NCBI RefSeq assembly: GCF_020099395.1
Contig: NZ_CP083590.1
Location: 5,456,001 to 5,520,000, forward strand
Reading direction: 5' to 3'
Length of the DNA stretch: 64,000 nucleotides
Origin: Streptomyces mobaraensis
Lineage (GTDB): Bacteria; Actinomycetota; Actinomycetes; Streptomycetales; Streptomycetaceae
Shown here: positions 1 to 64,000 of the stretch, piece after piece
Numbering within the stretch: the first letter of the stretch is position 1
How the letters are laid out: the number at the start of each line of letters is the position of its first letter
Notes under the pieces: model-generated
What the model was told of the DNA's origin: nothing
The model's database searches: none
Seen by the model: the letters and a program-made list of their open reading frames with translations, nothing else
Made by a program: the position numbers and the translations under genes

Positions 1-409
1 GATCGGCCGGCTGCCACCAGCCGGGCGCGTCCAGGTGGAAGCGCTGGGCGGCGGTCGCCGGGGCGTCGCCGAGTTCGGGGAGGAGGGCCGCGGAGACCTT
101 GAGGCGGGCGGCGGAGGCGGCGTCGGCGAGGCCCATCTCGCGGAGGGCGGACGGCACGCCGGAGAGGAAGAGGGCTTCGGCCTCGGTGCGGCCGAGGCCG
201 GTGAGGCGGGTGCGGTAGCCGCCGACCAGGCGGTAGCCGCCGGTGCGGCCGCGGTCGGCGTAGACGGGTATGCCGGCCTCGGAGAGGGCGAGGACGTCCC
301 GGGCGACCGTGCGCTCGGAGACCTCCAGTCGCCGGGCCAGTTCGCCGCCCGTCATGGACGCGCGGGACTGCAGCAGCAGGACGAGTTTGATCAGGCGGGC
401 CGCTCGCAT
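1..409 (-). CDS. WYL/HTH_11-type transcriptional regulator, 3' part outside window
   Basis: Read on the minus strand from an ATG at 409, the product begins MRAARLIKLVLLLQ and continues with a helix-turn-helix of the DeoR/HTH_11 type (GGELARRLEVSERTVARDV, residues about 19-37), then a wing containing RGRTGGYRL. This is the usual N-terminal architecture of YafY-like regulators that end in a WYL ligand-sensing domain. The last visible residues (RFHLDAPGWW) fit the linker before the WYL segment. The gene is cut by the left window edge, so the sensor half cannot be seen. The start was chosen because it gives the standard N-terminus of the family. Target genes are unknown; it reads away from the GntR gene's promoter region. 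Confidence 0.82.
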   Translation of the reverse strand, partial: MRAARLIKLVLLLQSRASMTGGELARRLEVSERTVARDVLALSEAGIPVYADRGRTGGYRLVGGYRTRLTGLGRTEAEALFLSGVPSALREMGLADAASAARLKVSAALLPELGDAPATAAQRFHLDAPGWWQPAD

Positions 410-441
410 GCGCCCATGATGCCGTGACGAGAAAGAAGTCA

Positions 442-517
442 TCAGGGGACGACGACAGGTACCCGTACGCCCAGCCAGGGCATCGGTCGACGGACGAGGA
501 CCTGTCGTCACCCCTGA
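442..517. repeat. Long inverted repeat between two regulator genes
   Basis: The left arm (442-460) and right arm (500-517) are near-perfect reverse complements: TCAGGGG, then one or two unmatched bases, then GACGACAGGT, against ACCTGTCGTC and CCCCTGA. The arms are 18-19 bp with a 39-bp spacer. It lies 33 bp before the start of the WYL regulator gene and downstream of the GntR gene, both on the minus strand. It could end the GntR transcript or act as an operator for the WYL regulator; the sequence does not decide. The rest of 410-609 shows no gene. Confidence 0.6.
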
Positions 518-609
518 GCCGCTCCGCGACACAGGACAGGGCGCGCGGGCGGCTCCGCGGAGACGATACGCCCTGATCGATGATCGATCAACCGGACCGG
601 GGTCCTCCG

Positions 610-1233
610 TCAGATTTGCGGGGCGCAACCCAGTACATGGGTCCGCAGCAGCTCCCCGATCCGCGGGTCCCGCCTGCGGAACGCCGCCACCAGCTCCGCG
701 TGGTCCTCGGCGTGCGCCGTCGGGCGCGGGCTCAGCCAGCGGATCGAGAGCGTCGTCCACACCTCGATGCCCAGCGACTCCCAGGTGTGCAGGAGCACGG
801 AGTTGCCGGAGGCCAGCACGATCTCGCGGTGGAAGGCCACCGTGTGCCGCACCTGGGCCTCGCGGTCACCCCGCCGGTCCGCCTCGTACAGCGGCTCGAC
901 CTCCCGGTCGAGCGCCGACGCGTCCTCGGCCAGCGCCTCGGCCGCCAGCTCGGCGGCGACCTGCTCCAGGCCCGCGCGGACCGGATAGCTCTCCTTGAGG
1001 TCGGCGGCGGTGAGCTCGCGGACCCGGACGCCCTTGTTCGGGGACGACTCGATCAGCCGCAGCGACTCCAGCTCGCGCAGCGCCTCGCGCACCGGCGTCT
1101 GGCTGACCAGCAGCTCCGAGGCGATCCGCCGCTCGACGATGCGCTCGCCCGGCTGCCACCGGCCGCTGACGATCCCCTCCAGGATGTGTTCGCGGATCTG
1201 CTCGCGCAAAGAGTGGACGACGGGTGGTGACAT
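610..1233 (-). CDS. GntR family regulator, FadR/FCD subfamily
   Basis: 207 residues. The N-terminal winged helix contains the GntR signature (LREQIREHILEGIVSG, then PGERIVERRIASEL and SQTPVREALRELE). It is followed by an all-helical FCD effector domain with the expected metal or ligand positions (VRAGLEQVAAELAA, then HTVAFHREIVLASGN and HAEDHAELVAAFRRRD). The start at 1233 is chosen over an upstream in-frame ATG at 1269 because GAGGAG lies 6 bases before it. Family members sense small carboxylates or amino acids and usually repress; the ligand here is unknown. It sits downstream of sucB on the same strand, behind a strong hairpin. Confidence 0.88.
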   Translation of the reverse strand: MSPPVVHSLREQIREHILEGIVSGRWQPGERIVERRIASELLVSQTPVREALRELESLRLIESSPNKGVRVRELTAADLKESYPVRAGLEQVAAELAAEALAEDASALDREVEPLYEADRRGDREAQVRHTVAFHREIVLASGNSVLLHTWESLGIEVWTTLSIRWLSPRPTAHAEDHAELVAAFRRRDPRIGELLRTHVLGCAPQI

Positions 1234-1287
1234 GGGCGCTCCTCGGCGGCCGGACGTTCGCCCGGCCATTATCCGGGTGAGGGAAAC

Positions 1288-1332
1288 GGCGCGGCCCCGG
1301 CCCGTACCGGAGTACGGGGCCGGGGCCGCGCC
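1288..1332 (-). terminator. Terminator after sucB
   Basis: A 20-bp stem (GGCGCGGCCCCGGCCCGTAC, 1288-1307) pairs with 1312-1332 across the tetraloop cgga, with one bulged G. It starts 26 bases after the sucB stop and lies before the GntR start, so it probably separates lpdA-sucB transcription from the GntR gene. No U tract follows, which is common for Streptomyces terminators. Confidence 0.75.
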
Positions 1333-1357
1333 GCTCAGCAGGTGGCGGGAGCCGGGA

Positions 1358-3136
1358 TCAGAGACCGATCTCGGTCTCGAACTCGGCGGCCTCCAGGATC
1401 GCCTTGACCGTCGTCAGGTAGCGGGCCGCGTCGGCACCGTCCACCAGGCGGTGGTCGTAGGAGAGCGTCACGTACGTCATGTCGCGGACGCCGATGGTGG
1501 TGCCCTCGGCGGTCTCGATGACGACCGGACGCTTCACCGTGGCGCCGATGCCCAGGATCGCGACCTGGTTCGGGGGCACGATGACCGTGTCGAACAGCGC
1601 ACCGCGCGAGCCGGTGTTGCTGATCGTGAAGGTCGCGCCGGACATCTCGTCCGGGCTGATCTTGCCGGTACGGACCTTGCCCGCCAGCTCCGCCGTCTTC
1701 TTGGCGATGCCCGCGATGTTGAGGTCACCCGCACCCTTGATGACCGGGGTCATCAGGCCCTTCTCCGAGTCGACGGCGATGCCGACGTTCTCGGAGTCGA
1801 AGTAGGTGATGGTGTTCTCGTCCTCGTTGATCCGGGCGTTGATGACCGGGTGGGCCTTCAGCGCCTGGACGGCGGCCTTGACGAAGAACGGCATCGGGGA
1901 GAGCTTGACGCCCTCGCGGGCGGCGAAGCCGTCCTTGGCCTTGGCGCGCATCCGCATGATCTTGGTGATGTCCACCTCGATCACGGAGCTGAGCTGGGCC
2001 TGGCCGTGCAGCGCCTTCATCATGTTGTCGGCGATGACCTTGCGCATGCGCGGCATCTTGACCGTCTGACCGCGCAGCGGGGACGCCTCCAGGGCCGGGG
2101 CCTTGGGAGCGGCGGCGGCAGCGGGAGCGGCCGGGGCCGGCGCGGCCTTGGCGGCCTCGGCGGCGGCCAGGACGTCCTGCTTGCGGATGCGGCCACCGAC
2201 GCCGGTGCCCTGGACGCCCGCGAGGTCGACGCCGCTCTCGGCGGCGAGCTTGCGGACGAGCGGGGTCACGTAGGCGCCCTCGGCGTTGGCCACGGCGGCG
2301 GCCGGGGCCTGGGCGGCCGGAGCCGCGGGGGCGGCCGGGGCCGGAGCCGGAGCGGCCGGAGCCTGCGGGGCAGGGGCCGGGGCCGGAGCCGGCGCGGCGG
2401 GGGCCGCGGGGGCAGCCGGAGCCGCGGGGGCGGCCGGGGCGGCAGCCGGAGCGGCCGGAGCCGGAGCGGCGGCCGGGGCAGCCGGGGCGGGGGCGGCGGC
2501 CGGGGCCGGAGCGGCACCCGCGGCACCGATCACGGCGAGCTTGGCGCCGACCTCGGCGACCTCGTCCTCGCCGACGACGATCTCCAGCAGGACGCCGGAG
2601 GCCGGGGCCGGGATCTCGGTGTCGACCTTGTCGGTCGAGACCTCGAGCAGCGGCTCGTCCTCGGAGACCTCCTCGCCGACCTCCTTCAGCCAGCGGGTGA
2701 CGGTGCCCTCGGTGACCGACTCGCCCAGCGCGGGCAGCACGACGTCGGTACCGGTGGCGCCACCCGCCGGAGCGGCGGCAGCGGGGGCCTCGGCGGCCGG
2801 AGCCGGCGCGGCGGGGGCCTCGGCGGCGGGCGCCGGGGCGGGCTCGGCGGCCGGAGCCTCGGCGGCGGCCGGGGCGGCGGCCGCGGCGGGGGCGCCGGAG
2901 CCGTCGTCGATGATGGCCAGCTCGGAGCCGACCTCCACCGTCTCGTCCTCGGCCACCTTGATGGAGGCGAGGACGCCGGACGCGGGCGCCGGGATCTCGG
3001 TGTCGACCTTGTCGGTGGAGACCTCGAGCAGCGGCTCGTCGACCTCCACACGGTCACCTTCGGCCTTGAGCCAGCGAGTGACGGTGCCCTCGGACACGCT
3101 CTCGCCGAGCGCCGGCAGGGTTACGGAAACCGCCAT
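1358..3136 (-). CDS. sucB: 2-oxoglutarate dehydrogenase E2, dihydrolipoamide succinyltransferase
   Basis: 592 residues. It transfers the acyl group from lipoyl-lysine to CoA in a 2-oxoacid dehydrogenase complex. Domains in order: lipoyl domain 1 with the modified lysine in [17 protein letters not shown] (K43); an Ala/Pro-rich linker; lipoyl domain 2 with the same motif near residue 171; a longer Ala/Pro linker (about 190-275); a peripheral subunit-binding domain ([16 protein letters not shown]...GRIRKQDVL, about 283-320); and the catalytic acyltransferase domain ending with [11 protein letters not shown] 3136 has AAGGAG upstream. lpdA lies 47 bases upstream on the same strand, so E3 and E2 form an operon. 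Two lipoyl domains is typical of actinobacterial E2s. Succinyl specificity is inferred from family habit, not visible in the sequence. Confidence 0.93.
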
Positions 3137-3183
3137 GGTGCGGTTGCTCCTTACGGGTAGTGGGATAGGGGTGCGCTCGGGAC

Positions 3184-4572
3184 TCAGTCGTGCGAGTGCA
3201 GCGGCTTGCCGGCCAGGGCCAGGTGGGCCTCGCCCAGAGCCTCGTTCTGCGTCGGGTGCGCGTGGATCAGCTGCGCGACCTCGGCGGGCAGGGCCTCCCA
3301 GTTGTAGATCAGCTGGGCCTCACCGACCTGCTCGCCCATGCGGTCGCCGACCATGTGGACGCCGACCACGGCACCGTCCTTGACCTGGACGAGCTTGATC
3401 TCGCCCGCGGTCTTGAGGATCTTGCTCTTGCCGTTGCCCGCGAGGTTGTACTTCAGGGCGACGACCTTGTCGGCGCCGTACAGCTCCTTGGCCTTCGCCT
3501 CGGTGATACCGACGGAGGCGACCTCCGGGTGGCAGTACGTGACGCGCGGCACGCCGTCGTAGTCGACCGGGACGGGCTTGAGCCCGGCCAGCCGCTCCGC
3601 CACCAGGATGCCCTCCGCGAAGCCGACGTGCGCGAGCTGGAGGGTCGGGACCAGGTCGCCGACGGCCGAGATGGTCGGCACGTTGGTGCGCATGTACTCG
3701 TCCACGAGGACGTAGCCGCGGTCCATCGCGACCCCGGCCTCCTCGTAGCCCAGGCCCTGGGAGACCGGGCCGCGGCCGACGGCGACGAGCAGCAGCTCGG
3801 CCTCGAAGGTCTTGCCGTTCTCCAGCGAGACCTTGACACCGTCGGCGGTGTACTCCACGCCGGAGAAGCGGGAGCCCAGGGAGAAGTTGATGCCGCGCTT
3901 GCGGAAGGCGCGCTCCAGCAGCTTCGAGCTGTTCTCGTCCTCGACCGGGACGAGGTGGGGGAGCGCTTCGACGATGGTGACGTCGGTGCCGAAGGACTTC
4001 CACGCGGAGGCGAACTCGACGCCGATGACGCCGCCGCCCAGCACGATCGCGGACTTCGGGACGCGGTCCAGGACCAGCGCGTGGTCCGAGGAGATGACGC
4101 GCTCGCCGTCGATGGTCAGGCCCGGCAGGGACTTCGGCACGGAGCCGGTCGCCAGCAGGACGTGGCGGCCCTCGACGCGCTGCCCGTTCACGTCGACGGA
4201 CGTGGGGGAGGACAGGCGGCCCTCGCCGGTGATGTAGGTGACCTTGCGCGAGGCGACCAGGCCCTGCAGACCCTTGTACAGGCCCGAGATCACGTCGTCC
4301 TTGTACTTGTGGACGCCCGCGATGTCGATGCCCTCGAAGGACGCCTTGACGCCGAACTGCTCGCTCTCGCGGGCGGAGTCGGCGACCTCGCCGGCGTGCA
4401 GCAGAGCCTTGGTGGGGATGCAGCCGCGGTGCAGGCAGGTGCCGCCCAGCTTGTCCTTCTCGATCAGGGCGACGTCGAGACCCAGCTGCGCTCCACGCAG
4501 GGCAGCGGCGTAACCGCCGCTACCGCCTCCGAGGATCACTAGGTCGAAAACGGTGCTGGCGTCGTTCGCCAC
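3184..4572 (-). CDS. lpdA: Dihydrolipoyl dehydrogenase (E3)
   Basis: 462 residues. The flavoprotein reoxidises dihydrolipoamide of the 2-oxoacid dehydrogenase complexes with NAD+. FAD-binding GGGSGG lies at residues 15-20, and the redox-active disulfide at C46 and C51 in [13 protein letters not shown]. The NAD-binding motif is [11 protein letters not shown], and the C-terminal dimer interface carries the catalytic [19 protein letters not shown] in place of the common CLNVGC is an actinobacterial form. The GTG at 4572 is taken as start because GGAGG lies 7 bases upstream; an in-frame ATG at 4590 would place the GGAGG inside the gene. First gene of the lpdA-sucB unit. Confidence 0.94.
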
Positions 4573-4825
4573 GTCACGTCCTCCATGCATGGGTACGCCG
4601 TTGCCGGTCGTCGATGACCGGGCGGCGGCTGTCGTTCGGCCGCTTTTGCTTCGGCCCTGTGATTACTGGGGGCCCTGTCCTGCCGAGACAACATCTTCGC
4701 ACTTGTTGACGGACGGCGGGACGCCGGGCCGGGCTGAGGGACGACTGATGCGTCACCTTCGAGGGGTTACTCGCGCGTAGGGATGTCCACCGGCGCGGTG
4801 ACACGGGGCGTTCGTCCTGAGCGAA
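4573..4825. other. Gene-free stretch upstream of lpdA
   Basis: No credible coding region is seen between the lpdA start and the pepA terminator. It must hold the lpdA-sucB promoter. On the minus strand a TTGTCT (4686-4691) lies about 20 bases before GTAATC (4661-4666); this is a weak candidate only. Confidence 0.35.
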
Positions 4826-4865
4826 CGCCGCGCGGCCCCGGACGCATTCCCGGGGCCGCGCGGCG
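4826..4865 (-). terminator. Terminator after pepA
   Basis: A perfect 16-bp stem (CGCCGCGCGGCCCCGG, 4826-4841, against 4850-4865) closes an 8-base loop. It lies 33 bases past the pepA stop on the minus strand. Confidence 0.85.
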
Positions 4866-4898
4866 GTTTCGCGAAGGGGGCCGACGCGGGCCCGGAGC

Positions 4899-6425
4899 TC
4901 AGCCCAGGTCGCCCTCGGCGGTGCGCTCGGCCAGCCGGACGAGCGTACGGACGGCGGAGCCGGTGCCGCCCTTGGGGGTGTACCCGTAGGGGGCGCTCTC
5001 GTGGAAGGCCGGGCCGGCGATGTCCAGGTGCGCCCAGGTGATGCCCTCGCCCACGAACTCCTGGAGGAACAGGCCGGCGATCAGGCCGCCGCCGTTGCGG
5101 ACGCCCATGTTGGCGATGTCCGCGACCGGGGAGTCCATCGTCTTGCGCAGCTCGGCGGGCATCGGCATGGGCCACGCCTGCTCACCGGTGGACTCGGCGA
5201 TCTCGTACACGGCGGTGCGGAACGCGTCGTCGTTGGCCATGACGCCGAAGGTGCGGTCGCCCAGGGCGAGGACCATGGCCCCCGTCAGGGTGGCGACGTC
5301 CACGATCGCGTCGGGCTGCTCCTCCGAGGCCCGGGTCAGGGCGTCGGCGAGCACCAGCCGGCCCTCGGCGTCGGTGTTGAGGACCTCGACGGTCTTGCCG
5401 CTGTACATGGTCAGCACGTCGCCCGGACGGGTGGCCGTGCCGGACGGCATGTTCTCCGCGAGGGCCAGCCAGCCGGTGACGTTGACGCGCAGGCCCAGCT
5501 TGGCGGCGGCCAGCACGGCGGAGAACACGGCGGCGGCGCCGCTCATGTCGCACTTCATGGTCTCGTTGTGGCCGGCCGGCTTGAGCGAGATGCCGCCCGA
5601 GTCGTAGGTGATGCCCTTGCCGACCAGGGCGAGGTTCTTCTCCGCCTTGGGGTGGGTGTAGCCGAGGCGGACCAGCCGCGGCGGGTTGGCCGAGCCCTGG
5701 CCGACGCCCATCAGACCGCCGTAACCGCCCTTGATCAGCGCCTTCTCGTCCAGCACCTCGATCGTGAGGCCGTGCTCCTTGGCGGCCTCCTGGGCGAGGG
5801 CGGCGAACGCGGCCGGGTGGAGGGCGTTCGACGGGGTGTTGATCAGGTCGCGGGCGCGGTTGACCTCGGCGGCCACGACGGTGGCGCGCTCGATCGCGGC
5901 CTTGAACGCCTTGTCGCGCGGCTTGCCGCCCAGGATCACCGCGTCGGCCAGCGGCTCGCCCTTCTTCGACGCGCCCTTGCCGCCGCCGTTGCTGCGGAAG
6001 GCGGTGAAGGAGTACGCGCCCAGCAGGGCGCCCTCACCGATGGCCGCGGCGTCGTCCGCGTCGGTCACGGGCAGCGCGAAGGCCGCCTTCTTCGTCCCGG
6101 TGAGGGCACGGGCGGCGGCGCCCGCGGCGCGGCGCAGCGCCTCACCCTCGTAGCCGTCGCCCTTGGCGGGGACGCCGCCGAGGCCGGCGGCGACCACGAC
6201 GGCGGCCTTGACGCCCGCCGGGGCCGGGAGCTTGGTGACCTCGCCCTCCTCGCCGGAGGCGCCGAGGGTCTCCAGGACGGCGGCCAGCTTGCCGTCGAAG
6301 GCCTGGTCGACGGCCTCGGCGCCGGGCGCGAGGACGGGACCCTTCGGGCCCTTGGCGACACCGACGACGAGGGCGTCCGCGCGCAGCGTCGCCGCGCCGG
6401 AGGTGCTGAGAGTGAGAGCAGTCAC
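4899..6425 (-). CDS. pepA: Leucyl aminopeptidase, M17 family
   Basis: 508 residues. A cytosolic dimetal exopeptidase releasing N-terminal residues from peptides. The C-terminal M17 catalytic domain has the metal and active-site signature NTDAEGRLVLADAL, the upstream metal lysine and aspartate region GKGITYDSGGISLKPAG, and DMSGAAAV. The N-terminal macro-like domain (about residues 1-160) is diverged, as usual. GTG 6425 gives the normal N-terminus (MTALTLSTSGAATL); the Shine-Dalgarno is weak (AGGGA 13 bases upstream). Monocistronic, with a strong terminator behind it. Confidence 0.93.
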   Translation of the reverse strand: MTALTLSTSGAATLRADALVVGVAKGPKGPVLAPGAEAVDQAFDGKLAAVLETLGASGEEGEVTKLPAPAGVKAAVVVAAGLGGVPAKGDGYEGEALRRAAGAAARALTGTKKAAFALPVTDADDAAAIGEGALLGAYSFTAFRSNGGGKGASKKGEPLADAVILGGKPRDKAFKAAIERATVVAAEVNRARDLINTPSNALHPAAFAALAQEAAKEHGLTIEVLDEKALIKGGYGGLMGVGQGSANPPRLVRLGYTHPKAEKNLALVGKGITYDSGGISLKPAGHNETMKCDMSGAAAVFSAVLAAAKLGLRVNVTGWLALAENMPSGTATRPGDVLTMYSGKTVEVLNTDAEGRLVLADALTRASEEQPDAIVDVATLTGAMVLALGDRTFGVMANDDAFRTAVYEIAESTGEQAWPMPMPAELRKTMDSPVADIANMGVRNGGGLIAGLFLQEFVGEGITWAHLDIAGPAFHESAPYGYTPKGGTGSAVRTLVRLAERTAEGDLG

Positions 6426-6574
6426 GGTGGTGGGTGTCCCTACTTCCGTTGAGTTTCCACGGCTTGGAAGCACAGCGAGGCCGTGCCGGCCGCCACCGCG
6501 CATCGTATGCGCCGCGTGTGCGCCGCCGGGTTCCGGGCCTTCGGGCTGCCGCGAGCCTATCCCCGCACGGTCGT

Positions 6575-7381
6575 TCAGCCCAGGGTCGTGACGATCATGG
6601 CACCGGTGGCAGCGGTCTCCGCGAGGGCGCCGAAGACGTCCCCGGTGACGCCGCCGAAGCGGCGCCGGCAGTGGAACAGGAGGAGTTCGGCCGCCGCGAC
6701 GGCGAGCACCACGGCGGCTCCCGCGCGGACGGCCGCGCCCGGACCCAGGAGCGCGCCGGCGCCGGCCGCCGCGCAGCAGGCCGCGGCGGTCACGGCCAGG
6801 GCGGCGGGGACGGGCACCACCCCGGCGACCGCGGCCCCCAGCCCGCCGGGGCGGGCCGCCGGGACGCCGCGGCGGGCGGCGAGGGTGAGGGCGCAGCGCG
6901 CGGCGACGGCCGCCACCAGGGCGGCGAGGGCGCCGCGCGCTCCGCCGACGGCGTACTGGCCGGCGAGCACGGCGGCCTGGCCGAGCAGCACGAACACCAG
7001 GGTGACGACGCCGAACGGGCCGATGTCCGACTGCTTCATGATCCGCAGCGCGTCCTCGGCGGGCTTGCCGCTGCCCAGCCCGTCGGCCACGTCGGCCAGC
7101 CCGTCCAGGTGCAGCCCGCGGGTGAGCACGGCGGGTACGGCGGTGGCGGCCACCGCCGCGACGAGGGGGCTCGCGCCGAGCAGCAGCAGGAACCAGCCCG
7201 TCGCACCGGCGCACACGCCGACGACGAGTCCGGCGAGCGGGGCGGCGAGCATGCCCCCGCGCGCCGCCGGGCGGTCCCAGCGGGTGAGGCGGACGGGCAG
7301 TACGGTCAACGTGCCGAAGGCGAACCGGAGGGCGTCGCCGGTGGTCGCGCGGGAGGTGCCGGGAGCGGGCGTGTCGGTCAT
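6575..7381 (-). CDS. cobS: Adenosylcobinamide-GDP ribazoletransferase (cobalamin synthase)
   Basis: 268 residues, an integral membrane enzyme joining adenosylcobinamide-GDP to alpha-ribazole, the last assembly step of cobalamin. The diagnostic acidic loop HLDGLADVADGL is present near residue 88, followed by RIMKQSDIGPFGV, both typical of CobS/CobV. Several Ala/Leu-rich transmembrane segments follow. ATG 7381 gives MTDTPAPG. cobT and a CobU fusion lie 4-6 kb away on the same strand, so the three nucleotide-loop assembly enzymes are near each other but not in one operon. Confidence 0.92.
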   Translation of the reverse strand: MTDTPAPGTSRATTGDALRFAFGTLTVLPVRLTRWDRPAARGGMLAAPLAGLVVGVCAGATGWFLLLLGASPLVAAVAATAVPAVLTRGLHLDGLADVADGLGSGKPAEDALRIMKQSDIGPFGVVTLVFVLLGQAAVLAGQYAVGGARGALAALVAAVAARCALTLAARRGVPAARPGGLGAAVAGVVPVPAALAVTAAACCAAAGAGALLGPGAAVRAGAAVVLAVAAAELLLFHCRRRFGGVTGDVFGALAETAATGAMIVTTLG

Positions 7382-7557
7382 CGCGGGCAGGGTATCCCGG
7401 CGGTGCCGGGCGGCCGGGCGACGGCCGGGTGGGCAGTCAGGTGGTGGCTGGGAGAGAGCCGGACGGCGGCCGCGCGGGGCCCGCGGAGGAACGGGGGAAC
7501 GCGCCCGGTTGTCGATAAACTGCACGTCAGGGCGGAGTTCGGAAGTGCGGGAGTCCG

Positions 7558-8295
7558 ATGGAACACTGGCTTGACCGCAATATCGTCGAGCCGGGCAAGC
7601 TGCCGCTGCTGGCGGCCCTGGCCTCGTTCGTGCTGACGTTCCTCGTCACCCGGGTGATCACCCGGCTGATCCGTGCGGGCAAGGGCCCCTTCCGCAACAT
7701 CCGCCCCGGCGGCCTGCACGTCCACCACGTCGTCCCCGGCGTGGTGCTGATGGTGATCGGCGGCTTCGGCGCGGTGGCGGCGGGCCGGCACGGGCTGAGC
7801 GCGGTGGTCGCGGCGGTCCTCTTCGGGATGGGCGCCGGGCTGGTGCTGGACGAGTTCGCGCTGATCCTGCACCTTGACGACGTCTACTGGACCGAACAGG
7901 GCCGCAAGAGCGTAGAGATCGTGGTGCTGACGGCCGCCCTGGTCGCCCTGGTCCTCTTCGGGTTCTCCCCCTTCGGGGTGAACGAGCTGACCCCCGAGGA
8001 GCTGCGCAGCCGCAGCATCCTCGTCTCCAACATCCTGATCAACTTCCTGATCGCGCTGTTCGCCCTGGCCAAGGGCAAGCCGCGGATAGCCCTCATCGGC
8101 GCGGTCGTCCCGCTGGTCGCGCTGATCGGCGCGGTACGGCTGGCCCGGCCCGGCTCGCCGTGGGCCCGCCGCTTCTACCGCAACCGCCCGCGCGCCCGCC
8201 GCCGGGCCCGGGTGCGGGCCTACCGCCACGACGCCCGCTGGAACGCCGTCCGCAACCGGCTTCACGACCTCGTCGCGGGCGCCCCCGACCGCTGA
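7558..8295 (+). CDS. Conserved integral membrane protein, function unknown
   Basis: 245 residues with about five to six hydrophobic segments (residues about 16-35, 60-80, 85-105, 122-142, 160-178 and 182-200) and a very basic Arg-rich tail (RRFYRNRPRARRRARVRAYR). The only striking motif is GGLHVHHVVPG near residue 52, with clustered histidines beside the membrane, and an acidic LDEFALILHLDD near residue 97. I do not recognise an enzyme family. GGGAG precedes ATG 7558. Its 3' end overlaps the convergent gene on the minus strand by 34 bases. Confidence 0.82.
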   Translation: MEHWLDRNIVEPGKLPLLAALASFVLTFLVTRVITRLIRAGKGPFRNIRPGGLHVHHVVPGVVLMVIGGFGAVAAGRHGLSAVVAAVLFGMGAGLVLDEFALILHLDDVYWTEQGRKSVEIVVLTAALVALVLFGFSPFGVNELTPEELRSRSILVSNILINFLIALFALAKGKPRIALIGAVVPLVALIGAVRLARPGSPWARRFYRNRPRARRRARVRAYRHDARWNAVRNRLHDLVAGAPDR

Positions 8296-9038
8296 CCCCC
8301 GCTTCCGGGACCCGGGGGCCCGCCCCGGAGCCCCCCGTTCCCGGGGTCGCCGGGCCCGCCCCGGAAGCGGTCGTCCCGTGGCTTGCGGCGGCGCCTGCGC
8401 ACCTCGTCGGCCGCGCTCAGCGCCAGCATCGCCGTGACGGCCGCGATGTGCTCCTTGCCCGCCAGGTTCGGCTTGACGGCCACCTCGGCCACCATCGCCA
8501 GCACCACCACCGCGCAGGTGGCCCAGGCCCGGTAGCGCCAGGACACGTACACCGCGAGCCCCACCACGGCCGCCGACGGGCCGGTGTCGACCACCTTGGC
8601 CGCGTGCGCCGGCAGCCCCCAGAAGCCCGGGCCCAGGGCGATGGCCACCCGCGCGTACATCGTCCCGGCCAGCGTGGCGGCGTAGGCGATGGCCAGCGTC
8701 CGCCGGCGGCCCAGGCAGACCTCGGCGATCCCGAAGACGAGCAGGACCTGGACGAGCGACCCCCAGACCGGCAGGTCCAGCGCCGGGACGAACAGCGACA
8801 ACGGCGTCCGCAGCAGCGCCAGCCACCAGGGCACCTCGGCCCGTACCGAGCCGACCGCCTGGACGGGGCCGTAACCCCAGGGCTGGTTCTGCACCAGCTG
8901 GAAGACGACGATGAGACCGACCGCCGAGAGCGTCAGCGGGATGGCGCGGAGCCGGTCGCGGGCGAGCGCCTCGGTCACGTGGGTGAGGAGCGGTCCCCAT
9001 TCGGTGCGCGCGGCGCGTCGGAGCGCCGCACGGTTCAT
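8262..9038 (-). CDS. Rhomboid-like membrane protein (probably not a protease)
   Basis: 258 residues. Six or so membrane segments lie between residues 35 and 200, followed by a Gly/Pro/Arg-rich tail. The layout (short cytoplasmic start, long extracytoplasmic loop after TM1, then GIAEVCLGRRRTLAIAYAATLAGTMYARV) resembles actinobacterial rhomboid-like proteins, but I see no GxS serine motif or catalytic histidine pair. ATG 9038 overlaps the stop of the upstream DUF2156 gene (ATGA, TGA at 9035-9037), so the two are translationally coupled and likely work together at the membrane. An earlier in-frame ATG at 9071 lies inside the upstream gene. Confidence 0.75.
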   Translation of the reverse strand: MNRAALRRAARTEWGPLLTHVTEALARDRLRAIPLTLSAVGLIVVFQLVQNQPWGYGPVQAVGSVRAEVPWWLALLRTPLSLFVPALDLPVWGSLVQVLLVFGIAEVCLGRRRTLAIAYAATLAGTMYARVAIALGPGFWGLPAHAAKVVDTGPSAAVVGLAVYVSWRYRAWATCAVVVLAMVAEVAVKPNLAGKEHIAAVTAMLALSAADEVRRRRRKPRDDRFRGGPGDPGNGGLRGGPPGPGSGGQRSGAPATRS

Positions 9039-10786
9039 CGCCGGCTCTCCAGGTGCTTGCGGTTCAGCCACTTCGGCAGCCCCGGGGCCTCCAGGAAGCC
9101 CTCCGCGCGGGCGCTCGCGATGCCGATCCGCAGCAGGTCACTGCTCTTCTCGAACAGCATGAAACGAGGCTCCCAGATCGGCCGGTACTTCGCATTCGCG
9201 CGGTACAGCGACTCGATCTGCCACCAGCGGGAGAAGAAGCTGAGCAGCGAGCGCCAGGCCCGCAGCACCGGTCCCGCGCCGAGCCGGGAGCCGCGCTCGA
9301 AGACCGAGCGGAACATCGCGAAGTTCAGCGAGACCTGGGCGATGCGCAGCTCCTTCGCCCGCTGGAGGAGCTCGATCACCATGAACTCCATCAGGCCGTT
9401 CTCGGACTCCCGGTCCCGGCGCATCAGGTCCAGCGAGAGCCCCTTGGGCCCCCACGGTACGAAGCTCAGCAGCGCCCGCAGCTCGCCCTCGCCGTCGTGG
9501 CACTCCAGCATCACGCAGCGGCCGTCGTCCGGGTCGCCCAGCCGGCCGAGCGCCATCGAGAAGCCGCGCTCGGTCGCGCCGTCGCGCCAGTCGTCCGCGC
9601 GCCGCAGCAGCTCGGCCATCTCCTCCTCGGGGATGTCCTCGTGCCGCCGGATGCGGACCGTGTACCCGGCCCGCTTCACCCGGTTGAACGCCTGCCGGAC
9701 GGTCCGCATGGCCCGGCCCTCCAGGGTGAACTCCGCGGTGTCGACGATCGCCTCGTCACCGAGCTCCAGGGCGTCCATGCCGTGCCGGGCGTAGACGGTG
9801 CCGCCCTCCTCGCTCGCGCCCATCACGGCCGGGATCCAGCCGTGCGCCCGGGCCTCGGCCAGCCAGGGCTCGATGGCCCCCGGCCACGCCTCGGGGTCGC
9901 CGAGCGGATCGCCCGACGCGAGGGAGACCCCGCCGACCACCCGGTAGGTGACCGCCGCCTTCCCGGACGGCGACCAGACCACGCTCTTCTCGCGGCGCAG
10001 CGCGAAGTAGCCCAGCGAGTCCCGGTCGCCGTACCTGTCGAGCAGCGCCCGCAGCCGCGCCTCGTCCTCAGGCGTCAGTGGGTCGGTGGCGCGGCGGGAG
10101 CGGAACGCCGCCCACACCACCAGCACCAGCAGCACCGTGCTCATCACGTTGATGGTGACGTTGACCCAGTCCGGGGTGTCGATCGCCGGGAACGGGCTGT
10201 CGTCGCTCGCCAGGAAGATCAACCGCCGCACGCCGTAGCGCCAGCGGTCCCAGAACGTGGACCGGTACGCGTCCCCCGCCTGGTTGGTGACGGTCACCAG
10301 GAACGCCGCGATCAGCGAGCAGACCAGCAGGCCCCCGGCCGCGACGGCCGCCGCCAGCTTGGGGTTGGAGCGGTCCCCGACCGCGTAGAACTCCCGCCGG
10401 CCCACCACCAGGGCGGCCACGAACAGCGCCGTGATCACCACCGAGAACCAGTTCTGCCCGTGCGCCCGGAACTCCGGGAACCACATCAGCAGAGTCAGCA
10501 GCAGCAGAAGCACCCCGGCCAGCGCCAGGTTGAGGATCCAGGCGGCCCGCTTGCGGCGGCGCAGGGTGACCGCCATGAACAGCGACACCACGGCCGAGGT
10601 GAAGCTGGCCTCCAGCAGGTACGGCGTGAAGTAGTCGTCGACGCTGTGCCGCCGGATGCTGGCCCCGAAGGACACCCAGACCGCGCTGAGCAGGTTGACG
10701 AAGGCGGCGGCACGCAGGTACCACACGGCGAAGGCTGCGGCGCGCCGGGGCCAGGGGCCCGGGCGCGCCTCGTCATCCGGAGTCAA
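9035..10786 (-). CDS. MprF-like phosphatidylglycerol lysyltransferase family protein (DUF2156)
   Basis: About 583 residues. The N-terminal half carries about six transmembrane helices. The C-terminal half is a GNAT-fold DUF2156 domain with the family hallmarks GYFALRREKSVVWSPSGKAAVTYRVV, SGDPLGD and SLNFAMFRSVFERG. Relatives attach lysine or other aminoacyl groups to phosphatidylglycerol, changing surface charge and peptide resistance; the aminoacyl donor here is not shown. No separate lysyl-tRNA synthetase domain is fused, unlike LysX. No ATG or GTG fits before the first membrane segment, so a TTG at 10786 with GGGAGAA eight bases upstream is chosen; this start is uncertain. Coupled to the downstream rhomboid-like gene by an ATGA overlap. 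Confidence 0.8.
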   Translation of the reverse strand: MTPDDEARPGPWPRRAAAFAVWYLRAAAFVNLLSAVWVSFGASIRRHSVDDYFTPYLLEASFTSAVVSLFMAVTLRRRKRAAWILNLALAGVLLLLLTLLMWFPEFRAHGQNWFSVVITALFVAALVVGRREFYAVGDRSNPKLAAAVAAGGLLVCSLIAAFLVTVTNQAGDAYRSTFWDRWRYGVRRLIFLASDDSPFPAIDTPDWVNVTINVMSTVLLVLVVWAAFRSRRATDPLTPEDEARLRALLDRYGDRDSLGYFALRREKSVVWSPSGKAAVTYRVVGGVSLASGDPLGDPEAWPGAIEPWLAEARAHGWIPAVMGASEEGGTVYARHGMDALELGDEAIVDTAEFTLEGRAMRTVRQAFNRVKRAGYTVRIRRHEDIPEEEMAELLRRADDWRDGATERGFSMALGRLGDPDDGRCVMLECHDGEGELRALLSFVPWGPKGLSLDLMRRDRESENGLMEFMVIELLQRAKELRIAQVSLNFAMFRSVFERGSRLGAGPVLRAWRSLLSFFSRWWQIESLYRANAKYRPIWEPRFMLFEKSSDLLRIGIASARAEGFLEAPGLPKWLNRKHLESRR

Positions 10787-10937
10787 GCGGACTTCTCCCG
10801 AAAAGGCGACGGAACGGTGGGCGAGGGGACGTGACGGACGGCGTGGCCCCCCACGTTTCCGCTGCCGGTGACCGCTGTCGAGACCTTCCGGTCCGTGTCG
10901 GTACCGTGTCGGGCTCCGCGTCGGCTGTGCGCCGGCC

Positions 10938-11984
10938 TCAGGAACGCTCGGGAAGCTCCGCCGCCAGAGACGCCGCGGCCCGCACCAGCGGCAGAGCGAG
11001 CAGCGCCCCCGTTCCCTCGCCCAGTGTGACGCCGTGATCGAGCAGAGGGTTGAGCGCGATCCGGTCGAGCGCCTTCGCCTGGGCCGGATCACCGCTGCTC
11101 TGCCCGGCCAGCCACCAGTCCGGGGCACGGAAGGCGACACGCTGCGCGACGAGGGCGCACGCCGCGGACACCACGCCGTCCAGGATCACCGGCGTCCGGC
11201 GCACCGCGCTCTGCAGCAGGAACCCCGTCGTCGCCGTCAGGTCCGCGCCGCCGGTCGTCGCCAGCAGCCGCAGCTGGTCGCCCAGGACGGGCCGGGCCCG
11301 GCGCAGCGCGTCCCGGATCGCCGCGCACTTGCGCATCCACGCCAGGTCGTCGATGCCCGCGCCGCCCCGGCCGGTCACCACCGACGCGTCCGTCCCGCAC
11401 AGCGCGCCGATCAGCGCGCCCGCGGCGGTCGTACCGCCCACGCTCAGGTCGCCGAGGACGACGAGGTCCGTGCCGGAGTCGGCCTCCTCGTCGGCGATCG
11501 CCATCCCCGCCCGGAACGCGGCCTCCGCCTCCTCCGCGGTCAGCGCGTCCTCGACGTCGATCCGGCCCGAACCGCGGCGCACCCGGTGCCGGGTGACCTC
11601 CGCCGGCAGCAGCTCCGGATCGCAGTCCAGCGCCATGTCGACGACCCGCAGCTCCACACCGGAGCGGCGGGCCAGGACGGCCGGGGCGCTCTCCCCGTCC
11701 AGCGCGGCGCGCACCAGCCCGTACGCGCCCTCGGCGGGCCCGGCGGAGACGCCCAGCGACGCGACCCCGTGATCGCCCGCGAACAGAATCGCCTTCGGCC
11801 GCTCCACCGGCTTCACCGGCACCCCGCCCTGCGCGGCCGCCAGCCACTCGCCGAGCTCGTCCAGCCGCCCGAACGAGCCCGGGCGGACGGCGAGGCGCTC
11901 CCGCCGCTGCTCCGCTTCGCGGCGGATGTCGGGGTCGGGGCGCTCGATCAGCGTGGCGAACTCGTCAAGATTCAGACCGCTCAT
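10938..11984 (-). CDS. cobT: Nicotinate-nucleotide-dimethylbenzimidazole phosphoribosyltransferase
   Basis: 348 residues. It makes alpha-ribazole phosphate from nicotinate mononucleotide and dimethylbenzimidazole for the lower loop of cobalamin. Family motifs are clear: FAGDHGVASLGVS, VDMALDCDP, the GDLSVGGTTAA loop, and the catalytic glutamate in HGVTLGEGTGALLALPL near the C-terminus. The start ATG 11984 gives MSGLNLDEFATLIERPDPD; the preceding Shine-Dalgarno is weak. The following gene on this strand is the DUF2156 protein, 151 bases away. Confidence 0.93.
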   Translation of the reverse strand: MSGLNLDEFATLIERPDPDIRREAEQRRERLAVRPGSFGRLDELGEWLAAAQGGVPVKPVERPKAILFAGDHGVASLGVSAGPAEGAYGLVRAALDGESAPAVLARRSGVELRVVDMALDCDPELLPAEVTRHRVRRGSGRIDVEDALTAEEAEAAFRAGMAIADEEADSGTDLVVLGDLSVGGTTAAGALIGALCGTDASVVTGRGGAGIDDLAWMRKCAAIRDALRRARPVLGDQLRLLATTGGADLTATTGFLLQSAVRRTPVILDGVVSAACALVAQRVAFRAPDWWLAGQSSGDPAQAKALDRIALNPLLDHGVTLGEGTGALLALPLVRAAASLAAELPERS

Positions 11985-12026
11985 CCGCGACACATTACCG
12001 CTGCGCGGGGCGGGGGACGGGGGTGC

Positions 12027-12249
12027 GGTGCCCCGGTCCCTCCCCCAGAGGGGGCACCCCCATTCGCCGTTTCTGCGGGGGCGAGCCCCCGCACCCCCGA
12101 AACCGCGCTCCGCGCGGTTGTCCTCAAACGCCGGACGGGCTGGTTTTCCAGCCCGTCCGGCGTTTGAGGACGAGCGGCGAAGCCGCGAAAAGGGGGTCTG
12201 GGGCGCAGCCCCAGGAAACGGCGAAGGGGCGGGTCTGGGGCACACCCCC
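12027..12249. repeat. Intergenic modular hairpin repeat, copy R1
   Basis: The centre is a perfect 23-bp inverted repeat (12121-12143 against 12148-12170) with a TTTT loop, containing CAAACGCCGGACGGGCTGG. It is flanked by smaller hairpins: GCGGGGGCG/AGCCCCCGC, CCGCGCTCCGCGCGG, GCGGCGAAGCCGC and CTGGGGCGCAGCCCCAG. The outer left edge is GGTGCCCCGGTCCCTCCC. It lies between cobT and the CobU fusion gene. It does not code for protein and may serve as a terminator. Confidence 0.85.
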
Positions 12250-12253
12250 CTCC

Positions 12254-13450
12254 CTACCGCAACCGCACCGCCGCCCCCGCCACCACCAACAGCACATGCT
12301 CACACTCCGCCGCCCAAGCCGCGTTCAACCGCCCCAGCTCGTCCCGGAACCGCCGCCCGGAAGCGGTCGCCGGCACCACCCCGGAGCCGACCTCGTTGCT
12401 GACGGCGACGACGGTCCGCCGGGTCTCGCGGACGGCGCGGACGAGCGAGGCGACCTCCTGGGCCAGCGCGGACGCACCCCCGTTCGCCCACACCGCGTCG
12501 TCCCACGCCGACACGGCGTCCATCGCGTGGGTGAGCCACAGCGAGAGGCAGTCGATCAGCAACGGCGGTCCGTCGGCGGCGAGCAGGGGGACGAGGTCGC
12601 AGGTCTCGGCCGTGCGCCAGGAGGGCGGGCGGCGTTCGCGGTGCAGGGCGACGCGGGCCGCCCAGTCGGAGTCGCCGTCCCGGGTGCCGCCGGTGGCGAC
12701 GTAGGTGACCTCAGGGAACGACTCCAGCCGCCGCTCGGCCTCCACGGACTTCCCCGAGCGCGCCCCGCCGAGGACGAGCGTCCGCCGGGGCACGTCGGGA
12801 ACGGCGTGGTAGTCCCCGACGGTGAGCGTGCTGCCGTCCGGGACGGCCCGCGCCCCGGCCGCGGCCAGCCGGCGGTGCAACTCCCGCCCCGGGGGCACCT
12901 CGTGGCCGAGGTGGACGGCGATCACGTCCGTCGTCGCGGTGACCGCACCCGTCTCGCGCAGCCGGGCCAGGGCGTCCGGCCGGTCCACGACGTCGAGGAG
13001 GACGATGTCGTACGGGCCGGACGCGGCGGAGAGCCCGGCCGGGGCGCCGCCGGGCGGCAGGTAGAGCAGGCGGTCGCCGTCGGGGCCCGTCACCTCGTAG
13101 CCCGTGCCCGGCGCGTCCAGGGCCACCGCCCGCACCCGGTGCCCGCTGATCACCGACAGGTCGCGGCCGTCCGGCACCCGCACCGGCGCCGGCAGGCCGG
13201 GCGGCAGCTCGACGGCCGGGCCGTCGTGCGGGTGGGAGAGCAGCACCTGCCGCACTCCGGCGACGCTCCGGCCCGCCCGCGCGGCCGCGAACGCGGGCCC
13301 GGGCGTGAGATCGAGCAGCAGCTCGCCGTCGACGAGCAGGGCGGTCGCCGCCCGGGCGTTCTCGCCCACGGCGGTGGCGCAGGCGGCGCAGGGGCAGCCG
13401 GGGCGCGGCAGCCCTTCGGGGGCCCCGGTGCCGAGCAGAGTCAGTTCCAC
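12254..13450 (-). CDS. cobU: Fusion of a metallo-hydrolase-like domain and CobU (adenosylcobinamide kinase/guanylyltransferase)
   Basis: 398 residues. Residues about 225-398 are CobU: the P-loop GGARSGKS, TYVATGGTRDGD, LIDCLSLWLTHAMD and AVSNEVGSGVVPA. That enzyme phosphorylates adenosylcobinamide and then adds GMP. Residues 1-215 resemble a PhnP-type beta-lactamase fold (LTLLGTGAPEGLPRPGCPC, VLLSHPHDGPAVE, VIAVHLGHEVPPG). The canonical HxHxDH metal motif reads HPHDGP here, so the Asp and third His are missing and the N-terminal domain is probably not an ordinary hydrolase. Whether it is structural or has a cobamide-related role is unknown. Third cobalamin gene of the region. Confidence 0.9.
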   Translation of the reverse strand: MELTLLGTGAPEGLPRPGCPCAACATAVGENARAATALLVDGELLLDLTPGPAFAAARAGRSVAGVRQVLLSHPHDGPAVELPPGLPAPVRVPDGRDLSVISGHRVRAVALDAPGTGYEVTGPDGDRLLYLPPGGAPAGLSAASGPYDIVLLDVVDRPDALARLRETGAVTATTDVIAVHLGHEVPPGRELHRRLAAAGARAVPDGSTLTVGDYHAVPDVPRRTLVLGGARSGKSVEAERRLESFPEVTYVATGGTRDGDSDWAARVALHRERRPPSWRTAETCDLVPLLAADGPPLLIDCLSLWLTHAMDAVSAWDDAVWANGGASALAQEVASLVRAVRETRRTVVAVSNEVGSGVVPATASGRRFRDELGRLNAAWAAECEHVLLVVAGAAVRLR

Positions 13451-13577
13451 GCCCCGATCGTCTCGCGTCCGTGCGCGGCGGGCGCGCCGGGATCACCCTT
13501 TCTCGCCCCGGGACCGCGCGCCCGGCCGGGAGTTAGGCTGCGTTCCGGCAGCGAACCACGAGCCTTTGGAGGCTGGC

Positions 13578-13793
13578 ATGGCGTGGGTGTGGCGGTTCGA
13601 GAAGGCGGACGGGACGGAGACGGCCCCGGCCGTCGAGCCGGAGGAGTTCTCGACGCAGGGGGACGCGGAGTCCTGGCTCGGCGAGGAGTGGCGGGCGCTG
13701 CTGGAGGGCGGCGTGGAACAGGTACGTCTGTTCGAGGACGGCCAGGAGATCTACGACTCCCCGATGAGCCTCCGGGCGGCGGCGGAGAGCTGA
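13578..13793 (+). CDS. Small conserved protein, function unknown
   Basis: 71 residues, acidic, with three tryptophans (MAWVWRFEKADG..., SWLGEEWRALLEGG) and no membrane segment or signal. ATG 13578 has TTGGAGGC directly upstream at good spacing, and codon use matches real Streptomyces genes. The pattern looks like a compact single-domain protein found beside the cobU fusion and methyltransferase genes. I do not recognise a function. Confidence 0.75.
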   Translation: MAWVWRFEKADGTETAPAVEPEEFSTQGDAESWLGEEWRALLEGGVEQVRLFEDGQEIYDSPMSLRAAAES

Positions 13794-13908
13794 GGGCGCG
13801 CCGCGCGCCCGGCCGGCGGCCGGTCCGAGGCGTTCGCACCGCGCCGCGCGGCCGCTCTCCGGCCCGGGGGTGACCCCAGGCCGGCCGGACGCCCCCGGGT
13901 CCCCGGCC

Positions 13909-14844
13909 CTACCCGCCCCGCACCCCGCACAGGTGCAGCAGCGTCGCCACCGCCCGGTACGGGTCCGTCCGGCCGGCCCGGTCCTCGGCGGCCAGCAGGC
14001 GGTCGAGGTCGGCCTGGCGGGGGCGCGCCGGCGGGTCGGTGAAGACGCGGACGCCGTACCAGGCGCGCAGCGGGGTGCCGATGCCGGCCAGGGTGGCGGT
14101 CAGGGTCTCGCGCCGGTCGGCGCGGACGGGGGTGCCGGTGCGGTCGGTGTCGTAGGGGGAGTCGAAGGCGGCGAGCGCCCGGTCCCAGTCGCCGGCCAGG
14201 GCGGGCCGCAGGGCCAGCGCGTCCGCGTTGCGGACGAGCAGCGACAGCAGGCCGCCGGGGGCCAGGACGCGGGCGAGCCCGGCCAGCAGGGGGTCGGGCT
14301 CCGGTATGTACATCAGCACGCCGTGGCAGAGGACGAGGTCGAAGGCGCCCGGTGTGAAGTGCGCGCCGGTGTCCCGGCCGTCGCCCTCCAGGAGCCGGAC
14401 GCGCTCCCGGACCTCCGCGGGCCCGGCGGCGAGCACCTTGCGGACGGCGGCCACCGTCGACGGGTCGGACTCCAGCGCGGTCACCTCGTGTCCCGCGCGG
14501 GCGAGCCGCAGTGCCTGGGTGCCGTGGGCGAGGCCCACGTCGAGGACGCGCAGGCGCTGCCCGGCCGGGAAGCGCGCGGCCATCTGCTCGTCGATCTGCC
14601 GGGCGACGAGCTCGTGCCGGACGGTGTTCCGCAGGCCTTCCCACAGGCCCTCGTCGGCGGCCCGCACGGCCCCGGCGTACCCGGCCGGTGCCGCGCCGGG
14701 GAACGTCCCGGGCCAGGCGCCACCGTCGTGGGGGCGAGGCTCGGGGACGTCCCCCCAGGCCGGCCCGGGGGCCATCACGGGTGCGGCCCCGAAAGCGCCC
14801 TCAGGGGCCGCGCCGGGGTACGTCCAGACGTACTCCTCGGACAC
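13909..14844 (-). CDS. Class I SAM-dependent methyltransferase
   Basis: About 311 residues. The Rossmann methyltransferase core is clear: motif I LRVLDVGLAHGTQALRLA, motif II VTALESD, post-I acidic RLLEGDGRD, motif IV FDLVLCHGVLMYIPEPDP, and motif VI VLAPGGLLSLLV. The substrate is not indicated; the layout resembles CmoA/tRNA-type or small-molecule methyltransferases. The N-terminus before residue about 60 is low-complexity and the start is uncertain: GTG 14844 is given, but a GTG near 14667 (VRAADEGLWEGL) would also preserve the whole domain. It is 65 bases downstream of the DUF3043 gene. Confidence 0.8.
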   Translation of the reverse strand: MSEEYVWTYPGAAPEGAFGAAPVMAPGPAWGDVPEPRPHDGGAWPGTFPGAAPAGYAGAVRAADEGLWEGLRNTVRHELVARQIDEQMAARFPAGQRLRVLDVGLAHGTQALRLARAGHEVTALESDPSTVAAVRKVLAAGPAEVRERVRLLEGDGRDTGAHFTPGAFDLVLCHGVLMYIPEPDPLLAGLARVLAPGGLLSLLVRNADALALRPALAGDWDRALAAFDSPYDTDRTGTPVRADRRETLTATLAGIGTPLRAWYGVRVFTDPPARPRQADLDRLLAAEDRAGRTDPYRAVATLLHLCGVRGG

Positions 14845-14909
14845 CTCGGATCCCGGTACCGCTCCGGGCCCGTCCGACAGCGTGCCGGCCGGGCCCCACG
14901 GGGAGCCGC

Positions 14910-15515
14910 TCAGGGCTTCTCCCCGCGCGCGACCTTCGGCTTGGGCAGCCGCAGCCGCCGCATCTGCAGGGAGCGCATCAGCGCGTACGGGACGGCGCCC
15001 CGGGTGCTCTCGCCGGCGAAGCGCTCCTTGAGGCCCTTGCGCAGGCCGACCGCGAGGACGACCGAGTTGAGGACGATCACCAGGATGACGACCATCCACG
15101 CCAGCAGCACGTACTGCTGGAACTTCCCGCGGTTGAACATGCTCATGACGAGGATGACTACCGCGAGCGGGAGGAAGAACTCCATGACGGTGAACCGGGA
15201 GTCCACGAAGTCCCGCGCGAAGCGCCGGACGGGCCCCTTGTCACGGGCGGGCAGGAACCGCTCGTCGCCGTTGGCCAGTGCCTCCCGCTGCCGGGCCATG
15301 TCGGCCCGACGGGTCTCGCGCTGCCGCTTCGCGGCCTCCTTGCGGTTGGCCGGCGTACTGGCCAGGCTGCGGCGCTGGGCCGCGGCCTCGCTGCGCTTGG
15401 GCGTGGGGCGGCCCTTGGGGGCCTCCGGATGACGGGGCTGCTGGGGCTGGTCCGCGGTCACCTTGGCGTCGGCGGCCTTGGCGGACTGCTCTTCCTTCGA
15501 ACGGCTTCGGAACAC
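14910..15515 (-). CDS. DUF3043 family membrane protein
   Basis: 201 residues. A charged Lys/Arg/Ala-rich cytoplasmic N-terminus (about 110 residues, with RRSLASTPANRKEAAKRQRETRR) is followed by ARDFVDSRFTVMEFFLPLAVVILVM and a second membrane span, then a basic tail. This is the actinobacterial DUF3043 pattern; the function is unknown. The GTG at 15515 begins VFRSRSKEEQ. An 8-bp hairpin (CGGGACCC, 15515-15522, with 15532-15539) overlaps the start codon on the mRNA, so translation may be structurally limited. Confidence 0.82.
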   Translation of the reverse strand: MFRSRSKEEQSAKAADAKVTADQPQQPRHPEAPKGRPTPKRSEAAAQRRSLASTPANRKEAAKRQRETRRADMARQREALANGDERFLPARDKGPVRRFARDFVDSRFTVMEFFLPLAVVILVMSMFNRGKFQQYVLLAWMVVILVIVLNSVVLAVGLRKGLKERFAGESTRGAVPYALMRSLQMRRLRLPKPKVARGEKP

Positions 15516-15797
15516 GGGACCCAAGGGTACGGGGTCCCGGGGGTGGACCCCAGCGTTCTGGGGAATGATCCCGGGATGGCCTCCGCGGGACGCCCCGTGC
15601 CGCGGGCGCCCCGGGCCCACCCGGTGGGCGGTCTCCTCCTCCTGCCGGAGGAAGGCGTCCCCCTGATCGTCCTGCAGGAGGAGCGCATCCGGGTCCGGAC
15701 AGTGCGGTAATGGGGACAGGCCCCGTACTGTGGGTTCTGTAGGTGTGATGGAGCCGAAGCCCGAGCAAAGTCGGTCAGAAGGGGGCGCGCGAGGCCC

Positions 15798-16583
15798 ATG
15801 AGCGGTGTCATGAAGCGTATGGGGATGATTTTCCGCGCGAAGGCCAACAAGGCCCTGGACCGGGCCGAGGATCCGCGCGAGACCCTCGACTACTCGTACC
15901 AGAAGCAGGTCGAGCTGCTGCAGAAGGTGCGCCGGGGCGTGGCCGACGTGGCCACCTCCCGCAAGCGCCTGGAGCTGCAGCTCACCCAGCTCCAGGGGCA
16001 GTCCGCGAAGCTGGAGGAGCAGGGCCGCAAGGCGCTCGCCCTCGGCCGCGAGGACCTCGCGCGGGAGGCGCTGACCCGGCGGTCCGCCCTCCAGCAGCAG
16101 GTCAGCGACCTGGAGACACAGCACCGGACGCTCCAGGGCGAGGAGGAGAAGCTCACCCTCGCCTCCCAGCGGCTCCAGGCCAAGGTCGACGCCTTCCGCA
16201 CCAAGAAGGAGACCATCAAGGCCACCTACACCGCCGCCCAGGCCCAGACCCGCATCGGCGAGGCATTCTCCGGCATCTCCGAGGAGATGGGCGACGTCGG
16301 CATGGCCATCCAGCGCGCCGAGGACAAGACGGCCCAGCTCCAGGCCCGGGCCGGCGCCATCGACGAGCTCCTCGCCTCCGGCGCCCTCGACGACCCCACG
16401 GGCATGGCGAAGGACGACATCACGGCCGAGCTGGACCGCCTGTCCAGCGGATCGGACGTCGAGCTGGAACTCCAGCGGATGAAGGCCGAGCTCTCCGGCG
16501 GCAGCGCCAAGCCGGCCATCGAGGGCGGCGCCTCGTCGCAGTCCGCCCAGCCGCAGGACCGGCCCGACTTCCACAAGCGCTGA
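15798..16583 (+). CDS. pspA: Phage shock protein A / IM30 family protein
   Basis: 261 residues, almost entirely coiled coil. It begins MKRMGMIFRAKANKALDRAEDP, the amphipathic membrane-binding helix of PspA/Vipp1, followed by long heptad regions (about residues 30-220) and a disordered Ser/Gln-rich tail. Relatives form ESCRT-III-like rods on stressed membranes. ATG 15798 is used; an internal ATG (MKRMG) five codons on is possible. The preceding 282 bases hold no gene and probably the promoter. It is followed 30 bases later by pspAA, the usual actinobacterial partner. Confidence 0.92.
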   Translation: MSGVMKRMGMIFRAKANKALDRAEDPRETLDYSYQKQVELLQKVRRGVADVATSRKRLELQLTQLQGQSAKLEEQGRKALALGREDLAREALTRRSALQQQVSDLETQHRTLQGEEEKLTLASQRLQAKVDAFRTKKETIKATYTAAQAQTRIGEAFSGISEEMGDVGMAIQRAEDKTAQLQARAGAIDELLASGALDDPTGMAKDDITAELDRLSSGSDVELELQRMKAELSGGSAKPAIEGGASSQSAQPQDRPDFHKR

Positions 16584-16613
16584 CGCGCGGGCCGCGGAAC
16601 GAGAGGAGGCGCC

Positions 16614-16892
16614 GTGATCGTTCGCATCATGGGGGAGGGCCAGTGGAAGCTGGCCGACAGCCACTTCGCCGAGCTCAACGCGCTGGACGACGAACTGCTC
16701 GATGAGATGGAGAGCGGCGACGAGGAGGGGTTCCGGCGGACGCTCGGGGCTCTGCTCGATGCGGTGCGGCGGCTCGGCAGTCCGTTGCCCGACGACGCGC
16801 TGGAGCCTTCCGAGCTGATCCTGCCGGCGCCGGACGCGTCGCTGGCGGAGGTCCGCCAGATGCTCAGCGACGACGGGCTCATCCCGGGGTGA
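16614..16892 (+). CDS. pspAA: PspA-associated protein PspAA
   Basis: 92 residues starting at GTG with GAGGAGG upstream. MIVRIMGEGQWKL, then ELNALDDELLDEMESGDEEGF, is the hallmark of the PspAA domain, a small alpha/beta domain encoded next to pspA in actinobacteria and archaea. It is presumed to control or assist PspA assembly. It follows pspA by 30 bases and is very probably cotranscribed. Repeat copy R2 begins immediately after the stop. Confidence 0.88.
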   Translation: MIVRIMGEGQWKLADSHFAELNALDDELLDEMESGDEEGFRRTLGALLDAVRRLGSPLPDDALEPSELILPAPDASLAEVRQMLSDDGLIPG

Positions 16893-16895
16893 CCC

Positions 16896-17088
16896 CTGCG
16901 GGGGCTGTGCCCCGGTCCCTCCCCCGAAGCGCCCTGCGGGCGCTGTCCTCAAACTCCCCCAGAGGGGGGACCCCCAACGGGCTGAAGATCAGCCCGTCCG
17001 GCGTTTGAGGACGAGCGGCGAAGCCGCGAAAAGGGGGTCTGGGGCGCAGCCCCAGGAATCGGCGAAGGGGAGGGACCGGGGCACAGCC
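16896..17088. repeat. Intergenic modular hairpin repeat, copy R2
   Basis: It carries the same modules as the other copies: GGTCCCTCCCCC edges, ACGGGCTGA/TCAGCCCGT around a short loop near 16976-16998, CGTTTGAGGA, GCGGCGAAGCCGC and CTGGGGCGCAGCCCCAG. The left arm differs from R1: it reads CCTCAAACTCCCCCAGAGGG, joining two modules, so the long central stem is broken. It lies between pspAA and the histidine kinase gene. Confidence 0.8.
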
Positions 17089-17135
17089 CGCCGCAGGCGC
17101 CCGCAGCAGAACGCACTCCGCCCCCGAGGGGACCG

Positions 17136-18407
17136 ATGACCACCCCCGCCGTCTGCGGCCGGCTCCGCGCCCACCCGGCAGCCGCCGACGCGGCCGTCGC
17201 CGCGACCGTCCTCGCCCTGATGATCGGCAGCGTCTTCGTCGGTCACCGGGTGGCCGCCCACCCCCTCTCCCCCCTCTTCGTCACCTGCGCCGTCCTCGCC
17301 GCCGCGGCCCTCGCCGTGCGGCGCCGGGCGCCGCGCACGGTCCTGGTGGTGACGTCCGTCCTGACGGCGGTGGGCGCCGCGGACGCCGGGGACGGGGTCC
17401 CGCGCATCCAGGTCGCGCTGTCGGCGGTCGTGGCGCTCTACACCGTCGTCTCCCGCACCGAGCGGGCCGCGGCCCTCCGCATCGCGGCGGTGACGATCAC
17501 CGCGCTCACCGGCGCGGTGATGCTGCTGGGCCCGCCGCCCTGGTACGCGCAGGAGAACGTGGGGATGCTCGCCTGGGCCGGCATGGCCGCCGCCGCGGGC
17601 GACGCGGTCCGCAGCCGGCGCGCGTACATCGCCGCGATCGAGGAACGGGCGCTGCGCGCCGAGCGCTCCCGGGAGGAGGAGGCGCGCCGCCGGGTCGCGG
17701 AGGAGCGGCTGCGTATCGCCCGCGAGCTGCACGACGTCGTCGCCCACCACATCGCGCTGGTCAACGTCCAGGCGGGGGTCGCCTCGCACGTCATGGACAG
17801 CCGCCCGGACCAGGCGAAGCAGGCGCTGGCCCACGTCCGGGAGGCCAGCCGGTCCGCGCTGGACGAACTCCGGGCCACGGTCGGCCTGTTGCGGCAGTAC
17901 GGCGACCCGGAGGCGCCCACCGAGCCGGCCCCCGGCATGGGCGCCTTCGACCAGCTCGTGGACGGCTTCACCCGGGCTGGAATGCGCGTGGCCGTCACCG
18001 TGACCGGTGCCCCGGCCGACGCGCCCGGGACCGGTGACGAGGACCCCGCCGCGTCCGTCGCCGGCGCGCTGCCGGCCGCCGTCGACCTCACCGCGTACCG
18101 GGTCCTCCAGGAGGCGCTGACCAACGTGCACAAGCACGCCGGGCCGGGGGCCCGCGCCGAGGTCGTCATACTGCGGGCTCCCGGGAGCCTGGTGCTCACC
18201 GTCCTGGACGACGGCCCGCAGGACGACGCCCCGGGCGACGGCGTCCCGGGCGACACCGGGCCGGTCGGCGGGCACGGACTCGTCGGGATGCGGGAGCGGG
18301 TGACCGCGCTCGGCGGCACGATCGAGACCGGACCCCGGCAGGGGACGGCCGGTTTCCGCGTCCGCGTCCGGCTGCCCGTCCCCGCCTGCGCCCGGCGCCT
18401 ACGCTGA
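17136..18407 (+). CDS. Sensor histidine kinase, NarL/DesK type
   Basis: 423 residues. Four to five membrane segments (about residues 18-150) form a short integral sensor without a large extracellular loop. The HisKA_3 dimerisation box follows, with the phosphorylated histidine in RIARELHDVVAHHIALV (about residue 200), then an ATPase domain with the N box YRVLQEALTNVHKHA and G boxes VLDDGPQDD and GGHGLVGMRERV. The gene ends 5 bases before the response regulator gene, so the pair is one operon. The stimulus is unknown. Confidence 0.92.
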   Translation: MTTPAVCGRLRAHPAAADAAVAATVLALMIGSVFVGHRVAAHPLSPLFVTCAVLAAAALAVRRRAPRTVLVVTSVLTAVGAADAGDGVPRIQVALSAVVALYTVVSRTERAAALRIAAVTITALTGAVMLLGPPPWYAQENVGMLAWAGMAAAAGDAVRSRRAYIAAIEERALRAERSREEEARRRVAEERLRIARELHDVVAHHIALVNVQAGVASHVMDSRPDQAKQALAHVREASRSALDELRATVGLLRQYGDPEAPTEPAPGMGAFDQLVDGFTRAGMRVAVTVTGAPADAPGTGDEDPAASVAGALPAAVDLTAYRVLQEALTNVHKHAGPGARAEVVILRAPGSLVLTVLDDGPQDDAPGDGVPGDTGPVGGHGLVGMRERVTALGGTIETGPRQGTAGFRVRVRLPVPACARRLR

Positions 18408-18412
18408 CCCCC

Positions 18413-19111
18413 ATGACGGACGAGTCCTCCATCAGCGTTCTCCTCGCCGACGACCAGGCCCTGCTGCGCAGCGCCTTCCGGGTGCTCGTCGACTCCGAAC
18501 CCGGCATGCGCGTGGTCGGCGAGGCGGCGGACGGCGCCGAGGCGGTGCGCCTGGCCCGCGAGGTACGCCCCGACGTGGTGCTCATGGACATCCGGATGCC
18601 CGGCGTGGACGGCCTCGCCGCCACCCGCGAGATCTGCTCGGACCCGACGCTCGACGGAGTACGGGTGGTGATGCTCACGACCTTCGAGGTCGACGAGTAC
18701 GTGGTGCAGTCCCTGCACGCCGGCGCCTCCGGCTTCCTCGGCAAGGGCGCCGAGCCCGAGGAACTGCTCGCCGCCATCCGCATCGCCGCCGCCGGCGAGG
18801 CCCTGCTCTCGCCCGCGGCGACCAAGGGCCTCATCGCCACCTTCCTCGCCCAGGGCGGCGGCTCCTACGGCGGGGGGCCGGCCCGGCGCGGGGCGGAGGC
18901 GCTGGGCGCGCTGACCGGGCGGGAGCGGGAGGTTCTGGTGCAGGTGGCGGGTGGGTTGTCGAACGACGAGATAGGGGAGCGGTTGGCTGTCAGCCCGTTG
19001 ACGGTGAAGACGCATGTCAATCGGGCGATGGCGAAGTTGGGGGCGCGGGACCGGGCGCAGCTCGTCGTGATCGCGTATGAGACGGGGCTGGTGCGGCCTC
19101 GGGGGGAGTAG
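18413..19111 (+). CDS. LuxR/NarL-type response regulator
   Basis: 232 residues. The receiver domain has the acidic pair LLADDQALLR, the phosphoacceptor aspartate in DVVLMDIRMPGVDG (about residue 58), the switch threonine in VVMLTTF and lysine in FLGKGAEPEEL. A LuxR C-terminal DNA-binding domain follows (LTGREREVLVQVAGGLSNDE...SPLTVKTHVNRAMAKLGARDRAQ). It is partner of the kinase five bases upstream. Confidence 0.94.
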   Translation: MTDESSISVLLADDQALLRSAFRVLVDSEPGMRVVGEAADGAEAVRLAREVRPDVVLMDIRMPGVDGLAATREICSDPTLDGVRVVMLTTFEVDEYVVQSLHAGASGFLGKGAEPEELLAAIRIAAAGEALLSPAATKGLIATFLAQGGGSYGGGPARRGAEALGALTGREREVLVQVAGGLSNDEIGERLAVSPLTVKTHVNRAMAKLGARDRAQLVVIAYETGLVRPRGE

Positions 19112-19262
19112 GCCCCAGCCCCGCCCTTTCACCGTTTCTTGCGGGGGAGGGCCCCCGGGCCCCCCGAAACCGCGCTTCGCGCGGTTGTCCTCACACGCCG
19201 GACGGGCTGAACAGTCAGCCCGTCCGGCGTGTGAGGACGAGCGGCGAAGCCGCGAAAAGCCG
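19112..19262. repeat. Intergenic modular hairpin repeat, copy R3, with paired changes
   Basis: A perfect 23-bp inverted repeat (19188-19210 against 19215-19237, loop ACAG) follows the smaller GAAACCGCGC/GCGCGGTT hairpin. Where other copies read CAAACGCC in one arm and GGCGTTTG in the other, this one reads CACACGCC and GGCGTGTG: both arms changed together, keeping the pairing. It lies between the convergent response regulator and nadA genes and probably terminates both. Confidence 0.88.
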
Positions 19263-19274
19263 GAAAACCGCTGC

Positions 19275-20462
19275 CTACGGCAGCGCCAGCATTCGCTCCA
19301 GCGCCAGTTTCGAGAACGCCGCCACCTCCGGATCCACCTCGATCCGGTTCACGACCTTGCCCTCGGCGAGCGATTCCAGCGCCCACACCAGATGCGGCAG
19401 GTCGATCCGGTTCATGGTCGAGCAGAAGCACACCGTCCGGTCCAGGAAGACGATCTCCTTGCCGTCCGCCGCGAAACGGTTCGCCAGCCGTCGGACCAGG
19501 TTGAGTTCCGTTCCGATGGCCCACTTGGACCCGGCCGGGGCGGCCTCCAGGGTCTTGATGATGTACTCGGTCGAGCCGACGTAGTCGGCGGCGGCCACGA
19601 CCTCGTGCTTGCACTCGGGGTGCACGAGCACGTTGACGCCGGGTATGCGCTCGCGCACCTCGCGGACGGAGTCGAGCGAGAAGCGGCCGTGGACGGAGCA
19701 GTGGCCCCGCCAGAGGATCATCTTCGCGCCGCGCAGCTCCTCGGCGGTGAGGCCGCCGTTCGGCTTGTGCGGGTTGTAGAGGACGCAGTCGTCGAGGGAC
19801 AGGCCGAGGTCGCGGACGGCGGTGTTGCGGCCCAGGTGCTGGTCCGGGAGGAAGAGAACCTTCTCGCCCTGCTCGAACGCCCAGGTGAGCGCCCGCTCCG
19901 CGTTGGAGGAGGTGCAGATGGTGCCGCCGTGCTTGCCGGTGAACGCCTTGATGTCGGCGGAGGAGTTCATGTACGAGACGGGGACGGTGGTCTCGGCCAC
20001 ACCCGCCTCGGTGAGCACGTCCCAGCACTCGGCGACCTGCTCGGCGGTGGCCATGTCGGCCATCGAGCAGCCGGCGGCCAGGTCCGGCAGGACGACCTGC
20101 TGGGCGTCGGTGGTGAGGATGTCGGCCGACTCGGCCATGAAGTGCACGCCGCAGAAGACGATGTACTCCGCGTCCGGACGGGCCGCCGCGTCCCGGGCGA
20201 GCTTGAAGGAGTCGCCGGTGACGTCCGCGAACTCGATCACCTCGTCGCGCTGGTAGTGGTGGCCGAGGACGAACACCCGGTCACCCAGCTTCGCCTTCGC
20301 GGCGCGCGCCCGCTCCACCAGGTCCGGGTCGGAGGGCGCGGGCAGGTCGCCGGGGCACTCCACGCCGCGCTCGCTGCGCGGGTCGGACTCGCGGCCGAGC
20401 AGCAGCAGGGCGAGGGGCGACGGGGCGGGGTCCTGGAAATCCAGGGACTGGGCGGTGGTCAC
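19275..20462 (-). CDS. nadA: Quinolinate synthase A
   Basis: 395 residues. A 4Fe-4S enzyme condensing iminoaspartate with dihydroxyacetone phosphate to quinolinate for NAD synthesis. Recognised by VLGHHYQRDEVIEFADVTGDS, FCGVHFMAESADILT, GCSMADMA, HPECKHEVV and FCSTMNRIDLPHL, which supply the cluster cysteines and substrate loops. The GTG at 20462 has AAGGG nine bases upstream. nadB and nadC are not adjacent within the window. Two similar palindromes upstream suggest repression by a dedicated regulator. Confidence 0.94.
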   Translation of the reverse strand: MTTAQSLDFQDPAPSPLALLLLGRESDPRSERGVECPGDLPAPSDPDLVERARAAKAKLGDRVFVLGHHYQRDEVIEFADVTGDSFKLARDAAARPDAEYIVFCGVHFMAESADILTTDAQQVVLPDLAAGCSMADMATAEQVAECWDVLTEAGVAETTVPVSYMNSSADIKAFTGKHGGTICTSSNAERALTWAFEQGEKVLFLPDQHLGRNTAVRDLGLSLDDCVLYNPHKPNGGLTAEELRGAKMILWRGHCSVHGRFSLDSVREVRERIPGVNVLVHPECKHEVVAAADYVGSTEYIIKTLEAAPAGSKWAIGTELNLVRRLANRFAADGKEIVFLDRTVCFCSTMNRIDLPHLVWALESLAEGKVVNRIEVDPEVAAFSKLALERMLALP

Positions 20463-20517
20463 GACACGCACCCTTTCTGTTCTGCGGACGACCGGACTGA
20501 GCTGCACCGGCCTTGTC

Positions 20518-20562
20518 GTCAATTTGACGCTATCTATCATAACTGCTTCGTGTCACTTTGAC
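20518..20562 (-). promoter_or_regulatory. Probable nadA promoter with paired palindromic operators
   Basis: Two 11-bp near-identical palindromes, GTCAATTTGAC (20518-20528) and GTCACTTTGAC (20552-20562), have centres 34 bp apart. Between them, on the minus strand, is TATGAT (20536-20541), a good -10 hexamer for nadA transcription. The arrangement suggests a dimeric repressor closing on the promoter. NAD-sensing regulators of the NrtR type are a natural candidate but no regulator gene is nearby. Confidence 0.6.
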
Positions 20563-20715
20563 GATGCCCATTGCGTCGATGTGACGCATTCCCGGGCGCG
20601 CAGCGGATGTGCGAGCATGAAAGCCAGGAACACACGGCCGGACCCGGAATGAATCCCGGGCTCCGTCGGTTCAGCCGAGGGCAAGCAGTCCGCACGAAAC
20701 CCGGGAGTGAAGCAG

Positions 20716-21072
20716 ATGTCCGTTCAGGACGAGAAGACCACTGTGAGCGACGGCATCCTCCTGTCCGACGCCGCGGCAGCGAAGGTCAAGAGCCTGCTGG
20801 AGCAGGAAGGCCGGGACGACCTCGCGCTGCGCGTCGCCGTCCAGCCCGGCGGCTGCTCCGGCCTGCGCTACCAGCTCTTCTTCGACGAGCGCTCGCTCGA
20901 CGGCGATGTCGTGAAGGACTTCGACGGCGTCAAGGTCGTCACCGACCGGATGAGCGCCCCGTACCTGGGCGGCGCCTCCATCGACTTCGTCGACACCATC
21001 GAGAAGCAGGGCTTCACGATCGACAACCCCAACGCCACGGGCTCCTGCGCCTGCGGCGACTCCTTCAGCTGA
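20716..21072 (+). CDS. erpA: Iron-sulfur cluster insertion protein, A-type carrier
   Basis: 118 residues. It has the three invariant cysteines of A-type carriers: C47 in PGGCSGL and C111/C113 in the C-terminal SCACGDSF. The fold signature RVAVQPGGCSGLRYQLFFDE is intact. It delivers Fe-S clusters to target enzymes. ATG 20716 has GGGAG at 8 bases; a GTG at 20707 would bury that site. It is divergent from nadA, itself an Fe-S enzyme. Confidence 0.93.
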   Translation: MSVQDEKTTVSDGILLSDAAAAKVKSLLEQEGRDDLALRVAVQPGGCSGLRYQLFFDERSLDGDVVKDFDGVKVVTDRMSAPYLGGASIDFVDTIEKQGFTIDNPNATGSCACGDSFS

Positions 21073-21112
21073 CGGTCACCGGCCCCGCGCACGGGCCACT
21101 GGCACCGCGTAC

Positions 21113-21152
21113 GGAAGGCGGGCGCCCCCTCGCGAGGGGGCGCCCGCCTTCC
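21113..21152. terminator. Perfect 40-bp palindromic terminator
   Basis: A strictly symmetrical 40-bp palindrome (left half GGAAGGCGGGCGCCCCCTCG) lies 40 bases after erpA and 16 bases after the end of the convergent frameshifted gene. It can end transcripts from both sides. Confidence 0.9.
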
Positions 21153-21168
21153 GCGTGTCCGGGCGGCG

Positions 21169-22676
21169 TCAGCCCCGCGGCACCGGCTCGCCCGTCACCA
21201 CGTCCACCACCTTCCGCCCGTCCAGCGGCCGGTCCAGCGCCACCTTCCGGTCGAACCGCCGGGCCATCAGCACACACGGCCGCCCCGGCTCCCGCTCGAC
21301 GCCCGTGATCTTCACCGTCACCGCCGCCGACGACTGGGCCGGCGCCGACGCCGCGTAGTCGCTGCACACCCCGCCCCAGAAGTGCAGGGTGAGCCGCGTC
21401 CCGTCGGCGCTGTACGACGTCACCTGGGCGGGGACCGTCCGCCCCGGCCCGCCGCCCGGAGCCGGCCGCGTCCCCCCGCGCGGACGTCAGGTACTTCGGG
21501 TCCACCGCCGGCTCGACGACCGTCACCGTCGCCTTCCCGCCGCCCGGCACCGCCGCCTCGAACAGCCACGACGGCACCAGCGCCGGACGGCCCCCCCACC
21601 GACCGCGCGGCGAGCGCGAACGTGGCCCCGCGTATCGGCACCGACGCGCGCGGCAGCGTGCCGCCCGAGCACGGGGGCGAGGCCGACCCCGGGGCGCCGC
21701 CCGCCCCCTCGTCCGCCGGCACCGGCGTCGCACAGCCCCCGATCCGCACTCCGCCGCCCTTCCCGGCCCGCCGGTTGAGCCCGTCGAGCGCCCGCGCGGC
21801 GCTGACCAGCGGGTACTCCGCGCCCTTCACCGGCGCCACCACCGCTCCCGCGCCGTCCGTCACCCGGCCGTCGGCGCCGACCCGCAGGACGGTCTGCCGG
21901 CCGTACGTGGGCAGTCCGCCCAGCACGGGGTCGGCCGCGACCGTCCGTACGGCACCGAACACCCGGCTCGCGTCCACCTTCGCGTCGCCCAGGCCCAGGG
22001 CCGCGAGCACCGGCCGGGCCGCCGCCCGCGCGCGCTCCTCCGACACCGGGCGCGCCGCCGCCGGGTCGGAACCGCCGGGCCGGTCCCGGAAGGACGGGCA
22101 GGCGGGGGCGTCGTCCGGTCCGTCCTTCTCCGGCCCCGCGCCCGGCGGGTGGACGCACGGCTTCCCGCCCGCGATCCCGTGCAGCGCGTACGTCCAGTCG
22201 CCCGGCGCGTCCGCCCCCACCCGCAGCGTCGGCCCGGTCCTCGGCCCGACGGTCCAGACGCCGTCCGCCTTCCGCGGCTCGCCCTGGACGTCCAGCGTCC
22301 GGGCCAGCGCCGCCACCTCGGCGGCCGTCGGCGCCCGGCCCGCCGTGTACACGGGGGCCTTGGCCGGGCCGTCGGGCAGCTTCCCCTCGGCCCGGTAGCG
22401 GGTGCCGCCGCCGTTGGGGTCCGGTTCGCCCACCGCGATGCCCGGCGGCGGCCCGGACGAACCGCCGGCGCCGGCGCTCCCGTCGTCGTCCAGCGCCAGC
22501 GGCGGCGGGGGCACCGCCCGCTCCTCCGCGGCCGGCCCGGACGAACCGCCGCCCGCCGTCGCGGCCCAGTACGCGCCGCCGCCCCCGGCCAGCAGCACGG
22601 CCGCCGCGACCGACGCGACCACCGGCGGCGAGTACTTCCGCCGCCGCTTGCCGGAGGTGTCGCCCTCGGTGCCCAC
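21169..22676 (-). pseudogene. Membrane-anchored secreted protein, broken by two +1 frameshifts
   Basis: The GTG at 22676 (GGAG 8 bases upstream) opens with a basic start, one membrane anchor (KYSPPVVASVAAAVLLAGGGGAYWAA has it) and a Gly/Pro-rich extracytoplasmic region with paired cysteines. Reading breaks at a run of seven G on the coding strand (plus-strand C7, 21591-21597). Dropping one G continues naturally to GGRPALVPSWLFEAAVPG and VDPKYLT. A second break is at a run of six G (plus-strand C6, 21472-21477); dropping one G continues to RTVPAQVTSYSADGTRLTLHFWGGV and the normal stop at 21169. Both errors are in homopolymers, so sequencing error is as likely as true decay. The function of the protein is unknown. 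Confidence 0.78.
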
Positions 22677-22799
22677 CGCATCGCTCCTTCGCTCCGCTTC
22701 CACCGGTGATCCGGTCCCCGCCCCGGCCGGGGTGAGGCGCCGGTGAGACGGGGCAGGGGAGTGGGCGGTTCCACGGCGGGGGCCCGGCGGCCCGGGGGC

Positions 22800-23024
22800 T
22801 CAGTCCCCGTACTCGGACATACCGCGCAACAGCCGCACCGTCCGCTCCGGCACCGACACCCCGTGCGACGGCCGCGCCGCGGGCGCCTCGCCGACGGGCC
22901 CGTCGGCCGCCGGAACCCGCCAGTGCGGCAGCATTCCGGCGCAGTCCCTGCGCAGCGCGGCGAGGGTGTCACCGTCGGCGGCGGGCGAGCCGACCGGAGT
23001 GACGTGGTTCACAGGAGTCGCCAT
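22800..23024 (-). CDS. Small hypothetical protein
   Basis: 74 residues (MATPVNHVTPVGSPAADG..., LRRDCAGMLPHWRVPA). No domain, signal or membrane span is seen. Codon bias is compatible with a real gene and it fills the space between the frameshifted gene and the PfkB kinase. There is no clear Shine-Dalgarno, but a TACGGT hexamer lies 6 bases before the ATG on the minus strand, which would suit a leaderless transcript. A GTG four codons on is an alternative start. Confidence 0.5.
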   Translation of the reverse strand: MATPVNHVTPVGSPAADGDTLAALRRDCAGMLPHWRVPAADGPVGEAPAARPSHGVSVPERTVRLLRGMSEYGD

Positions 23025-23172
23025 ACAGGCACCGTACCGACCGTCACGGCCACGGAGAAAGGCCGGTCATCAGGTAAATTCAGCCGCTCGTGGCGAGATC
23101 GGGGCTGGTGTCCCGAGCGGGAGCCGATAGCGTGGTACGGCCTTTCACTGATCGGCCCGCTTTCTCCCGTAG

Positions 23173-24195
<1,023 letters not shown>

Positions 24196-24197
24196 CC

Positions 24198-24416
24198 CCT
24201 GCGGGGGGGCTGTGCCCCGGTCCCGCCCTTTCGCCGTTTCCTGGGGCTGCGCCCCAGACCCCCTTGTCCTCAAACGCCGGACGGGCTGAATATCAGCCCG
24301 TTGGGGGTGCCCCCTCTGGGGGAGTTTGAGGACAACCGCGCGGAGCGCGGTTTCGGGGGTGCGGGGGCGGAGCCCCCGCAAGAAATGGTGAAAGGGCGGG
24401 ACCGGGGCACACCCCC
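24198..24416. repeat. Intergenic modular hairpin repeat, copy R4
   Basis: The modules are rearranged: CTGGGGCTGCGCCCCAG, then TCCTCAAACGCCGGACGG with ACGGGCTGA/TCAGCCCGT around ATA, then the GGGGGTGCCCCCTCTGGGGG edge module inserted into the right arm, AGTTTGAGGA, CCGCGCGGAGCGCGG, GCGGGGGCGGAGCCCCCGC and GACCGGGGCAC. It lies between convergent pfkB-type and cysteine desulfurase genes. Confidence 0.83.
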
Positions 24417-25799
24417 CTACGAAACCCGCCGCACCGTATACCCCACCCCACCCTCCACCGCCCGTTCCCCCACATACTCCTGCCCCCGCATATCGCACCA
24501 CGCAGGAACATCCAGCCGCGCAGCCTCGTCATCGGACAGCACGGTGACCAGCCCCCCGACCGGCACCCGGTCGAACACCTTCGCCAGCTCGATCACCGGA
24601 ACCGGACACCGCTTCCCGAGCGCGTCCACGACGACCTCAGGCGCACCCCCGGCCGGGGCCGGCGCCTCCGCAGGCGCCCCGAGGTGCCGGCGCACCCCCT
24701 CCACCACCCCCGGCAGGACCTCCAGGAACCGCTCCACGTCCGCCTCAAGAGCCCCCCGCGGCAGCGAAACCCGCACGTTGCCTTCCGACAGCACCCCCAT
24801 CGCCCGCAGCACATGGCTCGGTTCCAGCGTGCTGGAGGTGCAGGAGGAGCCGGAGGAGACGGAGAAGCCCTCGCGGTCGAGGGCGTGGAGGAGGGCCTCG
24901 CCGTCGACGTAGAGGCAGGAGAAGGTGACGATGTGCGGCAGGCGCCGGGCGGGGTGGCCGACGACCTCGACGTCGGGGACGAGGGCGGGGACGCGGGCGC
25001 GGACGCGGTCGACGAGGGCGCGCAGCCGGGCCGCCTCCGCGTCGGCCTCCGCCCGTACCGCCCGCAGCGAGGCCGCCGCGGCGACGATCGCGGGGAGCGC
25101 GGGGAAGCCGGGCGCGCGCCCCGCCTCCCGTTCGTCCACCGGGCCGGGCGGGGAGAAGCGCGTGCCCTTGCGGACGGCCAGCAGGCCGACGCCCGCCGGG
25201 CCGCCCCACTTGTGCGCGCTCGCGGTCAGCAGCGACCAGCCCTCCGGGGCCGGGCCCCAGCCGAGCGACTGGGCCGCGTCGACCAGCAGCGGCACCCCCG
25301 CCGCCCGGCAGAGCGAAGCCACCTCGGCCACCGGCTGCTCCGTGCCGGTCTCGTGGTTGGCCGACTGGAGGGCGGCCAGCGCGGTGTCGGGGCGCAGGGC
25401 CGCCGCGTACGCGGCGGGGTCGACGAGGCCCGTCCGGTCCACACCCACCCGGGTGACGCTTCCGCCGTCCGCCTCCAGGGCGTCGGCCGCGTGGAGGACG
25501 GCGGAGTGTTCGACGGAGGACACCACCAGGTGGCGTCCGGTCCGGCGGCGGCCGCCGAGCGCGCCGGCGATGCCGTCGTGCAGCGCGCGGGTACCCGAAG
25601 GGGTGAAGGAGAGTTCGTCGGGGCGGCAGCCGACCGCCTCGGCCGCGGTCTCCCGGGCCGCGTCGAGCAGCAACCGGGCCCGCCGGCCCTCGCGGTGGAG
25701 CCGGGCGGGGTCGGCCCAGCCCTCGTCGAGGGCGGCGAGCAGCGCCTGGCGGGCGACGGGGTGCGGGGGAGCGGCGGAGGCGGCGTCGAAGTAGGGCAC
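24417..25799 (-). CDS. Cysteine desulfurase fused to a TusA sulfur-carrier domain
   Basis: 460 residues. Residues 1-370 are a class V PLP enzyme of the NifS/IscS type: PLP lysine in TASAHKWGGPAGVGL and the catalytic cysteine loop SSGSSCTSSTLEPSHVLRAMG. Residues about 385-460 form a TusA-like domain with the sulfur-accepting CPVP in VDALGKRCPVPVIELAKVF. The desulfurase could pass persulfide directly to its own carrier domain. The GTG at 25799 (VPYFDAASAAPPHP) fits the family start; the Shine-Dalgarno is weak. It is divergent from ctaC. Recipients such as thiolated tRNA, molybdopterin or thio-metabolites are possible, none indicated. Confidence 0.9.
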   Translation of the reverse strand: MPYFDAASAAPPHPVARQALLAALDEGWADPARLHREGRRARLLLDAARETAAEAVGCRPDELSFTPSGTRALHDGIAGALGGRRRTGRHLVVSSVEHSAVLHAADALEADGGSVTRVGVDRTGLVDPAAYAAALRPDTALAALQSANHETGTEQPVAEVASLCRAAGVPLLVDAAQSLGWGPAPEGWSLLTASAHKWGGPAGVGLLAVRKGTRFSPPGPVDEREAGRAPGFPALPAIVAAAASLRAVRAEADAEAARLRALVDRVRARVPALVPDVEVVGHPARRLPHIVTFSCLYVDGEALLHALDREGFSVSSGSSCTSSTLEPSHVLRAMGVLSEGNVRVSLPRGALEADVERFLEVLPGVVEGVRRHLGAPAEAPAPAGGAPEVVVDALGKRCPVPVIELAKVFDRVPVGGLVTVLSDDEAARLDVPAWCDMRGQEYVGERAVEGGVGYTVRRVS

Positions 25800-25958
25800 G
25801 TCATCGAACCTAGCGCGCGCCCCGCCCCCCGCGCGGGCCTGGGCTGACGCCCTCCCAGATCCCGCCCGGAGCCGGTGGTTCCATCCCTTCGGTGAGTTGT
25901 GACCCGGCCCCCCGGCGCGTTGGGCACCCTCCCCGCGCGACCCCAAATAGCGTCCAGT

Positions 25959-25989
25959 AGGGTTTGGTCCGCATAAACATCCAAACCCT
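25959..25989 (+). promoter_or_regulatory. Inverted repeat in the ctaC leader
   Basis: AGGGTTTGG (25959-25967) and CCAAACCCT (25981-25989) are perfect 9-bp arms with a 13-base spacer, 75 bases before the ctaC start. It could be an operator or an mRNA hairpin. The sequence between the divergent cysteine desulfurase and ctaC starts (25800-26063) holds no gene; a TAGGGT within the left arm could be a -10 element. Confidence 0.5.
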
Positions 25990-26063
25990 GCCCGCAGCGG
26001 GCCGGCGACCGACCGAGACGGCCGCAGCCGGCCGCGCGGGCGAGACTCTCGGGAAGGCGCTAC

Positions 26064-27029
26064 GTGAGTCCCAACGGCTCCGACCGCTCGTCGCGGCGCC
26101 CGGTGCGGCGGAAGCTGCTGCAGGCGCTGGCCGCGGGCGCTGTTCTGGCGACCGCCACCGGTTGCACATCGAAGGACTTTCCCCGCCTCGGAATGCCCAC
26201 TCCCGTCACGGAGGAGGCGCCGCGGATCCTCTCCCTGTGGCAGGGCTCGTGGGCCGCGGCCCTCGCGGTCGGTGTCCTGGTGTGGGGCCTGATCCTCTGG
26301 AGCGTCATCTTCCACCGGCGCAGCCGGAGCAAGATCGAGGTTCCTACCCAGACCCGGTACAACATGCCTCTCGAGGCGCTGTACACCGTGGTCCCGATCA
26401 TCATCGTCTCGGTGCTCTTCTACTTCACGGCCCGTGACGAGAACAAGCTCATCGCCAACCCGGACAAGCCGAAGCACGTCGTGAACGTGATCGGCTTCCA
26501 GTGGAACTGGGCCTTCAACTACATGGAGACCGCCCAGGGCCAGAAGCCGGGCAAGGCGCTGCGTGGCATCAAGGAGCTCGACGCCATCCCCGACCGGTTC
26601 CTGAAGAAGGCTCCGGCGGACGCGGCGGGCGTCTACGACACGGGCATCCCGGGCACCCGGAACCCGCAGAACGGCATGCCCGGCCCCACGCTGTGGCTGC
26701 CCAAGGGGGAGTCGGTCGAGTTCGTCCTGACCTCCCGCGACGTCAACCACTCCTTCTGGGTGCTGCCGTTCCTGATGAAGCAGGACGTCATCCCGGGCCA
26801 CACCAACAGCTTCACGGTGACCCCCAACCGGGAGGGCACCTTCCGGGGCAAGTGCGCCGAGCTCTGTGGGCAGGACCACTCGCGGATGCTCTTCAACGTC
26901 AAGGTCGTCTCTCCTGAGCGGTACCAGAAGCACCTCAAGGAGCTGGCCGAGAAGGGGCAGACCGGCTACCTGCCGGCGGGCATCGCGCAGACGGATCACG
27001 CGAAGAACGCGGAGACCAAGAACAAGTGA
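26064..27029 (+). CDS. ctaC: Cytochrome c oxidase subunit II
   Basis: 321 residues, a lipoprotein-type subunit II. The signal peptide ends at the lipidated C34 in ATATGC, followed by two membrane helices (about 60-82 and 105-122). The cupredoxin domain holds the CuA ligands in DVNHSFWVL and [12 protein letters not shown]. It accepts electrons from the bc1-complex cytochrome c. GTG 26064 has GGGAAGG upstream. Its stop overlaps the ctaD start (GTGA), and ctaF overlaps ctaD, forming a tight ctaCDF operon. Confidence 0.96.
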
Positions 27030-28747
27030 GCATCCTCAACGAACCCCAGGGTGCCGCCGCATCAGCCCCGGCAGCACCGCCTGTTCGCGCCAAGGCGCCA
27101 GGCAACCAGGTGATCAAGTGGCTGACCACCACCGACCACAAGACGATCGGGACCCTGTACCTGGTCACGTCGTTCGTGTTCTTCTGCATCGGCGGCGTCA
27201 TGGCGCTGCTGATGCGCGCCGAACTCGCTCGCCCCGGCACGCAGATCATGTCGAACGAGCAGTTCAACCAGGCGTTCACGATGCACGGCACGATCATGCT
27301 GCTGATGTTCGCGACGCCGCTGTTCGCCGGCTTCGCGAACTGGATCATGCCGCTGCAGATCGGCGCGCCCGACGTGGCGTTCCCGCGGCTGAACATGTTC
27401 GCCTACTGGCTGTACCTGTTCGGCTCGCTGATCGCCGTGGCCGGCTTCCTCACCCCGCAGGGTGCGGCCGACTTCGGCTGGTTCGCCTACGCGCCGCTGA
27501 CCGACGCCGCCCACTCCCCGGGCGTCGGCGGTGACCTGTGGATCATGGGTCTGGCCTTCTCCGGCTTCGGTACGATCCTCGGTTCGGTCAACTTCATCAC
27601 CACGATCATCTGCATGCGCGCGCCCGGCATGACGATGTTCCGGATGCCGATCTTCACCTGGAACGTCCTGCTGACCGGTGTCCTGGTCCTGCTGGCCTTC
27701 CCGGTGCTGGCCGCCGCGCTCTTCGCGCTGGAGGCGGACCGCAAGTTCGGGGCCCACATCTTCGACGCGGCCAACGGCGGCGCCCTGCTGTGGCAGCACC
27801 TCTTCTGGTTCTTCGGCCACCCCGAGGTCTACATCATCGCCCTGCCGTTCTTCGGCATCATCTCCGAGGTCATCCCGGTCTTCTCCCGCAAGCCGATGTT
27901 CGGTTACTGGGGTCTGATCGCGGCCACCATCTCCATCGCCGGCCTCTCGGTGACGGTGTGGGCGCACCACATGTACGTGACCGGTGGCGTGCTGCTGCCG
28001 TTCTTCTCCTTCATGACCTTCCTGATCGCGGTCCCGACCGGTGTGAAGTTCTTCAACTGGATCGGCACCATGTGGAAGGGCTCGCTGTCCTTCGAGACAC
28101 CGATGCTCTGGGCCGTCGGCTTCCTGATCACCTTCACCTTCGGTGGTCTGACCGGCGTCATCCTGGCCTCGCCGCCGATGGACTTCCACGTCTCCGACTC
28201 GTACTTCGTCGTCGCGCACTTCCACTACGTCATCTTCGGCACCGTGGTGTTCGCGATGTTCGCCGGATTCCACTTCTGGTGGCCGAAGTTCACCGGCAAG
28301 ATGCTGGACGAGCGGCTCGGCAAGATCACCTTCTGGACGCTGTTCGTGGGCTTCCACGGCACGTTCCTCGTCCAGCACTGGCTGGGCGCGGAGGGCATGC
28401 CCCGCCGGTACGCCGACTACCTGGCGGCCGACGGCTGGACCACGCTGAACACCATCTCCACCATCAGCTCGTTCCTGCTCGGCCTGTCGATCCTGCCGTT
28501 CTTCTACAACGTCTGGAAGACCGCCAAGTACGGCAAGAAGGTCGAGGTCGACGACCCCTGGGGCTACGGCCGCTCCCTGGAGTGGGCGACCTCCTGCCCG
28601 CCGCCGCGGCACAACTTCCTCACGCTGCCGCGCATCCGCTCCGAATCCCCGGCGTTCGACCTGCACCACCCGGAGATCGCGGCGCTGGAGCTGGAGGAGA
28701 ACCTCGCTGACAAGGCCCTCGCGGGTGGCAAGGAGGCCGGCAAGTGA
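27026..28747 (+). CDS. ctaD: Cytochrome c oxidase subunit I
   Basis: 573 residues with twelve membrane helices. Heme a/a3 and CuB histidines are in [34 protein letters not shown] and [10 protein letters not shown]. The HPEVY tyrosine is crosslinked to the CuB histidine in this family. This is the catalytic and proton-pumping subunit of the aa3 terminal oxidase. GTG 27026 overlaps the ctaC stop by four bases. Confidence 0.97.
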
Positions 28748-29142
28748 AGATCCAAGGCCGGATGTTCATCTGGCTCTCCGTCTTCATCCTGGCCATGGCC
28801 GTCGTCTACGGCGTGTGGTCGAAGGAGCCGGCGGGCACGACCGCGCTGTTCCTCGCCTTCGGCCTGTGCATCATGGTCGGCTACTACCTGGCGTTCACCG
28901 CACGCCGGGTGGACGCCGGGGCGCAGGACAACAAGAACGCGGACATCGCGGACGACGCCGGTGAGCTGGGCTTCTTCGCCCCGCACAGCTGGCAGCCGCT
29001 GTCCCTGGCGGTCGGTGGCGCCCTCGCCTTCGCGTCCATCGCGATCGGCTGGTGGCTGATGTACTTCTCCGCCCCCCTGATCGCGGTCGGCCTCTTCGGC
29101 TGGGTGTTCGAGTTCTACCGCGGCGAGAACCAGAACCAGTAG
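28744..29142 (+). CDS. ctaF: Cytochrome c oxidase subunit IV
   Basis: 132 residues with four membrane helices, beginning [26 protein letters not shown]; typical of the actinobacterial subunit IV (CtaF). The GTG start overlaps the ctaD stop. It stabilises the oxidase; no cofactor ligands are expected. A strong terminator follows 15 bases after the stop. Confidence 0.94.
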
Positions 29143-29157
29143 GTTCCCCGTCGCACG

Positions 29158-29200
29158 GGCCGGGCCCCGCACACCACTCGGTGTGCGGGGCCCGGCCTTT
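29158..29200 (+). terminator. Terminator of ctaCDF
   Basis: A perfect 18-bp stem, GGCCGGGCCCCGCACACC (29158-29175) with 29180-29197, loop ACTC, followed by TTT. Confidence 0.92.
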
Positions 29201-29268
29201 GGCGTCTCAGCCCACCCGTTTGCCCCTCCCCGGGGGCCGAAGGAGGCGATTCTTCCTACGGTGTGACC

Positions 29269-30513
29269 ATGAGCCACTCTCCTCGACGCCGCACGGTGCT
29301 CGGCGGCGCGCTGCTGCTGGTCCCCCTGGCGCTGGGGGGCACCGGGTGCAGCTCGTCCAACCCGCTGGCCGACGCGCCCTACGACGCCGCCGGCCAGGTC
29401 GTGCTCAAGGACGCCGAGGACGGCCGCAAGGTCGACCCGAGCGTGCCCCTCGAAGTGACGGCCACCGGCGACGACCGCATCACCGACGTCATCGCCACCG
29501 ACGCCGCCGGCCGCTACGTGGGCGGCGAACTCGCCCCCGACGGCTCCTCCTGGCACAGCACCGGCTCCCTCGCGGCCGGCGCGCACTACACCGTCCGGGT
29601 GAGCACCGAGGACGAGGACGGGGCTCAGGGCCGCCGTACGATCGGTTTCGACACCGGCCCGGCCACCCGGCTGCTGACCGTCGCGTTCGGCCCCAAGACC
29701 GGCACCTACGGCGTCGGACAGCCCATCACCGCGGAGCTCAGCACCCCCGTCCAGACGCCCGCCGCGCGGGCCGTCGTCGAACGCACCCTGCGGGTGGAGT
29801 CGCGCCCGGCCGTGCAGGGCTCCTGGTACTGGGTGAACAACCGGGTGCTGCACTACCGCCCCAAGGAGTACTGGCCCGCCCACGCGTCCATCGACGTCCA
29901 CGCCACCCTCGACGGCATCAAGGTCGGCGGCGGCATGTACGGCGGCCCGTCCAAGCCGCTGCACCTCGACACGGGCGACCGGGTGGAGGCCGTCACGGAC
30001 GCCGCCGGGCACTACATGAGCGTCCTCAAGAACGGCCAGGAGATCCGCTCCATCCCGGTCACCACCGGCAAACCCGGCTACGACACGCGCAACGGGGTCA
30101 AGGTGATCCTCGGCCAGGAATCATTCGTACGGATGCGCGGGGACACCATCGGCATCGCTGAGGGCAGCGCGGACTCCTACGACCTGCCCGTCTACTGGGC
30201 CACGCGGGTGACGTGGAGCGGCGAATACGTGCACGCCGCACCCTGGTCCGTCGGCTCGCAGGGCGCGGACAACGTCAGCCACGGCTGCACCGGCATGTCC
30301 ACCGAGAACGCCAAATGGTTCTTCGACACCGTCCGGGTGGGTGACATCGTCAAGGTCGTCGGCAGCGCGGGCGCCACCATGACCCCCTTCGACAACGGCT
30401 TCGGCGACTGGAACCTGTCGTGGGAGGACTGGCGCAAGGGCAGCGCCCTGGCGGCCGGGACGCGCGAGGGGGCCACCCCGGCCGACGCGGCCCGGCTGCG
30501 GCCCCGCGTCTGA
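29269..30513 (+). CDS. L,D-transpeptidase lipoprotein
   Basis: 414 residues. Twin basic start (SHSPRRRTVLGG), hydrophobic signal and lipobox-like LGGTGC. Two Ig-like domains follow (about 40-230), as in mycobacterial LdtMt2, then the YkuD catalytic domain with SHGCTGMS containing the nucleophilic cysteine (about residue 340) and upstream histidines (EYVHAAPW). It makes 3-3 crosslinks in peptidoglycan outside the membrane. A GTG at 29263 in frame is an alternative start; neither has a well placed Shine-Dalgarno (AAGGAGG is 20 bases away). It lies between oxidase gene groups, as in other streptomycetes. Confidence 0.92.
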   Translation: MSHSPRRRTVLGGALLLVPLALGGTGCSSSNPLADAPYDAAGQVVLKDAEDGRKVDPSVPLEVTATGDDRITDVIATDAAGRYVGGELAPDGSSWHSTGSLAAGAHYTVRVSTEDEDGAQGRRTIGFDTGPATRLLTVAFGPKTGTYGVGQPITAELSTPVQTPAARAVVERTLRVESRPAVQGSWYWVNNRVLHYRPKEYWPAHASIDVHATLDGIKVGGGMYGGPSKPLHLDTGDRVEAVTDAAGHYMSVLKNGQEIRSIPVTTGKPGYDTRNGVKVILGQESFVRMRGDTIGIAEGSADSYDLPVYWATRVTWSGEYVHAAPWSVGSQGADNVSHGCTGMSTENAKWFFDTVRVGDIVKVVGSAGATMTPFDNGFGDWNLSWEDWRKGSALAAGTREGATPADAARLRPRV

Positions 30514-30514
30514 C

Positions 30515-30928
30515 TCAGGCGTCCGCGGTGGCCTGCGCCCCCGCCCGCTCGCGCAGCAGACCGGCCAGCGCGGTGGCGAACGCCACCGGGTCCACCGGGT
30601 GCGTCACCGCCGCGTCCGCCCGGCTCCAGGTGGCCAGCCAGGCGTCCTGCGGGCGGCCCATCAGCAGCAGCACCGGCGGGCACCGGAACACCTCGTCCTT
30701 GAGCTGCCGGCAGACGCCCATGCCGCCCGCGGGGGCCGTCTCGCCGTCCAGGACGCAGACGTCGACGCGGTGTTCCGCCAGCGTCCGCAGCAGCGCCGGA
30801 AGGGTGGCGCACTCCAGGTAGTCCACCGGCGGCAGGTCCGCCGCCGGTCGCCGGCCGCCGGCCAGCCGCACCTGTTCGCGGGTGCGCGCGTCGTCGCTGT
30901 AGACCAGCACCGTGGCCGTCGGCTGCAT
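30515..30928 (-). CDS. Atypical response-regulator receiver protein
   Basis: 137 residues, a stand-alone receiver-like fold: LVYSDDARTREQV supplies the acidic pair and VDVCVLDGETAPAGG the candidate phosphoacceptor Asp. The switch Ser/Thr position reads LLMGRPQD and the conserved Lys-Pro becomes THPVDP, so two of the five catalytic positions are lost. Phosphorylation may not occur. ATG 30928 is chosen since GGAGG lies five bases upstream; an ATG at 30946 is further off. Convergent with the L,D-transpeptidase gene (one base between the ends) and divergent from ctaE, a position suggesting a link to envelope or respiration control. Confidence 0.8.
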   Translation of the reverse strand: MQPTATVLVYSDDARTREQVRLAGGRRPAADLPPVDYLECATLPALLRTLAEHRVDVCVLDGETAPAGGMGVCRQLKDEVFRCPPVLLLMGRPQDAWLATWSRADAAVTHPVDPVAFATALAGLLRERAGAQATADA

Positions 30929-31246
30929 CGTTACCTCCACGCTCATGACAGGGGTGTCTCGGGCACAGCTGTGGAACGAGGGGACCGCTGGCGCGGATGC
31001 TACTCCGCAGGAGGGGCCGGGGAGGAGGGCGCGATCACCGCGAGTACCGCCCGGCCGTCCCGCACGGGCGCCGACGGCCCGTCACCACCCGGTGCGCCAC
31101 CGCCCCAGGAGCCCCGCGGAAGGACTCCTTCCCCCCTTCGGGGGACGACTCGGTGCTTGTCGGGTGACTGTCGGATTCGGCCGTACGAGCAGGGCACACG
31201 TCCTTGACACACCGAACGGCACCCCCCGGAGTGAGCGCGAGATAAG

Positions 31247-31267
31247 CGACCGACATAATGTCGGTCG
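31247..31267. promoter_or_regulatory. Perfect palindrome spanning the ctaE start codon
   Basis: CGACCGACAT, one A, ATGTCGGTCG: 10-bp arms around 31257. The right arm begins with the ATG start of ctaE. It could be a protein operator or an mRNA stem hiding the start. No clear Shine-Dalgarno is placed before this ATG, so initiation may be leaderless or use a GTG at 31267. Confidence 0.65.
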
Positions 31268-31878
31268 TGGCGACAGCAACAGCAGTAGATACCGGGCACG
31301 CGCACCCCTCGGTCAACCGACCGAACCTCACCAGCGTCGGAACCATCATCTGGCTGAGTTCCGAGCTGATGTTCTTCGCGGCCCTCTTCGCGATGTACTT
31401 CACCCTGCGTTCGGTGACCGGCACCGACCACTGGTCGGACATGGCGTCGCATCTGAACGTCCCGTTCTCGGCGGGGAACACCACGATCCTGGTGCTCTCC
31501 TCGCTCACGTGTCAGCTCGGCGTGTTCGCGGCCGAGCGCGGTGACGTGAAGAAGCTGCGCACCTGGTTCGTGATCACGTTCGTGATGGGTGCCATCTTCA
31601 TCGGTGGCCAGATCTTCGAGTACACCGACCTGGTCAAGGAGGCGGGCCTCTCGCTGTCTTCCGACGCGTACGGCTCGGCCTTCTACCTGACGACCGGCTT
31701 CCACGGCCTGCACGTGACGGGCGGACTCATCGCCTTCCTGCTGGTCCTGGGCAGGACGTACGCGGCCAAGAGGTTCACCCACCACCAGGCGACGGCGGCC
31801 ATCGTCGTCTCCTACTACTGGCACTTCGTCGACGTGGTGTGGATCGGCCTCTTCGCCACGATCTACTTGATCAAGTAA
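31258..31878 (+). CDS. ctaE: Cytochrome c oxidase subunit III
   Basis: 206 residues with five membrane helices, the short actinobacterial form of subunit III. Signatures are [30 protein letters not shown] and the C-terminal [15 protein letters not shown]. It is separated from ctaCDF but followed by qcrCAB, matching the actinobacterial ctaE-qcrCAB operon that encodes the bc1-aa3 supercomplex. An in-frame GTG at 31267 is an alternative start. Confidence 0.95.
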
Positions 31879-31946
31879 TCGGTCCCGTCCCGCACCGGAC
31901 CAACAGTCCAGCATCGACGCAGAAGATCCTGACACCGGGGTAATCC

Positions 31947-32756
31947 GTGAAAAAGCTCTCCGCACGACGACGCCATCCGCTGGCGGCGGTCGTCGTCCTA
32001 CTCTTCGCGCTGGCGGTAACCGGGGGGCTGTACGCCGCTTTCGCGCCGGCCGAGTCGGCCAAGGCCGATGACACCGCCCAGTCCCTGGCCATCGAGGAGG
32101 GCAAGAAGCTCTACTCCGTCGGCTGTGCCAGCTGCCACGGCACCGGCGCTCAGGGCACCTCCGACGGGCCGAGCCTGGTCGGCGTGGGTTCCGCGGCCGT
32201 GGACTTCCAGGTCCGCACCGGTCGTATGCCGATGCAGCAGCAGGGCGCCCAGGCGCCCCGCAAGAAGCCGGTGTACACGCAGGCGCAGACCGACCAGCTC
32301 GCCGCGTACATCGCCTCGCTCGGCGCGGGTCCGGCGGTTCCCTCGAAGGACCAGTACAGCCCCGACGGCGGCGACATCGCCAAGGGCGGCGAACTGTTCC
32401 GTACGAACTGCGCCCAGTGCCACAACTTCACGGGCAAGGGCGGCGCGCTGTCGAACGGCAAGTTCGCGCCCAGCCTGGAGGACGTCGACCCCAAGCACAT
32501 CTACGAGGCCATGCAGACCGGCCCGCAGAACATGCCGTCCTTCCCCGACACCACGATGTCCCAGAAGAACAAGAAGGACATCATCGCGTACCTCGACGAG
32601 GTCAACACCAGCAAGTCGGAGAGCCCGGGCGGCCTCAACCTGGGCGGGCTCGGCCCGGTCAGTGAGGGTCTGTTCGGGTGGATCTTCGGCCTCGGCGCGC
32701 TGATCGCCCTCGCCATCTGGGTCGCCGCCCGGACCGCAAAGGCCAAGAAGTCATGA
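31947..32756 (+). CDS. qcrC: Cytochrome bc1 complex diheme cytochrome c subunit
   Basis: 269 residues. An N-terminal membrane anchor (about 11-31) is followed by two class I cytochrome c domains with heme sites CASCH (C60, C63, H64) and CAQCH (about residue 156), then a C-terminal membrane helix. The diheme form replaces soluble cytochrome c by passing electrons directly to CuA of the oxidase. GTG 31947 start. The stop overlaps the qcrA start (ATGA). Confidence 0.95.
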   Translation: MKKLSARRRHPLAAVVVLLFALAVTGGLYAAFAPAESAKADDTAQSLAIEEGKKLYSVGCASCHGTGAQGTSDGPSLVGVGSAAVDFQVRTGRMPMQQQGAQAPRKKPVYTQAQTDQLAAYIASLGAGPAVPSKDQYSPDGGDIAKGGELFRTNCAQCHNFTGKGGALSNGKFAPSLEDVDPKHIYEAMQTGPQNMPSFPDTTMSQKNKKDIIAYLDEVNTSKSESPGGLNLGGLGPVSEGLFGWIFGLGALIALAIWVAARTAKAKKS

Positions 32757-33808
32757 GTAGCCAAGACATTCCAGAAGAGACCCTGCCGAGCAAGCAGGGC
32801 GACACGCGCGAGGGCGCGGTGACGGTCAAGGGCGACCCCTTCGCCGACCCGGGCCTGCCGCCGCACGAGCACCGCATCCAGGACATCGACGAGCGGGCCG
32901 CCAAGCGCTCCGAGCGCGCCGTGGCGTTCATGTTCACGCTGTCCATGCTGGCCACGGTCGGCTTCATCGCCGCCTACCTGGCCATCCCGATCGACAAGAA
33001 CATCTATGTGTTCCCGCTCGGTCACATCAGCGCCATGAACTTCACGCTGGGGCTCACCCTCGGCGTCGCCCTGTTCTGCATCGGCGCGGGCGCGGTCCAC
33101 TGGGCCCGCACCCTGATGTCCGACGAGGAGCTCATCGACGAGCGCCACCCGGTCGAGGCGTCCCCCGAGGTCAAGGCCAAGGTCATGGCCGACTTCGCCG
33201 AGGGTGCCAAAGAGTCGGCGATGGGCCGCCGCCCGCTGATCCGCAACACGATGTTCGGCGCCCTGGCGCTGATGCCGCTCTCCGCCCTCTTCCTCTTCGG
33301 CGGCCTGGGCCCCAAGCCGGGCACCAAGCTCCGCAAGTCCAAGTGGGCGGCCGGCAAGCTGCTGGTCAACCAGAACACGATGCAGCCGCTGCGTCCCGAG
33401 GACGTCCAGGTCGGCTCCCTCACCTTCGCCATGCCGCAGGGCATGTCGGAGGAGGACCACGACTTCCAGGTCCAGATCGCCAAGGCGGCCCTGATGATCG
33501 TCCGGCTCCGTCCGGAGGACATCAAGGACAAGAAGGAACTGGACTGGTCGGTCGACGGCATCGTCGCGTTCTCCAAGATCTGCACGCACGTGGGCTGCCC
33601 GATCAGCCTCTACGAGCAGCAGACCCACCACGTGCTCTGCCCGTGCCACCAGTCCACCTTCGACCTCTCCGACGGCGGTCGCGTGGTCTTCGGTCCGGCC
33701 GGGCACGCCCTTCCGCAGCTGCGGATCAAGGTCAATGACAAGGGCTACCTCGAGGCGATGGGCGACTTCGCCGAGCCCGTCGGTCCTGCCTTCTGGGAGC
33801 GCGGATGA
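32753..33808 (+). CDS. qcrA: Cytochrome bc1 complex Rieske iron-sulfur subunit
   Basis: 351 residues. A long N-terminus with three membrane helices (about 58-80, 98-120 and 163-185) is typical of actinobacteria. The C-terminal Rieske domain has both 2Fe-2S boxes: CTHVGCPI and CPCHQSTFD. It transfers electrons from menaquinol to the diheme subunit. ATG 32753 overlaps the qcrC stop, and its own stop overlaps qcrB. Confidence 0.96.
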   Translation: MSSQDIPEETLPSKQGDTREGAVTVKGDPFADPGLPPHEHRIQDIDERAAKRSERAVAFMFTLSMLATVGFIAAYLAIPIDKNIYVFPLGHISAMNFTLGLTLGVALFCIGAGAVHWARTLMSDEELIDERHPVEASPEVKAKVMADFAEGAKESAMGRRPLIRNTMFGALALMPLSALFLFGGLGPKPGTKLRKSKWAAGKLLVNQNTMQPLRPEDVQVGSLTFAMPQGMSEEDHDFQVQIAKAALMIVRLRPEDIKDKKELDWSVDGIVAFSKICTHVGCPISLYEQQTHHVLCPCHQSTFDLSDGGRVVFGPAGHALPQLRIKVNDKGYLEAMGDFAEPVGPAFWERG

Positions 33809-35445
33809 GTACTGCAGAGACGAACGCGGCCGGCAAGCCCGGCCGCAAGGCACCCGCGGGTGAGCGGGTCGCCGACTGGGCCGACGGCCGGCTGGGGATC
33901 TACAGCCTGGCCAAGGCCAACATGCGGAAGATCTTCCCGGACCACTGGTCCTTCATGCTGGGCGAGGTCTGCCTCTACAGCTTCCTGATCATCATCCTCA
34001 CGGGTGTGTATCTGACGCTGTTCTTCCACCCGAGCATGAACGAGGTCGTCTACCACGGTTCCTACGTCCCGCTCCAGGGACAGCGGATGTCCGAGGCGTT
34101 CTCCTCGACGCTGCACATCAGCTTCGACGTCCGCGGTGGTCTGCTCATCCGGCAGATCCACCACTGGGCCGCGCTGATCTTCCTCGCCGGCATGTTCGTG
34201 CACATGATGCGCGTCTTCTTCACGGGCGCGTTCCGCAAGCCGCGTGAGATCAACTGGCTGTTCGGGTTCCTGCTGTTCTTCCTCGGCATGTTCACCGGCT
34301 TCACCGGTTACTCGCTGCCGGACGACCTGCTCTCCGGCACCGGCGTCCGCTTCGTGGACGGCGCGATCCTGTCCGTCCCGGTCATCGGCACCTACCTGTC
34401 GATGTTCGTGTTCGGCGGGGAGTTCCCCGGCGGGGACTTCGTGGCGCGGTTCTACTCGGTCCACATCCTGCTGCTGCCGGGCATCATGCTCGGTCTCGTG
34501 GTGGCCCACCTGATCCTGGTCTTCTACCACAAGCACACCCAGTTCCCGGGTCCGGGCCGCACCGAGAAGAACGTCGTCGGCATGCCGCTGCTGCCGGTCT
34601 ACATGGCCAAGGCGGGAGGCTTCTTCTTCCTCGTCTTCGGTGCCATCGCGGCCGTCGCGGCGATCGCCACGATCAACCCCATCTGGGAGATCGGCCCCTA
34701 CCGGCCGGACCAGGTGTCCACCGGTGCCCAGCCCGACTGGTACATGGGCTTCGCCGAGGGTCTGATCCGCGTCATGCCGGGCTGGGAGATCAACATCTGG
34801 GGCCACACCCTGGTCCTGGGCGTGTTCATCCCGCTGGTCATCTTCCCGCTGGTGCTCTTCGCCATCGCCCTCTGGCCCTTCCTGGAGTCCTGGGCGACCG
34901 GCGACAAGCGGGAGCACCACCTGCTGGACCGTCCGCGCAACGCTCCGACGCGCACCGCCTTCGGTGTCGCCTGGATCGCCGCGTACTTCGTGATGCTGAT
35001 CGGCGGTGGAAACGACCTCTGGGCCACGCACTTCCACCTGTCGCTCAACGCGATCACCTGGTTCGTCCGCATCGGGTTCTTCGTGGTCCCCGTGCTGTCG
35101 TTCATCGCCACCCGCCGGATCTGCATGGGTCTGCAGCGGCGCGACCGGGAGAAGGTCCTGCACGGCCGCGAGTCCGGCATCATCAAGCGCCTGCCGCACG
35201 GTGAGTTCGTGGAGGTCCACGAGCCGCTCACGCAGGAGCAGCTGCACACGCTCACCGCGCACGAGCAGCCGAAGCCGCTGGAGCTGGAGCCCGAGGTCGA
35301 CAAGAACGGCGTCGCGCGCAAGGCGTCCATGGGCCAGAAGATGAAGGTCCGGCTCTCCAAGAGCATGTACGGGGAGGACAAGTTCGTCCCCAAGGCCACG
35401 GCGGAGGAGTTCCAGGAGATCACGAGCGGCCACGGCCACCACTGA
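33805..35445 (+). CDS. qcrB: Cytochrome bc1 complex cytochrome b subunit
   Basis: 546 residues. Eight membrane helices with the heme histidines in HHWAALIFLAGMFVHMMRVF and HILLLPGIMLGLVVAHLI, plus a quinol-site segment GFTGYSLPDDLLSGTG. The C-terminal cytoplasmic extension (about 430-546) rich in charged residues is characteristic of actinobacteria. ATG 33805 overlaps qcrA. Last gene of the ctaE-qcrCAB unit, with a terminator 51 bases later. Confidence 0.96.
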   Translation: MSTAETNAAGKPGRKAPAGERVADWADGRLGIYSLAKANMRKIFPDHWSFMLGEVCLYSFLIIILTGVYLTLFFHPSMNEVVYHGSYVPLQGQRMSEAFSSTLHISFDVRGGLLIRQIHHWAALIFLAGMFVHMMRVFFTGAFRKPREINWLFGFLLFFLGMFTGFTGYSLPDDLLSGTGVRFVDGAILSVPVIGTYLSMFVFGGEFPGGDFVARFYSVHILLLPGIMLGLVVAHLILVFYHKHTQFPGPGRTEKNVVGMPLLPVYMAKAGGFFFLVFGAIAAVAAIATINPIWEIGPYRPDQVSTGAQPDWYMGFAEGLIRVMPGWEINIWGHTLVLGVFIPLVIFPLVLFAIALWPFLESWATGDKREHHLLDRPRNAPTRTAFGVAWIAAYFVMLIGGGNDLWATHFHLSLNAITWFVRIGFFVVPVLSFIATRRICMGLQRRDREKVLHGRESGIIKRLPHGEFVEVHEPLTQEQLHTLTAHEQPKPLELEPEVDKNGVARKASMGQKMKVRLSKSMYGEDKFVPKATAEEFQEITSGHGHH

Positions 35446-35495
35446 TCCCCTGATCTCCCTCTCCGGATACTGATCACAGCTGATCGCCACGGCAG

Positions 35496-35524
35496 GAGCC
35501 CCGTCCAGCGCATGGACGGGGCTC
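35496..35524 (+). terminator. Terminator of ctaE-qcrCAB
   Basis: An 11-bp stem, GAGCCCCGTCC (35496-35506) with 35514-35524, 7-base loop, followed by TT. Confidence 0.85.
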
Positions 35525-35605
35525 TTCGCCGTCCCGGGAGCTGGTTAGGCTGGGCACGTGCCCTGCGAGGACAGGGCCCCGTACCGACCACCAGGAGCGT
35601 GGACC

Positions 35606-36673
35606 ATGAACGTTGCGACCCCGACAGGCGGCGACGGCACGGTGTCCCGGTCCTGGCCCGGCGTCCTGGAGGCGCTGCTCGGCGGACGCGACCTGGGCGC
35701 GGACGACACCGCCTGGGCCATGGACCGCATCATGCGCGGGGCCGCCACCGACGCCCAGATCGCCGGCTTCGCCGTGGCCCTGCGCGCCAAGGGCGAGACG
35801 GTCGCCGAGATCTCCGGCCTGGTACGGGCCATGTACGCGCACGCCAACCTCATCGAGGTGCCCGGCCCCAGCGTGGACATCGTCGGCACGGGCGGCGACG
35901 GCGCGAAGACGGTGAACATCTCGACGATGTCGTCGATCGTCGTCGCGGGGACGGGCGTGAAGGTCGTCAAACACGGCAACCGGGCCGCTTCGTCGGCGAG
36001 CGGCGCCTCCGACGTCCTGGAGAAGCTGGGCGTCAACCTGGACCTCTCCCCGGAGCGGGTGGTGGAGGTCGCCCACGAGGCCGGCATCACCTTCTGCTTC
36101 GCCGTGAAGTTCCACCCCGCGCTGCGGCATGTGGCGGCCGCCCGCCGCGAGCTGGGCGTCCGGACGACGTTCAACGTCCTCGGCCCGCTCACCAACCCGG
36201 CCCGCGTCCGCGCCCAGGCCACCGGCGTCGCCGACGCCCGGATGGCGCCCATCCTGGCCGGGGTCCTCGCGGAACGGGGCTCGTCCGCCCTGGTGTTCCG
36301 GGGCGACGACGGGCTGGACGAGCTGACGACCACGGCCACGTCGCGGGTGTGGGTCGTACGGGACGGTGCGGTGCGGGAGGAGCACTTCGACCCGCGGGAC
36401 GTGGGGATCGACCTGGTGCCGGTCGAGGCGCTGCGGGGCGCGGACGCGTCGTACAACGCGGATGTGGCGCGGCGGGTGCTGGCGGGGGAGAGCGGGCCGG
36501 TGCGGGATGCGGTGTTGTTGAACTCGGCGGCTGCGCTGGTGGCTCTGGAGCCGTCCGACGAGCCGCTTGCGGTGCGGATCGCCGGGGGGATCGCGCGGGC
36601 GGCGGAGTCGATCGACTCGGGGGCGGCGCGGGCCGCTTTGGAGCGGTGGGTGCGGGTGAGCAACGGGGGGTGA
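35606..36673 (+). CDS. trpD: Anthranilate phosphoribosyltransferase
   Basis: 355 residues. It attaches phosphoribosyl to anthranilate in tryptophan synthesis. Motifs: [20 protein letters not shown] binds [22 protein letters not shown] binds anthranilate/PRPP, and [11 protein letters not shown] is the usual late signature. ATG 35606 has AGGAG 8 bases upstream and is preferred over an ATG 48 bases earlier. It stands alone here, away from other trp genes, as often in Streptomyces. The 3' end of the gene is richer in NNG codons than the 5' half. Confidence 0.94.
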
Positions 36674-36684
36674 ACGGGGGTGGG

Positions 36685-36885
36685 GGTGCCCCGGTCCCTC
36701 CCCCAGAGGGGGCACCCCCATTCTCCGTTTCTTGCGGGGGCTGCGCCCCCGCACCCCCGAAACCGCACTATCCAGCCCGTCCGGCGTTTGAGGACGAGCG
36801 GCGGAGCCGCGAAAGCGGGGTCTGGGGCGCAGCCCCAGGAAGTGGTGAATGGGGGTGCCCCCTCTGGGGGAGGGACCGGGGCACC
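36685..36885. repeat. Modular hairpin repeat copy R5 with perfect 39-bp terminal inverted repeats
   Basis: 201 bp. The first 39 bases (36685-36723, starting GGTGCCCCGGTCCCTCCC) and the last 39 (36847-36885) are exact reverse complements. Inside are GCGGGGGCTGCGCCCCCGC, a shortened CCAGCCCGTCCGGCGTTTGA half, GCGGCGGAGCCGC and CTGGGGCGCAGCCCCAG. It has the look of a miniature inverted-repeat element, but no target duplication or transposase is visible. Confidence 0.85.
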
Positions 36886-36960
36886 ACCCCCCGGACGTGA
36901 ACCGTCCGTATCGCGGAACCCGCTTTCGCCGCCCTGATCCGCTATGCCATACTCGCCGCC

Positions 36961-37070
36961 AGGTCACGAGTGACAGCGACACAGGCCCCGGCCCGCTGTC
37001 CGGCAACCCTCCGTCCGTGGCGGGGTGCCCCGGGTGATGACCGGGCCGCAGGCAGCGAGGTCTGCGGCAA
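36961..37070 (+). promoter_or_regulatory. Probable SAM-IV riboswitch
   Basis: The closing stem GGTCA (36962-36966) pairs with TGACC (37038-37042). Between them are CAGC/GCTG of an internal stem, CGGCAACCCTCC (37001-37012) and GGGGTGCCCCGGGTGATGACC-like core bases ending at 37042, which are the conserved elements of the actinobacterial SAM-I/SAM-IV superfamily. A further hairpin CCGCAG/CTGCGG (37046-37067) matches the 3' pseudoknot region of SAM-IV. It lies about 170 bases before the start of a class V aminotransferase-like gene. A CATACT at 36950-36955 may be the -10 element. Family assignment is from pattern memory, not a covariance search. Confidence 0.8.
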
Positions 37071-37074
37071 GCGC

Positions 37075-37094
37075 GGATCCCTCGCCAGGGATCC
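37075..37094 (+). promoter_or_regulatory. Hairpin just past the riboswitch
   Basis: GGATCCCT (37075-37082) pairs perfectly with AGGGATCC (37087-37094), loop CGCC. Without a U tract it is a weak terminator; it may be part of the expression platform. Confidence 0.55.
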
Positions 37095-37117
37095 TGGTCG
37101 TCGAGGGAGTTCCTTCC

Positions 37118-37138
37118 GTGATCCAGCGAATGCGCTAG
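37118..37138 (+). CDS. Possible six-codon leader peptide
   Basis: GTG ATC CAG CGA ATG CGC TAG encodes MIQRMR. GAGGGAG lies 8 bases upstream, a better ribosome site than many real genes here have. It sits between the riboswitch and the aminotransferase gene. Two of six codons would be read as methionine, fitting a SAM/methionine-regulated leader, but so short an open frame could be chance. Confidence 0.35.
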   Translation: MIQRMR

Positions 37139-37237
37139 GGCCGAGAGCCCCTTCTCCGCGCCCGCACGTTTCCCTTCTCCTGCGCCGCCGCCGTGCCGCC
37201 GCGCAGTGATCCGGCCTGCCTTCCACGGGAGTTCGTC

Positions 37238-38533
37238 ATGTCCTCCGCCGTTTCAGCCCTCGCCCCCACGACCGTTGTCGCCGGCTCCGCGCCGTCCCTG
37301 CCGCTGCCCGTCCTCGGGCGGGACGTCCGCGTTCCCGTCGCCGGCGGTGGCGAAGTGGCCTACGCCGCCCTCGACTACGCGGCGAGCGCGCCCGCCCTGC
37401 AGCGGGTGTGGGACGACGTCGCCGCCTACGCGCCGTATTACGGCAGCGTGCACCGGGGGGCCGGGTACCTCTCGCGGCTCTCCACCGAGCTGTTCGAGAA
37501 CAGCCGCGCGACCGTCGCCGCGTTCCTCGGCTGCAGGGCGGACGACCAGGTGGTGTTCACCCGCTCGACCACCGACTCGCTCAACCTCCTGGCCGCGGCC
37601 CTGCCCGCCGGCACCCGGGTGTTCGTCTTCGAGACCGAGCACCACGCCGCCCTGCTGCCCTGGGCCCGCCGCGCCGGGACCGGCGAGACGCCCGTCACCT
37701 GGCTGGACGCGCCGCGCAGCCCCGCGGAGGCCGTCGAGACGCTGGAACGGGCGCTGGCGGCCCGGGAGCCGTACGGCCCCGCGCTGGTGTGTGTGACGGG
37801 TGCGTCCAACGTGACCGGGGAGCTGTGGCCCGTCCGCGAACTCGCCGCCGCCGCGCACGCGCACGGCGCCCGTGTCGTCCTCGACGCGGCACAGCTCGCG
37901 CCGCACCGCGCGGTGGACATCGGTGAACTCGACGTCGACTGGGTCGCCTTCTCCGGCCACAAGCTGTACGCGCCGTTCGGCGCGGGGGTGTTGGCGGGGC
38001 GCGCGGACTGGCTGCGGGCGGCCGAGCCGTACCTCGCGGGCGGCGGCGCCACCCGCAGCGTCACCCGGGACGCGTCCGGCGCGCCCGCGGTCGAGTGGTT
38101 CGACACCGTCGCGCGGCACGAGGCCGGCTCCCCGAACGTCATCGGCGCGCATGCCGTCGCCTCCGCGTGCCGGGCGTTGACCGAGGCCGGGTTCGAGCGG
38201 CTCGCCGCCCGGGAGGAGGCGCTGCTCGCGCGGCTGCGGGCCGGGCTCGCGGCGGTGCCGGGGGTGCGGGTGCTGTCCCTGTTCGGGGATGACGCGCCGC
38301 GGGTGGGGGTGGTGTCGTTCGTCGTCGACGGGTGGGAGAGTTCCGCGTTCGCCGCGGCTCTTTCGGCGGAGTACGGGATCGGGGTGCGGGACGGTCTTTT
38401 CTGCGCGCATCCGCTGGTGCGGGCGCTGCTTCCTGCGGGGGGCTCGGCTGTGCGGGTGAGCTTTGGCGTCGGGACGCCTGATGAGCATGTTGAGCGGTTT
38501 GTGGGGGCGGTGGGGGAGTTGGTGCGGCGGTAG
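37238..38533 (+). CDS. Class V aminotransferase-fold PLP enzyme (cysteine desulfurase-like)
   Basis: 431 residues. The PLP lysine is in VAFSGHKLYAPFGAGVL, with the upstream VLDAAQLAPH aspartate and FTRSTTDSLNLLA substrate loop of the NifS/SufS/CsdA group. The C-terminus contains GVRDGLFCAHPL, with a cysteine in the right neighbourhood but not in the usual SGxxC loop. So desulfurase or beta-lyase chemistry is possible but unproven. ATG 37238 has GGGAG 8 bases upstream. The SAM-type riboswitch in its leader ties it to sulfur amino acid supply. It is followed by repeat copy R6. Confidence 0.86.
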   Translation: MSSAVSALAPTTVVAGSAPSLPLPVLGRDVRVPVAGGGEVAYAALDYAASAPALQRVWDDVAAYAPYYGSVHRGAGYLSRLSTELFENSRATVAAFLGCRADDQVVFTRSTTDSLNLLAAALPAGTRVFVFETEHHAALLPWARRAGTGETPVTWLDAPRSPAEAVETLERALAAREPYGPALVCVTGASNVTGELWPVRELAAAAHAHGARVVLDAAQLAPHRAVDIGELDVDWVAFSGHKLYAPFGAGVLAGRADWLRAAEPYLAGGGATRSVTRDASGAPAVEWFDTVARHEAGSPNVIGAHAVASACRALTEAGFERLAAREEALLARLRAGLAAVPGVRVLSLFGDDAPRVGVVSFVVDGWESSAFAAALSAEYGIGVRDGLFCAHPLVRALLPAGGSAVRVSFGVGTPDEHVERFVGAVGELVRR

Positions 38534-38539
38534 TCCCTC

Positions 38540-38780
38540 CGGGGGTGTGCCCCGGTCCCTCCCCCAGAGGGGGCACCCCCATTCGCCGCTTCCTGGGGCT
38601 GCGCCCCAGAGCGGCTCCGCCGCTCGTCCTCAAACTCCCCCAGAGGGGGGACCCCCAACGGGCTGAATAGGGCGCTTGAGGACAACCGCGCGAAGCGCGG
38701 TATCAGGGGGTCCGGGGGCTTGCCCCGGGAATCGGCGAAGTGGGGGTCCCCCCTCCGGGGGAGGGACCGGGGCACCGCCC
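38540..38780. repeat. Intergenic modular hairpin repeat, copy R6
   Basis: The outer edges GTGCCCCGGTCCCTCCCCC (near 38547) and GGGGGAGGGACCGGGGCAC (near 38775) are inverted copies, and the inner CTGGGGCTGCGCCCCAG, GCGGCTCCGCCGC, CCTCAAACTCCCCC, AACGGGCTGAATAG and CCGCGCGAAGCGCGG modules recur. The arms are imperfect compared with R5. It marks the right end of the conserved chromosomal block. Confidence 0.82.
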
Positions 38781-38846
38781 GCCGCATGCGCCCTGCGGAG
38801 CGCCTAGGCCTTCCGTCGGGGCGTGGCACCCGGACTCTGGCCATGA

Positions 38847-39143
38847 CGTGGGCTGTGCGACGCCCTGGAGGCGAGTGCGGAGGGGCGTTTCACCCCGTCG
38901 CCGGGTGTCGGACGGGAGTTCCGCGAGGCCCTGGGCGTCCTGCTGGAACGGGCCCCACAGGCGGGCGCCGTACGGCGGGACGTGGTGCTGGACGGCGTCC
39001 TCGCCCTGCTCCTCGGATGTTCGATGGAGCGGCGGCGCGGCCCCGGCATGCCGCCCGACAGGATGGCGGCGCTGGCCTGCGACAGCCTCCGTCCGGGGCG
39101 GGGTGTGACGAAACCGCCCCCGAGGCCCCGGGGGCCGGCGTGA
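38847..39143 (+). pseudogene. Remnant of a TetR-family regulator, C-terminal part only
   Basis: An open frame without a start codon runs from just after a TGA (38844-38846) to TGA 39141-39143. It reads GLCDALEASAEGRFTPS..., then FREALGVLLERAPQAGAVRR, DVVLDGVLALLLGCSME and DRMAALACDSLRPG, matching the ligand-binding half of TetR proteins (the LLxRAxxAGxVRxD segment). The N-terminal helix-turn-helix is absent; upstream is repeat R6. It therefore looks like a deletion remnant at the boundary of the metabolite cluster. From 39144 to 39320 nothing further is seen. Confidence 0.65.
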
Positions 39144-39320
39144 CGAAACCTGGTGTGTGGTCTGTGGCGGTTCGCTGTCCGCCGCCCGTACGGGGGCCGC
39201 CCCGGTTCCGCCGCCTGTCGGCAGAAGGCGCATCGCGAGCGGCGGCTGGGCGTGCTCCGGGGGCCGTCCGCGCAGCCGTAGTGGTCCCGCCGTCCAAGGC
39301 CGTTCCCCTCACGTGATTTG

Positions 39321-39337
39321 TGGTGCAAGCTGTTCCA
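39321..39337. promoter_or_regulatory. Operator site 1, upstream of the TetR gene
   Basis: TGGTGCAAGCTGTTCCA, 32 bases before the TetR start. With flanks it extends to an 11-bp half-site pair with 8 matches (TTTGTGGTGCA against TTTATGGAACA). One of four copies in the cluster. Confidence 0.72.
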
Positions 39338-39368
39338 TAAATCGGTCGGTGAACGGAGGCGTCGAGCC

Positions 39369-40001
39369 ATGGCGAGAAGTACCACCAAGGCAACTACCAA
39401 GGAGACCGTCAAGGGGAACGGCCGCGCGGGGCGTGGTCCCGATCCACGGGCGGAGCGCAGCAGGGCCGCGGCGCTGGCGGCCGCAGGTGATCTGCTGATC
39501 GAGGGCGGGTGGGCCGAGGTGACGCACGTGGCCGTGGCGGCGCGCAGCGGCGTAGGGCGGACCACGCTGTACCGGCACTGGCCGGAGGCGGCGATGCTCA
39601 TCCAGGAGCTGCTCGCCGATATTTTCTCGGTGGATCACAGCGAACGCACGGGTGATCTGCGCAGCGACCTCCGCAGCGAAGTGGGGGTAATCGCCGCGAT
39701 GTTGTGCAACCCGAAGCAGGAGCGGGCGCTACGGGTCATCATCGATCAGGCGCCCCTCGATCCCCGGTATGCGGCGGTTCTGGAGTCCTGCACCCGCAAG
39801 GGAATGTCGGCGCTCCGCGAGATTCTGGCGGAGGGCAGCGCACGGGGCGAGCTTCCCGGGTCGCTCGATATCGACGTGGCCGTGGACCGGCTCATCGGTC
39901 CGCTTGTCTTCCGGCGGCTGGCGGAGGGGGGTGACTTCGCCGGAGGCTATGTCGCCGAGCTGGTCGACGACTTCCTGAGGGCGCAGGCGGCCAAGAAGTG
40001 A
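39369..40001 (+). CDS. TetR/AcrR family transcriptional regulator
   Basis: 210 residues. A Lys/Thr/Ala-rich start is followed by the TetR helix-turn-helix (RSRAAALAAAGDLLIEGGWAEVTHVAVAARSGVGRTTLYRHWP, about residues 30-75) and a TetR_C-type ligand domain (LRVIIDQAPLDPRYAAVLESCTRKG; DVAVDRLIGPLVFRRLAEGG). ATG 39369 has GGAGG nine bases upstream. A palindromic site sits directly before it, so autoregulation is likely, and further copies precede the LuxR activator and the MMPL exporter. The inducer may be the pathway product or an intermediate. Confidence 0.93.
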   Translation: MARSTTKATTKETVKGNGRAGRGPDPRAERSRAAALAAAGDLLIEGGWAEVTHVAVAARSGVGRTTLYRHWPEAAMLIQELLADIFSVDHSERTGDLRSDLRSEVGVIAAMLCNPKQERALRVIIDQAPLDPRYAAVLESCTRKGMSALREILAEGSARGELPGSLDIDVAVDRLIGPLVFRRLAEGGDFAGGYVAELVDDFLRAQAAKK

Positions 40002-40110
40002 CGGGGTTGGCCGAACTTCCCATTCCGCGATCTTGATTGGCTCTCCAGCGGGACACCTGTGGCGCACCTGCGGGGCACCAATGGCCCGGCGGAACCTCAG
40101 GCATCATCTG

Positions 40111-40127
40111 TGGAACATCTTGTGCCA
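40111..40127. promoter_or_regulatory. Operator site 2, upstream of the LuxR-type activator
   Basis: TGGAACATCTTGTGCCA: arms TGGAACA and TGTGCCA pair with one mismatch. In the opposite orientation it reads TGGCACAAGATGTTCCA. It lies in the 261-base gap between the TetR and activator genes, about 135 bases before the activator start. Confidence 0.75.
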
Positions 40128-40262
40128 TGGAGTGGGCCGTCGATGATTCGTCGGGGTATGGGGGCGAGGGGCACGGGTGGTTGACGCGGCGTTCCCGGAT
40201 GACGCGGTACCCGGACAACACAGCCCACTCGGGTGGCACAAGCCAACGAGGGGAGTTTCCGC

Positions 40263-42617
40263 GTGAGCCAGCTGATGGATTGCGGTGTCCGCGAAGAAGT
40301 GCGCGTGTGCCACGTTCCGCGGCCCTGCCGGGAGGCAGGGTCGTTCCGCGCACCGCGGCTGTACGGAAGGGAGAGGGACATCGCCGAGGTATCCCGGCTG
40401 CTGCGGCAGCCGGGAGTGCGGCTGCTCACCGTCACCGGCCCGGCCGGGGTGGGCAAGAGCGTCCTGGCGGCGGCGGTGGTCGCGGACGCCGTCCCGCAGG
40501 TCGCCGACGAGGTCGTCCGGGCCGACCTGGCCGCCGCCGGCAGCCTCACCGATGTATGGCGCGAGATCGCAGCCGCGCTGGGCCTGCCCGGCGCCGAAGG
40601 GGACGCGGCGCACGCGGCGGTCCCGGACACCGTCGTGGAGTGCATCGGCAACCGCCGGGTGCTGCTCGTCCTGGACAACTGCGACACGGTGGCGAGCCTG
40701 CTGACCGCCGATCCTCCCTGCCTGCTGGCCCGTTGCCTGCGGCTGCGGCTGCTGCTCACCAGCCGGTCCGCGCTCAACGTCTACGCGGAACACCTCCATC
40801 CGCTGGCCCCGTTGCTCGTCCGGACCCGCGACCGGGGCGACGGGAGCTCCGTGGCGGCGCAGCTCTTCCTCGACCGGGTAGGGGCGCACTACCGCGGCGA
40901 CGTCCTCCAAGGCGCGGACCTGCGGAACATCGACGAGATCTGCGAGGTCCTCGACGGGCTGCCGCTCGCCATCGAGGTGACGGCGCGGTCCGTAGGCGCG
41001 ATGAGCACGGGGGAGCTGCTGCAGGCGCTGCGCAGGGGCGAATACCCGTACCACAGCCACTTCCTGGACGTGCCGACCAGACATCACTCACTGTCGAGTG
41101 CACTGTCCTGGGGGGACGCGACGCTCACCGCCGACGAGCGGCTGCTGATGCGGCGGCTCGCCGTCTGCGAGTCCACGATCGACCTGCTCACGGTGCAGCG
41201 GCTGGGCCGCCTCAGCCGCATGCGGGCGGCCCGCCGACTGGACTCGCTGGTCCACAAGAGCCTGCTGGTGAGCGCCAAACGGCGGGACGGCGACCCGGAG
41301 TTCCGGATGCTCACCGTGGTGCGCGACCACTACCGGCGCCAACTCGCCGCCGATACCGTGGCGTTCGCCGAGGCCCGGGAGCTTCACATCGACCACTGCA
41401 TCCGGTTCGCCGCCGCGGCGCGGACCGGCCTGCGCACCGCTGAGGGCCGCTCCCGCTGGCTGGCCCTGGTGCTCACCCGCATGCCGGACCTCCGTACGGC
41501 CGTGCGCGGGCTGCAAGCCCGCAGCCGCCACGCCGACGCGGTACGGATGCTGCTGAACCTGGACGACGCCCTGGCCGTGCACGACCTGCTGCCCGAGGCG
41601 GCCGCGCTGCTGCACGGCTCCCTCGACGCGCTCGCGGCCGGACCGGACGAGGGCCCCGACGGGGGCCCGAACTCCCTATTCGCCGACGCGCTGGCCACGG
41701 CGGGCCGTTGGACGCTGGCTGGCGACGACATGGAACGGGCGAGCGGACTGCTCGACCGGGCGGCCGCACTCCATGAGGCCGCCGGGGACGCCGTCGGAGG
41801 CGCGGGCGTCGCGGTCCACCGCGCGGAGGCACGGCGGCGGGCCGGGGACCTGCTGGGCGCGGTGGCCCTCGCCCAGCAGGCCGTGGCGGTGCTCGATGCC
41901 CGGCGCGAGGTCGGGGGCGCCGCCGCCGCGCGGCGGCAGCTCGGCCTGGCCCTCGCCGGCCAGGGCGCCGCGGAGGCGGAGGCACCCCTGCTCAGAGCGG
42001 TCGACGACCTGCGGTCGCTGGACGATCCGCACGCCCTGGCGCTGGCATTGATCGACCTGGCCCGGGTCAGGGTCGCCCTGGGCCGGTGTGCGGCCGCGCA
42101 CGCCGCCGTACGGGAGGGCATGGACCTGCTCCTGCTGCACTCCGGCAGCCCGGCGGAGGTGGCGCTGGCGCTGGAGACCACGGGACGCGCGGTGGCCGGC
42201 CGGGGCGAGGCCGACCAGCGGGTGGTCCGCCAGGTGCTGGCCGCGGCCGCGGCGCTGCGCGGGCGGTGCGGGGCGGGGGCGGAGCAGGCCCGAACCGTCC
42301 CGCCGGAGGAGTGCCCCTCGCCGGGGTCGGCGCTCACCCTCGCCCTCTCCCTGCCGGTGGCCGCCCTGGAGGCGGAGCACCGGGCGGCGGCTGCGGGCGG
42401 GCCGGACGCCGAGCCGCCCGCAGGGCTCACCCCGCGCCAGTACCAGATCGCCGAGCTGGTGGCCGAGGGCATGACCAACCGGCAGATCGCCCGGACCCTG
42501 GAACTGTCGGAGTGGACGGTGGTCAACCATCTCCGTCAGGTGATGAACAAGCTGAAGTGCCCGTCACGGGTGCACGTGGCCCGGGTGATGCAGCAGCGGG
42601 CCGGCGCGGCGGGGTGA
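40263..42617 (+). CDS. Large ATP-binding LuxR-family pathway regulator
   Basis: 784 residues. An AfsR/NB-ARC-like ATPase comes first: Walker A GPAGVGKS (59-66), Walker B-like RVLLVLDNCD and GLPLAIEVTA. Next is a winged-helix-like segment, then a TPR-like region of alpha-helical repeats (about 400-690). The C-terminus is a LuxR helix-turn-helix (LTPRQYQIAELVAEGMTNRQ...ELSEWTVVNHLRQVMNKL). Such proteins usually activate specialised-metabolite clusters. GTG 40263 has GGGAG seven bases upstream, favoured over GTG 40233. The operator in its leader suggests control by the TetR protein. Confidence 0.9.
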   Translation: MSQLMDCGVREEVRVCHVPRPCREAGSFRAPRLYGRERDIAEVSRLLRQPGVRLLTVTGPAGVGKSVLAAAVVADAVPQVADEVVRADLAAAGSLTDVWREIAAALGLPGAEGDAAHAAVPDTVVECIGNRRVLLVLDNCDTVASLLTADPPCLLARCLRLRLLLTSRSALNVYAEHLHPLAPLLVRTRDRGDGSSVAAQLFLDRVGAHYRGDVLQGADLRNIDEICEVLDGLPLAIEVTARSVGAMSTGELLQALRRGEYPYHSHFLDVPTRHHSLSSALSWGDATLTADERLLMRRLAVCESTIDLLTVQRLGRLSRMRAARRLDSLVHKSLLVSAKRRDGDPEFRMLTVVRDHYRRQLAADTVAFAEARELHIDHCIRFAAAARTGLRTAEGRSRWLALVLTRMPDLRTAVRGLQARSRHADAVRMLLNLDDALAVHDLLPEAAALLHGSLDALAAGPDEGPDGGPNSLFADALATAGRWTLAGDDMERASGLLDRAAALHEAAGDAVGGAGVAVHRAEARRRAGDLLGAVALAQQAVAVLDARREVGGAAAARRQLGLALAGQGAAEAEAPLLRAVDDLRSLDDPHALALALIDLARVRVALGRCAAAHAAVREGMDLLLLHSGSPAEVALALETTGRAVAGRGEADQRVVRQVLAAAAALRGRCGAGAEQARTVPPEECPSPGSALTLALSLPVAALEAEHRAAAAGGPDAEPPAGLTPRQYQIAELVAEGMTNRQIARTLELSEWTVVNHLRQVMNKLKCPSRVHVARVMQQRAGAAG

Positions 42618-42620
42618 CCC

Positions 42621-42663
42621 CGGCCGGGGCGGTGGGCCAGGGGGTCGCCCACCGCCCCGGCCG
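42621..42663. terminator. Bidirectional terminator between the LuxR regulator and ispH
   Basis: A perfect 17-bp stem, CGGCCGGGGCGGTGGGC (42621-42637) with 42647-42663, 9-base loop. It lies between the convergent ends of the two genes. Confidence 0.88.
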
Positions 42664-42706
42664 ACGGGCTCGACGGGCCGGCCCGGCACGCCTGGTCAGC
42701 GCGTGG

Positions 42707-43720
42707 TCACCGGGGACCGCCAAGGCTGCCCGGCATGGCGAAGACCACGTCCTCCTCCACCGTGGTCAGGGTGTCCACCTGGTCGTAGCCCAGTTCGCCG
42801 AGCCGGTCGACGAGTTGCTCCACCAGGATCTCCGGGGCACTGGCGCCGGCCGTGACGCCCACCGAGTCGACGCCGCGGAGCCAGCTCTCGTCGAGCCGGG
42901 AGACGTTGTCGACCAAGTGGGCGCGGACACCGTGCCGTTGGGCGACCTCGACCATGCGGATCGAGTTGCTGGAGTTGTCGGAACCGACGACCAGGACCAA
43001 CTGTGCCTTCGAGGCCAGCTCCTTGACCGCGTTCTGCCGGTTCTGGCTCGCGTAGCAGATGTCGTCGGAGCCCGGCCCCTTGATGTCGGGGAAGCGGCGG
43101 ACGAGCTCCTCGGTGATGTCGCGCGTCTCGTCGAGCGAGAGTGTGGTCTGCGTCAGATAGCTCACCGAAGTGCCCTCGGGGATCCGCACGGTGCGGGCGT
43201 CCTCGACGGTCTCGATCACGATGGTGTGCTCGGGGGCCTCGCCGACCGTGCCCACCACCTCCTCATGGCGGGCGTGGCCGATGAGCAGGATGGTGTGGCC
43301 GGTGGTGGCGAACCTTCTGGCCTCCTGGTGCACCTTCGACACCAGGGGGCAGGTCGCGTCGATGACGTCGAGCCGGCGGGCCGCCGAGTTGTCCCGCACG
43401 CGGGGCGAGACCCCGTGCGCGGAGAAGACGCACACCGCGCCCTCGGGGACCTCCTCCTCCGATTCCACGAAGACGGCGCCCTTCTTCTCCAGGGACCTGA
43501 CCACGTACTTGTTGTGGACGATCTCGTGGCGGACGTAGACGGGCGCGCCATGGATCTCCAGGGCGCGTTCGACCATGCCGATGGCGCGGCGCACCCCCGC
43601 GCAGAAGCCGCGTGGTTCGGCCAGGATGATGCGCTTGCGGGCGGGGGCCGGAATACTCACGGCACTCACGACGCTCACGGCACTCACCTCATTCACGGCG
43701 TTCAGGTCTCCCTTCACCAT
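42707..43720 (-). CDS. ispH: 4-hydroxy-3-methylbut-2-enyl diphosphate reductase, cluster copy
   Basis: 337 residues. Last MEP-pathway enzyme, releasing IPP and DMAPP. The three 4Fe-4S cysteines are in PRGFCAGVRRA (C40), DATCPLVSKVH and DDICYASQNRQ. The substrate motifs VYVRHEIVHNKYVV and FSAHGVSP are intact, so it should be active. The start is uncertain: ATG 43720 is given, but the N-terminus is made of repeated GTG-containing units and GTG 43702 with AAGGGAG 11 bases upstream is equally likely. Streptomyces normally has another ispH elsewhere; this copy beside pathway genes suggests dedicated isoprenoid supply. Confidence 0.92.
   Translation of the reverse strand: MVKGDLNAVNEVSAVSVVSAVSIPAPARKRIILAEPRGFCAGVRRAIGMVERALEIHGAPVYVRHEIVHNKYVVRSLEKKGAVFVESEEEVPEGAVCVFSAHGVSPRVRDNSAARRLDVIDATCPLVSKVHQEARRFATTGHTILLIGHARHEEVVGTVGEAPEHTIVIETVEDARTVRIPEGTSVSYLTQTTLSLDETRDITEELVRRFPDIKGPGSDDICYASQNRQNAVKELASKAQLVLVVGSDNSSNSIRMVEVAQRHGVRAHLVDNVSRLDESWLRGVDSVGVTAGASAPEILVEQLVDRLGELGYDQVDTLTTVEEDVVFAMPGSLGGPR
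43655..43708 (-). repeat. Degenerate 9-base tandem repeat in the ispH start region
   Basis: Units on the plus strand read actcacggc, actcacgac, gctcacggc, actcacctc, attcacggc and gttcaggtc. They encode VSAVSVVSAVNEV-like residues on the minus strand, an N-terminal extension before the enzyme proper (ARKRIILAEPRGFC). Confidence 0.7.
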
Positions 43721-43903
43721 GGGCTCAGGGGGTCGATTCTGTGCGGCCGGTGCCGGGCGCAGAAGCGGCTGATTCTTGCTAGCCGGGACAGCCCCCACCT
43801 CAGTTAATTGTCAGGGCGATTGCCATGGCCGCCGGGTCGGACCGGTTCCTATTTTGGGGAGCTCTGCGATCTCTCTCAAGAACGTTGCAATGGAAGGGGC
43901 CCG

Positions 43904-45538
43904 ATGGGAAGGGCTGGAATACCGTTCCGTAAACATCCGACAAGTCTGGGAATGCTGTTCGACTGGCATGCGGAGGCGGACCGCCAGACCGTTGCCTGCC
44001 TCGACCGGCCCTTCGACATCGCCCCCGACCGGGGAACGCTCTATACCGGCAGCCAACTGGCCGAGCTGGTGCAGCAGTTCTCGGCGCAGTTGTATGCGGC
44101 GGGGGCGCGCCGCGGCGACCGGGTGGCGATCCTCAAGGACAACCACCTCGACATGGCCCTCGCCGCTGCGGCCGCCGCGCGGTTCGGTGCCTTGCCGGCG
44201 ACGATCTCGGCCGTGAACTCGCCCGAAGTGCACCGGGCGTTGCTGGCCCGGCTCGACCCTGCCGTGCTCGTGATCTCGCCCGGGCCGCTCGCCCGCGCCG
44301 TAGAGGCCGGGGTGGAGCTGGCGGGGCCGCGCACCCGGGTGGTGTTGCTGGGCGAGCGCGACGAGGGGACGCCCGAGTCCGTGCTGACCCGGGCCGATCT
44401 GGCGGGCGGCCCGGTGCCGCCGGCCGCTCCCGCCGGGCGGGACGAGCCGATGCTCGTCATGCACAGCTCCGGGACGACCGGGGTGCCCAAGCTTGTCGTC
44501 CACTCCGCCGCCACGATGCTCGGCGGCATCGCACGGATGGAGCGCATCAAGTTCCCGGTGCTGGCGAGCAAGCACCGCGATGTCGCGGCGACGTCGGTGT
44601 CGTTCGCGCACGGCCGGATCGTGTCATGGCTGATGGGCCAGTTCGTGCTGGCCCCCCGGAAGATCGTGATCATCTCGAGGCATGAGCCGGAGGTCGCCGA
44701 GCGGATGCTGGCCGAGCACCGGCCGACGACGCTTGAGGCGTGCCCCAACATCTTCCAGCGGTGGGAGGGACTCGCGGTCCGGCGCCCGGAGTTGTTCCGC
44801 CGGGTGCGGCTGTACGTGGGGACGTTCGACGCGGTGCATCCGCGCACGGTACGGACGTTCCTGACCGCCAGCAGGCGGCCGTTCCCGGTCTGGCTCCAGG
44901 GGTGGGGCCAGAGTGAGGTGGGGCCGGTGTGCTTCACCTTGTTCACCCGGGGGCAGATGCGGGGTGCGGCCGACGGGTCGTCCGTGACCAGCGACATCGG
45001 CTGGCCCTCGCCGGGGTTCAACCGGGTCCGGGTCGTCGATGCGGAGACCGGCCGCCGGGTGGGCCGGGGCCGCCCTGGGATCATGATGGTCGCCACCAAG
45101 GCCCGCTGCCTCGACTACCTCGGGGAGAGCGACCGCTGGCGGGAAAAGGTCCGGGGAGCGTGGTGGAACACCGGCGACATCGGTGAGCTAGGCCGCTTCG
45201 GCCGGCTGCGGCTGGTCGACCGCGAGGTGGACATCATTCCGGGCACGAGCGGGATCGAGCTGGAGTCGGTGCTGCTGGACCGGCTCCCCCTGGTCTCCGA
45301 TGTGACGGTCCTCGGGGTGCCCGGGCAACTGCCGGTGCCGGTGCTGTCGACGGAGGACGGCCGGCTCGACCCCGAGGAGTGGCGGCAGGCCGTCCGCGGC
45401 CTGCCGGAGCTGGCGGAGCCGCGACTGATCCCCTTCGAGGAGGTGCCGCGCACGGCGACGTGGAAGGTGCGGCGCCTGGAGCTGCGCGAAAAAGTGCTCG
45501 GCGACAAGTCGCACATCGGCACGGGCCGTTGGACGTGA
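43904..45538 (+). CDS. ANL-superfamily acyl-adenylating enzyme
   Basis: 544 residues. It activates a carboxylic acid as acyl-AMP, probably for transfer to CoA or an amine. Motifs: A3 MHSSGTTGVPKLVVHS (about 187), A5 GWGQSEVGPV, A7 WWNTGDIGELG, A8 RLRLVDREVDIIPG, and a C-terminal lysine region RTATWKVRRLEL. The substrate pocket cannot be read reliably. ATG 43904 has GGAAGGGG six bases upstream; the earlier in-frame region gives no better start. Divergent from ispH, with the FAD enzyme next in the same direction after a repeat copy. No carrier-protein domain is fused. Confidence 0.87.
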   Translation: MGRAGIPFRKHPTSLGMLFDWHAEADRQTVACLDRPFDIAPDRGTLYTGSQLAELVQQFSAQLYAAGARRGDRVAILKDNHLDMALAAAAAARFGALPATISAVNSPEVHRALLARLDPAVLVISPGPLARAVEAGVELAGPRTRVVLLGERDEGTPESVLTRADLAGGPVPPAAPAGRDEPMLVMHSSGTTGVPKLVVHSAATMLGGIARMERIKFPVLASKHRDVAATSVSFAHGRIVSWLMGQFVLAPRKIVIISRHEPEVAERMLAEHRPTTLEACPNIFQRWEGLAVRRPELFRRVRLYVGTFDAVHPRTVRTFLTASRRPFPVWLQGWGQSEVGPVCFTLFTRGQMRGAADGSSVTSDIGWPSPGFNRVRVVDAETGRRVGRGRPGIMMVATKARCLDYLGESDRWREKVRGAWWNTGDIGELGRFGRLRLVDREVDIIPGTSGIELESVLLDRLPLVSDVTVLGVPGQLPVPVLSTEDGRLDPEEWRQAVRGLPELAEPRLIPFEEVPRTATWKVRRLELREKVLGDKSHIGTGRWT

Positions 45539-45600
45539 CACCCCCCGGTGGCGGGTGGTCGTTCCGCCAGGGGCGGAACGGGTGGGCACCACCCGGCCCA

Positions 45601-45765
45601 CCGGGCCGCACCCGAGAGGGGTGCCCCGGGCCCGCCCCAACCCTCTTCTGCGGGGGCGAAGCCCCCGCGTCCCCCGTTGCGGGGGCTTCGGCCCCCGCAC
45701 CCCCGCGATCGCGCTCCGCGCGATGGTCCTCAAACGCCGGACGGGCTGAGTAGTGGGCCACCCGG
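45601..45765. repeat. Intergenic hairpin repeat, partial copy R7 inside the metabolite cluster
   Basis: Contains GCGGGGGCGAAGCCCCCGC, a second GCGGGGGCTTCGGCCCCCGC, CGATCGCGCTCCGCGCGATGG and TCCTCAAACGCCGGACGGGC, then stops: the matching right arm of the central stem is missing. It lies between the acyl-adenylating and FAD enzyme genes. Confidence 0.75.
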
Positions 45766-45787
45766 TCCCCAAGGAGGCATGGAGACA

Positions 45788-47122
45788 GTGACCGATATCG
45801 ACGTCGCCGTCGTCGGCGGCGGCATTGCCGGGCTGACCACGGCGTACCGGCTGAGCCGCCGCGGCCACCGCGTCGAGGTGTTCGAGGCCGCGGACGAGCC
45901 GGGCGGCCGGATGCGGTCCAGCCGGGTCGACGGCTGGACCATGGACACCGGAGCCGAGACGATCTCGCCCTACGGCTACCCGGCCACCTGGGAGTTGATC
46001 AAGGAGCTCGGCCTGGAGCAGGCCGGAGCGCTGCACCGGATCCGGCATCCGGTGGGCCTGTGGCGGGGTGGCCGTACCCACCCCTGGGTGGGCCACCCCC
46101 GCTCGTTGCTGGCCGGCGCCGGGATGACCGCCCGCGGCCGCGTGCAGTTGTTGCGGATGATGCTGGCGAGCGCGACCCGCTCGGGCCGGGTCGATCCGGA
46201 CCGGCCGGAGGACTCGGGGTTCGGTACCCGCACTCTCGCCCAGTACGGTGCGGCGCACGGCCGTGAGCTGGTCGACAACCTGCTCGCGCCCGTCTCGTCC
46301 GCCGCCTTCGGCTGGCTTCCCGAACGCAGTTCCGCCGCACCGATGTTGGCGATCATGCAGGGCACGCATGGCATCTACCGGTGGCAGACCTACCGCGACG
46401 GGCAGGACACCATGGCGCGGATCCTCGCGCAGCATGTCAAGGTGCATCTGTCCCGCACGGTGACCGCGGTGGAGCGGGACGGCCGGGGGGCGCGGCTGGC
46501 CTTCGCGGACGGCACCGGGCTCACCGCGCGGGCGGCCGTCGTCACGCTTCCCTCGCCGGAGATCCCGGCGCTCCGGCCTGATCTGGAGGACGGGGAGCGG
46601 GAGTTCCTCGAGGCGTCGACGTTCACGACCATGATCCGGGTCTGTGTCCGGCTCAACCGGCCGCTGGAGCCGCGGCGGACCGCTGGGCAGCCGCGGCTGT
46701 ACGCCTTCGTCATGGGCCCCGGTGAGGACTCCCTGCTCTCGGGTGGCACGGTGGAGCACAACAAGTGCCCGGCCCGCGTCCCGTACGGCAAGGGGCTGGT
46801 GACGCTGCTGATCTCGCCCCGCCGGGCCGCCGAGGTGTACGACCTCCCCGACGGCCAGGTACTCGACCGTGTCCTCGACGAGGGGGAGCGGTTCATCGAC
46901 GGGCTGCGTGCGGCGTATGCGGGCCATGAGGTGGTGCGGTGGCGCAATGGCCTGCCGGAGGCGCCGCCGGCCGCGCTGGCGCTGCGGAAGGCGTTCGTCA
47001 GTCGTGCGCCGGGGCCCGTGGAGTACGCGGGCGACTGGATCTATCTGCGGCCGAGCAGCGAGGCCGCGATCGCGTCCTCCCGCCGGGCGGCCTCCCGGGT
47101 CGCCGCCTGGCTCGCCCGCTGA
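45788..47122 (+). CDS. FAD-dependent amine-oxidase/protoporphyrinogen-oxidase-like enzyme
   Basis: 444 residues. Dinucleotide-binding VVGGGIAGLTTAYRLSRRGH followed by the acidic strand end EVFEAADEPGGRMRS. The C-terminal FAD motif YAGDWIYLRPSSEAAIASS is present. The overall plan matches the phytoene desaturase, amine oxidase and HemY group, so it may desaturate or oxidise a terpenoid or amine. GTG 45788 is chosen because AAGGAGG lies about ten bases upstream; ATG 45779 is only one base from it. Confidence 0.87.
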   Translation: MTDIDVAVVGGGIAGLTTAYRLSRRGHRVEVFEAADEPGGRMRSSRVDGWTMDTGAETISPYGYPATWELIKELGLEQAGALHRIRHPVGLWRGGRTHPWVGHPRSLLAGAGMTARGRVQLLRMMLASATRSGRVDPDRPEDSGFGTRTLAQYGAAHGRELVDNLLAPVSSAAFGWLPERSSAAPMLAIMQGTHGIYRWQTYRDGQDTMARILAQHVKVHLSRTVTAVERDGRGARLAFADGTGLTARAAVVTLPSPEIPALRPDLEDGEREFLEASTFTTMIRVCVRLNRPLEPRRTAGQPRLYAFVMGPGEDSLLSGGTVEHNKCPARVPYGKGLVTLLISPRRAAEVYDLPDGQVLDRVLDEGERFIDGLRAAYAGHEVVRWRNGLPEAPPAALALRKAFVSRAPGPVEYAGDWIYLRPSSEAAIASSRRAASRVAAWLAR

Positions 47123-47145
47123 CCGCGGACGCCGTGCTCGGCATG

Positions 47146-47186
47146 GCGAAGGGCCGCCGACCGGTAACCGGTCGGCGGCCCTTCGC
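47146..47186. terminator. Bidirectional terminator between the FAD enzyme and exporter genes
   Basis: Perfect 20-bp arms (GCGAAGGGCCGCCGACCGGT, 47146-47165, with 47167-47186) around one A. It lies between convergent gene ends at 47122 and 47223. Confidence 0.9.
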
Positions 47187-47222
47187 TGTTCGGGCCGCAC
47201 GGGCCGTTCGGGGCCGTGCGGC

Positions 47223-49466
47223 TCAGGAGCGGCTGCCCGCGGATGCGGGGCTGACCGCGGCGGCCTGCGCCGGCTCGGGCGCCGACTCGCTGATGCCGTA
47301 CCGGTCGTGGAAGCGGCGCAGCGGGCCGGGGGCCCACCAGGTGGCTCCGCCGAGGAGGCGCATGGCGGCGGGGAGCAGGATGCCGCGGACCAGGGTGGAG
47401 TCCATCAGGATGGCCAGCGGGATGCCGAGACCCATGGCCTTCAGGTAGCTGATGCCGGAGCTGATCATCACGATGAAGACCAGGGAGAGGATGACGGCGG
47501 CGTAGGTGACGACCTTGCCGACCTTCTCCAGGCCGGTGGCGACGGAGAGTTGGTTGTCGCCGGTGCGGTCGTACTCCTCCTTGACGCGGGAGAGGATGAA
47601 GACCGCGTAGTCCATGGAGAGCCCGAAGGTGATGGTGGTGACGAGGATCGGGACGGTCCAGGTGATGGAGCCGGTGTTGATGAAGTCACCCACGAGCCAC
47701 TTGAGATGGCCGTCCTGGAAGACGTAGACCAGGGAGCCGAAGGTGGCGCTGAGGCTGAGGATGCTGAGGATCATGGCGATCAGCGGCAGCAGCACGCTGC
47801 CTGTCAGCAGGAAGAGCAGGAGGTAGGTGCCGAGCGCCAGGATGCCGAGGGCGAGCGGGAGTTTGTCCTTGAGCAGGTCGAAGGTGTCGACCGACGTGGC
47901 GGGCTGGCCGCCGACGGTGACGGGGAACGGGGCGTCCTGCGTACGGATCCGTTTGACGATGTCCTCGCCCTTGGAGCCGAGGCCGTCCACGGCGGGGACC
48001 ACGGAGAGATAGGTCGAGTCGGCGGCGCCGTAGTGGCGGGAGAAGTCGGTGGCCGGGGCCACCTGCTTGCCCTGGACGTAGGAGCCGGTGAGGGCATCGA
48101 CCCGGGCCACGTCGGGAAGGGCGGAGAGCTTCTCGGCGTACGAGCCGATCTGCTGTTCGTGTTGCGCGGGGTTGCCGATGTCCCGCGCGACGACGGTCAT
48201 GGCCTGGGCCTCGCGGTTGTTGAACCCCTTCTGGATGATCTTGGCGACCTGGGCTGACTGGGAGCTCTTGGGGAGCATCTGCTCGTCCGCGAGGCGCATG
48301 TTGAGGTCGACGACGGGCGAGGCGAGGAAGGCCATCAGGGCGAGCACACCGACCACCAGGGGGATGGGGCGGCGCATCACCAGCAGGGCCAGCCGGTGCC
48401 AGTAGCCCTGGCCCTCGGCGGCCTCGGGGCGCGGCTTACGGCGGATGAGCCGCAGCTTGTCGATGCGCGGGCCGGCCCAGACCAGCAGGGACGGGACGAT
48501 GAAGAGCGTGGCTGTCGCCGCGATCAGGGTGGTGATGGTGCCGCCGACGCCGATCGTCTGGACCATGCCGAAGGGGATGGCGAGCAGGGAGAGGAAGGCC
48601 ACGGCCAGGGTGACGGCGGAGAAGGTGATGGTCCGGCCGACGGTGCGCATCGTGGTGCGGACGGCCTCCTGGACGTCGGCGCCGCGCCCAAGCTCCTCGC
48701 GGTATCGGGTGATGAACAACAGGCTGTAGTCGATGGCCAGTCCGAGGCCGAGGAGCGTGGTGATGTTGGACAGCAGGTTGTTGACGTCGGCGACGAACGT
48801 CAGGGCGAAGACCAGGCCGAAGACGAGCAGCAGGGTGGCGAGCGCGACGGCCAGCGGCAGTGCGGCGGCCACCAGCGAGCCGAAGATGATGACGAGGACG
48901 ATGAGGACGAGGGGGAAGACCATGCCCTCTGCGGTCGAGGCGTCCTTGGCGGCCGTCTCGGTGTTCTCGAGGTTCATCAGCGCCGTGCCGCCGAGCTTGA
49001 TCCTCAGCCCGTCGAAGTCGCCGGTGTACTTCTTCTTCAGGTCCTTCACACGGTCGTTGACCTGGTCGAAGTCGCCCAGGATGGTGCCGTTGACGAGGGC
49101 CTGGTCGCCCTTTTCACTGCGCAGCGAGGCGACCTTGCCCAGGGACCAGTAGGACGTGACGCCGGCCAGGTCCTTGTCGGCCTGGAGCTCCTGGGTGAGG
49201 TGGAGGCCGGCCTTGGCGGCATCCGGGTCGTCGACGCCCCGGTCCGCGGTGACGACGATGGAGAGGTTGGGCCGGCCCTGCTTGAACTCCTTCTCCAGCG
49301 TCTCCTGGGTCTTGGCGGCCTCGGTGCCGGAGTTCTCGTAACCACCCATGGACAGCCGGTCGTTGAGTCCGGCTGCGGCGCCGCCCACACAGAGAACGAT
49401 CACCAGCACGGCCAACAAGATTTTCTTGGGCCTGGGGAGGATGAGCCTCGCCAGTCTGTCGAGCAT
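47223..49466 (-). CDS. MMPL/RND family transporter
   Basis: 747 residues. Two repeats, each with one helix, a large extracytoplasmic loop and five further helices. The pore segments GLGLAIDYSLLFITRYREEL and TFGLSMDYAVFILSRVKEEY carry the aspartate-tyrosine pairs of MMPL proton-driven pumps. Family members export lipids and lipid-like natural products; here the pathway product is the probable cargo. ATG 49466 has AGGAG upstream. Two copies of the cluster operator lie 58-124 bases before the start, so it is likely held off until the TetR protein releases. Confidence 0.93.
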   Translation of the reverse strand: MLDRLARLILPRPKKILLAVLVIVLCVGGAAAGLNDRLSMGGYENSGTEAAKTQETLEKEFKQGRPNLSIVVTADRGVDDPDAAKAGLHLTQELQADKDLAGVTSYWSLGKVASLRSEKGDQALVNGTILGDFDQVNDRVKDLKKKYTGDFDGLRIKLGGTALMNLENTETAAKDASTAEGMVFPLVLIVLVIIFGSLVAAALPLAVALATLLLVFGLVFALTFVADVNNLLSNITTLLGLGLAIDYSLLFITRYREELGRGADVQEAVRTTMRTVGRTITFSAVTLAVAFLSLLAIPFGMVQTIGVGGTITTLIAATATLFIVPSLLVWAGPRIDKLRLIRRKPRPEAAEGQGYWHRLALLVMRRPIPLVVGVLALMAFLASPVVDLNMRLADEQMLPKSSQSAQVAKIIQKGFNNREAQAMTVVARDIGNPAQHEQQIGSYAEKLSALPDVARVDALTGSYVQGKQVAPATDFSRHYGAADSTYLSVVPAVDGLGSKGEDIVKRIRTQDAPFPVTVGGQPATSVDTFDLLKDKLPLALGILALGTYLLLFLLTGSVLLPLIAMILSILSLSATFGSLVYVFQDGHLKWLVGDFINTGSITWTVPILVTTITFGLSMDYAVFILSRVKEEYDRTGDNQLSVATGLEKVGKVVTYAAVILSLVFIVMISSGISYLKAMGLGIPLAILMDSTLVRGILLPAAMRLLGGATWWAPGPLRRFHDRYGISESAPEPAQAAAVSPASAGSRS

Positions 49467-49523
49467 GTCGGTATCTCCTGTCAGGCGGCGTCCCGTCGGG
49501 GGCGGGCACTCGCATACGAGTTA

Positions 49524-49540
49524 TGGCACAAGTTGTTTCA
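49524..49540. promoter_or_regulatory. Operator site 3, upstream of the MMPL exporter
   Basis: TGGCACAAGTTGTTTCA, 58 bases before the exporter start on the minus strand. One base in the right arm departs from the other sites. Confidence 0.75.
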
Positions 49541-49573
49541 GAGTTGCGGAACAGTCTGCATCCGTCGAGCTTT

Positions 49574-49590
49574 CGGTGCAAGGTGTTCCA
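49574..49590. promoter_or_regulatory. Operator site 4, upstream of the MMPL exporter
   Basis: CGGTGCAAGGTGTTCCA, centre 50 bp from that of site 3, about five helical turns. It lies between the exporter start and the end of the UbiA-family gene. Confidence 0.75.
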
Positions 49591-49609
49591 CATCTCTGTC
49601 GGATCCTCA

Positions 49610-50560
49610 TCACCCGTGCAGGGCGAGCAGGTTGGCGGCCATCAGGACGGGCACGCCCCAGCGGTGCAGCTTGATGCCCATGACGCGGGCCACCAGGACA
49701 TCGCCGCGCACCAGGCCCGCCCGGGCCTGCCGCACCCGCAGCGCCAGCAGCGGCAGCACGAGCAGCGCGAACCATGCCGGTGCGGCGCCCACGGCGACGG
49801 TGGTCGCCACCACGGCGGGTTCCACCAGGTGGAACCCGGCGACGACCCACCGGTAGGCGGCCGCCGAGGTGAGCGTGGCGAGGTTGCGCCGCCCCGCGAG
49901 GCGGTCCCCCGCCACGTCGTTCATGTTCGAGTAGGCCGACACCAGCAGGCTCCACAGCCCGAACAGGCAGGTCTCCGCGATGACGAGCCCCGTCACCCGG
50001 CCGGTGAGCAGCACGTACGGAAGGAGCACCGCCAGCCCCGGCGTCAGCAGGACAAGCTCCTGCCCGCCCCGGTAGCTGACCTTGAGCCCGTACGAGTACT
50101 GCACATTGCTGGCCAGCACCAACGCCAGCACGATGCAGGCCCACAGCGGATGGTGCGGGGCGACGGTCAGCGTCAGCGCCCAGACGGCCGCGCCCCACAG
50201 CGCCGCCCCCCAGCCGAACAGCTCCGCCTGCCGTACGGTCAGCGCGCCGCTGAGCAGCGGCTTGCGCGACCGGTCACGCAACGCCCCGTCCTCGGGCGAG
50301 TAGTTGCGGGCGTCACTGCCGTCCCGGATGCCGGTGACGTCGTCGAGGGCGACGGTCGCGGCGACCACGCCCGCATAGCCGAGGATGTACAGCAGCAGGA
50401 CCGCCCAGGTGCGCCCGGCCCACAGGGGGTCGCCCGGCAGCGCCGTCCAGACGACGAAGGCGCTCAAGTAGTAGTCGTAGAAGGAGAGTTTTCCCAGCTT
50501 GGCGTAGATCTTCAGGCGGCCGGCGCGCGAGACGGGCGACGATGCGGTGACCGTGGTCAT
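49610..50560 (-). CDS. UbiA-superfamily membrane prenyltransferase (or terpene cyclase)
   Basis: 316 residues with about eight to nine membrane helices. The two aspartate-rich motifs are recognisable: DDVTGIRDGSDARNYSPEDG (about residues 75-95) and SNMNDVAGDRLAGRRNL (about 214-230). Enzymes of this superfamily put prenyl groups on aromatic or lipid acceptors; some Streptomyces members instead cyclise prenyl diphosphates. The acceptor is not shown. ATG 50560 overlaps the stop of the upstream methyltransferase (ATGA), so both are made together. With ispH, dxs and ispG in the cluster, it is the best candidate for the step that commits isoprenoid to the product. Confidence 0.88.
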   Translation of the reverse strand: MTTVTASSPVSRAGRLKIYAKLGKLSFYDYYLSAFVVWTALPGDPLWAGRTWAVLLLYILGYAGVVAATVALDDVTGIRDGSDARNYSPEDGALRDRSRKPLLSGALTVRQAELFGWGAALWGAAVWALTLTVAPHHPLWACIVLALVLASNVQYSYGLKVSYRGGQELVLLTPGLAVLLPYVLLTGRVTGLVIAETCLFGLWSLLVSAYSNMNDVAGDRLAGRRNLATLTSAAAYRWVVAGFHLVEPAVVATTVAVGAAPAWFALLVLPLLALRVRQARAGLVRGDVLVARVMGIKLHRWGVPVLMAANLLALHG

Positions 50561-51357
50561 CGGCGACCCGTTCCCTTGCGGCCGAAGGTCGAGATGAGCA
50601 CCTGTGACAGCCAGCGGTGAGCCGGGTCGGCCATCTCGCGCAGCGCCTCGTCGATGCGCTCCCCGCTCACCCGCCCCTCGGCGACGATGCGCGGGCGCAT
50701 GAACTCCAGCCACAGCATGTAGTGCCTGGCCTGCACCGAACCACCCCGCACCAGCACCGCCCGGCCCTCGGCCGAGACGTCCTCCAGCCCCGCCGCCAGG
50801 GCCGCCGCGACGTCGAAGTGGCCACCACGCGGCTCATGGCCGGAGCGGCGCATCAGGTCGTACCCCGCCACCCGGACGTCCTGGAGGAAGTCCTCGGAGA
50901 CGGCACTGCGGAACAGCGTCAGGGAGTCGGTGTCTTCGAGGAACAGCCATCCCCCGGGCTTGAGCGTCCGTACCAGCGCGGCGACAGCGCCCTCCCGGTC
51001 CTCGAGGTGCTGGATCACCATCCGGGAGTGCACCAGGTCGAAGGTGTCGGCGGGGAGTGCACCGGAGCGTATGTCGACCCTCGCCACCTCGACGTGCGGC
51101 GCCTCGAGCCAGCCGAGCCGCTCGGTCGACAGATCCGCCGCCACCACCCGGCCGGAGGGGCCGACCCGTTCACCCAGCCAGTGCGCGATCGAGCCGGAGC
51201 CCGCACCGACCTCGAGGACGGACCAGCCCTCGCCGACACCGAGCCGCTCCAGCCGCTCGACGGTGCCGGGATCCCAGATCGCCTCGTTCGTCCTCAGCCG
51301 CTCCGTCTCCCGTTCCCAGGCCGGGTCGAAGACGTACTCTTTCGCTTCCACGGTCAT
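50557..51357 (-). CDS. SAM-dependent methyltransferase
   Basis: 266 residues. Class I motifs: WSVLEVGAGSGSIAHWL (motif I), VVAADLS, ARVDIRSG, FDLVHSRMVIQHLEDR and LKPGGWLFLEDTDS. The layout is like UbiE/small-molecule methyltransferases. ATG 51357 has GGGAG six bases upstream. It precedes and overlaps the UbiA gene, so the two probably act on the same intermediate. Transcribed divergently from the long biosynthetic operon that starts at 51533. Confidence 0.9.
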   Translation of the reverse strand: MTVEAKEYVFDPAWERETERLRTNEAIWDPGTVERLERLGVGEGWSVLEVGAGSGSIAHWLGERVGPSGRVVAADLSTERLGWLEAPHVEVARVDIRSGALPADTFDLVHSRMVIQHLEDREGAVAALVRTLKPGGWLFLEDTDSLTLFRSAVSEDFLQDVRVAGYDLMRRSGHEPRGGHFDVAAALAAGLEDVSAEGRAVLVRGGSVQARHYMLWLEFMRPRIVAEGRVSGERIDEALREMADPAHRWLSQVLISTFGRKGTGRR

Positions 51358-51532
51358 GGCAGCTCCCGCCGTTCGTCGCAATCCTGATGCCACGCTAGGA
51401 ACCGGCCGGGCGCCGGGACATGACAAATGAGTGCGGCTCCGCGCACCGTCAGACAGTTATCTGCTACGGACCAACTACGCCGATCCGCCTAGCGTTGGGG
51501 CCTCCACAGACGTGAATGCCGGGAGGGTTCCC
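51358..51532. promoter_or_regulatory. Divergent promoter region of the two biosynthetic operons
   Basis: 175 bases between the methyltransferase-ubiA operon and the long plus-strand operon. A TAGCGT hexamer faces each way (51490-51495 on plus; 51392-51397 on minus), both plausible -10 elements. No good -35 boxes and no copy of the TetR operator are present, so an activator such as the LuxR-type protein may be needed. Confidence 0.4.
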
Positions 51533-52576
51533 GTGTTCCACACCTTGCTGATCGGCCTCGGACGATCGGGGCGCGAACTCCACCTGCCCGTCCTGCGCAG
51601 GCTGCGCGCGGACCGGGGGACTGCGGGAGCCGGCGACACCTGCGTGTTCGCACCGGACGACCCCCTCGGCTACGACATCCGGCCCGCGGCCCGCCGGGCC
51701 GAGCCCGGACTGCGCACCGTCGGCTCTCTCGCCGGGGCCAGGGACCGCCTCGACCCCGCCACCACCGTCGTCCACCTCTGCAGCCCGCCCACCGAACGCA
51801 CGGAGCTCCTGCGCGACATCGCCGGACTCGGCTTCCGCCGCTTCCTCGTGGAGAAACCCATCGGCGTCGACACCGTCGTCGTCGAGGAGCTGCGCACGCT
51901 GCGCGACAGCTACGGGCTGCAGCTCGCCGTCGTCGCGCCCTGGCTGCACAGCACCCTCACCGAACGCCTCGACGGACTCGTACGCTCCGGCAGTCTCGGC
52001 CACCTCCGCCGCATCGACATACGGCAGCACAAGCCGCGGCTGCACCGCTCGCTGCACACCCCCAGCCACCCCACCGCGTTCGACGTGGAACTACCGCACT
52101 CGGTCGGGGTGGTGCTGCGCCTCGCCGGTGCCGCCCGCGTCACCGGAGCCACCTGCACCGACGCCCGCGTCGGCGACACCGTGGTGCCCCGCATGGGCAG
52201 CGCCGCGGTGACCCTGGACCACGACAGCGGGGTGACCAGCCGGATCGCCACCGACCTCGCCTCTCCCCTGCGCGAGCGCCGCATCGACCTCGTCTTCGAC
52301 GCGGGCACCGCCGTCGGCCACTACCCCGTCGGCAGCGACGACCTCTACGCCCACCTCCGCGTCACCCCGATCGGGCTGCCCGAGCGGTACGAGATCTTCC
52401 CCGACGCGGCACTCGACGCCTGCATCCTCCATGCCTACCGCGGCTTCCGCCAAGGCGCCGACCGCCACGCCGAGTTCACGCTTCAGGCGCAGGTCGTCGA
52501 GGTACTCGAACAGGCCAAGCGGCACGCGGCCGGCAGGACCGCGGAAAGGAGCAGCACCCATGTCCTGGGCCGATAG
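51533..52576 (+). CDS. Gfo/Idh/MocA family oxidoreductase, first copy
   Basis: 347 residues. NAD(P)-binding start LLIGLGRSGRELHLPVL and the EKP motif FLVEKPIGVD mark the family; these enzymes oxidise or reduce hydroxyl groups of sugars, inositols or cyclitols. The C-terminal half is diverged from well known sugar dehydrogenases. GTG 51533 has GGGAGG six bases upstream. First gene of the long operon; its end overlaps the next gene by 17 bases. Confidence 0.86.
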   Translation: MFHTLLIGLGRSGRELHLPVLRRLRADRGTAGAGDTCVFAPDDPLGYDIRPAARRAEPGLRTVGSLAGARDRLDPATTVVHLCSPPTERTELLRDIAGLGFRRFLVEKPIGVDTVVVEELRTLRDSYGLQLAVVAPWLHSTLTERLDGLVRSGSLGHLRRIDIRQHKPRLHRSLHTPSHPTAFDVELPHSVGVVLRLAGAARVTGATCTDARVGDTVVPRMGSAAVTLDHDSGVTSRIATDLASPLRERRIDLVFDAGTAVGHYPVGSDDLYAHLRVTPIGLPERYEIFPDAALDACILHAYRGFRQGADRHAEFTLQAQVVEVLEQAKRHAAGRTAERSSTHVLGR

Positions 52577-53441
52577 CAACGCATGGGCCGACGGCAGCGG
52601 CATCACCCTGTGCGGCATCGGCGACGAGGCAGGTGCCGCGCTCGCCGACCAGACCACCGCCCTCACCATCCTCGGCTGGTCCGCCATCGAGCTGCGCAGC
52701 GTCGACGGCACCGCCCTCGCCGACCTCGACGACGCCGCCTTCGACCGCCTCACCGACCACCTCGCCGACGCGGGCCTGCGCGTCGCCTGCGTCGACTCCC
52801 GCATCGCCAACTGGGCCCGCCCCGTCACCGCCGACCTCAAGGACGACCTGCGCGAGCTGGAGATCCTCGCCGGGCGCTGCGCCCGGCTCGGCACCCGGAT
52901 GATCCGCGTCATGTCGTACCCCAACGACGGCCTGGCCGAGACGGCCTGGCGGGCCGAGGTGTTCCGGCGGCTGGCGGAGCTCACCGCGCGTGCCGAGGAT
53001 GCCGGAGTGGTGCTGGTGCACGAGAATTGCGCGGGCTGGGCAGCCACCAGGGCCGACCGCATGCTGGAGCTGCTCGACCACCTCGACAGCCCCGCGTTCC
53101 GGCTCCTCTTCGACATCGGCAACGGCGTGGCGTACGGGTACGAGGCGTACGACCTGCTGCCCGACATCGCACCCTTCGTCGCCCATGTGCATATCAAGGA
53201 CGCGCTCGGCACCTCCGAGGAGACCCGCTACACGCTGCCCGGACGAGGCCGCTGCCGCGTCGTGGACGCCGTGCGGCTGCTGCAGGACCAGGGGTATGCG
53301 GGGTTCCTCTCCATCGAGCCGCACCTCTCCGTCCGCCCCCACGAGAGCGGCACCGCCCCGGACGGCGGCCTTGTGGCCGAGTTCGTCGCGTACGGGCGCG
53401 AGCTGGAACGGCTCCTCGCGGGCCATGGGACGGGCGCATGA
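52560..53441 (+). CDS. Xylose-isomerase-like TIM-barrel sugar isomerase/epimerase
   Basis: 293 residues. The AP-endonuclease-2 fold is indicated by the metal ligands in VLVHENCAGW, LLFDIGNGVAYG, AHVHIKDA and FLSIEPHLS. Relatives isomerise or epimerise keto sugars, or dehydrate inositols (IolE type). ATG 52560 has AAGGAG upstream and lies inside the end of the preceding gene. The ATGA overlap with the next gene implies a coupled set. Confidence 0.87.
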   Translation: MSWADSNAWADGSGITLCGIGDEAGAALADQTTALTILGWSAIELRSVDGTALADLDDAAFDRLTDHLADAGLRVACVDSRIANWARPVTADLKDDLRELEILAGRCARLGTRMIRVMSYPNDGLAETAWRAEVFRRLAELTARAEDAGVVLVHENCAGWAATRADRMLELLDHLDSPAFRLLFDIGNGVAYGYEAYDLLPDIAPFVAHVHIKDALGTSEETRYTLPGRGRCRVVDAVRLLQDQGYAGFLSIEPHLSVRPHESGTAPDGGLVAEFVAYGRELERLLAGHGTGA

Positions 53442-54739
53442 TGGGCCGCGCCGAACTGCTGCCCGCCGAACGGGAGCTGCTGCTCACCCTCCTCGAACTC
53501 CCCACGGCCGGGCCGCTGGAGACCGGGACCGACGGTCCGCGGCCGCTGCTGTGGGAGGCGCAGGGCGCTTATGCCGAGGCGGCGGCCCGGCTGGGGTTCA
53601 CCGTGGTCCACCGGGCCGCCCCCGACCCGTCCGTCCTCGACCGGGAAGGGGTGCCGGTCCCGGTCCGCGAGGCCGCCGAGCGGACGCCGGGGTTCCTGGA
53701 CTGCCAGCCCAGCACGGTGCTGCGGCTCGGGCCGGAGCTGCCGCGCGAGCGGACGGTGATGTTCAACGTGCACCTCGACACGGTGGCCGGCGGAGAGCCA
53801 CCCCGCTACCGGGACGGGCGCTTCCACGGCCGGGGCGCCATCGACGCCAAGGGGCCCGCCGTCGCCCTGCTCGCCGGGTTGCGCTCGGCGGTGGACGCCG
53901 TGCCGGGCCTGGGCATCGACACCGGGGTGCTGGTGCAGCTCGTCTCCGGCGAGGAAGGCGGGGCCATGGGCGTCTTCGGCACCCGGCCTCTGGTGGAGAG
54001 CGGCTGGACCGGCCGGCTCAACCTGTTCTGCGAACCCACCCGGGGCCGCATGGTGCCCCGGTCCACCGCCGCCGCGACCGCCCTGATCGAGGCGGCGGGG
54101 GAGGACGCCATCGACGACCACCCGGAGGCCGGCCACAACGCCACCGTCCTGCTGGGCTTCCTCGCCCAGCACCTCGCCGGGCGGCTCCCCGGCAGTGTGC
54201 CCGGAGGCGTGTCCGGCGCCCGGGTCTGCGTGGCCGGGCTGCACACCGGCGACCTGCACAACAAGGTGTACGGCGCCGGACGGCTGCTGCTGAACCTCGC
54301 CTACCCCACCACCGAGGCCGGGCACGCCCTCACCCGGGCCCTGGAGCACGAACTGGACGCCGGACTCGCCGAGTTCGCCCACCGCTTTGCCGACCGCCCC
54401 GCCCTGGCCCGTACGGCCGCCGAGGCACGCGACGTGACCGCCCTGCACTGGCTCAAGCGGGGCCTGCCCGCCCTCGACGCCCACGACCCATGGGCGGAGC
54501 GGCTGCTCACCGACGCGGGCATCCCGTACGCCGCACCGGACGAACCGGCGTGCACCTGCGATGCGATCTGGATGCACGGCGTGCCCGGCGCCTACACCGC
54601 CGTCTACGGCCCGGGCGACCTCGAAGCCAACCACGCCCATGCCGCAGGCGAGTTCGCCGACCTGCGCGACCTCGAAGCATTCGCCACCGGCGTCGCCTCG
54701 CTCCTGGAGCACTTCGCCCGGGCGGCCTCACATTTTTAG
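53438..54739 (+). CDS. M20 family metallo-amidohydrolase (ArgE/DapE-like)
   Basis: 433 residues. Dinuclear zinc site residues are all seen: H112 and D114 in NVHLDTVAGG, D136 in RGAIDAKGP, catalytic E172 and E173 in VSGEEGGAMG, a further Glu in LFCEPTRGR, and a late His in NHAHAAGEF. Such enzymes remove acyl groups (acetyl, succinyl) from amines or hydrolyse small amides. In this setting it may unmask an amino group of a biosynthetic intermediate. ATG 53438 overlaps the stop of the previous gene. Confidence 0.88.
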   Translation: MMGRAELLPAERELLLTLLELPTAGPLETGTDGPRPLLWEAQGAYAEAAARLGFTVVHRAAPDPSVLDREGVPVPVREAAERTPGFLDCQPSTVLRLGPELPRERTVMFNVHLDTVAGGEPPRYRDGRFHGRGAIDAKGPAVALLAGLRSAVDAVPGLGIDTGVLVQLVSGEEGGAMGVFGTRPLVESGWTGRLNLFCEPTRGRMVPRSTAAATALIEAAGEDAIDDHPEAGHNATVLLGFLAQHLAGRLPGSVPGGVSGARVCVAGLHTGDLHNKVYGAGRLLLNLAYPTTEAGHALTRALEHELDAGLAEFAHRFADRPALARTAAEARDVTALHWLKRGLPALDAHDPWAERLLTDAGIPYAAPDEPACTCDAIWMHGVPGAYTAVYGPGDLEANHAHAAGEFADLRDLEAFATGVASLLEHFARAASHF

Positions 54740-54748
54740 GGAATCGTC

Positions 54749-55888
54749 ATGACACCCACGATGAAACCAGCGGCAAGCACCGCCACCACGGTGCGCATCC
54801 CGCACGGTGCGCTCACCGACTTCGCGACCGAGGTCCTCACCCGGCGCGGCGTGCCACCGATACGCGCCCGGGCGGCCGCCGAGGCCCTCGTCTACGGCGA
54901 CCTGACCGGTCTGCGCTCGCACGGCCTGGCCAACCTCACCCGCCTCTACCTCCCCCTCTTCGACTCCGGGCGGGTCCGGCCGGACGCCGAGCCGAAGGTG
55001 CTCGCCGACCGGGGCGCCTCGGTCCTCCTCGACGCCGACCTCGGCCTCGGCCTCTGGGTGGCCTCCGAGGCGCTGGACCTCGCGGCCGAGCGCGCCGCCG
55101 AGCACGGCATCGGGCTTGTCTCCGTGCGCAACGCCACCCACTTCGGCTGCGCCGGCCACCACACCGGGCGGCTCGCCGAACGCAACCTCGTCGCCGTCCT
55201 CGCCTCCAACTGCGGCCGCCAGCGCATCGCCCGGCCGCCGGGCGGCCGGTACGCCATGCTCGGCACCAACCCGCTCAGCATCGCCGCCCCCGCCGGGCCC
55301 GAACTGCCGCCGTTCGTCCTCGACATGAGCACCACCGCCGTCCCCACCGGAAGGATCCGCCAGGCCGCCAGGGCCGGGCAGGAGATCCCCGAGGGCTGGC
55401 TCGAGGACGCGCACGGCCGGCCCGTCACCGACCCCGGCGCCCTCGACCGCGGCGAGGGGTACCCGCTCTGGCTCGGCGGCCGCCCCGAGACCGGTGCCTA
55501 CAAGGGATACGGGCTCGCCCTGCTCGTCGAGGTGCTTGCCGCCCTGGTTCCCGGCGCCGGGCTCGGCCCCGCCCCGGAGGCGTACGGCGGCGACGGCGGC
55601 CCCACCGGCCGCGACGACGACATCGGCTTCCTCGCCCTCGTCATCGCCCCCGGCGCGCTCCGCCCGGTGGACGGCTTCCTCGCCGACGCCGAGGGAATGT
55701 TCCGGGCTCTCACCGACTGCCCGCCGCTCGATGCGGCCGCACCCGTGGCCTACCCGGGCGTCCGCGAGGCCGAGCTCGCCGCCGCCGCGCGCGCCGACGG
55801 CGTCGTGCTCGACGCGGCGCTGTACGACGAACTCAAGGCGGTAGCCGGTGGCGTGGGCATCAGCGCCCCCGAAGGGAGGCACGCGTGA
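54749..55888 (+). CDS. Ldh-family (malate/L-lactate/ureidoglycolate-type) NAD(P) dehydrogenase
   Basis: 379 residues. The malate/sulfolactate/ureidoglycolate dehydrogenase fold is shown by SHGLANLTRLY, VRNATHFGCAGHHT (the catalytic His region), MLGTNPLSIAAPA and TGAYKGYGLALLVEVL. Its substrates are 2-hydroxy or 2-keto acids, or cyclic imines in related reductases. ATG 54749 is nine bases past the previous stop with AGGGAA upstream. The stop overlaps the next GTG. Confidence 0.9.
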   Translation: MTPTMKPAASTATTVRIPHGALTDFATEVLTRRGVPPIRARAAAEALVYGDLTGLRSHGLANLTRLYLPLFDSGRVRPDAEPKVLADRGASVLLDADLGLGLWVASEALDLAAERAAEHGIGLVSVRNATHFGCAGHHTGRLAERNLVAVLASNCGRQRIARPPGGRYAMLGTNPLSIAAPAGPELPPFVLDMSTTAVPTGRIRQAARAGQEIPEGWLEDAHGRPVTDPGALDRGEGYPLWLGGRPETGAYKGYGLALLVEVLAALVPGAGLGPAPEAYGGDGGPTGRDDDIGFLALVIAPGALRPVDGFLADAEGMFRALTDCPPLDAAAPVAYPGVREAELAAAARADGVVLDAALYDELKAVAGGVGISAPEGRHA

Positions 55889-56790
55889 CTGCGCTGCGCA
55901 TCGGGATCGTCGGCCTCGGCGTCATCTCACGCTTCTATGTGGCCGCCTTCGATGAACTCCCCGGCCTCGAACTCGCGGCCGTCTGCGACCTGCGGCCCGA
56001 GGCGCTGCGCCCCTTCGAGGGGCGCGCCGCCTGCTTCACGGACCACCGCACCATGATCGCCGAGGCTGAGCCGGACGCCGTCGTCGTCAACGTGCCCAAC
56101 GACGCCCACGCCGCCGTCTGCACCGACCTCCTCGCCGCCGGCATCGCCGTCTGCGTGGAGAAGCCGCTGGCCACCACCGTCGAGGACGGCCGGGCCCTGG
56201 TGCGGCTGGCCCGGGAGCGGGGGACGGTGCTGTTCACCTCGTTCCACCGCCGCTACAACGACAACGCCCTCGCCCTGCTCGACAAGATCAGCGGCACCCC
56301 CGTGTCCTCGCTCACCGTCCGCTACCTGGAGACGATCGAGGAGCACGCCGGGACCGACCGCTGGTACCTGGACCCGGCCCGCTGCGGCGGCGGCTGCGTC
56401 GCCGACAACGGCCCCAACGCCTTCGACACCGTGCGGCAGTTCCTCGGCCCCGTCGAGGTCACCGATGCCACCGTCGTCCGTGACGGCGACGGCATCGACC
56501 GGCAGGCCACCGTCCTGCTCCGCGCGGCGGACGGTGCCACCGCCCGGGTCGAACTGGACTGGTCCCACCCCGGGGAGACCAAGGACATCGAGGTCCGCCT
56601 CACCGACGGCACCGTGCACAGCGCCGACATGCTCGCCGGGCACCCTGCCTTCAAGCAGTCGCTGTGGCACGAATACGCCGGCGTGCTGCGCGACTTCGCC
56701 ACCGCCGTGCGGGCCGGCGAGGACCGCTCCGAGGGCGGCCTCGCCGCCCTCGAACTCGTTGCCGAGAGCTATCGGAGGGAACGGCAGTGA
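55885..56790 (+). CDS. Gfo/Idh/MocA family oxidoreductase, second copy
   Basis: 301 residues. IGIVGLGVISRFYVAAF binds the nucleotide and CVEKPLATT is the EKP motif; TSFHRRYNDNALALLD and GGGCVADNGPNAFDTVRQFLG match the catalytic His/Asp region of the family. It is more canonical than the first copy and different in sequence, so the two probably act on different intermediates. GTG 55885 and its stop overlap both neighbours by four bases. Confidence 0.9.
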   Translation: MTALRIGIVGLGVISRFYVAAFDELPGLELAAVCDLRPEALRPFEGRAACFTDHRTMIAEAEPDAVVVNVPNDAHAAVCTDLLAAGIAVCVEKPLATTVEDGRALVRLARERGTVLFTSFHRRYNDNALALLDKISGTPVSSLTVRYLETIEEHAGTDRWYLDPARCGGGCVADNGPNAFDTVRQFLGPVEVTDATVVRDGDGIDRQATVLLRAADGATARVELDWSHPGETKDIEVRLTDGTVHSADMLAGHPAFKQSLWHEYAGVLRDFATAVRAGEDRSEGGLAALELVAESYRRERQ

Positions 56791-57194
56791 ACCCTGCCGA
56801 GGACGGCGCCAAACGACCGGTCACCGGCGCCCTTGTCAAGGTCCTCACCCACCGTCGCGACGACCGGGGCATGCGCCTTGAGGAGTTCGCGAGCCGCTGC
56901 ATCCGGCGCGGCGAGATCCACGAACTGGTCACCACCGACCAGCACGACACCACACCCGGCGCGGTCGTGGACCGGGTCGGCTTCCTCGGCTTCGTCGAGA
57001 TCGCCGCGGGCGGCGTCATCGACCGGGGCGACGAGGTACGGGCCGAAGGCCGCCTCATCGGCACCGTCCTCGGCTTCGACGCCTGCCACTTCCCCAACCA
57101 CTACAACGTGCTGATCGCCGTCGACGCAACGGTCACCGGCCCGGAGCTCGGGCTCGGCCCCGAAACGGAGGTGCGCTTTGACCCCCCGAACTGA
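56787..57194 (+). CDS. Unrecognised 135-residue protein in the biosynthetic operon
   Basis: 135 residues, soluble, no signal. Segments: [60 protein letters not shown] and [21 protein letters not shown], with clustered histidines, aspartates and cysteines that could form a binding site. I do not recognise the family. GTG 56787 overlaps the preceding stop and its own end overlaps dxs by 17 bases, so it is translated with the pathway enzymes and likely has a dedicated role. Confidence 0.85.
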
Positions 57195-59070
57195 GACCCC
57201 ACTGCTCCGTTCCGTGCGCGGCCCGGCCGACCTCCGTGGGCTCGCCCCCCAAGAGCTGCCGCGACTGGGCGCCGAGATCCGGGAATTCCTCGTCGACGCA
57301 GTCTCCCGCACCGGCGGCCACCTCGGCCCCAACCTGGGCGTGGTCGAGCTGACGATCGCGCTGCACCGCGTCTTTGAATCCCCCCGCGACCGGCTGCTGT
57401 GGGACACCGGGCACCAGGCGTACGTCCATAAACTCCTCACCGGACGCCAGGACTTCTCCGCGCTGCGCAGCCGCGGTGGGCTCTCCGGCTACCCCTCCCG
57501 CGCCGAGTCCGACCACGACGTGATCGAGAACTCCCATGCCTCCACGGCCCTCTCCTACGCGGACGGCCTGGCCCGCGCCCACCGGCTGCGCGGCCGCACC
57601 GACTGCCATGCCGTCGCGATCATCGGCGACGGCGCCCTCACCGGCGGCATGGCCTGGGAGGCGCTCAACAACATCGCGGTCGCCGACGACCTGCCGCTCG
57701 TCATCGTCGTCAACGACAACGGCCGCTCCTACGCCCCCACCCGGGGCGGCCTCGCCGAGCACCTCACCGCCCTGCGCACCAACCCCGGCTACGAGCGGAT
57801 CCTCGCCCGCGGCAAGGACCTGCTCGAACGCACCCCGGTCGTGGGCAAGCCGCTCTACGAGAGCCTGCACGGTGCGAAGAAGGGGCTGAAGGACTTCGTC
57901 GCCCCCCAGGGGCTCTTCGAGGACCTCGGCCTGAAGTATGTCGGGCCGGTCGACGGGCACGACATCGCGGCGCTGGAGACGGCGCTGCGCCGGGCCCGCG
58001 GGTTCGGCGGTCCGGTCGTGGTGCACTGCATCACCAGCAAGGGCAAGGGCCATGCCCCGGCCGAGCAGCACGAGGGCGACCGGTTCCACGCCATCGGCGC
58101 GACGCCCGTCGCCAAGAGCGCCCGGTCCCGGCCGTCGTGGACGTCCGTCTTCGCCGACGAGATCGTCAAGGTGGGCGGAGAGCGGGAGGACGTCGTGGCC
58201 CTCACCGCCGCGATGCGCGAACCGGTCGGGCTCGAGCCCTTCGCCGCCGCCTACCCGGAGCGGGTGTTGGACACCGGCATCGCCGAGCAGCACACCGTGA
58301 CCTCCGCCGCCGGGCTCGCCCTGGGCGGCCTCCACCCGGTCGTCGCCCTCTACGCCACCTTCCTCAACCGGGCCTTCGACCAGGTGCTCATGGACGTGGC
58401 CCTGCACGAGTGCGGCGTCACCTTCGTCCTCGACCGGGCGGGCGTCACCGGCGACGACGGCCCCAGCCACAACGGGATGTGGGACCTGGGGCTGCTCCAG
58501 CTCGTCCCCGGCCTGCGCATCGCCGCCCCCAGGGACGGCGCCCGGCTCCGCAGGCAGCTGCGGGAGGCGCTGGACGTCGACTCCGCGCCTACCGTGGTCC
58601 GTTACCCGAAGGGTCAGGTCGCCCCCGATGTGGAACCCGTCACCACGGTGGCCGGGATGGAGGTGCTGGGCCGCCCCGAGGGCCGCAGCGAGGTGCTGCT
58701 GGTCTCGGTGGGGGCGATGGCGCAGCCCTGCCTCGCCGCCGCCGAGGCGCTGCGCGGGCAGGTCGGGGTGACCGTGGTCGACCCCTGCTGGGTCAAGCCC
58801 GTCAACCCCGCTCTGGTCGAACTGGCGGCGGAGCACCGGCTGGTGGTCACCGTCGAGGACGGCGGCCGCACCGGCGGCGTCGGCTCGGCCGTCGCCCAGG
58901 CGCTCCGCGACGCCGGGGTGCCGGTCCCCGTCCGGGTGCTCGGCCTCGACCAGCGGTTCTACGCGCACGGCAGCCGGGGCGAGGTCCTGGCCGAGGCGGG
59001 CCTCACCGCCGACGACATCGCGGCGACGATTGCCGCCGCACGCCCCGACCGCCTCCAGGAGGTCTCGTGA
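57178..59070 (+). CDS. dxs: 1-deoxy-D-xylulose-5-phosphate synthase, cluster copy
   Basis: 630 residues. First MEP-pathway enzyme, joining pyruvate and glyceraldehyde 3-phosphate with thiamine diphosphate. Signatures are [16 protein letters not shown], the ThDP motif [16 protein letters not shown], catalytic Glu in [39 protein letters not shown] and the C-terminal [21 protein letters not shown] start at 57178 is used since GGAGG lies six bases before it, within the end of the previous gene. The stop overlaps ispG. Complete, so probably a functional second copy. Confidence 0.93.
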
Positions 59071-60221
59071 CCGCGCTCGCCCTCGGCATGCCCACGGTGC
59101 CGCCCCGGCTCGCCCCGCGCCGGAAGAGCCGGCAGATCCAGGTCGGTTCGGTGGCCGTCGGGGGTGACGCACCCGTGTCCGTGCAGTCGATGACGACCAC
59201 GGTCACGGCGGACGTCGGCGCCACCCTCCAGCAGATCGCCCAACTCACCGCCTCCGGCTGCCAGATCGTGCGGGTCGCCTGCCCCTCGCAGGACGATGCG
59301 GATGCGCTGAAGGTGATTGCGGCGAAGTCGCAGATCCCGGTGATCGCGGATATTCACTTCCAGCCGAAGTATGTCTTCGCCGCGATCGATGCCGGGTGTG
59401 CGGCGGTGCGCGTCAACCCCGGTAACATCAAGCGCTTCGACGACAAGGTCGGGGAGATCGCCGCGGCCGCCTCTGCTGCCGGGACGCCGATCCGGATCGG
59501 GGTCAATGCGGGGTCGCTGGACCGGCGGCTGCTGGCGAAGTACGGCAAGGCCACGCCCGAGGCGCTGGTGGAGTCGGCTTTGTGGGAGGCGTCCCTCTTC
59601 GAGGAGCACGGCTTCAGGGACATCAAGATCTCGGTCAAGCACAACGACCCGGTGGTGATGGTCAACGCCTACCGGCAGCTGGCCGCCGCCTGTGACTACC
59701 CCCTCCACCTCGGTGTCACCGAGGCGGGGCCGGCCTTCCAGGGGACCGTCAAGTCCGCCGTCGCCTTCGGCGCGCTGCTCTCGGAGGGCATCGGCGACAC
59801 CATCCGTGTCTCCCTGTCCGCGCCCCCGGCCGAGGAGGTCAAGGTCGGCATCCAGATCCTGGAATCGCTGGGCCTGCGGCAGCGGCGGCTGGAGATCGTC
59901 TCCTGCCCGTCCTGCGGCCGCGCCCAGGTGGATGTCTACAAGCTGGCCGATGAGGTCACGGCGGGTCTTGAGGGTATGGAGGTGCCGTTGCGGGTGGCGG
60001 TGATGGGGTGTGTGGTCAACGGTCCGGGTGAGGCGCGTGAGGCGGATCTCGGGGTGGCCTCGGGCAATGGCAAGGGGCAGATCTTCGTCAGGGGCGAGGT
60101 CATCAAGACCGTGCCCGAGTCGAAGATCGTCGAGACCCTCATCGAGGAGGCGATGAAACTCGCCGAGCAGCTGGAGAAGGAGGGTGTCCTCACGGGCTCG
60201 CCCGAGGTCACCGTGGCCTGA
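59067..60221 (+). CDS. ispG: 4-hydroxy-3-methylbut-2-en-1-yl diphosphate synthase, cluster copy
   Basis: 384 residues. MEP-pathway Fe-S enzyme forming [40 protein letters not shown], and the cluster cysteines in VSCPSCGR and [11 protein letters not shown] are intact. GTG 59067 overlaps the dxs stop with CAGGAGG upstream. Codon use changes along the gene: stretches near 59285-59560 and 59940-60080 use many codons ending G or T (gat gcg, gtg ttg), unlike the rest of the operon. A terminator follows. Confidence 0.94.
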
Positions 60222-60242
60222 CCATTACTCGGAAGAACACGG

Positions 60243-60275
60243 CCCCCGTTACGGCGCAAAATGCCGCAACGGGGG
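60243..60275 (+). terminator. Terminator after ispG
   Basis: Stem CCCCCGTT-CGGC with GCCG-AACGGGGG, one unpaired base on each side, followed by TTT. It closes the long operon that starts at 51533. Confidence 0.88.
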
Positions 60276-60444
60276 TTTCCGCATGCCATGGGTCACCTCG
60301 GCCGATTATTGCTAACTCCTCAGTCATGGCAGCAAGTTCTTGCCCGTGGCGGCACAACTCCACGGCTCCGTATGGTCTGTGCATGCCGCTTCCGCCGCAA
60401 GCGGACCGACGCGGGCACAGACCGAGAATGCGAGGCGAACGGGT

Positions 60445-61632
60445 TTGACAAGCACGGCACTGGAAAACTCGGCGGAGCCGATCCCCTTTTTCGACCAGGC
60501 GGAATCCTTCGCCTCACTCTGGCCCCTCATCGCCCGCCACACCGACGACGTCTTCGACCGGGGGAAGTTCTCGCACGGCCGCAAAGTGGCCGAGCTGGAG
60601 CGGGCCATCGCCGAATACACCGGCGCCGCCCATGCCGTGGCGGTCAACAGCGGAACGGACGCCCTGGTGATCCTTTTGCGCGCCGCCGGGATCGGGCCGG
60701 GCGACGAGGTCATCGTGCCCGCCTTCTCCTTCTTCGCCACGGCCTCCTCCGTGAACATGGCGGGCGCCACCCCGGTCTTCGCGGACATCACCGCCGACGG
60801 GGACTATGGGCTTGACGCCGCCTCCGTCGAAGCGGCGATCACCGAGCGCACCCGGGCCGTGATGCCGGTCCACCTCTTCAGTCAACTCGCGGACCTGGGC
60901 GCCCTGTCGGAGCTGAGCGCCCGCCATGACCTGCTGCTGCTCGAGGACAGCGCGGAGGCCATCGGGATGCGGTGGGACGGCACCCACGCAGGGCTGATCG
61001 GGGCGGGCGGCGTCCTGTCCTTCTTCCCCACCAAGACCCTCGGGGCGCTGGGCGATGCCGGCATGGTGCTCACCCAGGACGACGCCATCGCCGAGCAGGC
61101 CGCGGTACTGCGGCACCACGGCCGCATGGGCAAGACCATCGACCACATCGCCGGTATCTCCAACCTCTCCGGGGTCTCCGGCACCAATAGCAAGATGGAC
61201 GACGTCCAGGCGGCCGTGCTGCTCGCCAAGCTCTCCCGGCTCGACGCGGACATCGCCCGACGGCGCGTCCTGGCCGAGGCGTACACGGAGCGGCTGCGCG
61301 GCGCCGACGGTGTGCTGGCCGTGCCCCGGATCGTGGAGCGCGCGGTCCCCACGGATCCGGTCTGCTACGTCTACCTGGTGGAGGTCGAGCGCCGCGACGA
61401 GCTGGTGGCGTACCTGGCCGCGCGCGGCATCGGCACCGAGACGTACTACCCGCGCACCCTGCACCTCCAGCCCTGCTATGCGGACCACCCGCAGCACCGC
61501 CCCGGACTCTTCCCCCACGCCGAGGCCGCCTGCGAGCGGACCCTGGCGCTCCCCCTCTATCCGGACCTCACCGAGGAACGGCTGGAGACGGTGTGTTCCG
61601 CGATCTTCGACTTCTACGCCGGGAGGCGGTGA
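60445..61632 (+). CDS. DegT/DnrJ/EryC1/StrS-type sugar aminotransferase, first copy
   Basis: 395 residues. PLP lysine K197 in LSFFPTKTLGALGDAG, with EDSAEAIG and NSGTDALVILLRAAGIGPGDEVIVPAFSFFATASS. The SFFPTKxLGALGDAG form is common in WbpE/DegT enzymes acting on keto sugars or keto-cyclitols. No ATG or GTG fits; a TTG at 60445 (MTSTALENSAEPIPFFDQ) is proposed with GAGG upstream, uncertain. First gene after the ispG terminator; the second aminotransferase starts two bases after its stop. Confidence 0.88.
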   Translation: MTSTALENSAEPIPFFDQAESFASLWPLIARHTDDVFDRGKFSHGRKVAELERAIAEYTGAAHAVAVNSGTDALVILLRAAGIGPGDEVIVPAFSFFATASSVNMAGATPVFADITADGDYGLDAASVEAAITERTRAVMPVHLFSQLADLGALSELSARHDLLLLEDSAEAIGMRWDGTHAGLIGAGGVLSFFPTKTLGALGDAGMVLTQDDAIAEQAAVLRHHGRMGKTIDHIAGISNLSGVSGTNSKMDDVQAAVLLAKLSRLDADIARRRVLAEAYTERLRGADGVLAVPRIVERAVPTDPVCYVYLVEVERRDELVAYLAARGIGTETYYPRTLHLQPCYADHPQHRPGLFPHAEAACERTLALPLYPDLTEERLETVCSAIFDFYAGRR

Positions 61633-61633
61633 C

Positions 61634-62752
61634 ATGGCCACCATCCCCTTCTTCCCGCCCGACCTCTTCGAATCGGACCGGCAGGCGTTCAAGGACCTGC
61701 TGTACGAGGTGGGGACCGACCCCGAGCAGCGCTTCATCCTCGGCAGGCGCACCGCCGAGCTCGAGGAGGAGCTGCGCCGCAGCACGGGCGCGGAGCATGT
61801 CGTCGCCTGCTCCAGCGGGACGGGCGGACTCAACCTCGCCGTGCAGGCCCTGGGAGTCGGCCCGGGCGACGAGGTGATCGTGCCGGCGTTCTGCTGCCAG
61901 CCGGTGGCCAGTTCGGTGGCGAACCTCGGGGCGACCCCGGTCTTCGCCGACGTCGATCCGCACACCATGGTCATCGACCCGGACGACGTGGCCCGGCTGA
62001 TCGGGGAGCACACCAAGGCGATCATGCCCGCCCATGTCTTCTCGATCATGGCGGACATGCCCCGCATCAACGAGATCGCGAAGGAGCACGGGATTCCGGT
62101 CGTCGAGGACGCGGCGGTGGCCGAGGGCGCGGTGCTCGCCGGAGTGCCGTCCGGGCGCTGGGGAGACCTCGGGGTCTTCTCGTTCTTCCAGGTCAAGGCG
62201 TTCGGCACGGCCGGGGAGGGCGGCGTCGTCCTCACCGACGACGCGGAACTGGCCGACCGCGTACGGCGGTTGCGCAACCATGGCCAGGACGGCGTGCACC
62301 GCTTCCTCCACCACGAGATCGGGCAGAACAGCCGCTTCGACGAGATCGTTGCCGCGTTCCAGCTCCACCGCCACGCCGGTTTCGAGGAGCGCCTGGAGCG
62401 CCGGGCCAGGATCGCCGACTACTACACCGAGCGGTTCGCGCCGCTGGCCGACCGGGGGCTGCTCGCCCCGCCCGCGGGGCGCGACGGCCGCTGCTACTAC
62501 GTGTATTCCCTGCTCGTCCGGCGCCGTGGCGACCTGCGGGCGTGGCTCACGGAACAGGGGATCGGCAGCCATGTCTACTACCCGGTCCCGCTGCCCGGGC
62601 AGCCCGCATTCGCGGCGTACGCCCCGGAGGGCGCCGAGTGGCCGGGTGCGCAGTACTCCAGTGACCACAACCTGGCCATCCCGATCTGGCCCCATCTCAC
62701 CGATGCCCAGGTCGAGTACATCGCCGACGCCGTCTGTGACTTCTTCAACTGA
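61634..62752 (+). CDS. DegT/DnrJ/EryC1/StrS-type sugar aminotransferase, second copy
   Basis: 372 residues. PLP lysine K188 in FSFFQVKAFGTAGEGGVV, with VEDAAVAEGAVL and CSSGTGGLNLAVQALGVGPGDEVIVPAFCCQPVAS. It differs strongly from the first copy: FQVKAFGTAGEGG resembles the secondary or StrS-like group. ATG 61634 has GGGAGG nine bases upstream. Two aminotransferases side by side suggest two amino groups, or one amination plus an atypical PLP reaction. Confidence 0.9.
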   Translation: MATIPFFPPDLFESDRQAFKDLLYEVGTDPEQRFILGRRTAELEEELRRSTGAEHVVACSSGTGGLNLAVQALGVGPGDEVIVPAFCCQPVASSVANLGATPVFADVDPHTMVIDPDDVARLIGEHTKAIMPAHVFSIMADMPRINEIAKEHGIPVVEDAAVAEGAVLAGVPSGRWGDLGVFSFFQVKAFGTAGEGGVVLTDDAELADRVRRLRNHGQDGVHRFLHHEIGQNSRFDEIVAAFQLHRHAGFEERLERRARIADYYTERFAPLADRGLLAPPAGRDGRCYYVYSLLVRRRGDLRAWLTEQGIGSHVYYPVPLPGQPAFAAYAPEGAEWPGAQYSSDHNLAIPIWPHLTDAQVEYIADAVCDFFN

Positions 62753-62782
62753 CCATGGTTCAACTGACGAGGGAGAGAGCCA

Positions 62783-64000
62783 GTGACCACCAAGCTGGTT
62801 GTCATGGGCCAGGGGTACGTCGGTCTGCCGCTGGCCGTCGCGGCGGCCGAGCACGGCTACCACGTCGTCGGGTACGACACCGACGCGTCACGGGTGACCC
62901 GGCTCGCCGCGGGTGAGTCGTTCGTGGGGGACATCCCCGCCGAGCGGCTGCGCGCCGTGCTCGACGGGGGCGCGTACCAGCCGAGCATCGACCCCGACGA
63001 CCTGGACGGGTTCGACATCGCGGTCATCACCGTGCCCACCCCGCTGCACGAGGGGGTGCCGGACCTCTCCTACATCGAGCAGGCGGGCGAGGAGCTGGCC
63101 TCCCGGCTGACGCCCGGGGCCACGGTGGTGCTGGAGTCCACCAGCTACCCCGGCACCACCGAGGAGGTTCTCGCCCCGATCCTGCAGAAGGGCTCCGGGC
63201 TCGGCCCCGGCCTCGACTTCCACCTCGGCTACAGCCCCGAGCGCATCGACCCCGGCAACGCCGAGTGGACCTTCGAGACCACCCCCAAGGTGGTCTCCGG
63301 AGTGGACGAGGAGTCGCTGCGGACCCTGGAGGCCTTCTACGGCTCCATCGTCCGGCAGACCGTGCCCGCGCCGTCCACACGCGTCGCGGAGCTCGCCAAG
63401 GTCCTGGAGAACACTTTCCGGCACGTCAACATCGCCCTGGTCAACGAGCTCGCCACGCACGCCGCCGGCATCGGGGTCAACGTCTGGGACGCGCTGGAGA
63501 TCGCCTCGACCAAGCCGTTCGGCTTTATGCGGTTCACCCCGGGCCCGGGCGTGGGCGGCCACTGCCTCCCCGTCGACCCGCTCTATCTCTCCTGGCGGGT
63601 GGAGCGGACCCTCAGCAAGCGGTTCCGGCTGGTGGAGCTGGCGGACGAACTCAACAGCCAAATGCCGGAGTACGTGGTGCAGCGGCTCACCCGCGGCCTC
63701 GACCGGCGGCGGCAGACCGTCACCGGCTCCCGCATCCTCATGCTCGGCCTGGCCTACAAGGCGAACACCGGTGACGTCCGCGAGTCCCCGGCCCTGCCCA
63801 TCGCCCGGATGCTGATCGAGGCGGGCGCCTCGGTCCGGGTGGCCGACCCGTACGTCACCGAGAGCGTCGGCATACCGGGCATCACGCGGGTTGACCTGAC
63901 CGAGGAGGAACTGACGGAGGCCCACGCCGTCCTGCTCACCACCGACCATGACGCCTTCGACTACGCCGCGATCGCCTCCTCGGCCCGCTACGTCTTCGAC
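62783..64000 (+). CDS. UDP-sugar 6-dehydrogenase (WecC/WbpA type), 3' end outside window
   Basis: 406 codons are visible, without a stop. LVVMGQGYVGLPLAVAAAEHG binds NAD, the catalytic cysteine is in PGVGGHCLPVDPLYL (about residue 259), and SPERIDPGN and LAYKANTGDVRESP are typical of UDP-N-acetylmannosamine/UDP-N-acetylglucosamine dehydrogenases, which oxidise C6 to a uronate. GTG 62783 has GGGAGAG upstream. Only a few C-terminal residues should be missing, as family members are about 420-440 residues. Same direction as both aminotransferases, so it belongs to a sugar-modifying operon that runs off the window. Confidence 0.9.
   Translation, partial: MTTKLVVMGQGYVGLPLAVAAAEHGYHVVGYDTDASRVTRLAAGESFVGDIPAERLRAVLDGGAYQPSIDPDDLDGFDIAVITVPTPLHEGVPDLSYIEQAGEELASRLTPGATVVLESTSYPGTTEEVLAPILQKGSGLGPGLDFHLGYSPERIDPGNAEWTFETTPKVVSGVDEESLRTLEAFYGSIVRQTVPAPSTRVAELAKVLENTFRHVNIALVNELATHAAGIGVNVWDALEIASTKPFGFMRFTPGPGVGGHCLPVDPLYLSWRVERTLSKRFRLVELADELNSQMPEYVVQRLTRGLDRRRQTVTGSRILMLGLAYKANTGDVRESPALPIARMLIEAGASVRVADPYVTESVGIPGITRVDLTEEELTEAHAVLLTTDHDAFDYAAIASSARYVFD

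Follow-up and report, generated by a model that had tools for sequence, protein, structure and literature searches.

Gene content, distribution and proposed chemistry of a hybrid isoprenoid and amino-sugar-type cluster in Streptomyces mobaraensis

Which metabolite would be built by a locus that sets isoprenoid genes beside nucleotide-sugar genes? We addressed this question for a 64,000-nucleotide stretch of Streptomyces mobaraensis DNA (the window), in which the gene content, boundaries, linkage, conservation and co-occurrence of such a cluster are established here, together with a Trp-type variant in relatives and its altered TrpD.

Extent of the cluster

Gene calling and Pfam/NCBIfam scans located each enzyme named in the initial annotation between 39.4 and 64.05 kb; start positions were set by a home-made caller and may be off. 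Between 38847 and 39368 no gene was called. The initial annotation held that the cluster must extend to the right, and here it did not stand: once the sequence was extended past 64,000, the cluster was seen to close at 64054, the end of an NDP-sugar dehydrogenase gene which stops 54 bases beyond the window. Gene calling gave 13 genes for the interval 64055-78827; 10 of them were scanned for Pfam families, and none of these continues the cluster (hemerythrin, AsnC, rhomboid, NYN, two NlpC/P60, one methyltransferase, one HTH/DUF5753 protein and two genes with no family assigned). Other points of that interpretation were supported, namely a hybrid isoprenoid and amino- or uronic-sugar-type cluster, a local isoprenoid supply through DXS, IspG and IspH of the MEP pathway, and an acid-activating enzyme. 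Among the literature matches listed, we found neither a matching description of the cluster nor a description of its product; the cluster, though widespread, seems not to have been described. The best explanation is a modular specialised-metabolite cluster composed of two parts, A and B.

Part A, part B and accessory genes

Part A (62783-64054, 60445-62752 and 51533-57194, all on the forward strand) is a conserved pathway; homologue counts given below refer to 78 UbiA loci. The NDP-sugar 6-dehydrogenase (62783-64054; subfamily model TIGR03026, 380 bits, cut-off 190), the final cluster gene, has UDP-ManNAcA dehydrogenase as its nearest relative and recurs in 36/78 loci. Two DegT aminotransferases, DegT 1 (60445-61632; PF01041, 371 bits; PLP-lysine motif SFFPTK) and DegT 2 (61634-62752; PF01041, 310 bits; motif SFFQVK), each recur in 64/78 loci, and the nearest solved relative of the latter is WbpE (4.3e-61). 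The other genes encode a TIM-barrel isomerase/epimerase of the AP_endonuc_2 type (52560-53441; PF01261, 102 bits; 64/78), an M20 amidohydrolase (53438-54739; PF01546, 55.8 bits; 63/78), an Ldh_2 family 2-hydroxyacid/imine dehydrogenase (54791-55888; PF02615, 325 bits; 53/78) and two Gfo/Idh-type enzymes. Both of these had been proposed initially, and the second (55885-56790; PF01408, 91 bits; 48/78), whose top PDB matches are L-arabinose 1-dehydrogenases, was recovered by Pfam directly. The first, a divergent protein (51533-52576; 66/78), gave no match in a Pfam search at 0.001 but was recovered through profile comparison with the gene at 55885 (hhalign, 97.3%) and through a Rhizobium homologue matching PF01408 (8.2e-06); the profile match and an invariant EKP motif place it, as a Rossmann dehydrogenase, in the Gfo/Idh/MocA family. 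The Pfam scan also revealed a gene overlooked by the initial annotation, encoding DUF6917, a small, mostly beta protein (56787-57194; PF21891, 193 bits; structure model pLDDT 95; 45/78), for which an EF-Tu domain 2-like beta barrel is a candidate fold. Two genomes encode DUF6917 as a fusion with Gfo/Idh, and a plasmid encodes it as a fusion with DXS.

Part A might end at a UDP-diaminouronate or free diamino-uronic acid, as in a WbpA/WbpB/WbpE-like pathway, which the UbiA enzyme would join to an isoprenoid either directly or via the adenylating enzyme. This reading, close to that of the initial annotation, agrees with the relationships of the NDP-sugar dehydrogenase and DegT 2 and with a weak likeness of the Gfo/Idh enzyme to UDP-GlcNAc 3-dehydrogenase (77 bits, cut-off 450); in NCBIfam, both DegT enzymes and the Gfo/Idh enzyme fall below every listed cut-off. 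We nevertheless consider it unlikely, given that the Pfam matches of the cluster include no glycosyltransferase or N-acetyltransferase and that the TIM-barrel, M20, Ldh_2 and DUF6917 genes are left unexplained.

Comparison of relatives identifies part B, the prenyl part, as the UbiA, methyltransferase, adenylating enzyme and FAD oxidase genes. The UbiA gene (49610-50560, reverse strand; PF01040, 50.8 bits, cut-off 34.2) encodes a protein that matches a Streptomyces mobaraensis protein at 97%, with two Asp-rich motifs, DDVTGIRDGSD at 73 and NDVAGDR at 214, in which D73, D74, D80, D83, D215 and D219 are invariant across a 34-row alignment; the motifs and the Pfam score point to membership of the UbiA prenyltransferase superfamily. 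UbiA-type terpene cyclases exist as well, and one study (PMC9835599) reportedly dealt with intramembrane terpene synthases of a fungus. A membrane cyclase whose terpene alcohol or acid would be decorated with the part A product fits the low Pfam score, yet we regard it as very improbable; both Asp-rich motifs are retained, a feature that alone does not separate cyclases from prenyltransferases. The remaining part B genes encode a SAM-dependent methyltransferase (50557-51357, reverse; PF08241, 59.9 bits), found in 72/78 loci although at a median identity of just 37%, an FAD amine oxidase/HpnE-like oxidoreductase (45788-47122, forward; PF01593, 164.5 bits; 60/78) and an AMP-binding, acid-adenylating enzyme with the motif SSGTTGVPK (43952-45538, forward; PF00501, 153 bits; 64/78). 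The solved relatives of the adenylating enzyme are all remote, which was counted against the best explanation. A gene family found in 12 UbiA loci, of which the member that was scanned proved to be a BenE benzoate transporter, was counted in its favour.

According to the comparison of relatives, the MEP genes and the MMPL transporter are optional add-ons. DXS (57214-59070, forward; TIGR00204, 577.8 bits, cut-off 466), IspG (59067-60221, forward; NF001540, 538 bits, cut-off 345) and IspH (LytB; 42707-43720, reverse; NF002189, 458.6 bits, cut-off 444) all exceed their NCBIfam equivalog cut-offs and occur in 9, 5 and 11 of the 78 loci; the genome carries three more DXS loci, three additional IspG genes and one further IspH elsewhere. 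The MMPL transporter (47223-49466, reverse; PF03176, 261 bits) has homologues in 9/78 loci, and the LuxR-family regulator with an AAA/NB-ARC ATPase (40416-42617, forward; PF00196, PF13401, PF00931) has homologues in 5/78 that span no less than 40% of its length. The TetR-family regulator (39369-40001, forward; PF16859/PF00440) reaches 30 bits against the ScbR-like model NF041196 (cut-off 150). Its membership of the cluster is uncertain because no homologue was found in any of the 78 UbiA loci; a relative (30%) is present in the plasmid cluster of Streptomyces NBC_00490.

A survey of 297 Streptomycetaceae-level (family) genomes detected DUF6917 in 46 genomes and the UbiA of the cluster in 45. 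The two genes occurred together in 42 genomes (DUF6917 alone in 4, UbiA alone in 3), on the same contig in 39 of these and at most 25 kb apart in 38. At least three of the six genes at 51533-57194 were found in 64/78 UbiA loci, the DegT pair likewise in 64/78 and both combined in 56/78; the 14 loci that fall short of three of the six genes within the available sequence, several of them truncated, count against the best explanation. The families of the part A enzymes also occur in sugar catabolism, which favours reading the locus as a catabolic or housekeeping sugar locus adjoining unrelated isoprenoid genes. We judge this extremely improbable in view of the patchy distribution (46/297), the linkage of part A to UbiA, the duplication of the MEP genes in the genome and a plasmid-borne copy of the cluster with an almost identical gene set.

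A Trp-type variant and the proposed chemistry

In two Kitasatospora-type genomes, G171 and G183, part A occurs without UbiA and is interleaved with TrpA, B, C and D in one operon, in the order B3/4, Gfo/Idh fused to DUF6917, Ldh_2, M20, TIM-barrel, DegT, DegT, TrpA, TrpB, TrpC, TrpD and NDP-sugar dehydrogenase. With starts as called, overlaps occur at 10 of the 11 junctions in G171, and in 7 cases the overlap is 4 bases. In the cluster of the window no Trp genes were found, and the only TrpD of the window lies outside it at 35606. The KHGN motif of TrpD is a conserved anthranilate/PRPP motif (PMC5537072). Housekeeping TrpD proteins of G171, G183 and the window carry KHGN, while the TrpD of both variant loci reads KAGN, having lost the histidine, and still passes the TIGR01245 trpD cut-off. 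Among the best 120 of 3207 relatives of the variant TrpD, the nearest 42 (itself included) lack the histidine and the following 78 possess it. TrpD of this type (E up to 1e-75) was found in 2/297 family genomes, adjoining part A in both.

The Trp-type variant of this sugar pathway suggests that the sugar is converted to an anthranilate-like amino acid and not left as a sugar or cyclitol; a diamino-uronic end product leaves the TrpABCD interleaving unexplained. A cyclitol also finds no support in the Pfam matches of the cluster, which include no cyclitol-forming sugar phosphate cyclase. In addition, the B3/4 gene beside part A, presumably an editing-type domain of PheRS, fits an amino-acid analogue as product. 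Other observations count against an anthranilate analogue: the rarity of the variant (two full loci and one partial, G067, among 46 DUF6917 genomes, with no variant-type TrpD at E 1e-75 in G067), a part A on a Rhizobium plasmid whose surroundings lack Trp genes, UbiA, NDP-sugar dehydrogenase and DUF6917, and the position of a TrpE-like and a TrpG-like gene roughly 1.5 kb downstream from part A in G183, where several genes are broken. Since these two genes lie nearby, ordinary anthranilate could feed the Trp enzymes of G183.

Alternatively, part A may yield an amino-sugar acid to which an ATP-grasp ligase joins extra tryptophan, the Trp genes then serving tryptophan supply and being uninformative on part A chemistry. 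The TrpE/TrpG-like genes of G183 are in line with such a conjugate. So is the G171 locus, which contains genes for a two-domain ATP-grasp ligase and an MFS protein, both having homologues in G183. However, no chorismate-binding enzyme was found within 2 Mb of part A in G171, and KAGN is unexpected in an enzyme merely making more tryptophan. We hold the conjugate to be quite unlikely.

The part A block is probably an anthranilate analogue, and from the genes we infer the following chemistry at a probability of about 0.45: part A turns a UDP-hexose into an anthranilate-like block, part B prenylates, activates, oxidises and methylates it, and the MEP, MMPL and regulator genes assist. The NDP-sugar dehydrogenase would oxidise C6 to a uronate, Gfo/Idh dehydrogenation and DegT transamination would follow in two rounds, and the TIM-barrel, M20, Ldh_2 and DUF6917 proteins would carry out release, isomerisation and oxidation or ring closure, giving a small amino-carboxylic building block. 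UbiA would prenylate this acid, and the adenylating enzyme, FAD oxidase and methyltransferase would activate, oxidise and methylate the prenylated product. Extra DXS, IspG and IspH would enlarge the isoprenoid supply, MMPL may export the product, and TetR and LuxR may regulate the cluster.

A uronate has six carbons, exactly those needed for an aminopyridine-carboxylate, whose ring takes five and whose COOH group takes the sixth.

A bolder proposal, which we infer tentatively and with the odds against it, is that part A leads from a nucleotide sugar, independently of chorismate, to an anthranilate analogue, most simply an aminopyridine-carboxylic acid ("aza-anthranilate"), and that this route has two actinobacterial uses. 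In the window, UbiA prenylation would give an aza-meroterpenoid; in the Trp-type variant, a re-tuned TrpD-F-C-A-B pathway would give a tryptophan analogue, with the PheRS-type editing domain providing self-protection and the ATP-grasp ligase forming a dipeptide. If part A does convert a nucleotide sugar into an anthranilate analogue, an aromatic-type amino acid would have a newly recognised origin, from which tryptophan-like antimetabolites as well as prenylated N-heterocycles could be drawn. The substituted TrpD histidine is a sequence handle for finding such pathways.

Comparison with known systems

The WbpA-WbpB-WbpE pathway leads to UDP-diamino-uronate and shares with the cluster an NDP-sugar 6-dehydrogenase, a Gfo/Idh dehydrogenase and a WbpE-like aminotransferase. 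In contrast to it, the cluster shows no acetyltransferase or glycosyltransferase among its Pfam matches and adds a second DegT, a second Gfo/Idh, TIM-barrel, M20, Ldh_2 and DUF6917 proteins. The enzyme families of the tryptophan pathway (TrpD-C-B-A) are joined to the part A operon in G171 and G183, but there TrpD is devoid of the KHGN histidine and, in G171, a chorismate-binding enzyme is missing nearby.

According to PMC5133447, a UbiA-family enzyme is proposed to prenylate a sugar-derived ring in both the BE-40644 cluster of Actinoplanes and the ebo operon, and both depend on a sugar phosphate cyclase (EEVS and EboD, respectively). The likeness to our cluster lies in the UbiA-family enzyme and, for ebo, additionally in a xylose-isomerase-like enzyme. 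Unlike these systems, the Streptomyces mobaraensis cluster has no sugar phosphate cyclase among the Pfam matches of the 20 genes at 37238-64054, its sugar chemistry being assigned to NDP-sugar dehydrogenase, Gfo/Idh and DegT enzymes. PMC4650096, whose main text uses neither the word UbiA nor aminotransferase, describes membrane-bound prenyltransferases that participate in meroterpenoid formation in the hybrid-isoprenoid clusters of MAR4 Streptomyces. The likeness here is the role of a membrane-bound prenyltransferase, and one MAR4 strain, CNH099, itself carries a relative of the cluster (locus L032).

Gene content and limits of the cluster

In the window (main contig of the 7.67 Mb genome, bases 5456001-5520000), gene calling delimited a candidate cluster of 19 genes from 39369 to 64054. 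Family scans confirmed all enzymes named in the initial annotation, the second of its two Gfo/Idh enzymes directly and the first only through profile comparison and homologue evidence, and added a DUF6917 gene at 56787-57194 that was absent from its list. Motif checks found catalytic signatures intact: each DegT protein has its PLP-lysine motif, UbiA its Asp-rich motifs and the AMP-binding enzyme its adenylation core motif. UbiA shares 97% identity with a protein of Streptomyces mobaraensis. The cluster DXS, IspG and IspH exceed curated family cut-offs and are extra copies, with three DXS loci, three IspG genes and one IspH gene elsewhere in the genome. Four polyprenyl synthases are encoded, every one outside the window, thus the cluster needs no local one; by scanned representative, this family is present in 14 related loci. 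Two further loci of the same genome (G000:C1 1187194-1194056 and 6400183-6404486) also group DXS, IspG and a polyprenyl synthase.

The last cluster gene, encoding the NDP-sugar dehydrogenase, ends 54 bases past the window. The rightward extension expected earlier was not borne out: 13 genes were called up to 78827, and all 10 that were scanned are unrelated in type to the cluster. At the left edge, none of the 78 related loci has a homologue of the TetR gene or of the class V aminotransferase at 37238, and 5 have one of the LuxR-type regulator. Given the unrelated right flank and these rarely or never matched left-edge genes, we place the cluster core at about 42.7-64.05 kb; membership of the left-edge regulators is likely but unproven. 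A TrpD gene approximately 2.7 kb left of the TetR gene (35606-36673), its KHGN motif unaltered, is probably the housekeeping copy, adjoining the cluster by chance.

Distribution and linkage of the gene set

A UbiA-family scan of GTDB species genomes yielded 204 stretches encoding a relative. Of the best 80 loci, 78 (each at least 5 kb) were analysed, a gene match being counted when at least 40% of the gene was covered; flanks were at most 10 kb, hence all counts are lower bounds. Alongside UbiA, the methyltransferase was matched in 72 of the 78 loci (median identity just 37%), the AMP-binding enzyme in 64 and the FAD oxidase in 60. Among the sugar-type genes, here called part A, matches were found for the Gfo/Idh-like enzyme (51533) in 66 loci, the TIM-barrel enzyme, DegT 1 and DegT 2 in 64 each, M20 in 63, Ldh_2 in 53, Gfo/Idh in 48, DUF6917 in 45 and the NDP-sugar dehydrogenase in 36. 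IspH (11), MMPL (9), DXS (9) and IspG (5) are optional. In 14 loci, some of them cut short, three or more of the six genes between 51533 and 57194 are missing. The genera include Streptomyces, Saccharopolyspora, Nocardiopsis, Actinomadura, Saccharothrix, Lentzea, Kibdelosporangium and Actinokineospora.

Three further families, represented among the scanned proteins by an EF-hand protein, a CoA-transferase III and a second adenylating enzyme, each occur in 33 to 35 of these loci; the EF-hand gene (L052 802-1335, relatives in 33 loci) is conserved within a distant form of the cluster. Two of the 14 loci short of these six genes, from S. philanthi (L039) and S. buecherae (L050), carry DXS, IspG, UbiA and IspH with no sugar genes in view; each is a second UbiA locus in a strain that also has the sugar-type cluster (L049, L029), and L039 also holds a gene of the polyprenyl synthase family. 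A 44% relative of the cluster UbiA is encoded on L073, a 3 kb contig that bears the label Candidatus Melainabacteria and is perhaps mis-binned, and one UbiA match (G118:C1:4739835-4740755) contains an in-frame TGA.

Since these loci were chosen by UbiA, co-occurrence among them is conditional. When the same 297 family genomes were searched for each, DUF6917 was found in 46 and cluster-type UbiA in 45, both being present in 42, DUF6917 alone in four (G027, G067, G171, G183) and UbiA alone in three (G080, G246, G285). The two share a contig in 39 of the 42 genomes and lie within 25 kb in 38; in three (G130, G078, G008) they are on different contigs. The hybrid isoprenoid cluster family is real and widespread.

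The mobilizable Streptomyces plasmid of NBC_00490 carries nearly the same gene set; IspG, IspH and the FAD amine oxidase have no match there. Its DUF6917 is joined to the N-terminal end of DXS (L108 22404-24731). Relatives of part A, at 31-45% identity, are also encoded on a conjugative plasmid of Rhizobium sp. T136 (L109 5347-17588). There they are accompanied by a class III aminotransferase, an EgtD-like methyltransferase, an ATP-grasp enzyme and an MFS protein, and transposase genes flank the region on either side.

Trp-type loci and an altered TrpD motif

In two Kitasatospora genomes, G171 (MMS16-BH015) and G183, part A occurs with no UbiA and forms one operon with TrpA, TrpB, TrpC and TrpD, the Trp genes coming after the DegT pair and before the NDP-sugar dehydrogenase. 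Here DUF6917 and the Gfo/Idh enzyme form a fusion, immediately followed by a gene for a free B3/4 domain, otherwise a PheRS component. Nearby are an ATP-grasp ligase, an MFS gene, an aminotransferase and TrpF, the latter noteworthy because Streptomyces normally use PriA in its place. Several genes are broken in G183, and G067 retains parts of the variant (B3/4 73%, TrpF 60%, DUF6917 48%).

The variant-operon TrpD reads KAGN in both genomes and nonetheless exceeds the TIGR01245 trpD cut-off. The housekeeping TrpDs of G171, G183 and the window read KHGN, as do four solved chains of two different enzymes, those of Thermus and Mycobacterium. PMC5537072 describes KHGN as the conserved anthranilate-binding motif, in which Lys touches anthranilate and HGN touches PRPP; the His may therefore matter for PRPP no less than for the acceptor. 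Among the 120 best-matching of 3207 database relatives, the His is replaced in each of the 42 nearest (at least 49% identity, query included; by Ala in 36, Val in 3, Thr in 2 and Ser in 1) and present in each of the following 78. Named sources of this His-less clade (P0224-P0265) include Streptomyces, Kitasatospora, Micromonospora and Flexivirga. At E up to 1e-75 the variant TrpD is found in 2 of the 297 family genomes, both copies adjoining part A, and has no match in G067. Thus a distinct TrpD clade with an altered active-site motif is tied to part A in the two genomes whose neighbourhoods were examined.

Proposed chemistry and comparison with known systems

Both settings are most simply explained together if part A yields an anthranilate-like ortho-amino acid, which UbiA would prenylate in the window's cluster and TrpD to TrpB would process to a tryptophan analogue in the Trp-type operons. 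No chorismate-binding enzyme was found within 2 Mb in G171; TrpE- and TrpG-like genes lie approximately 1.5 kb downstream in G183, which counts against an anthranilate analogue. A pyridine carboxylate is a plausible part A product, judged from the number of carbons and the general properties of the enzyme families: a hexuronate and an aminopyridine-carboxylic acid each contain six carbons, and the substrates of Ldh_2 enzymes are 2-hydroxy acids or cyclic imine-2-carboxylates. The PDB relatives of the cluster Ldh_2 include a delta1-piperideine-2-carboxylate reductase. The closest solved homologues count against the pyridine reading: for both DegT enzymes they include several sugar 3-aminotransferases, and for the Gfo/Idh enzyme they are aldose 1-dehydrogenases; such activities alone yield no ortho-amino acid. 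The anthranilate-analogue route would be new if true, and is testable, not proven.

A literature search of CC-licensed PMC papers found no paper naming DUF6917 and no description of the cluster's gene set, and the family is apparently so far undescribed. The WbpA/B/E pathway has three enzyme types in common with the window's cluster and lacks the remaining ones. Like the cluster, the BE-40644 pathway and the ebo operon pair a UbiA enzyme with a sugar-derived ring (PMC5133447), but both depend on a sugar phosphate cyclase, an enzyme type absent from the cluster's family matches.
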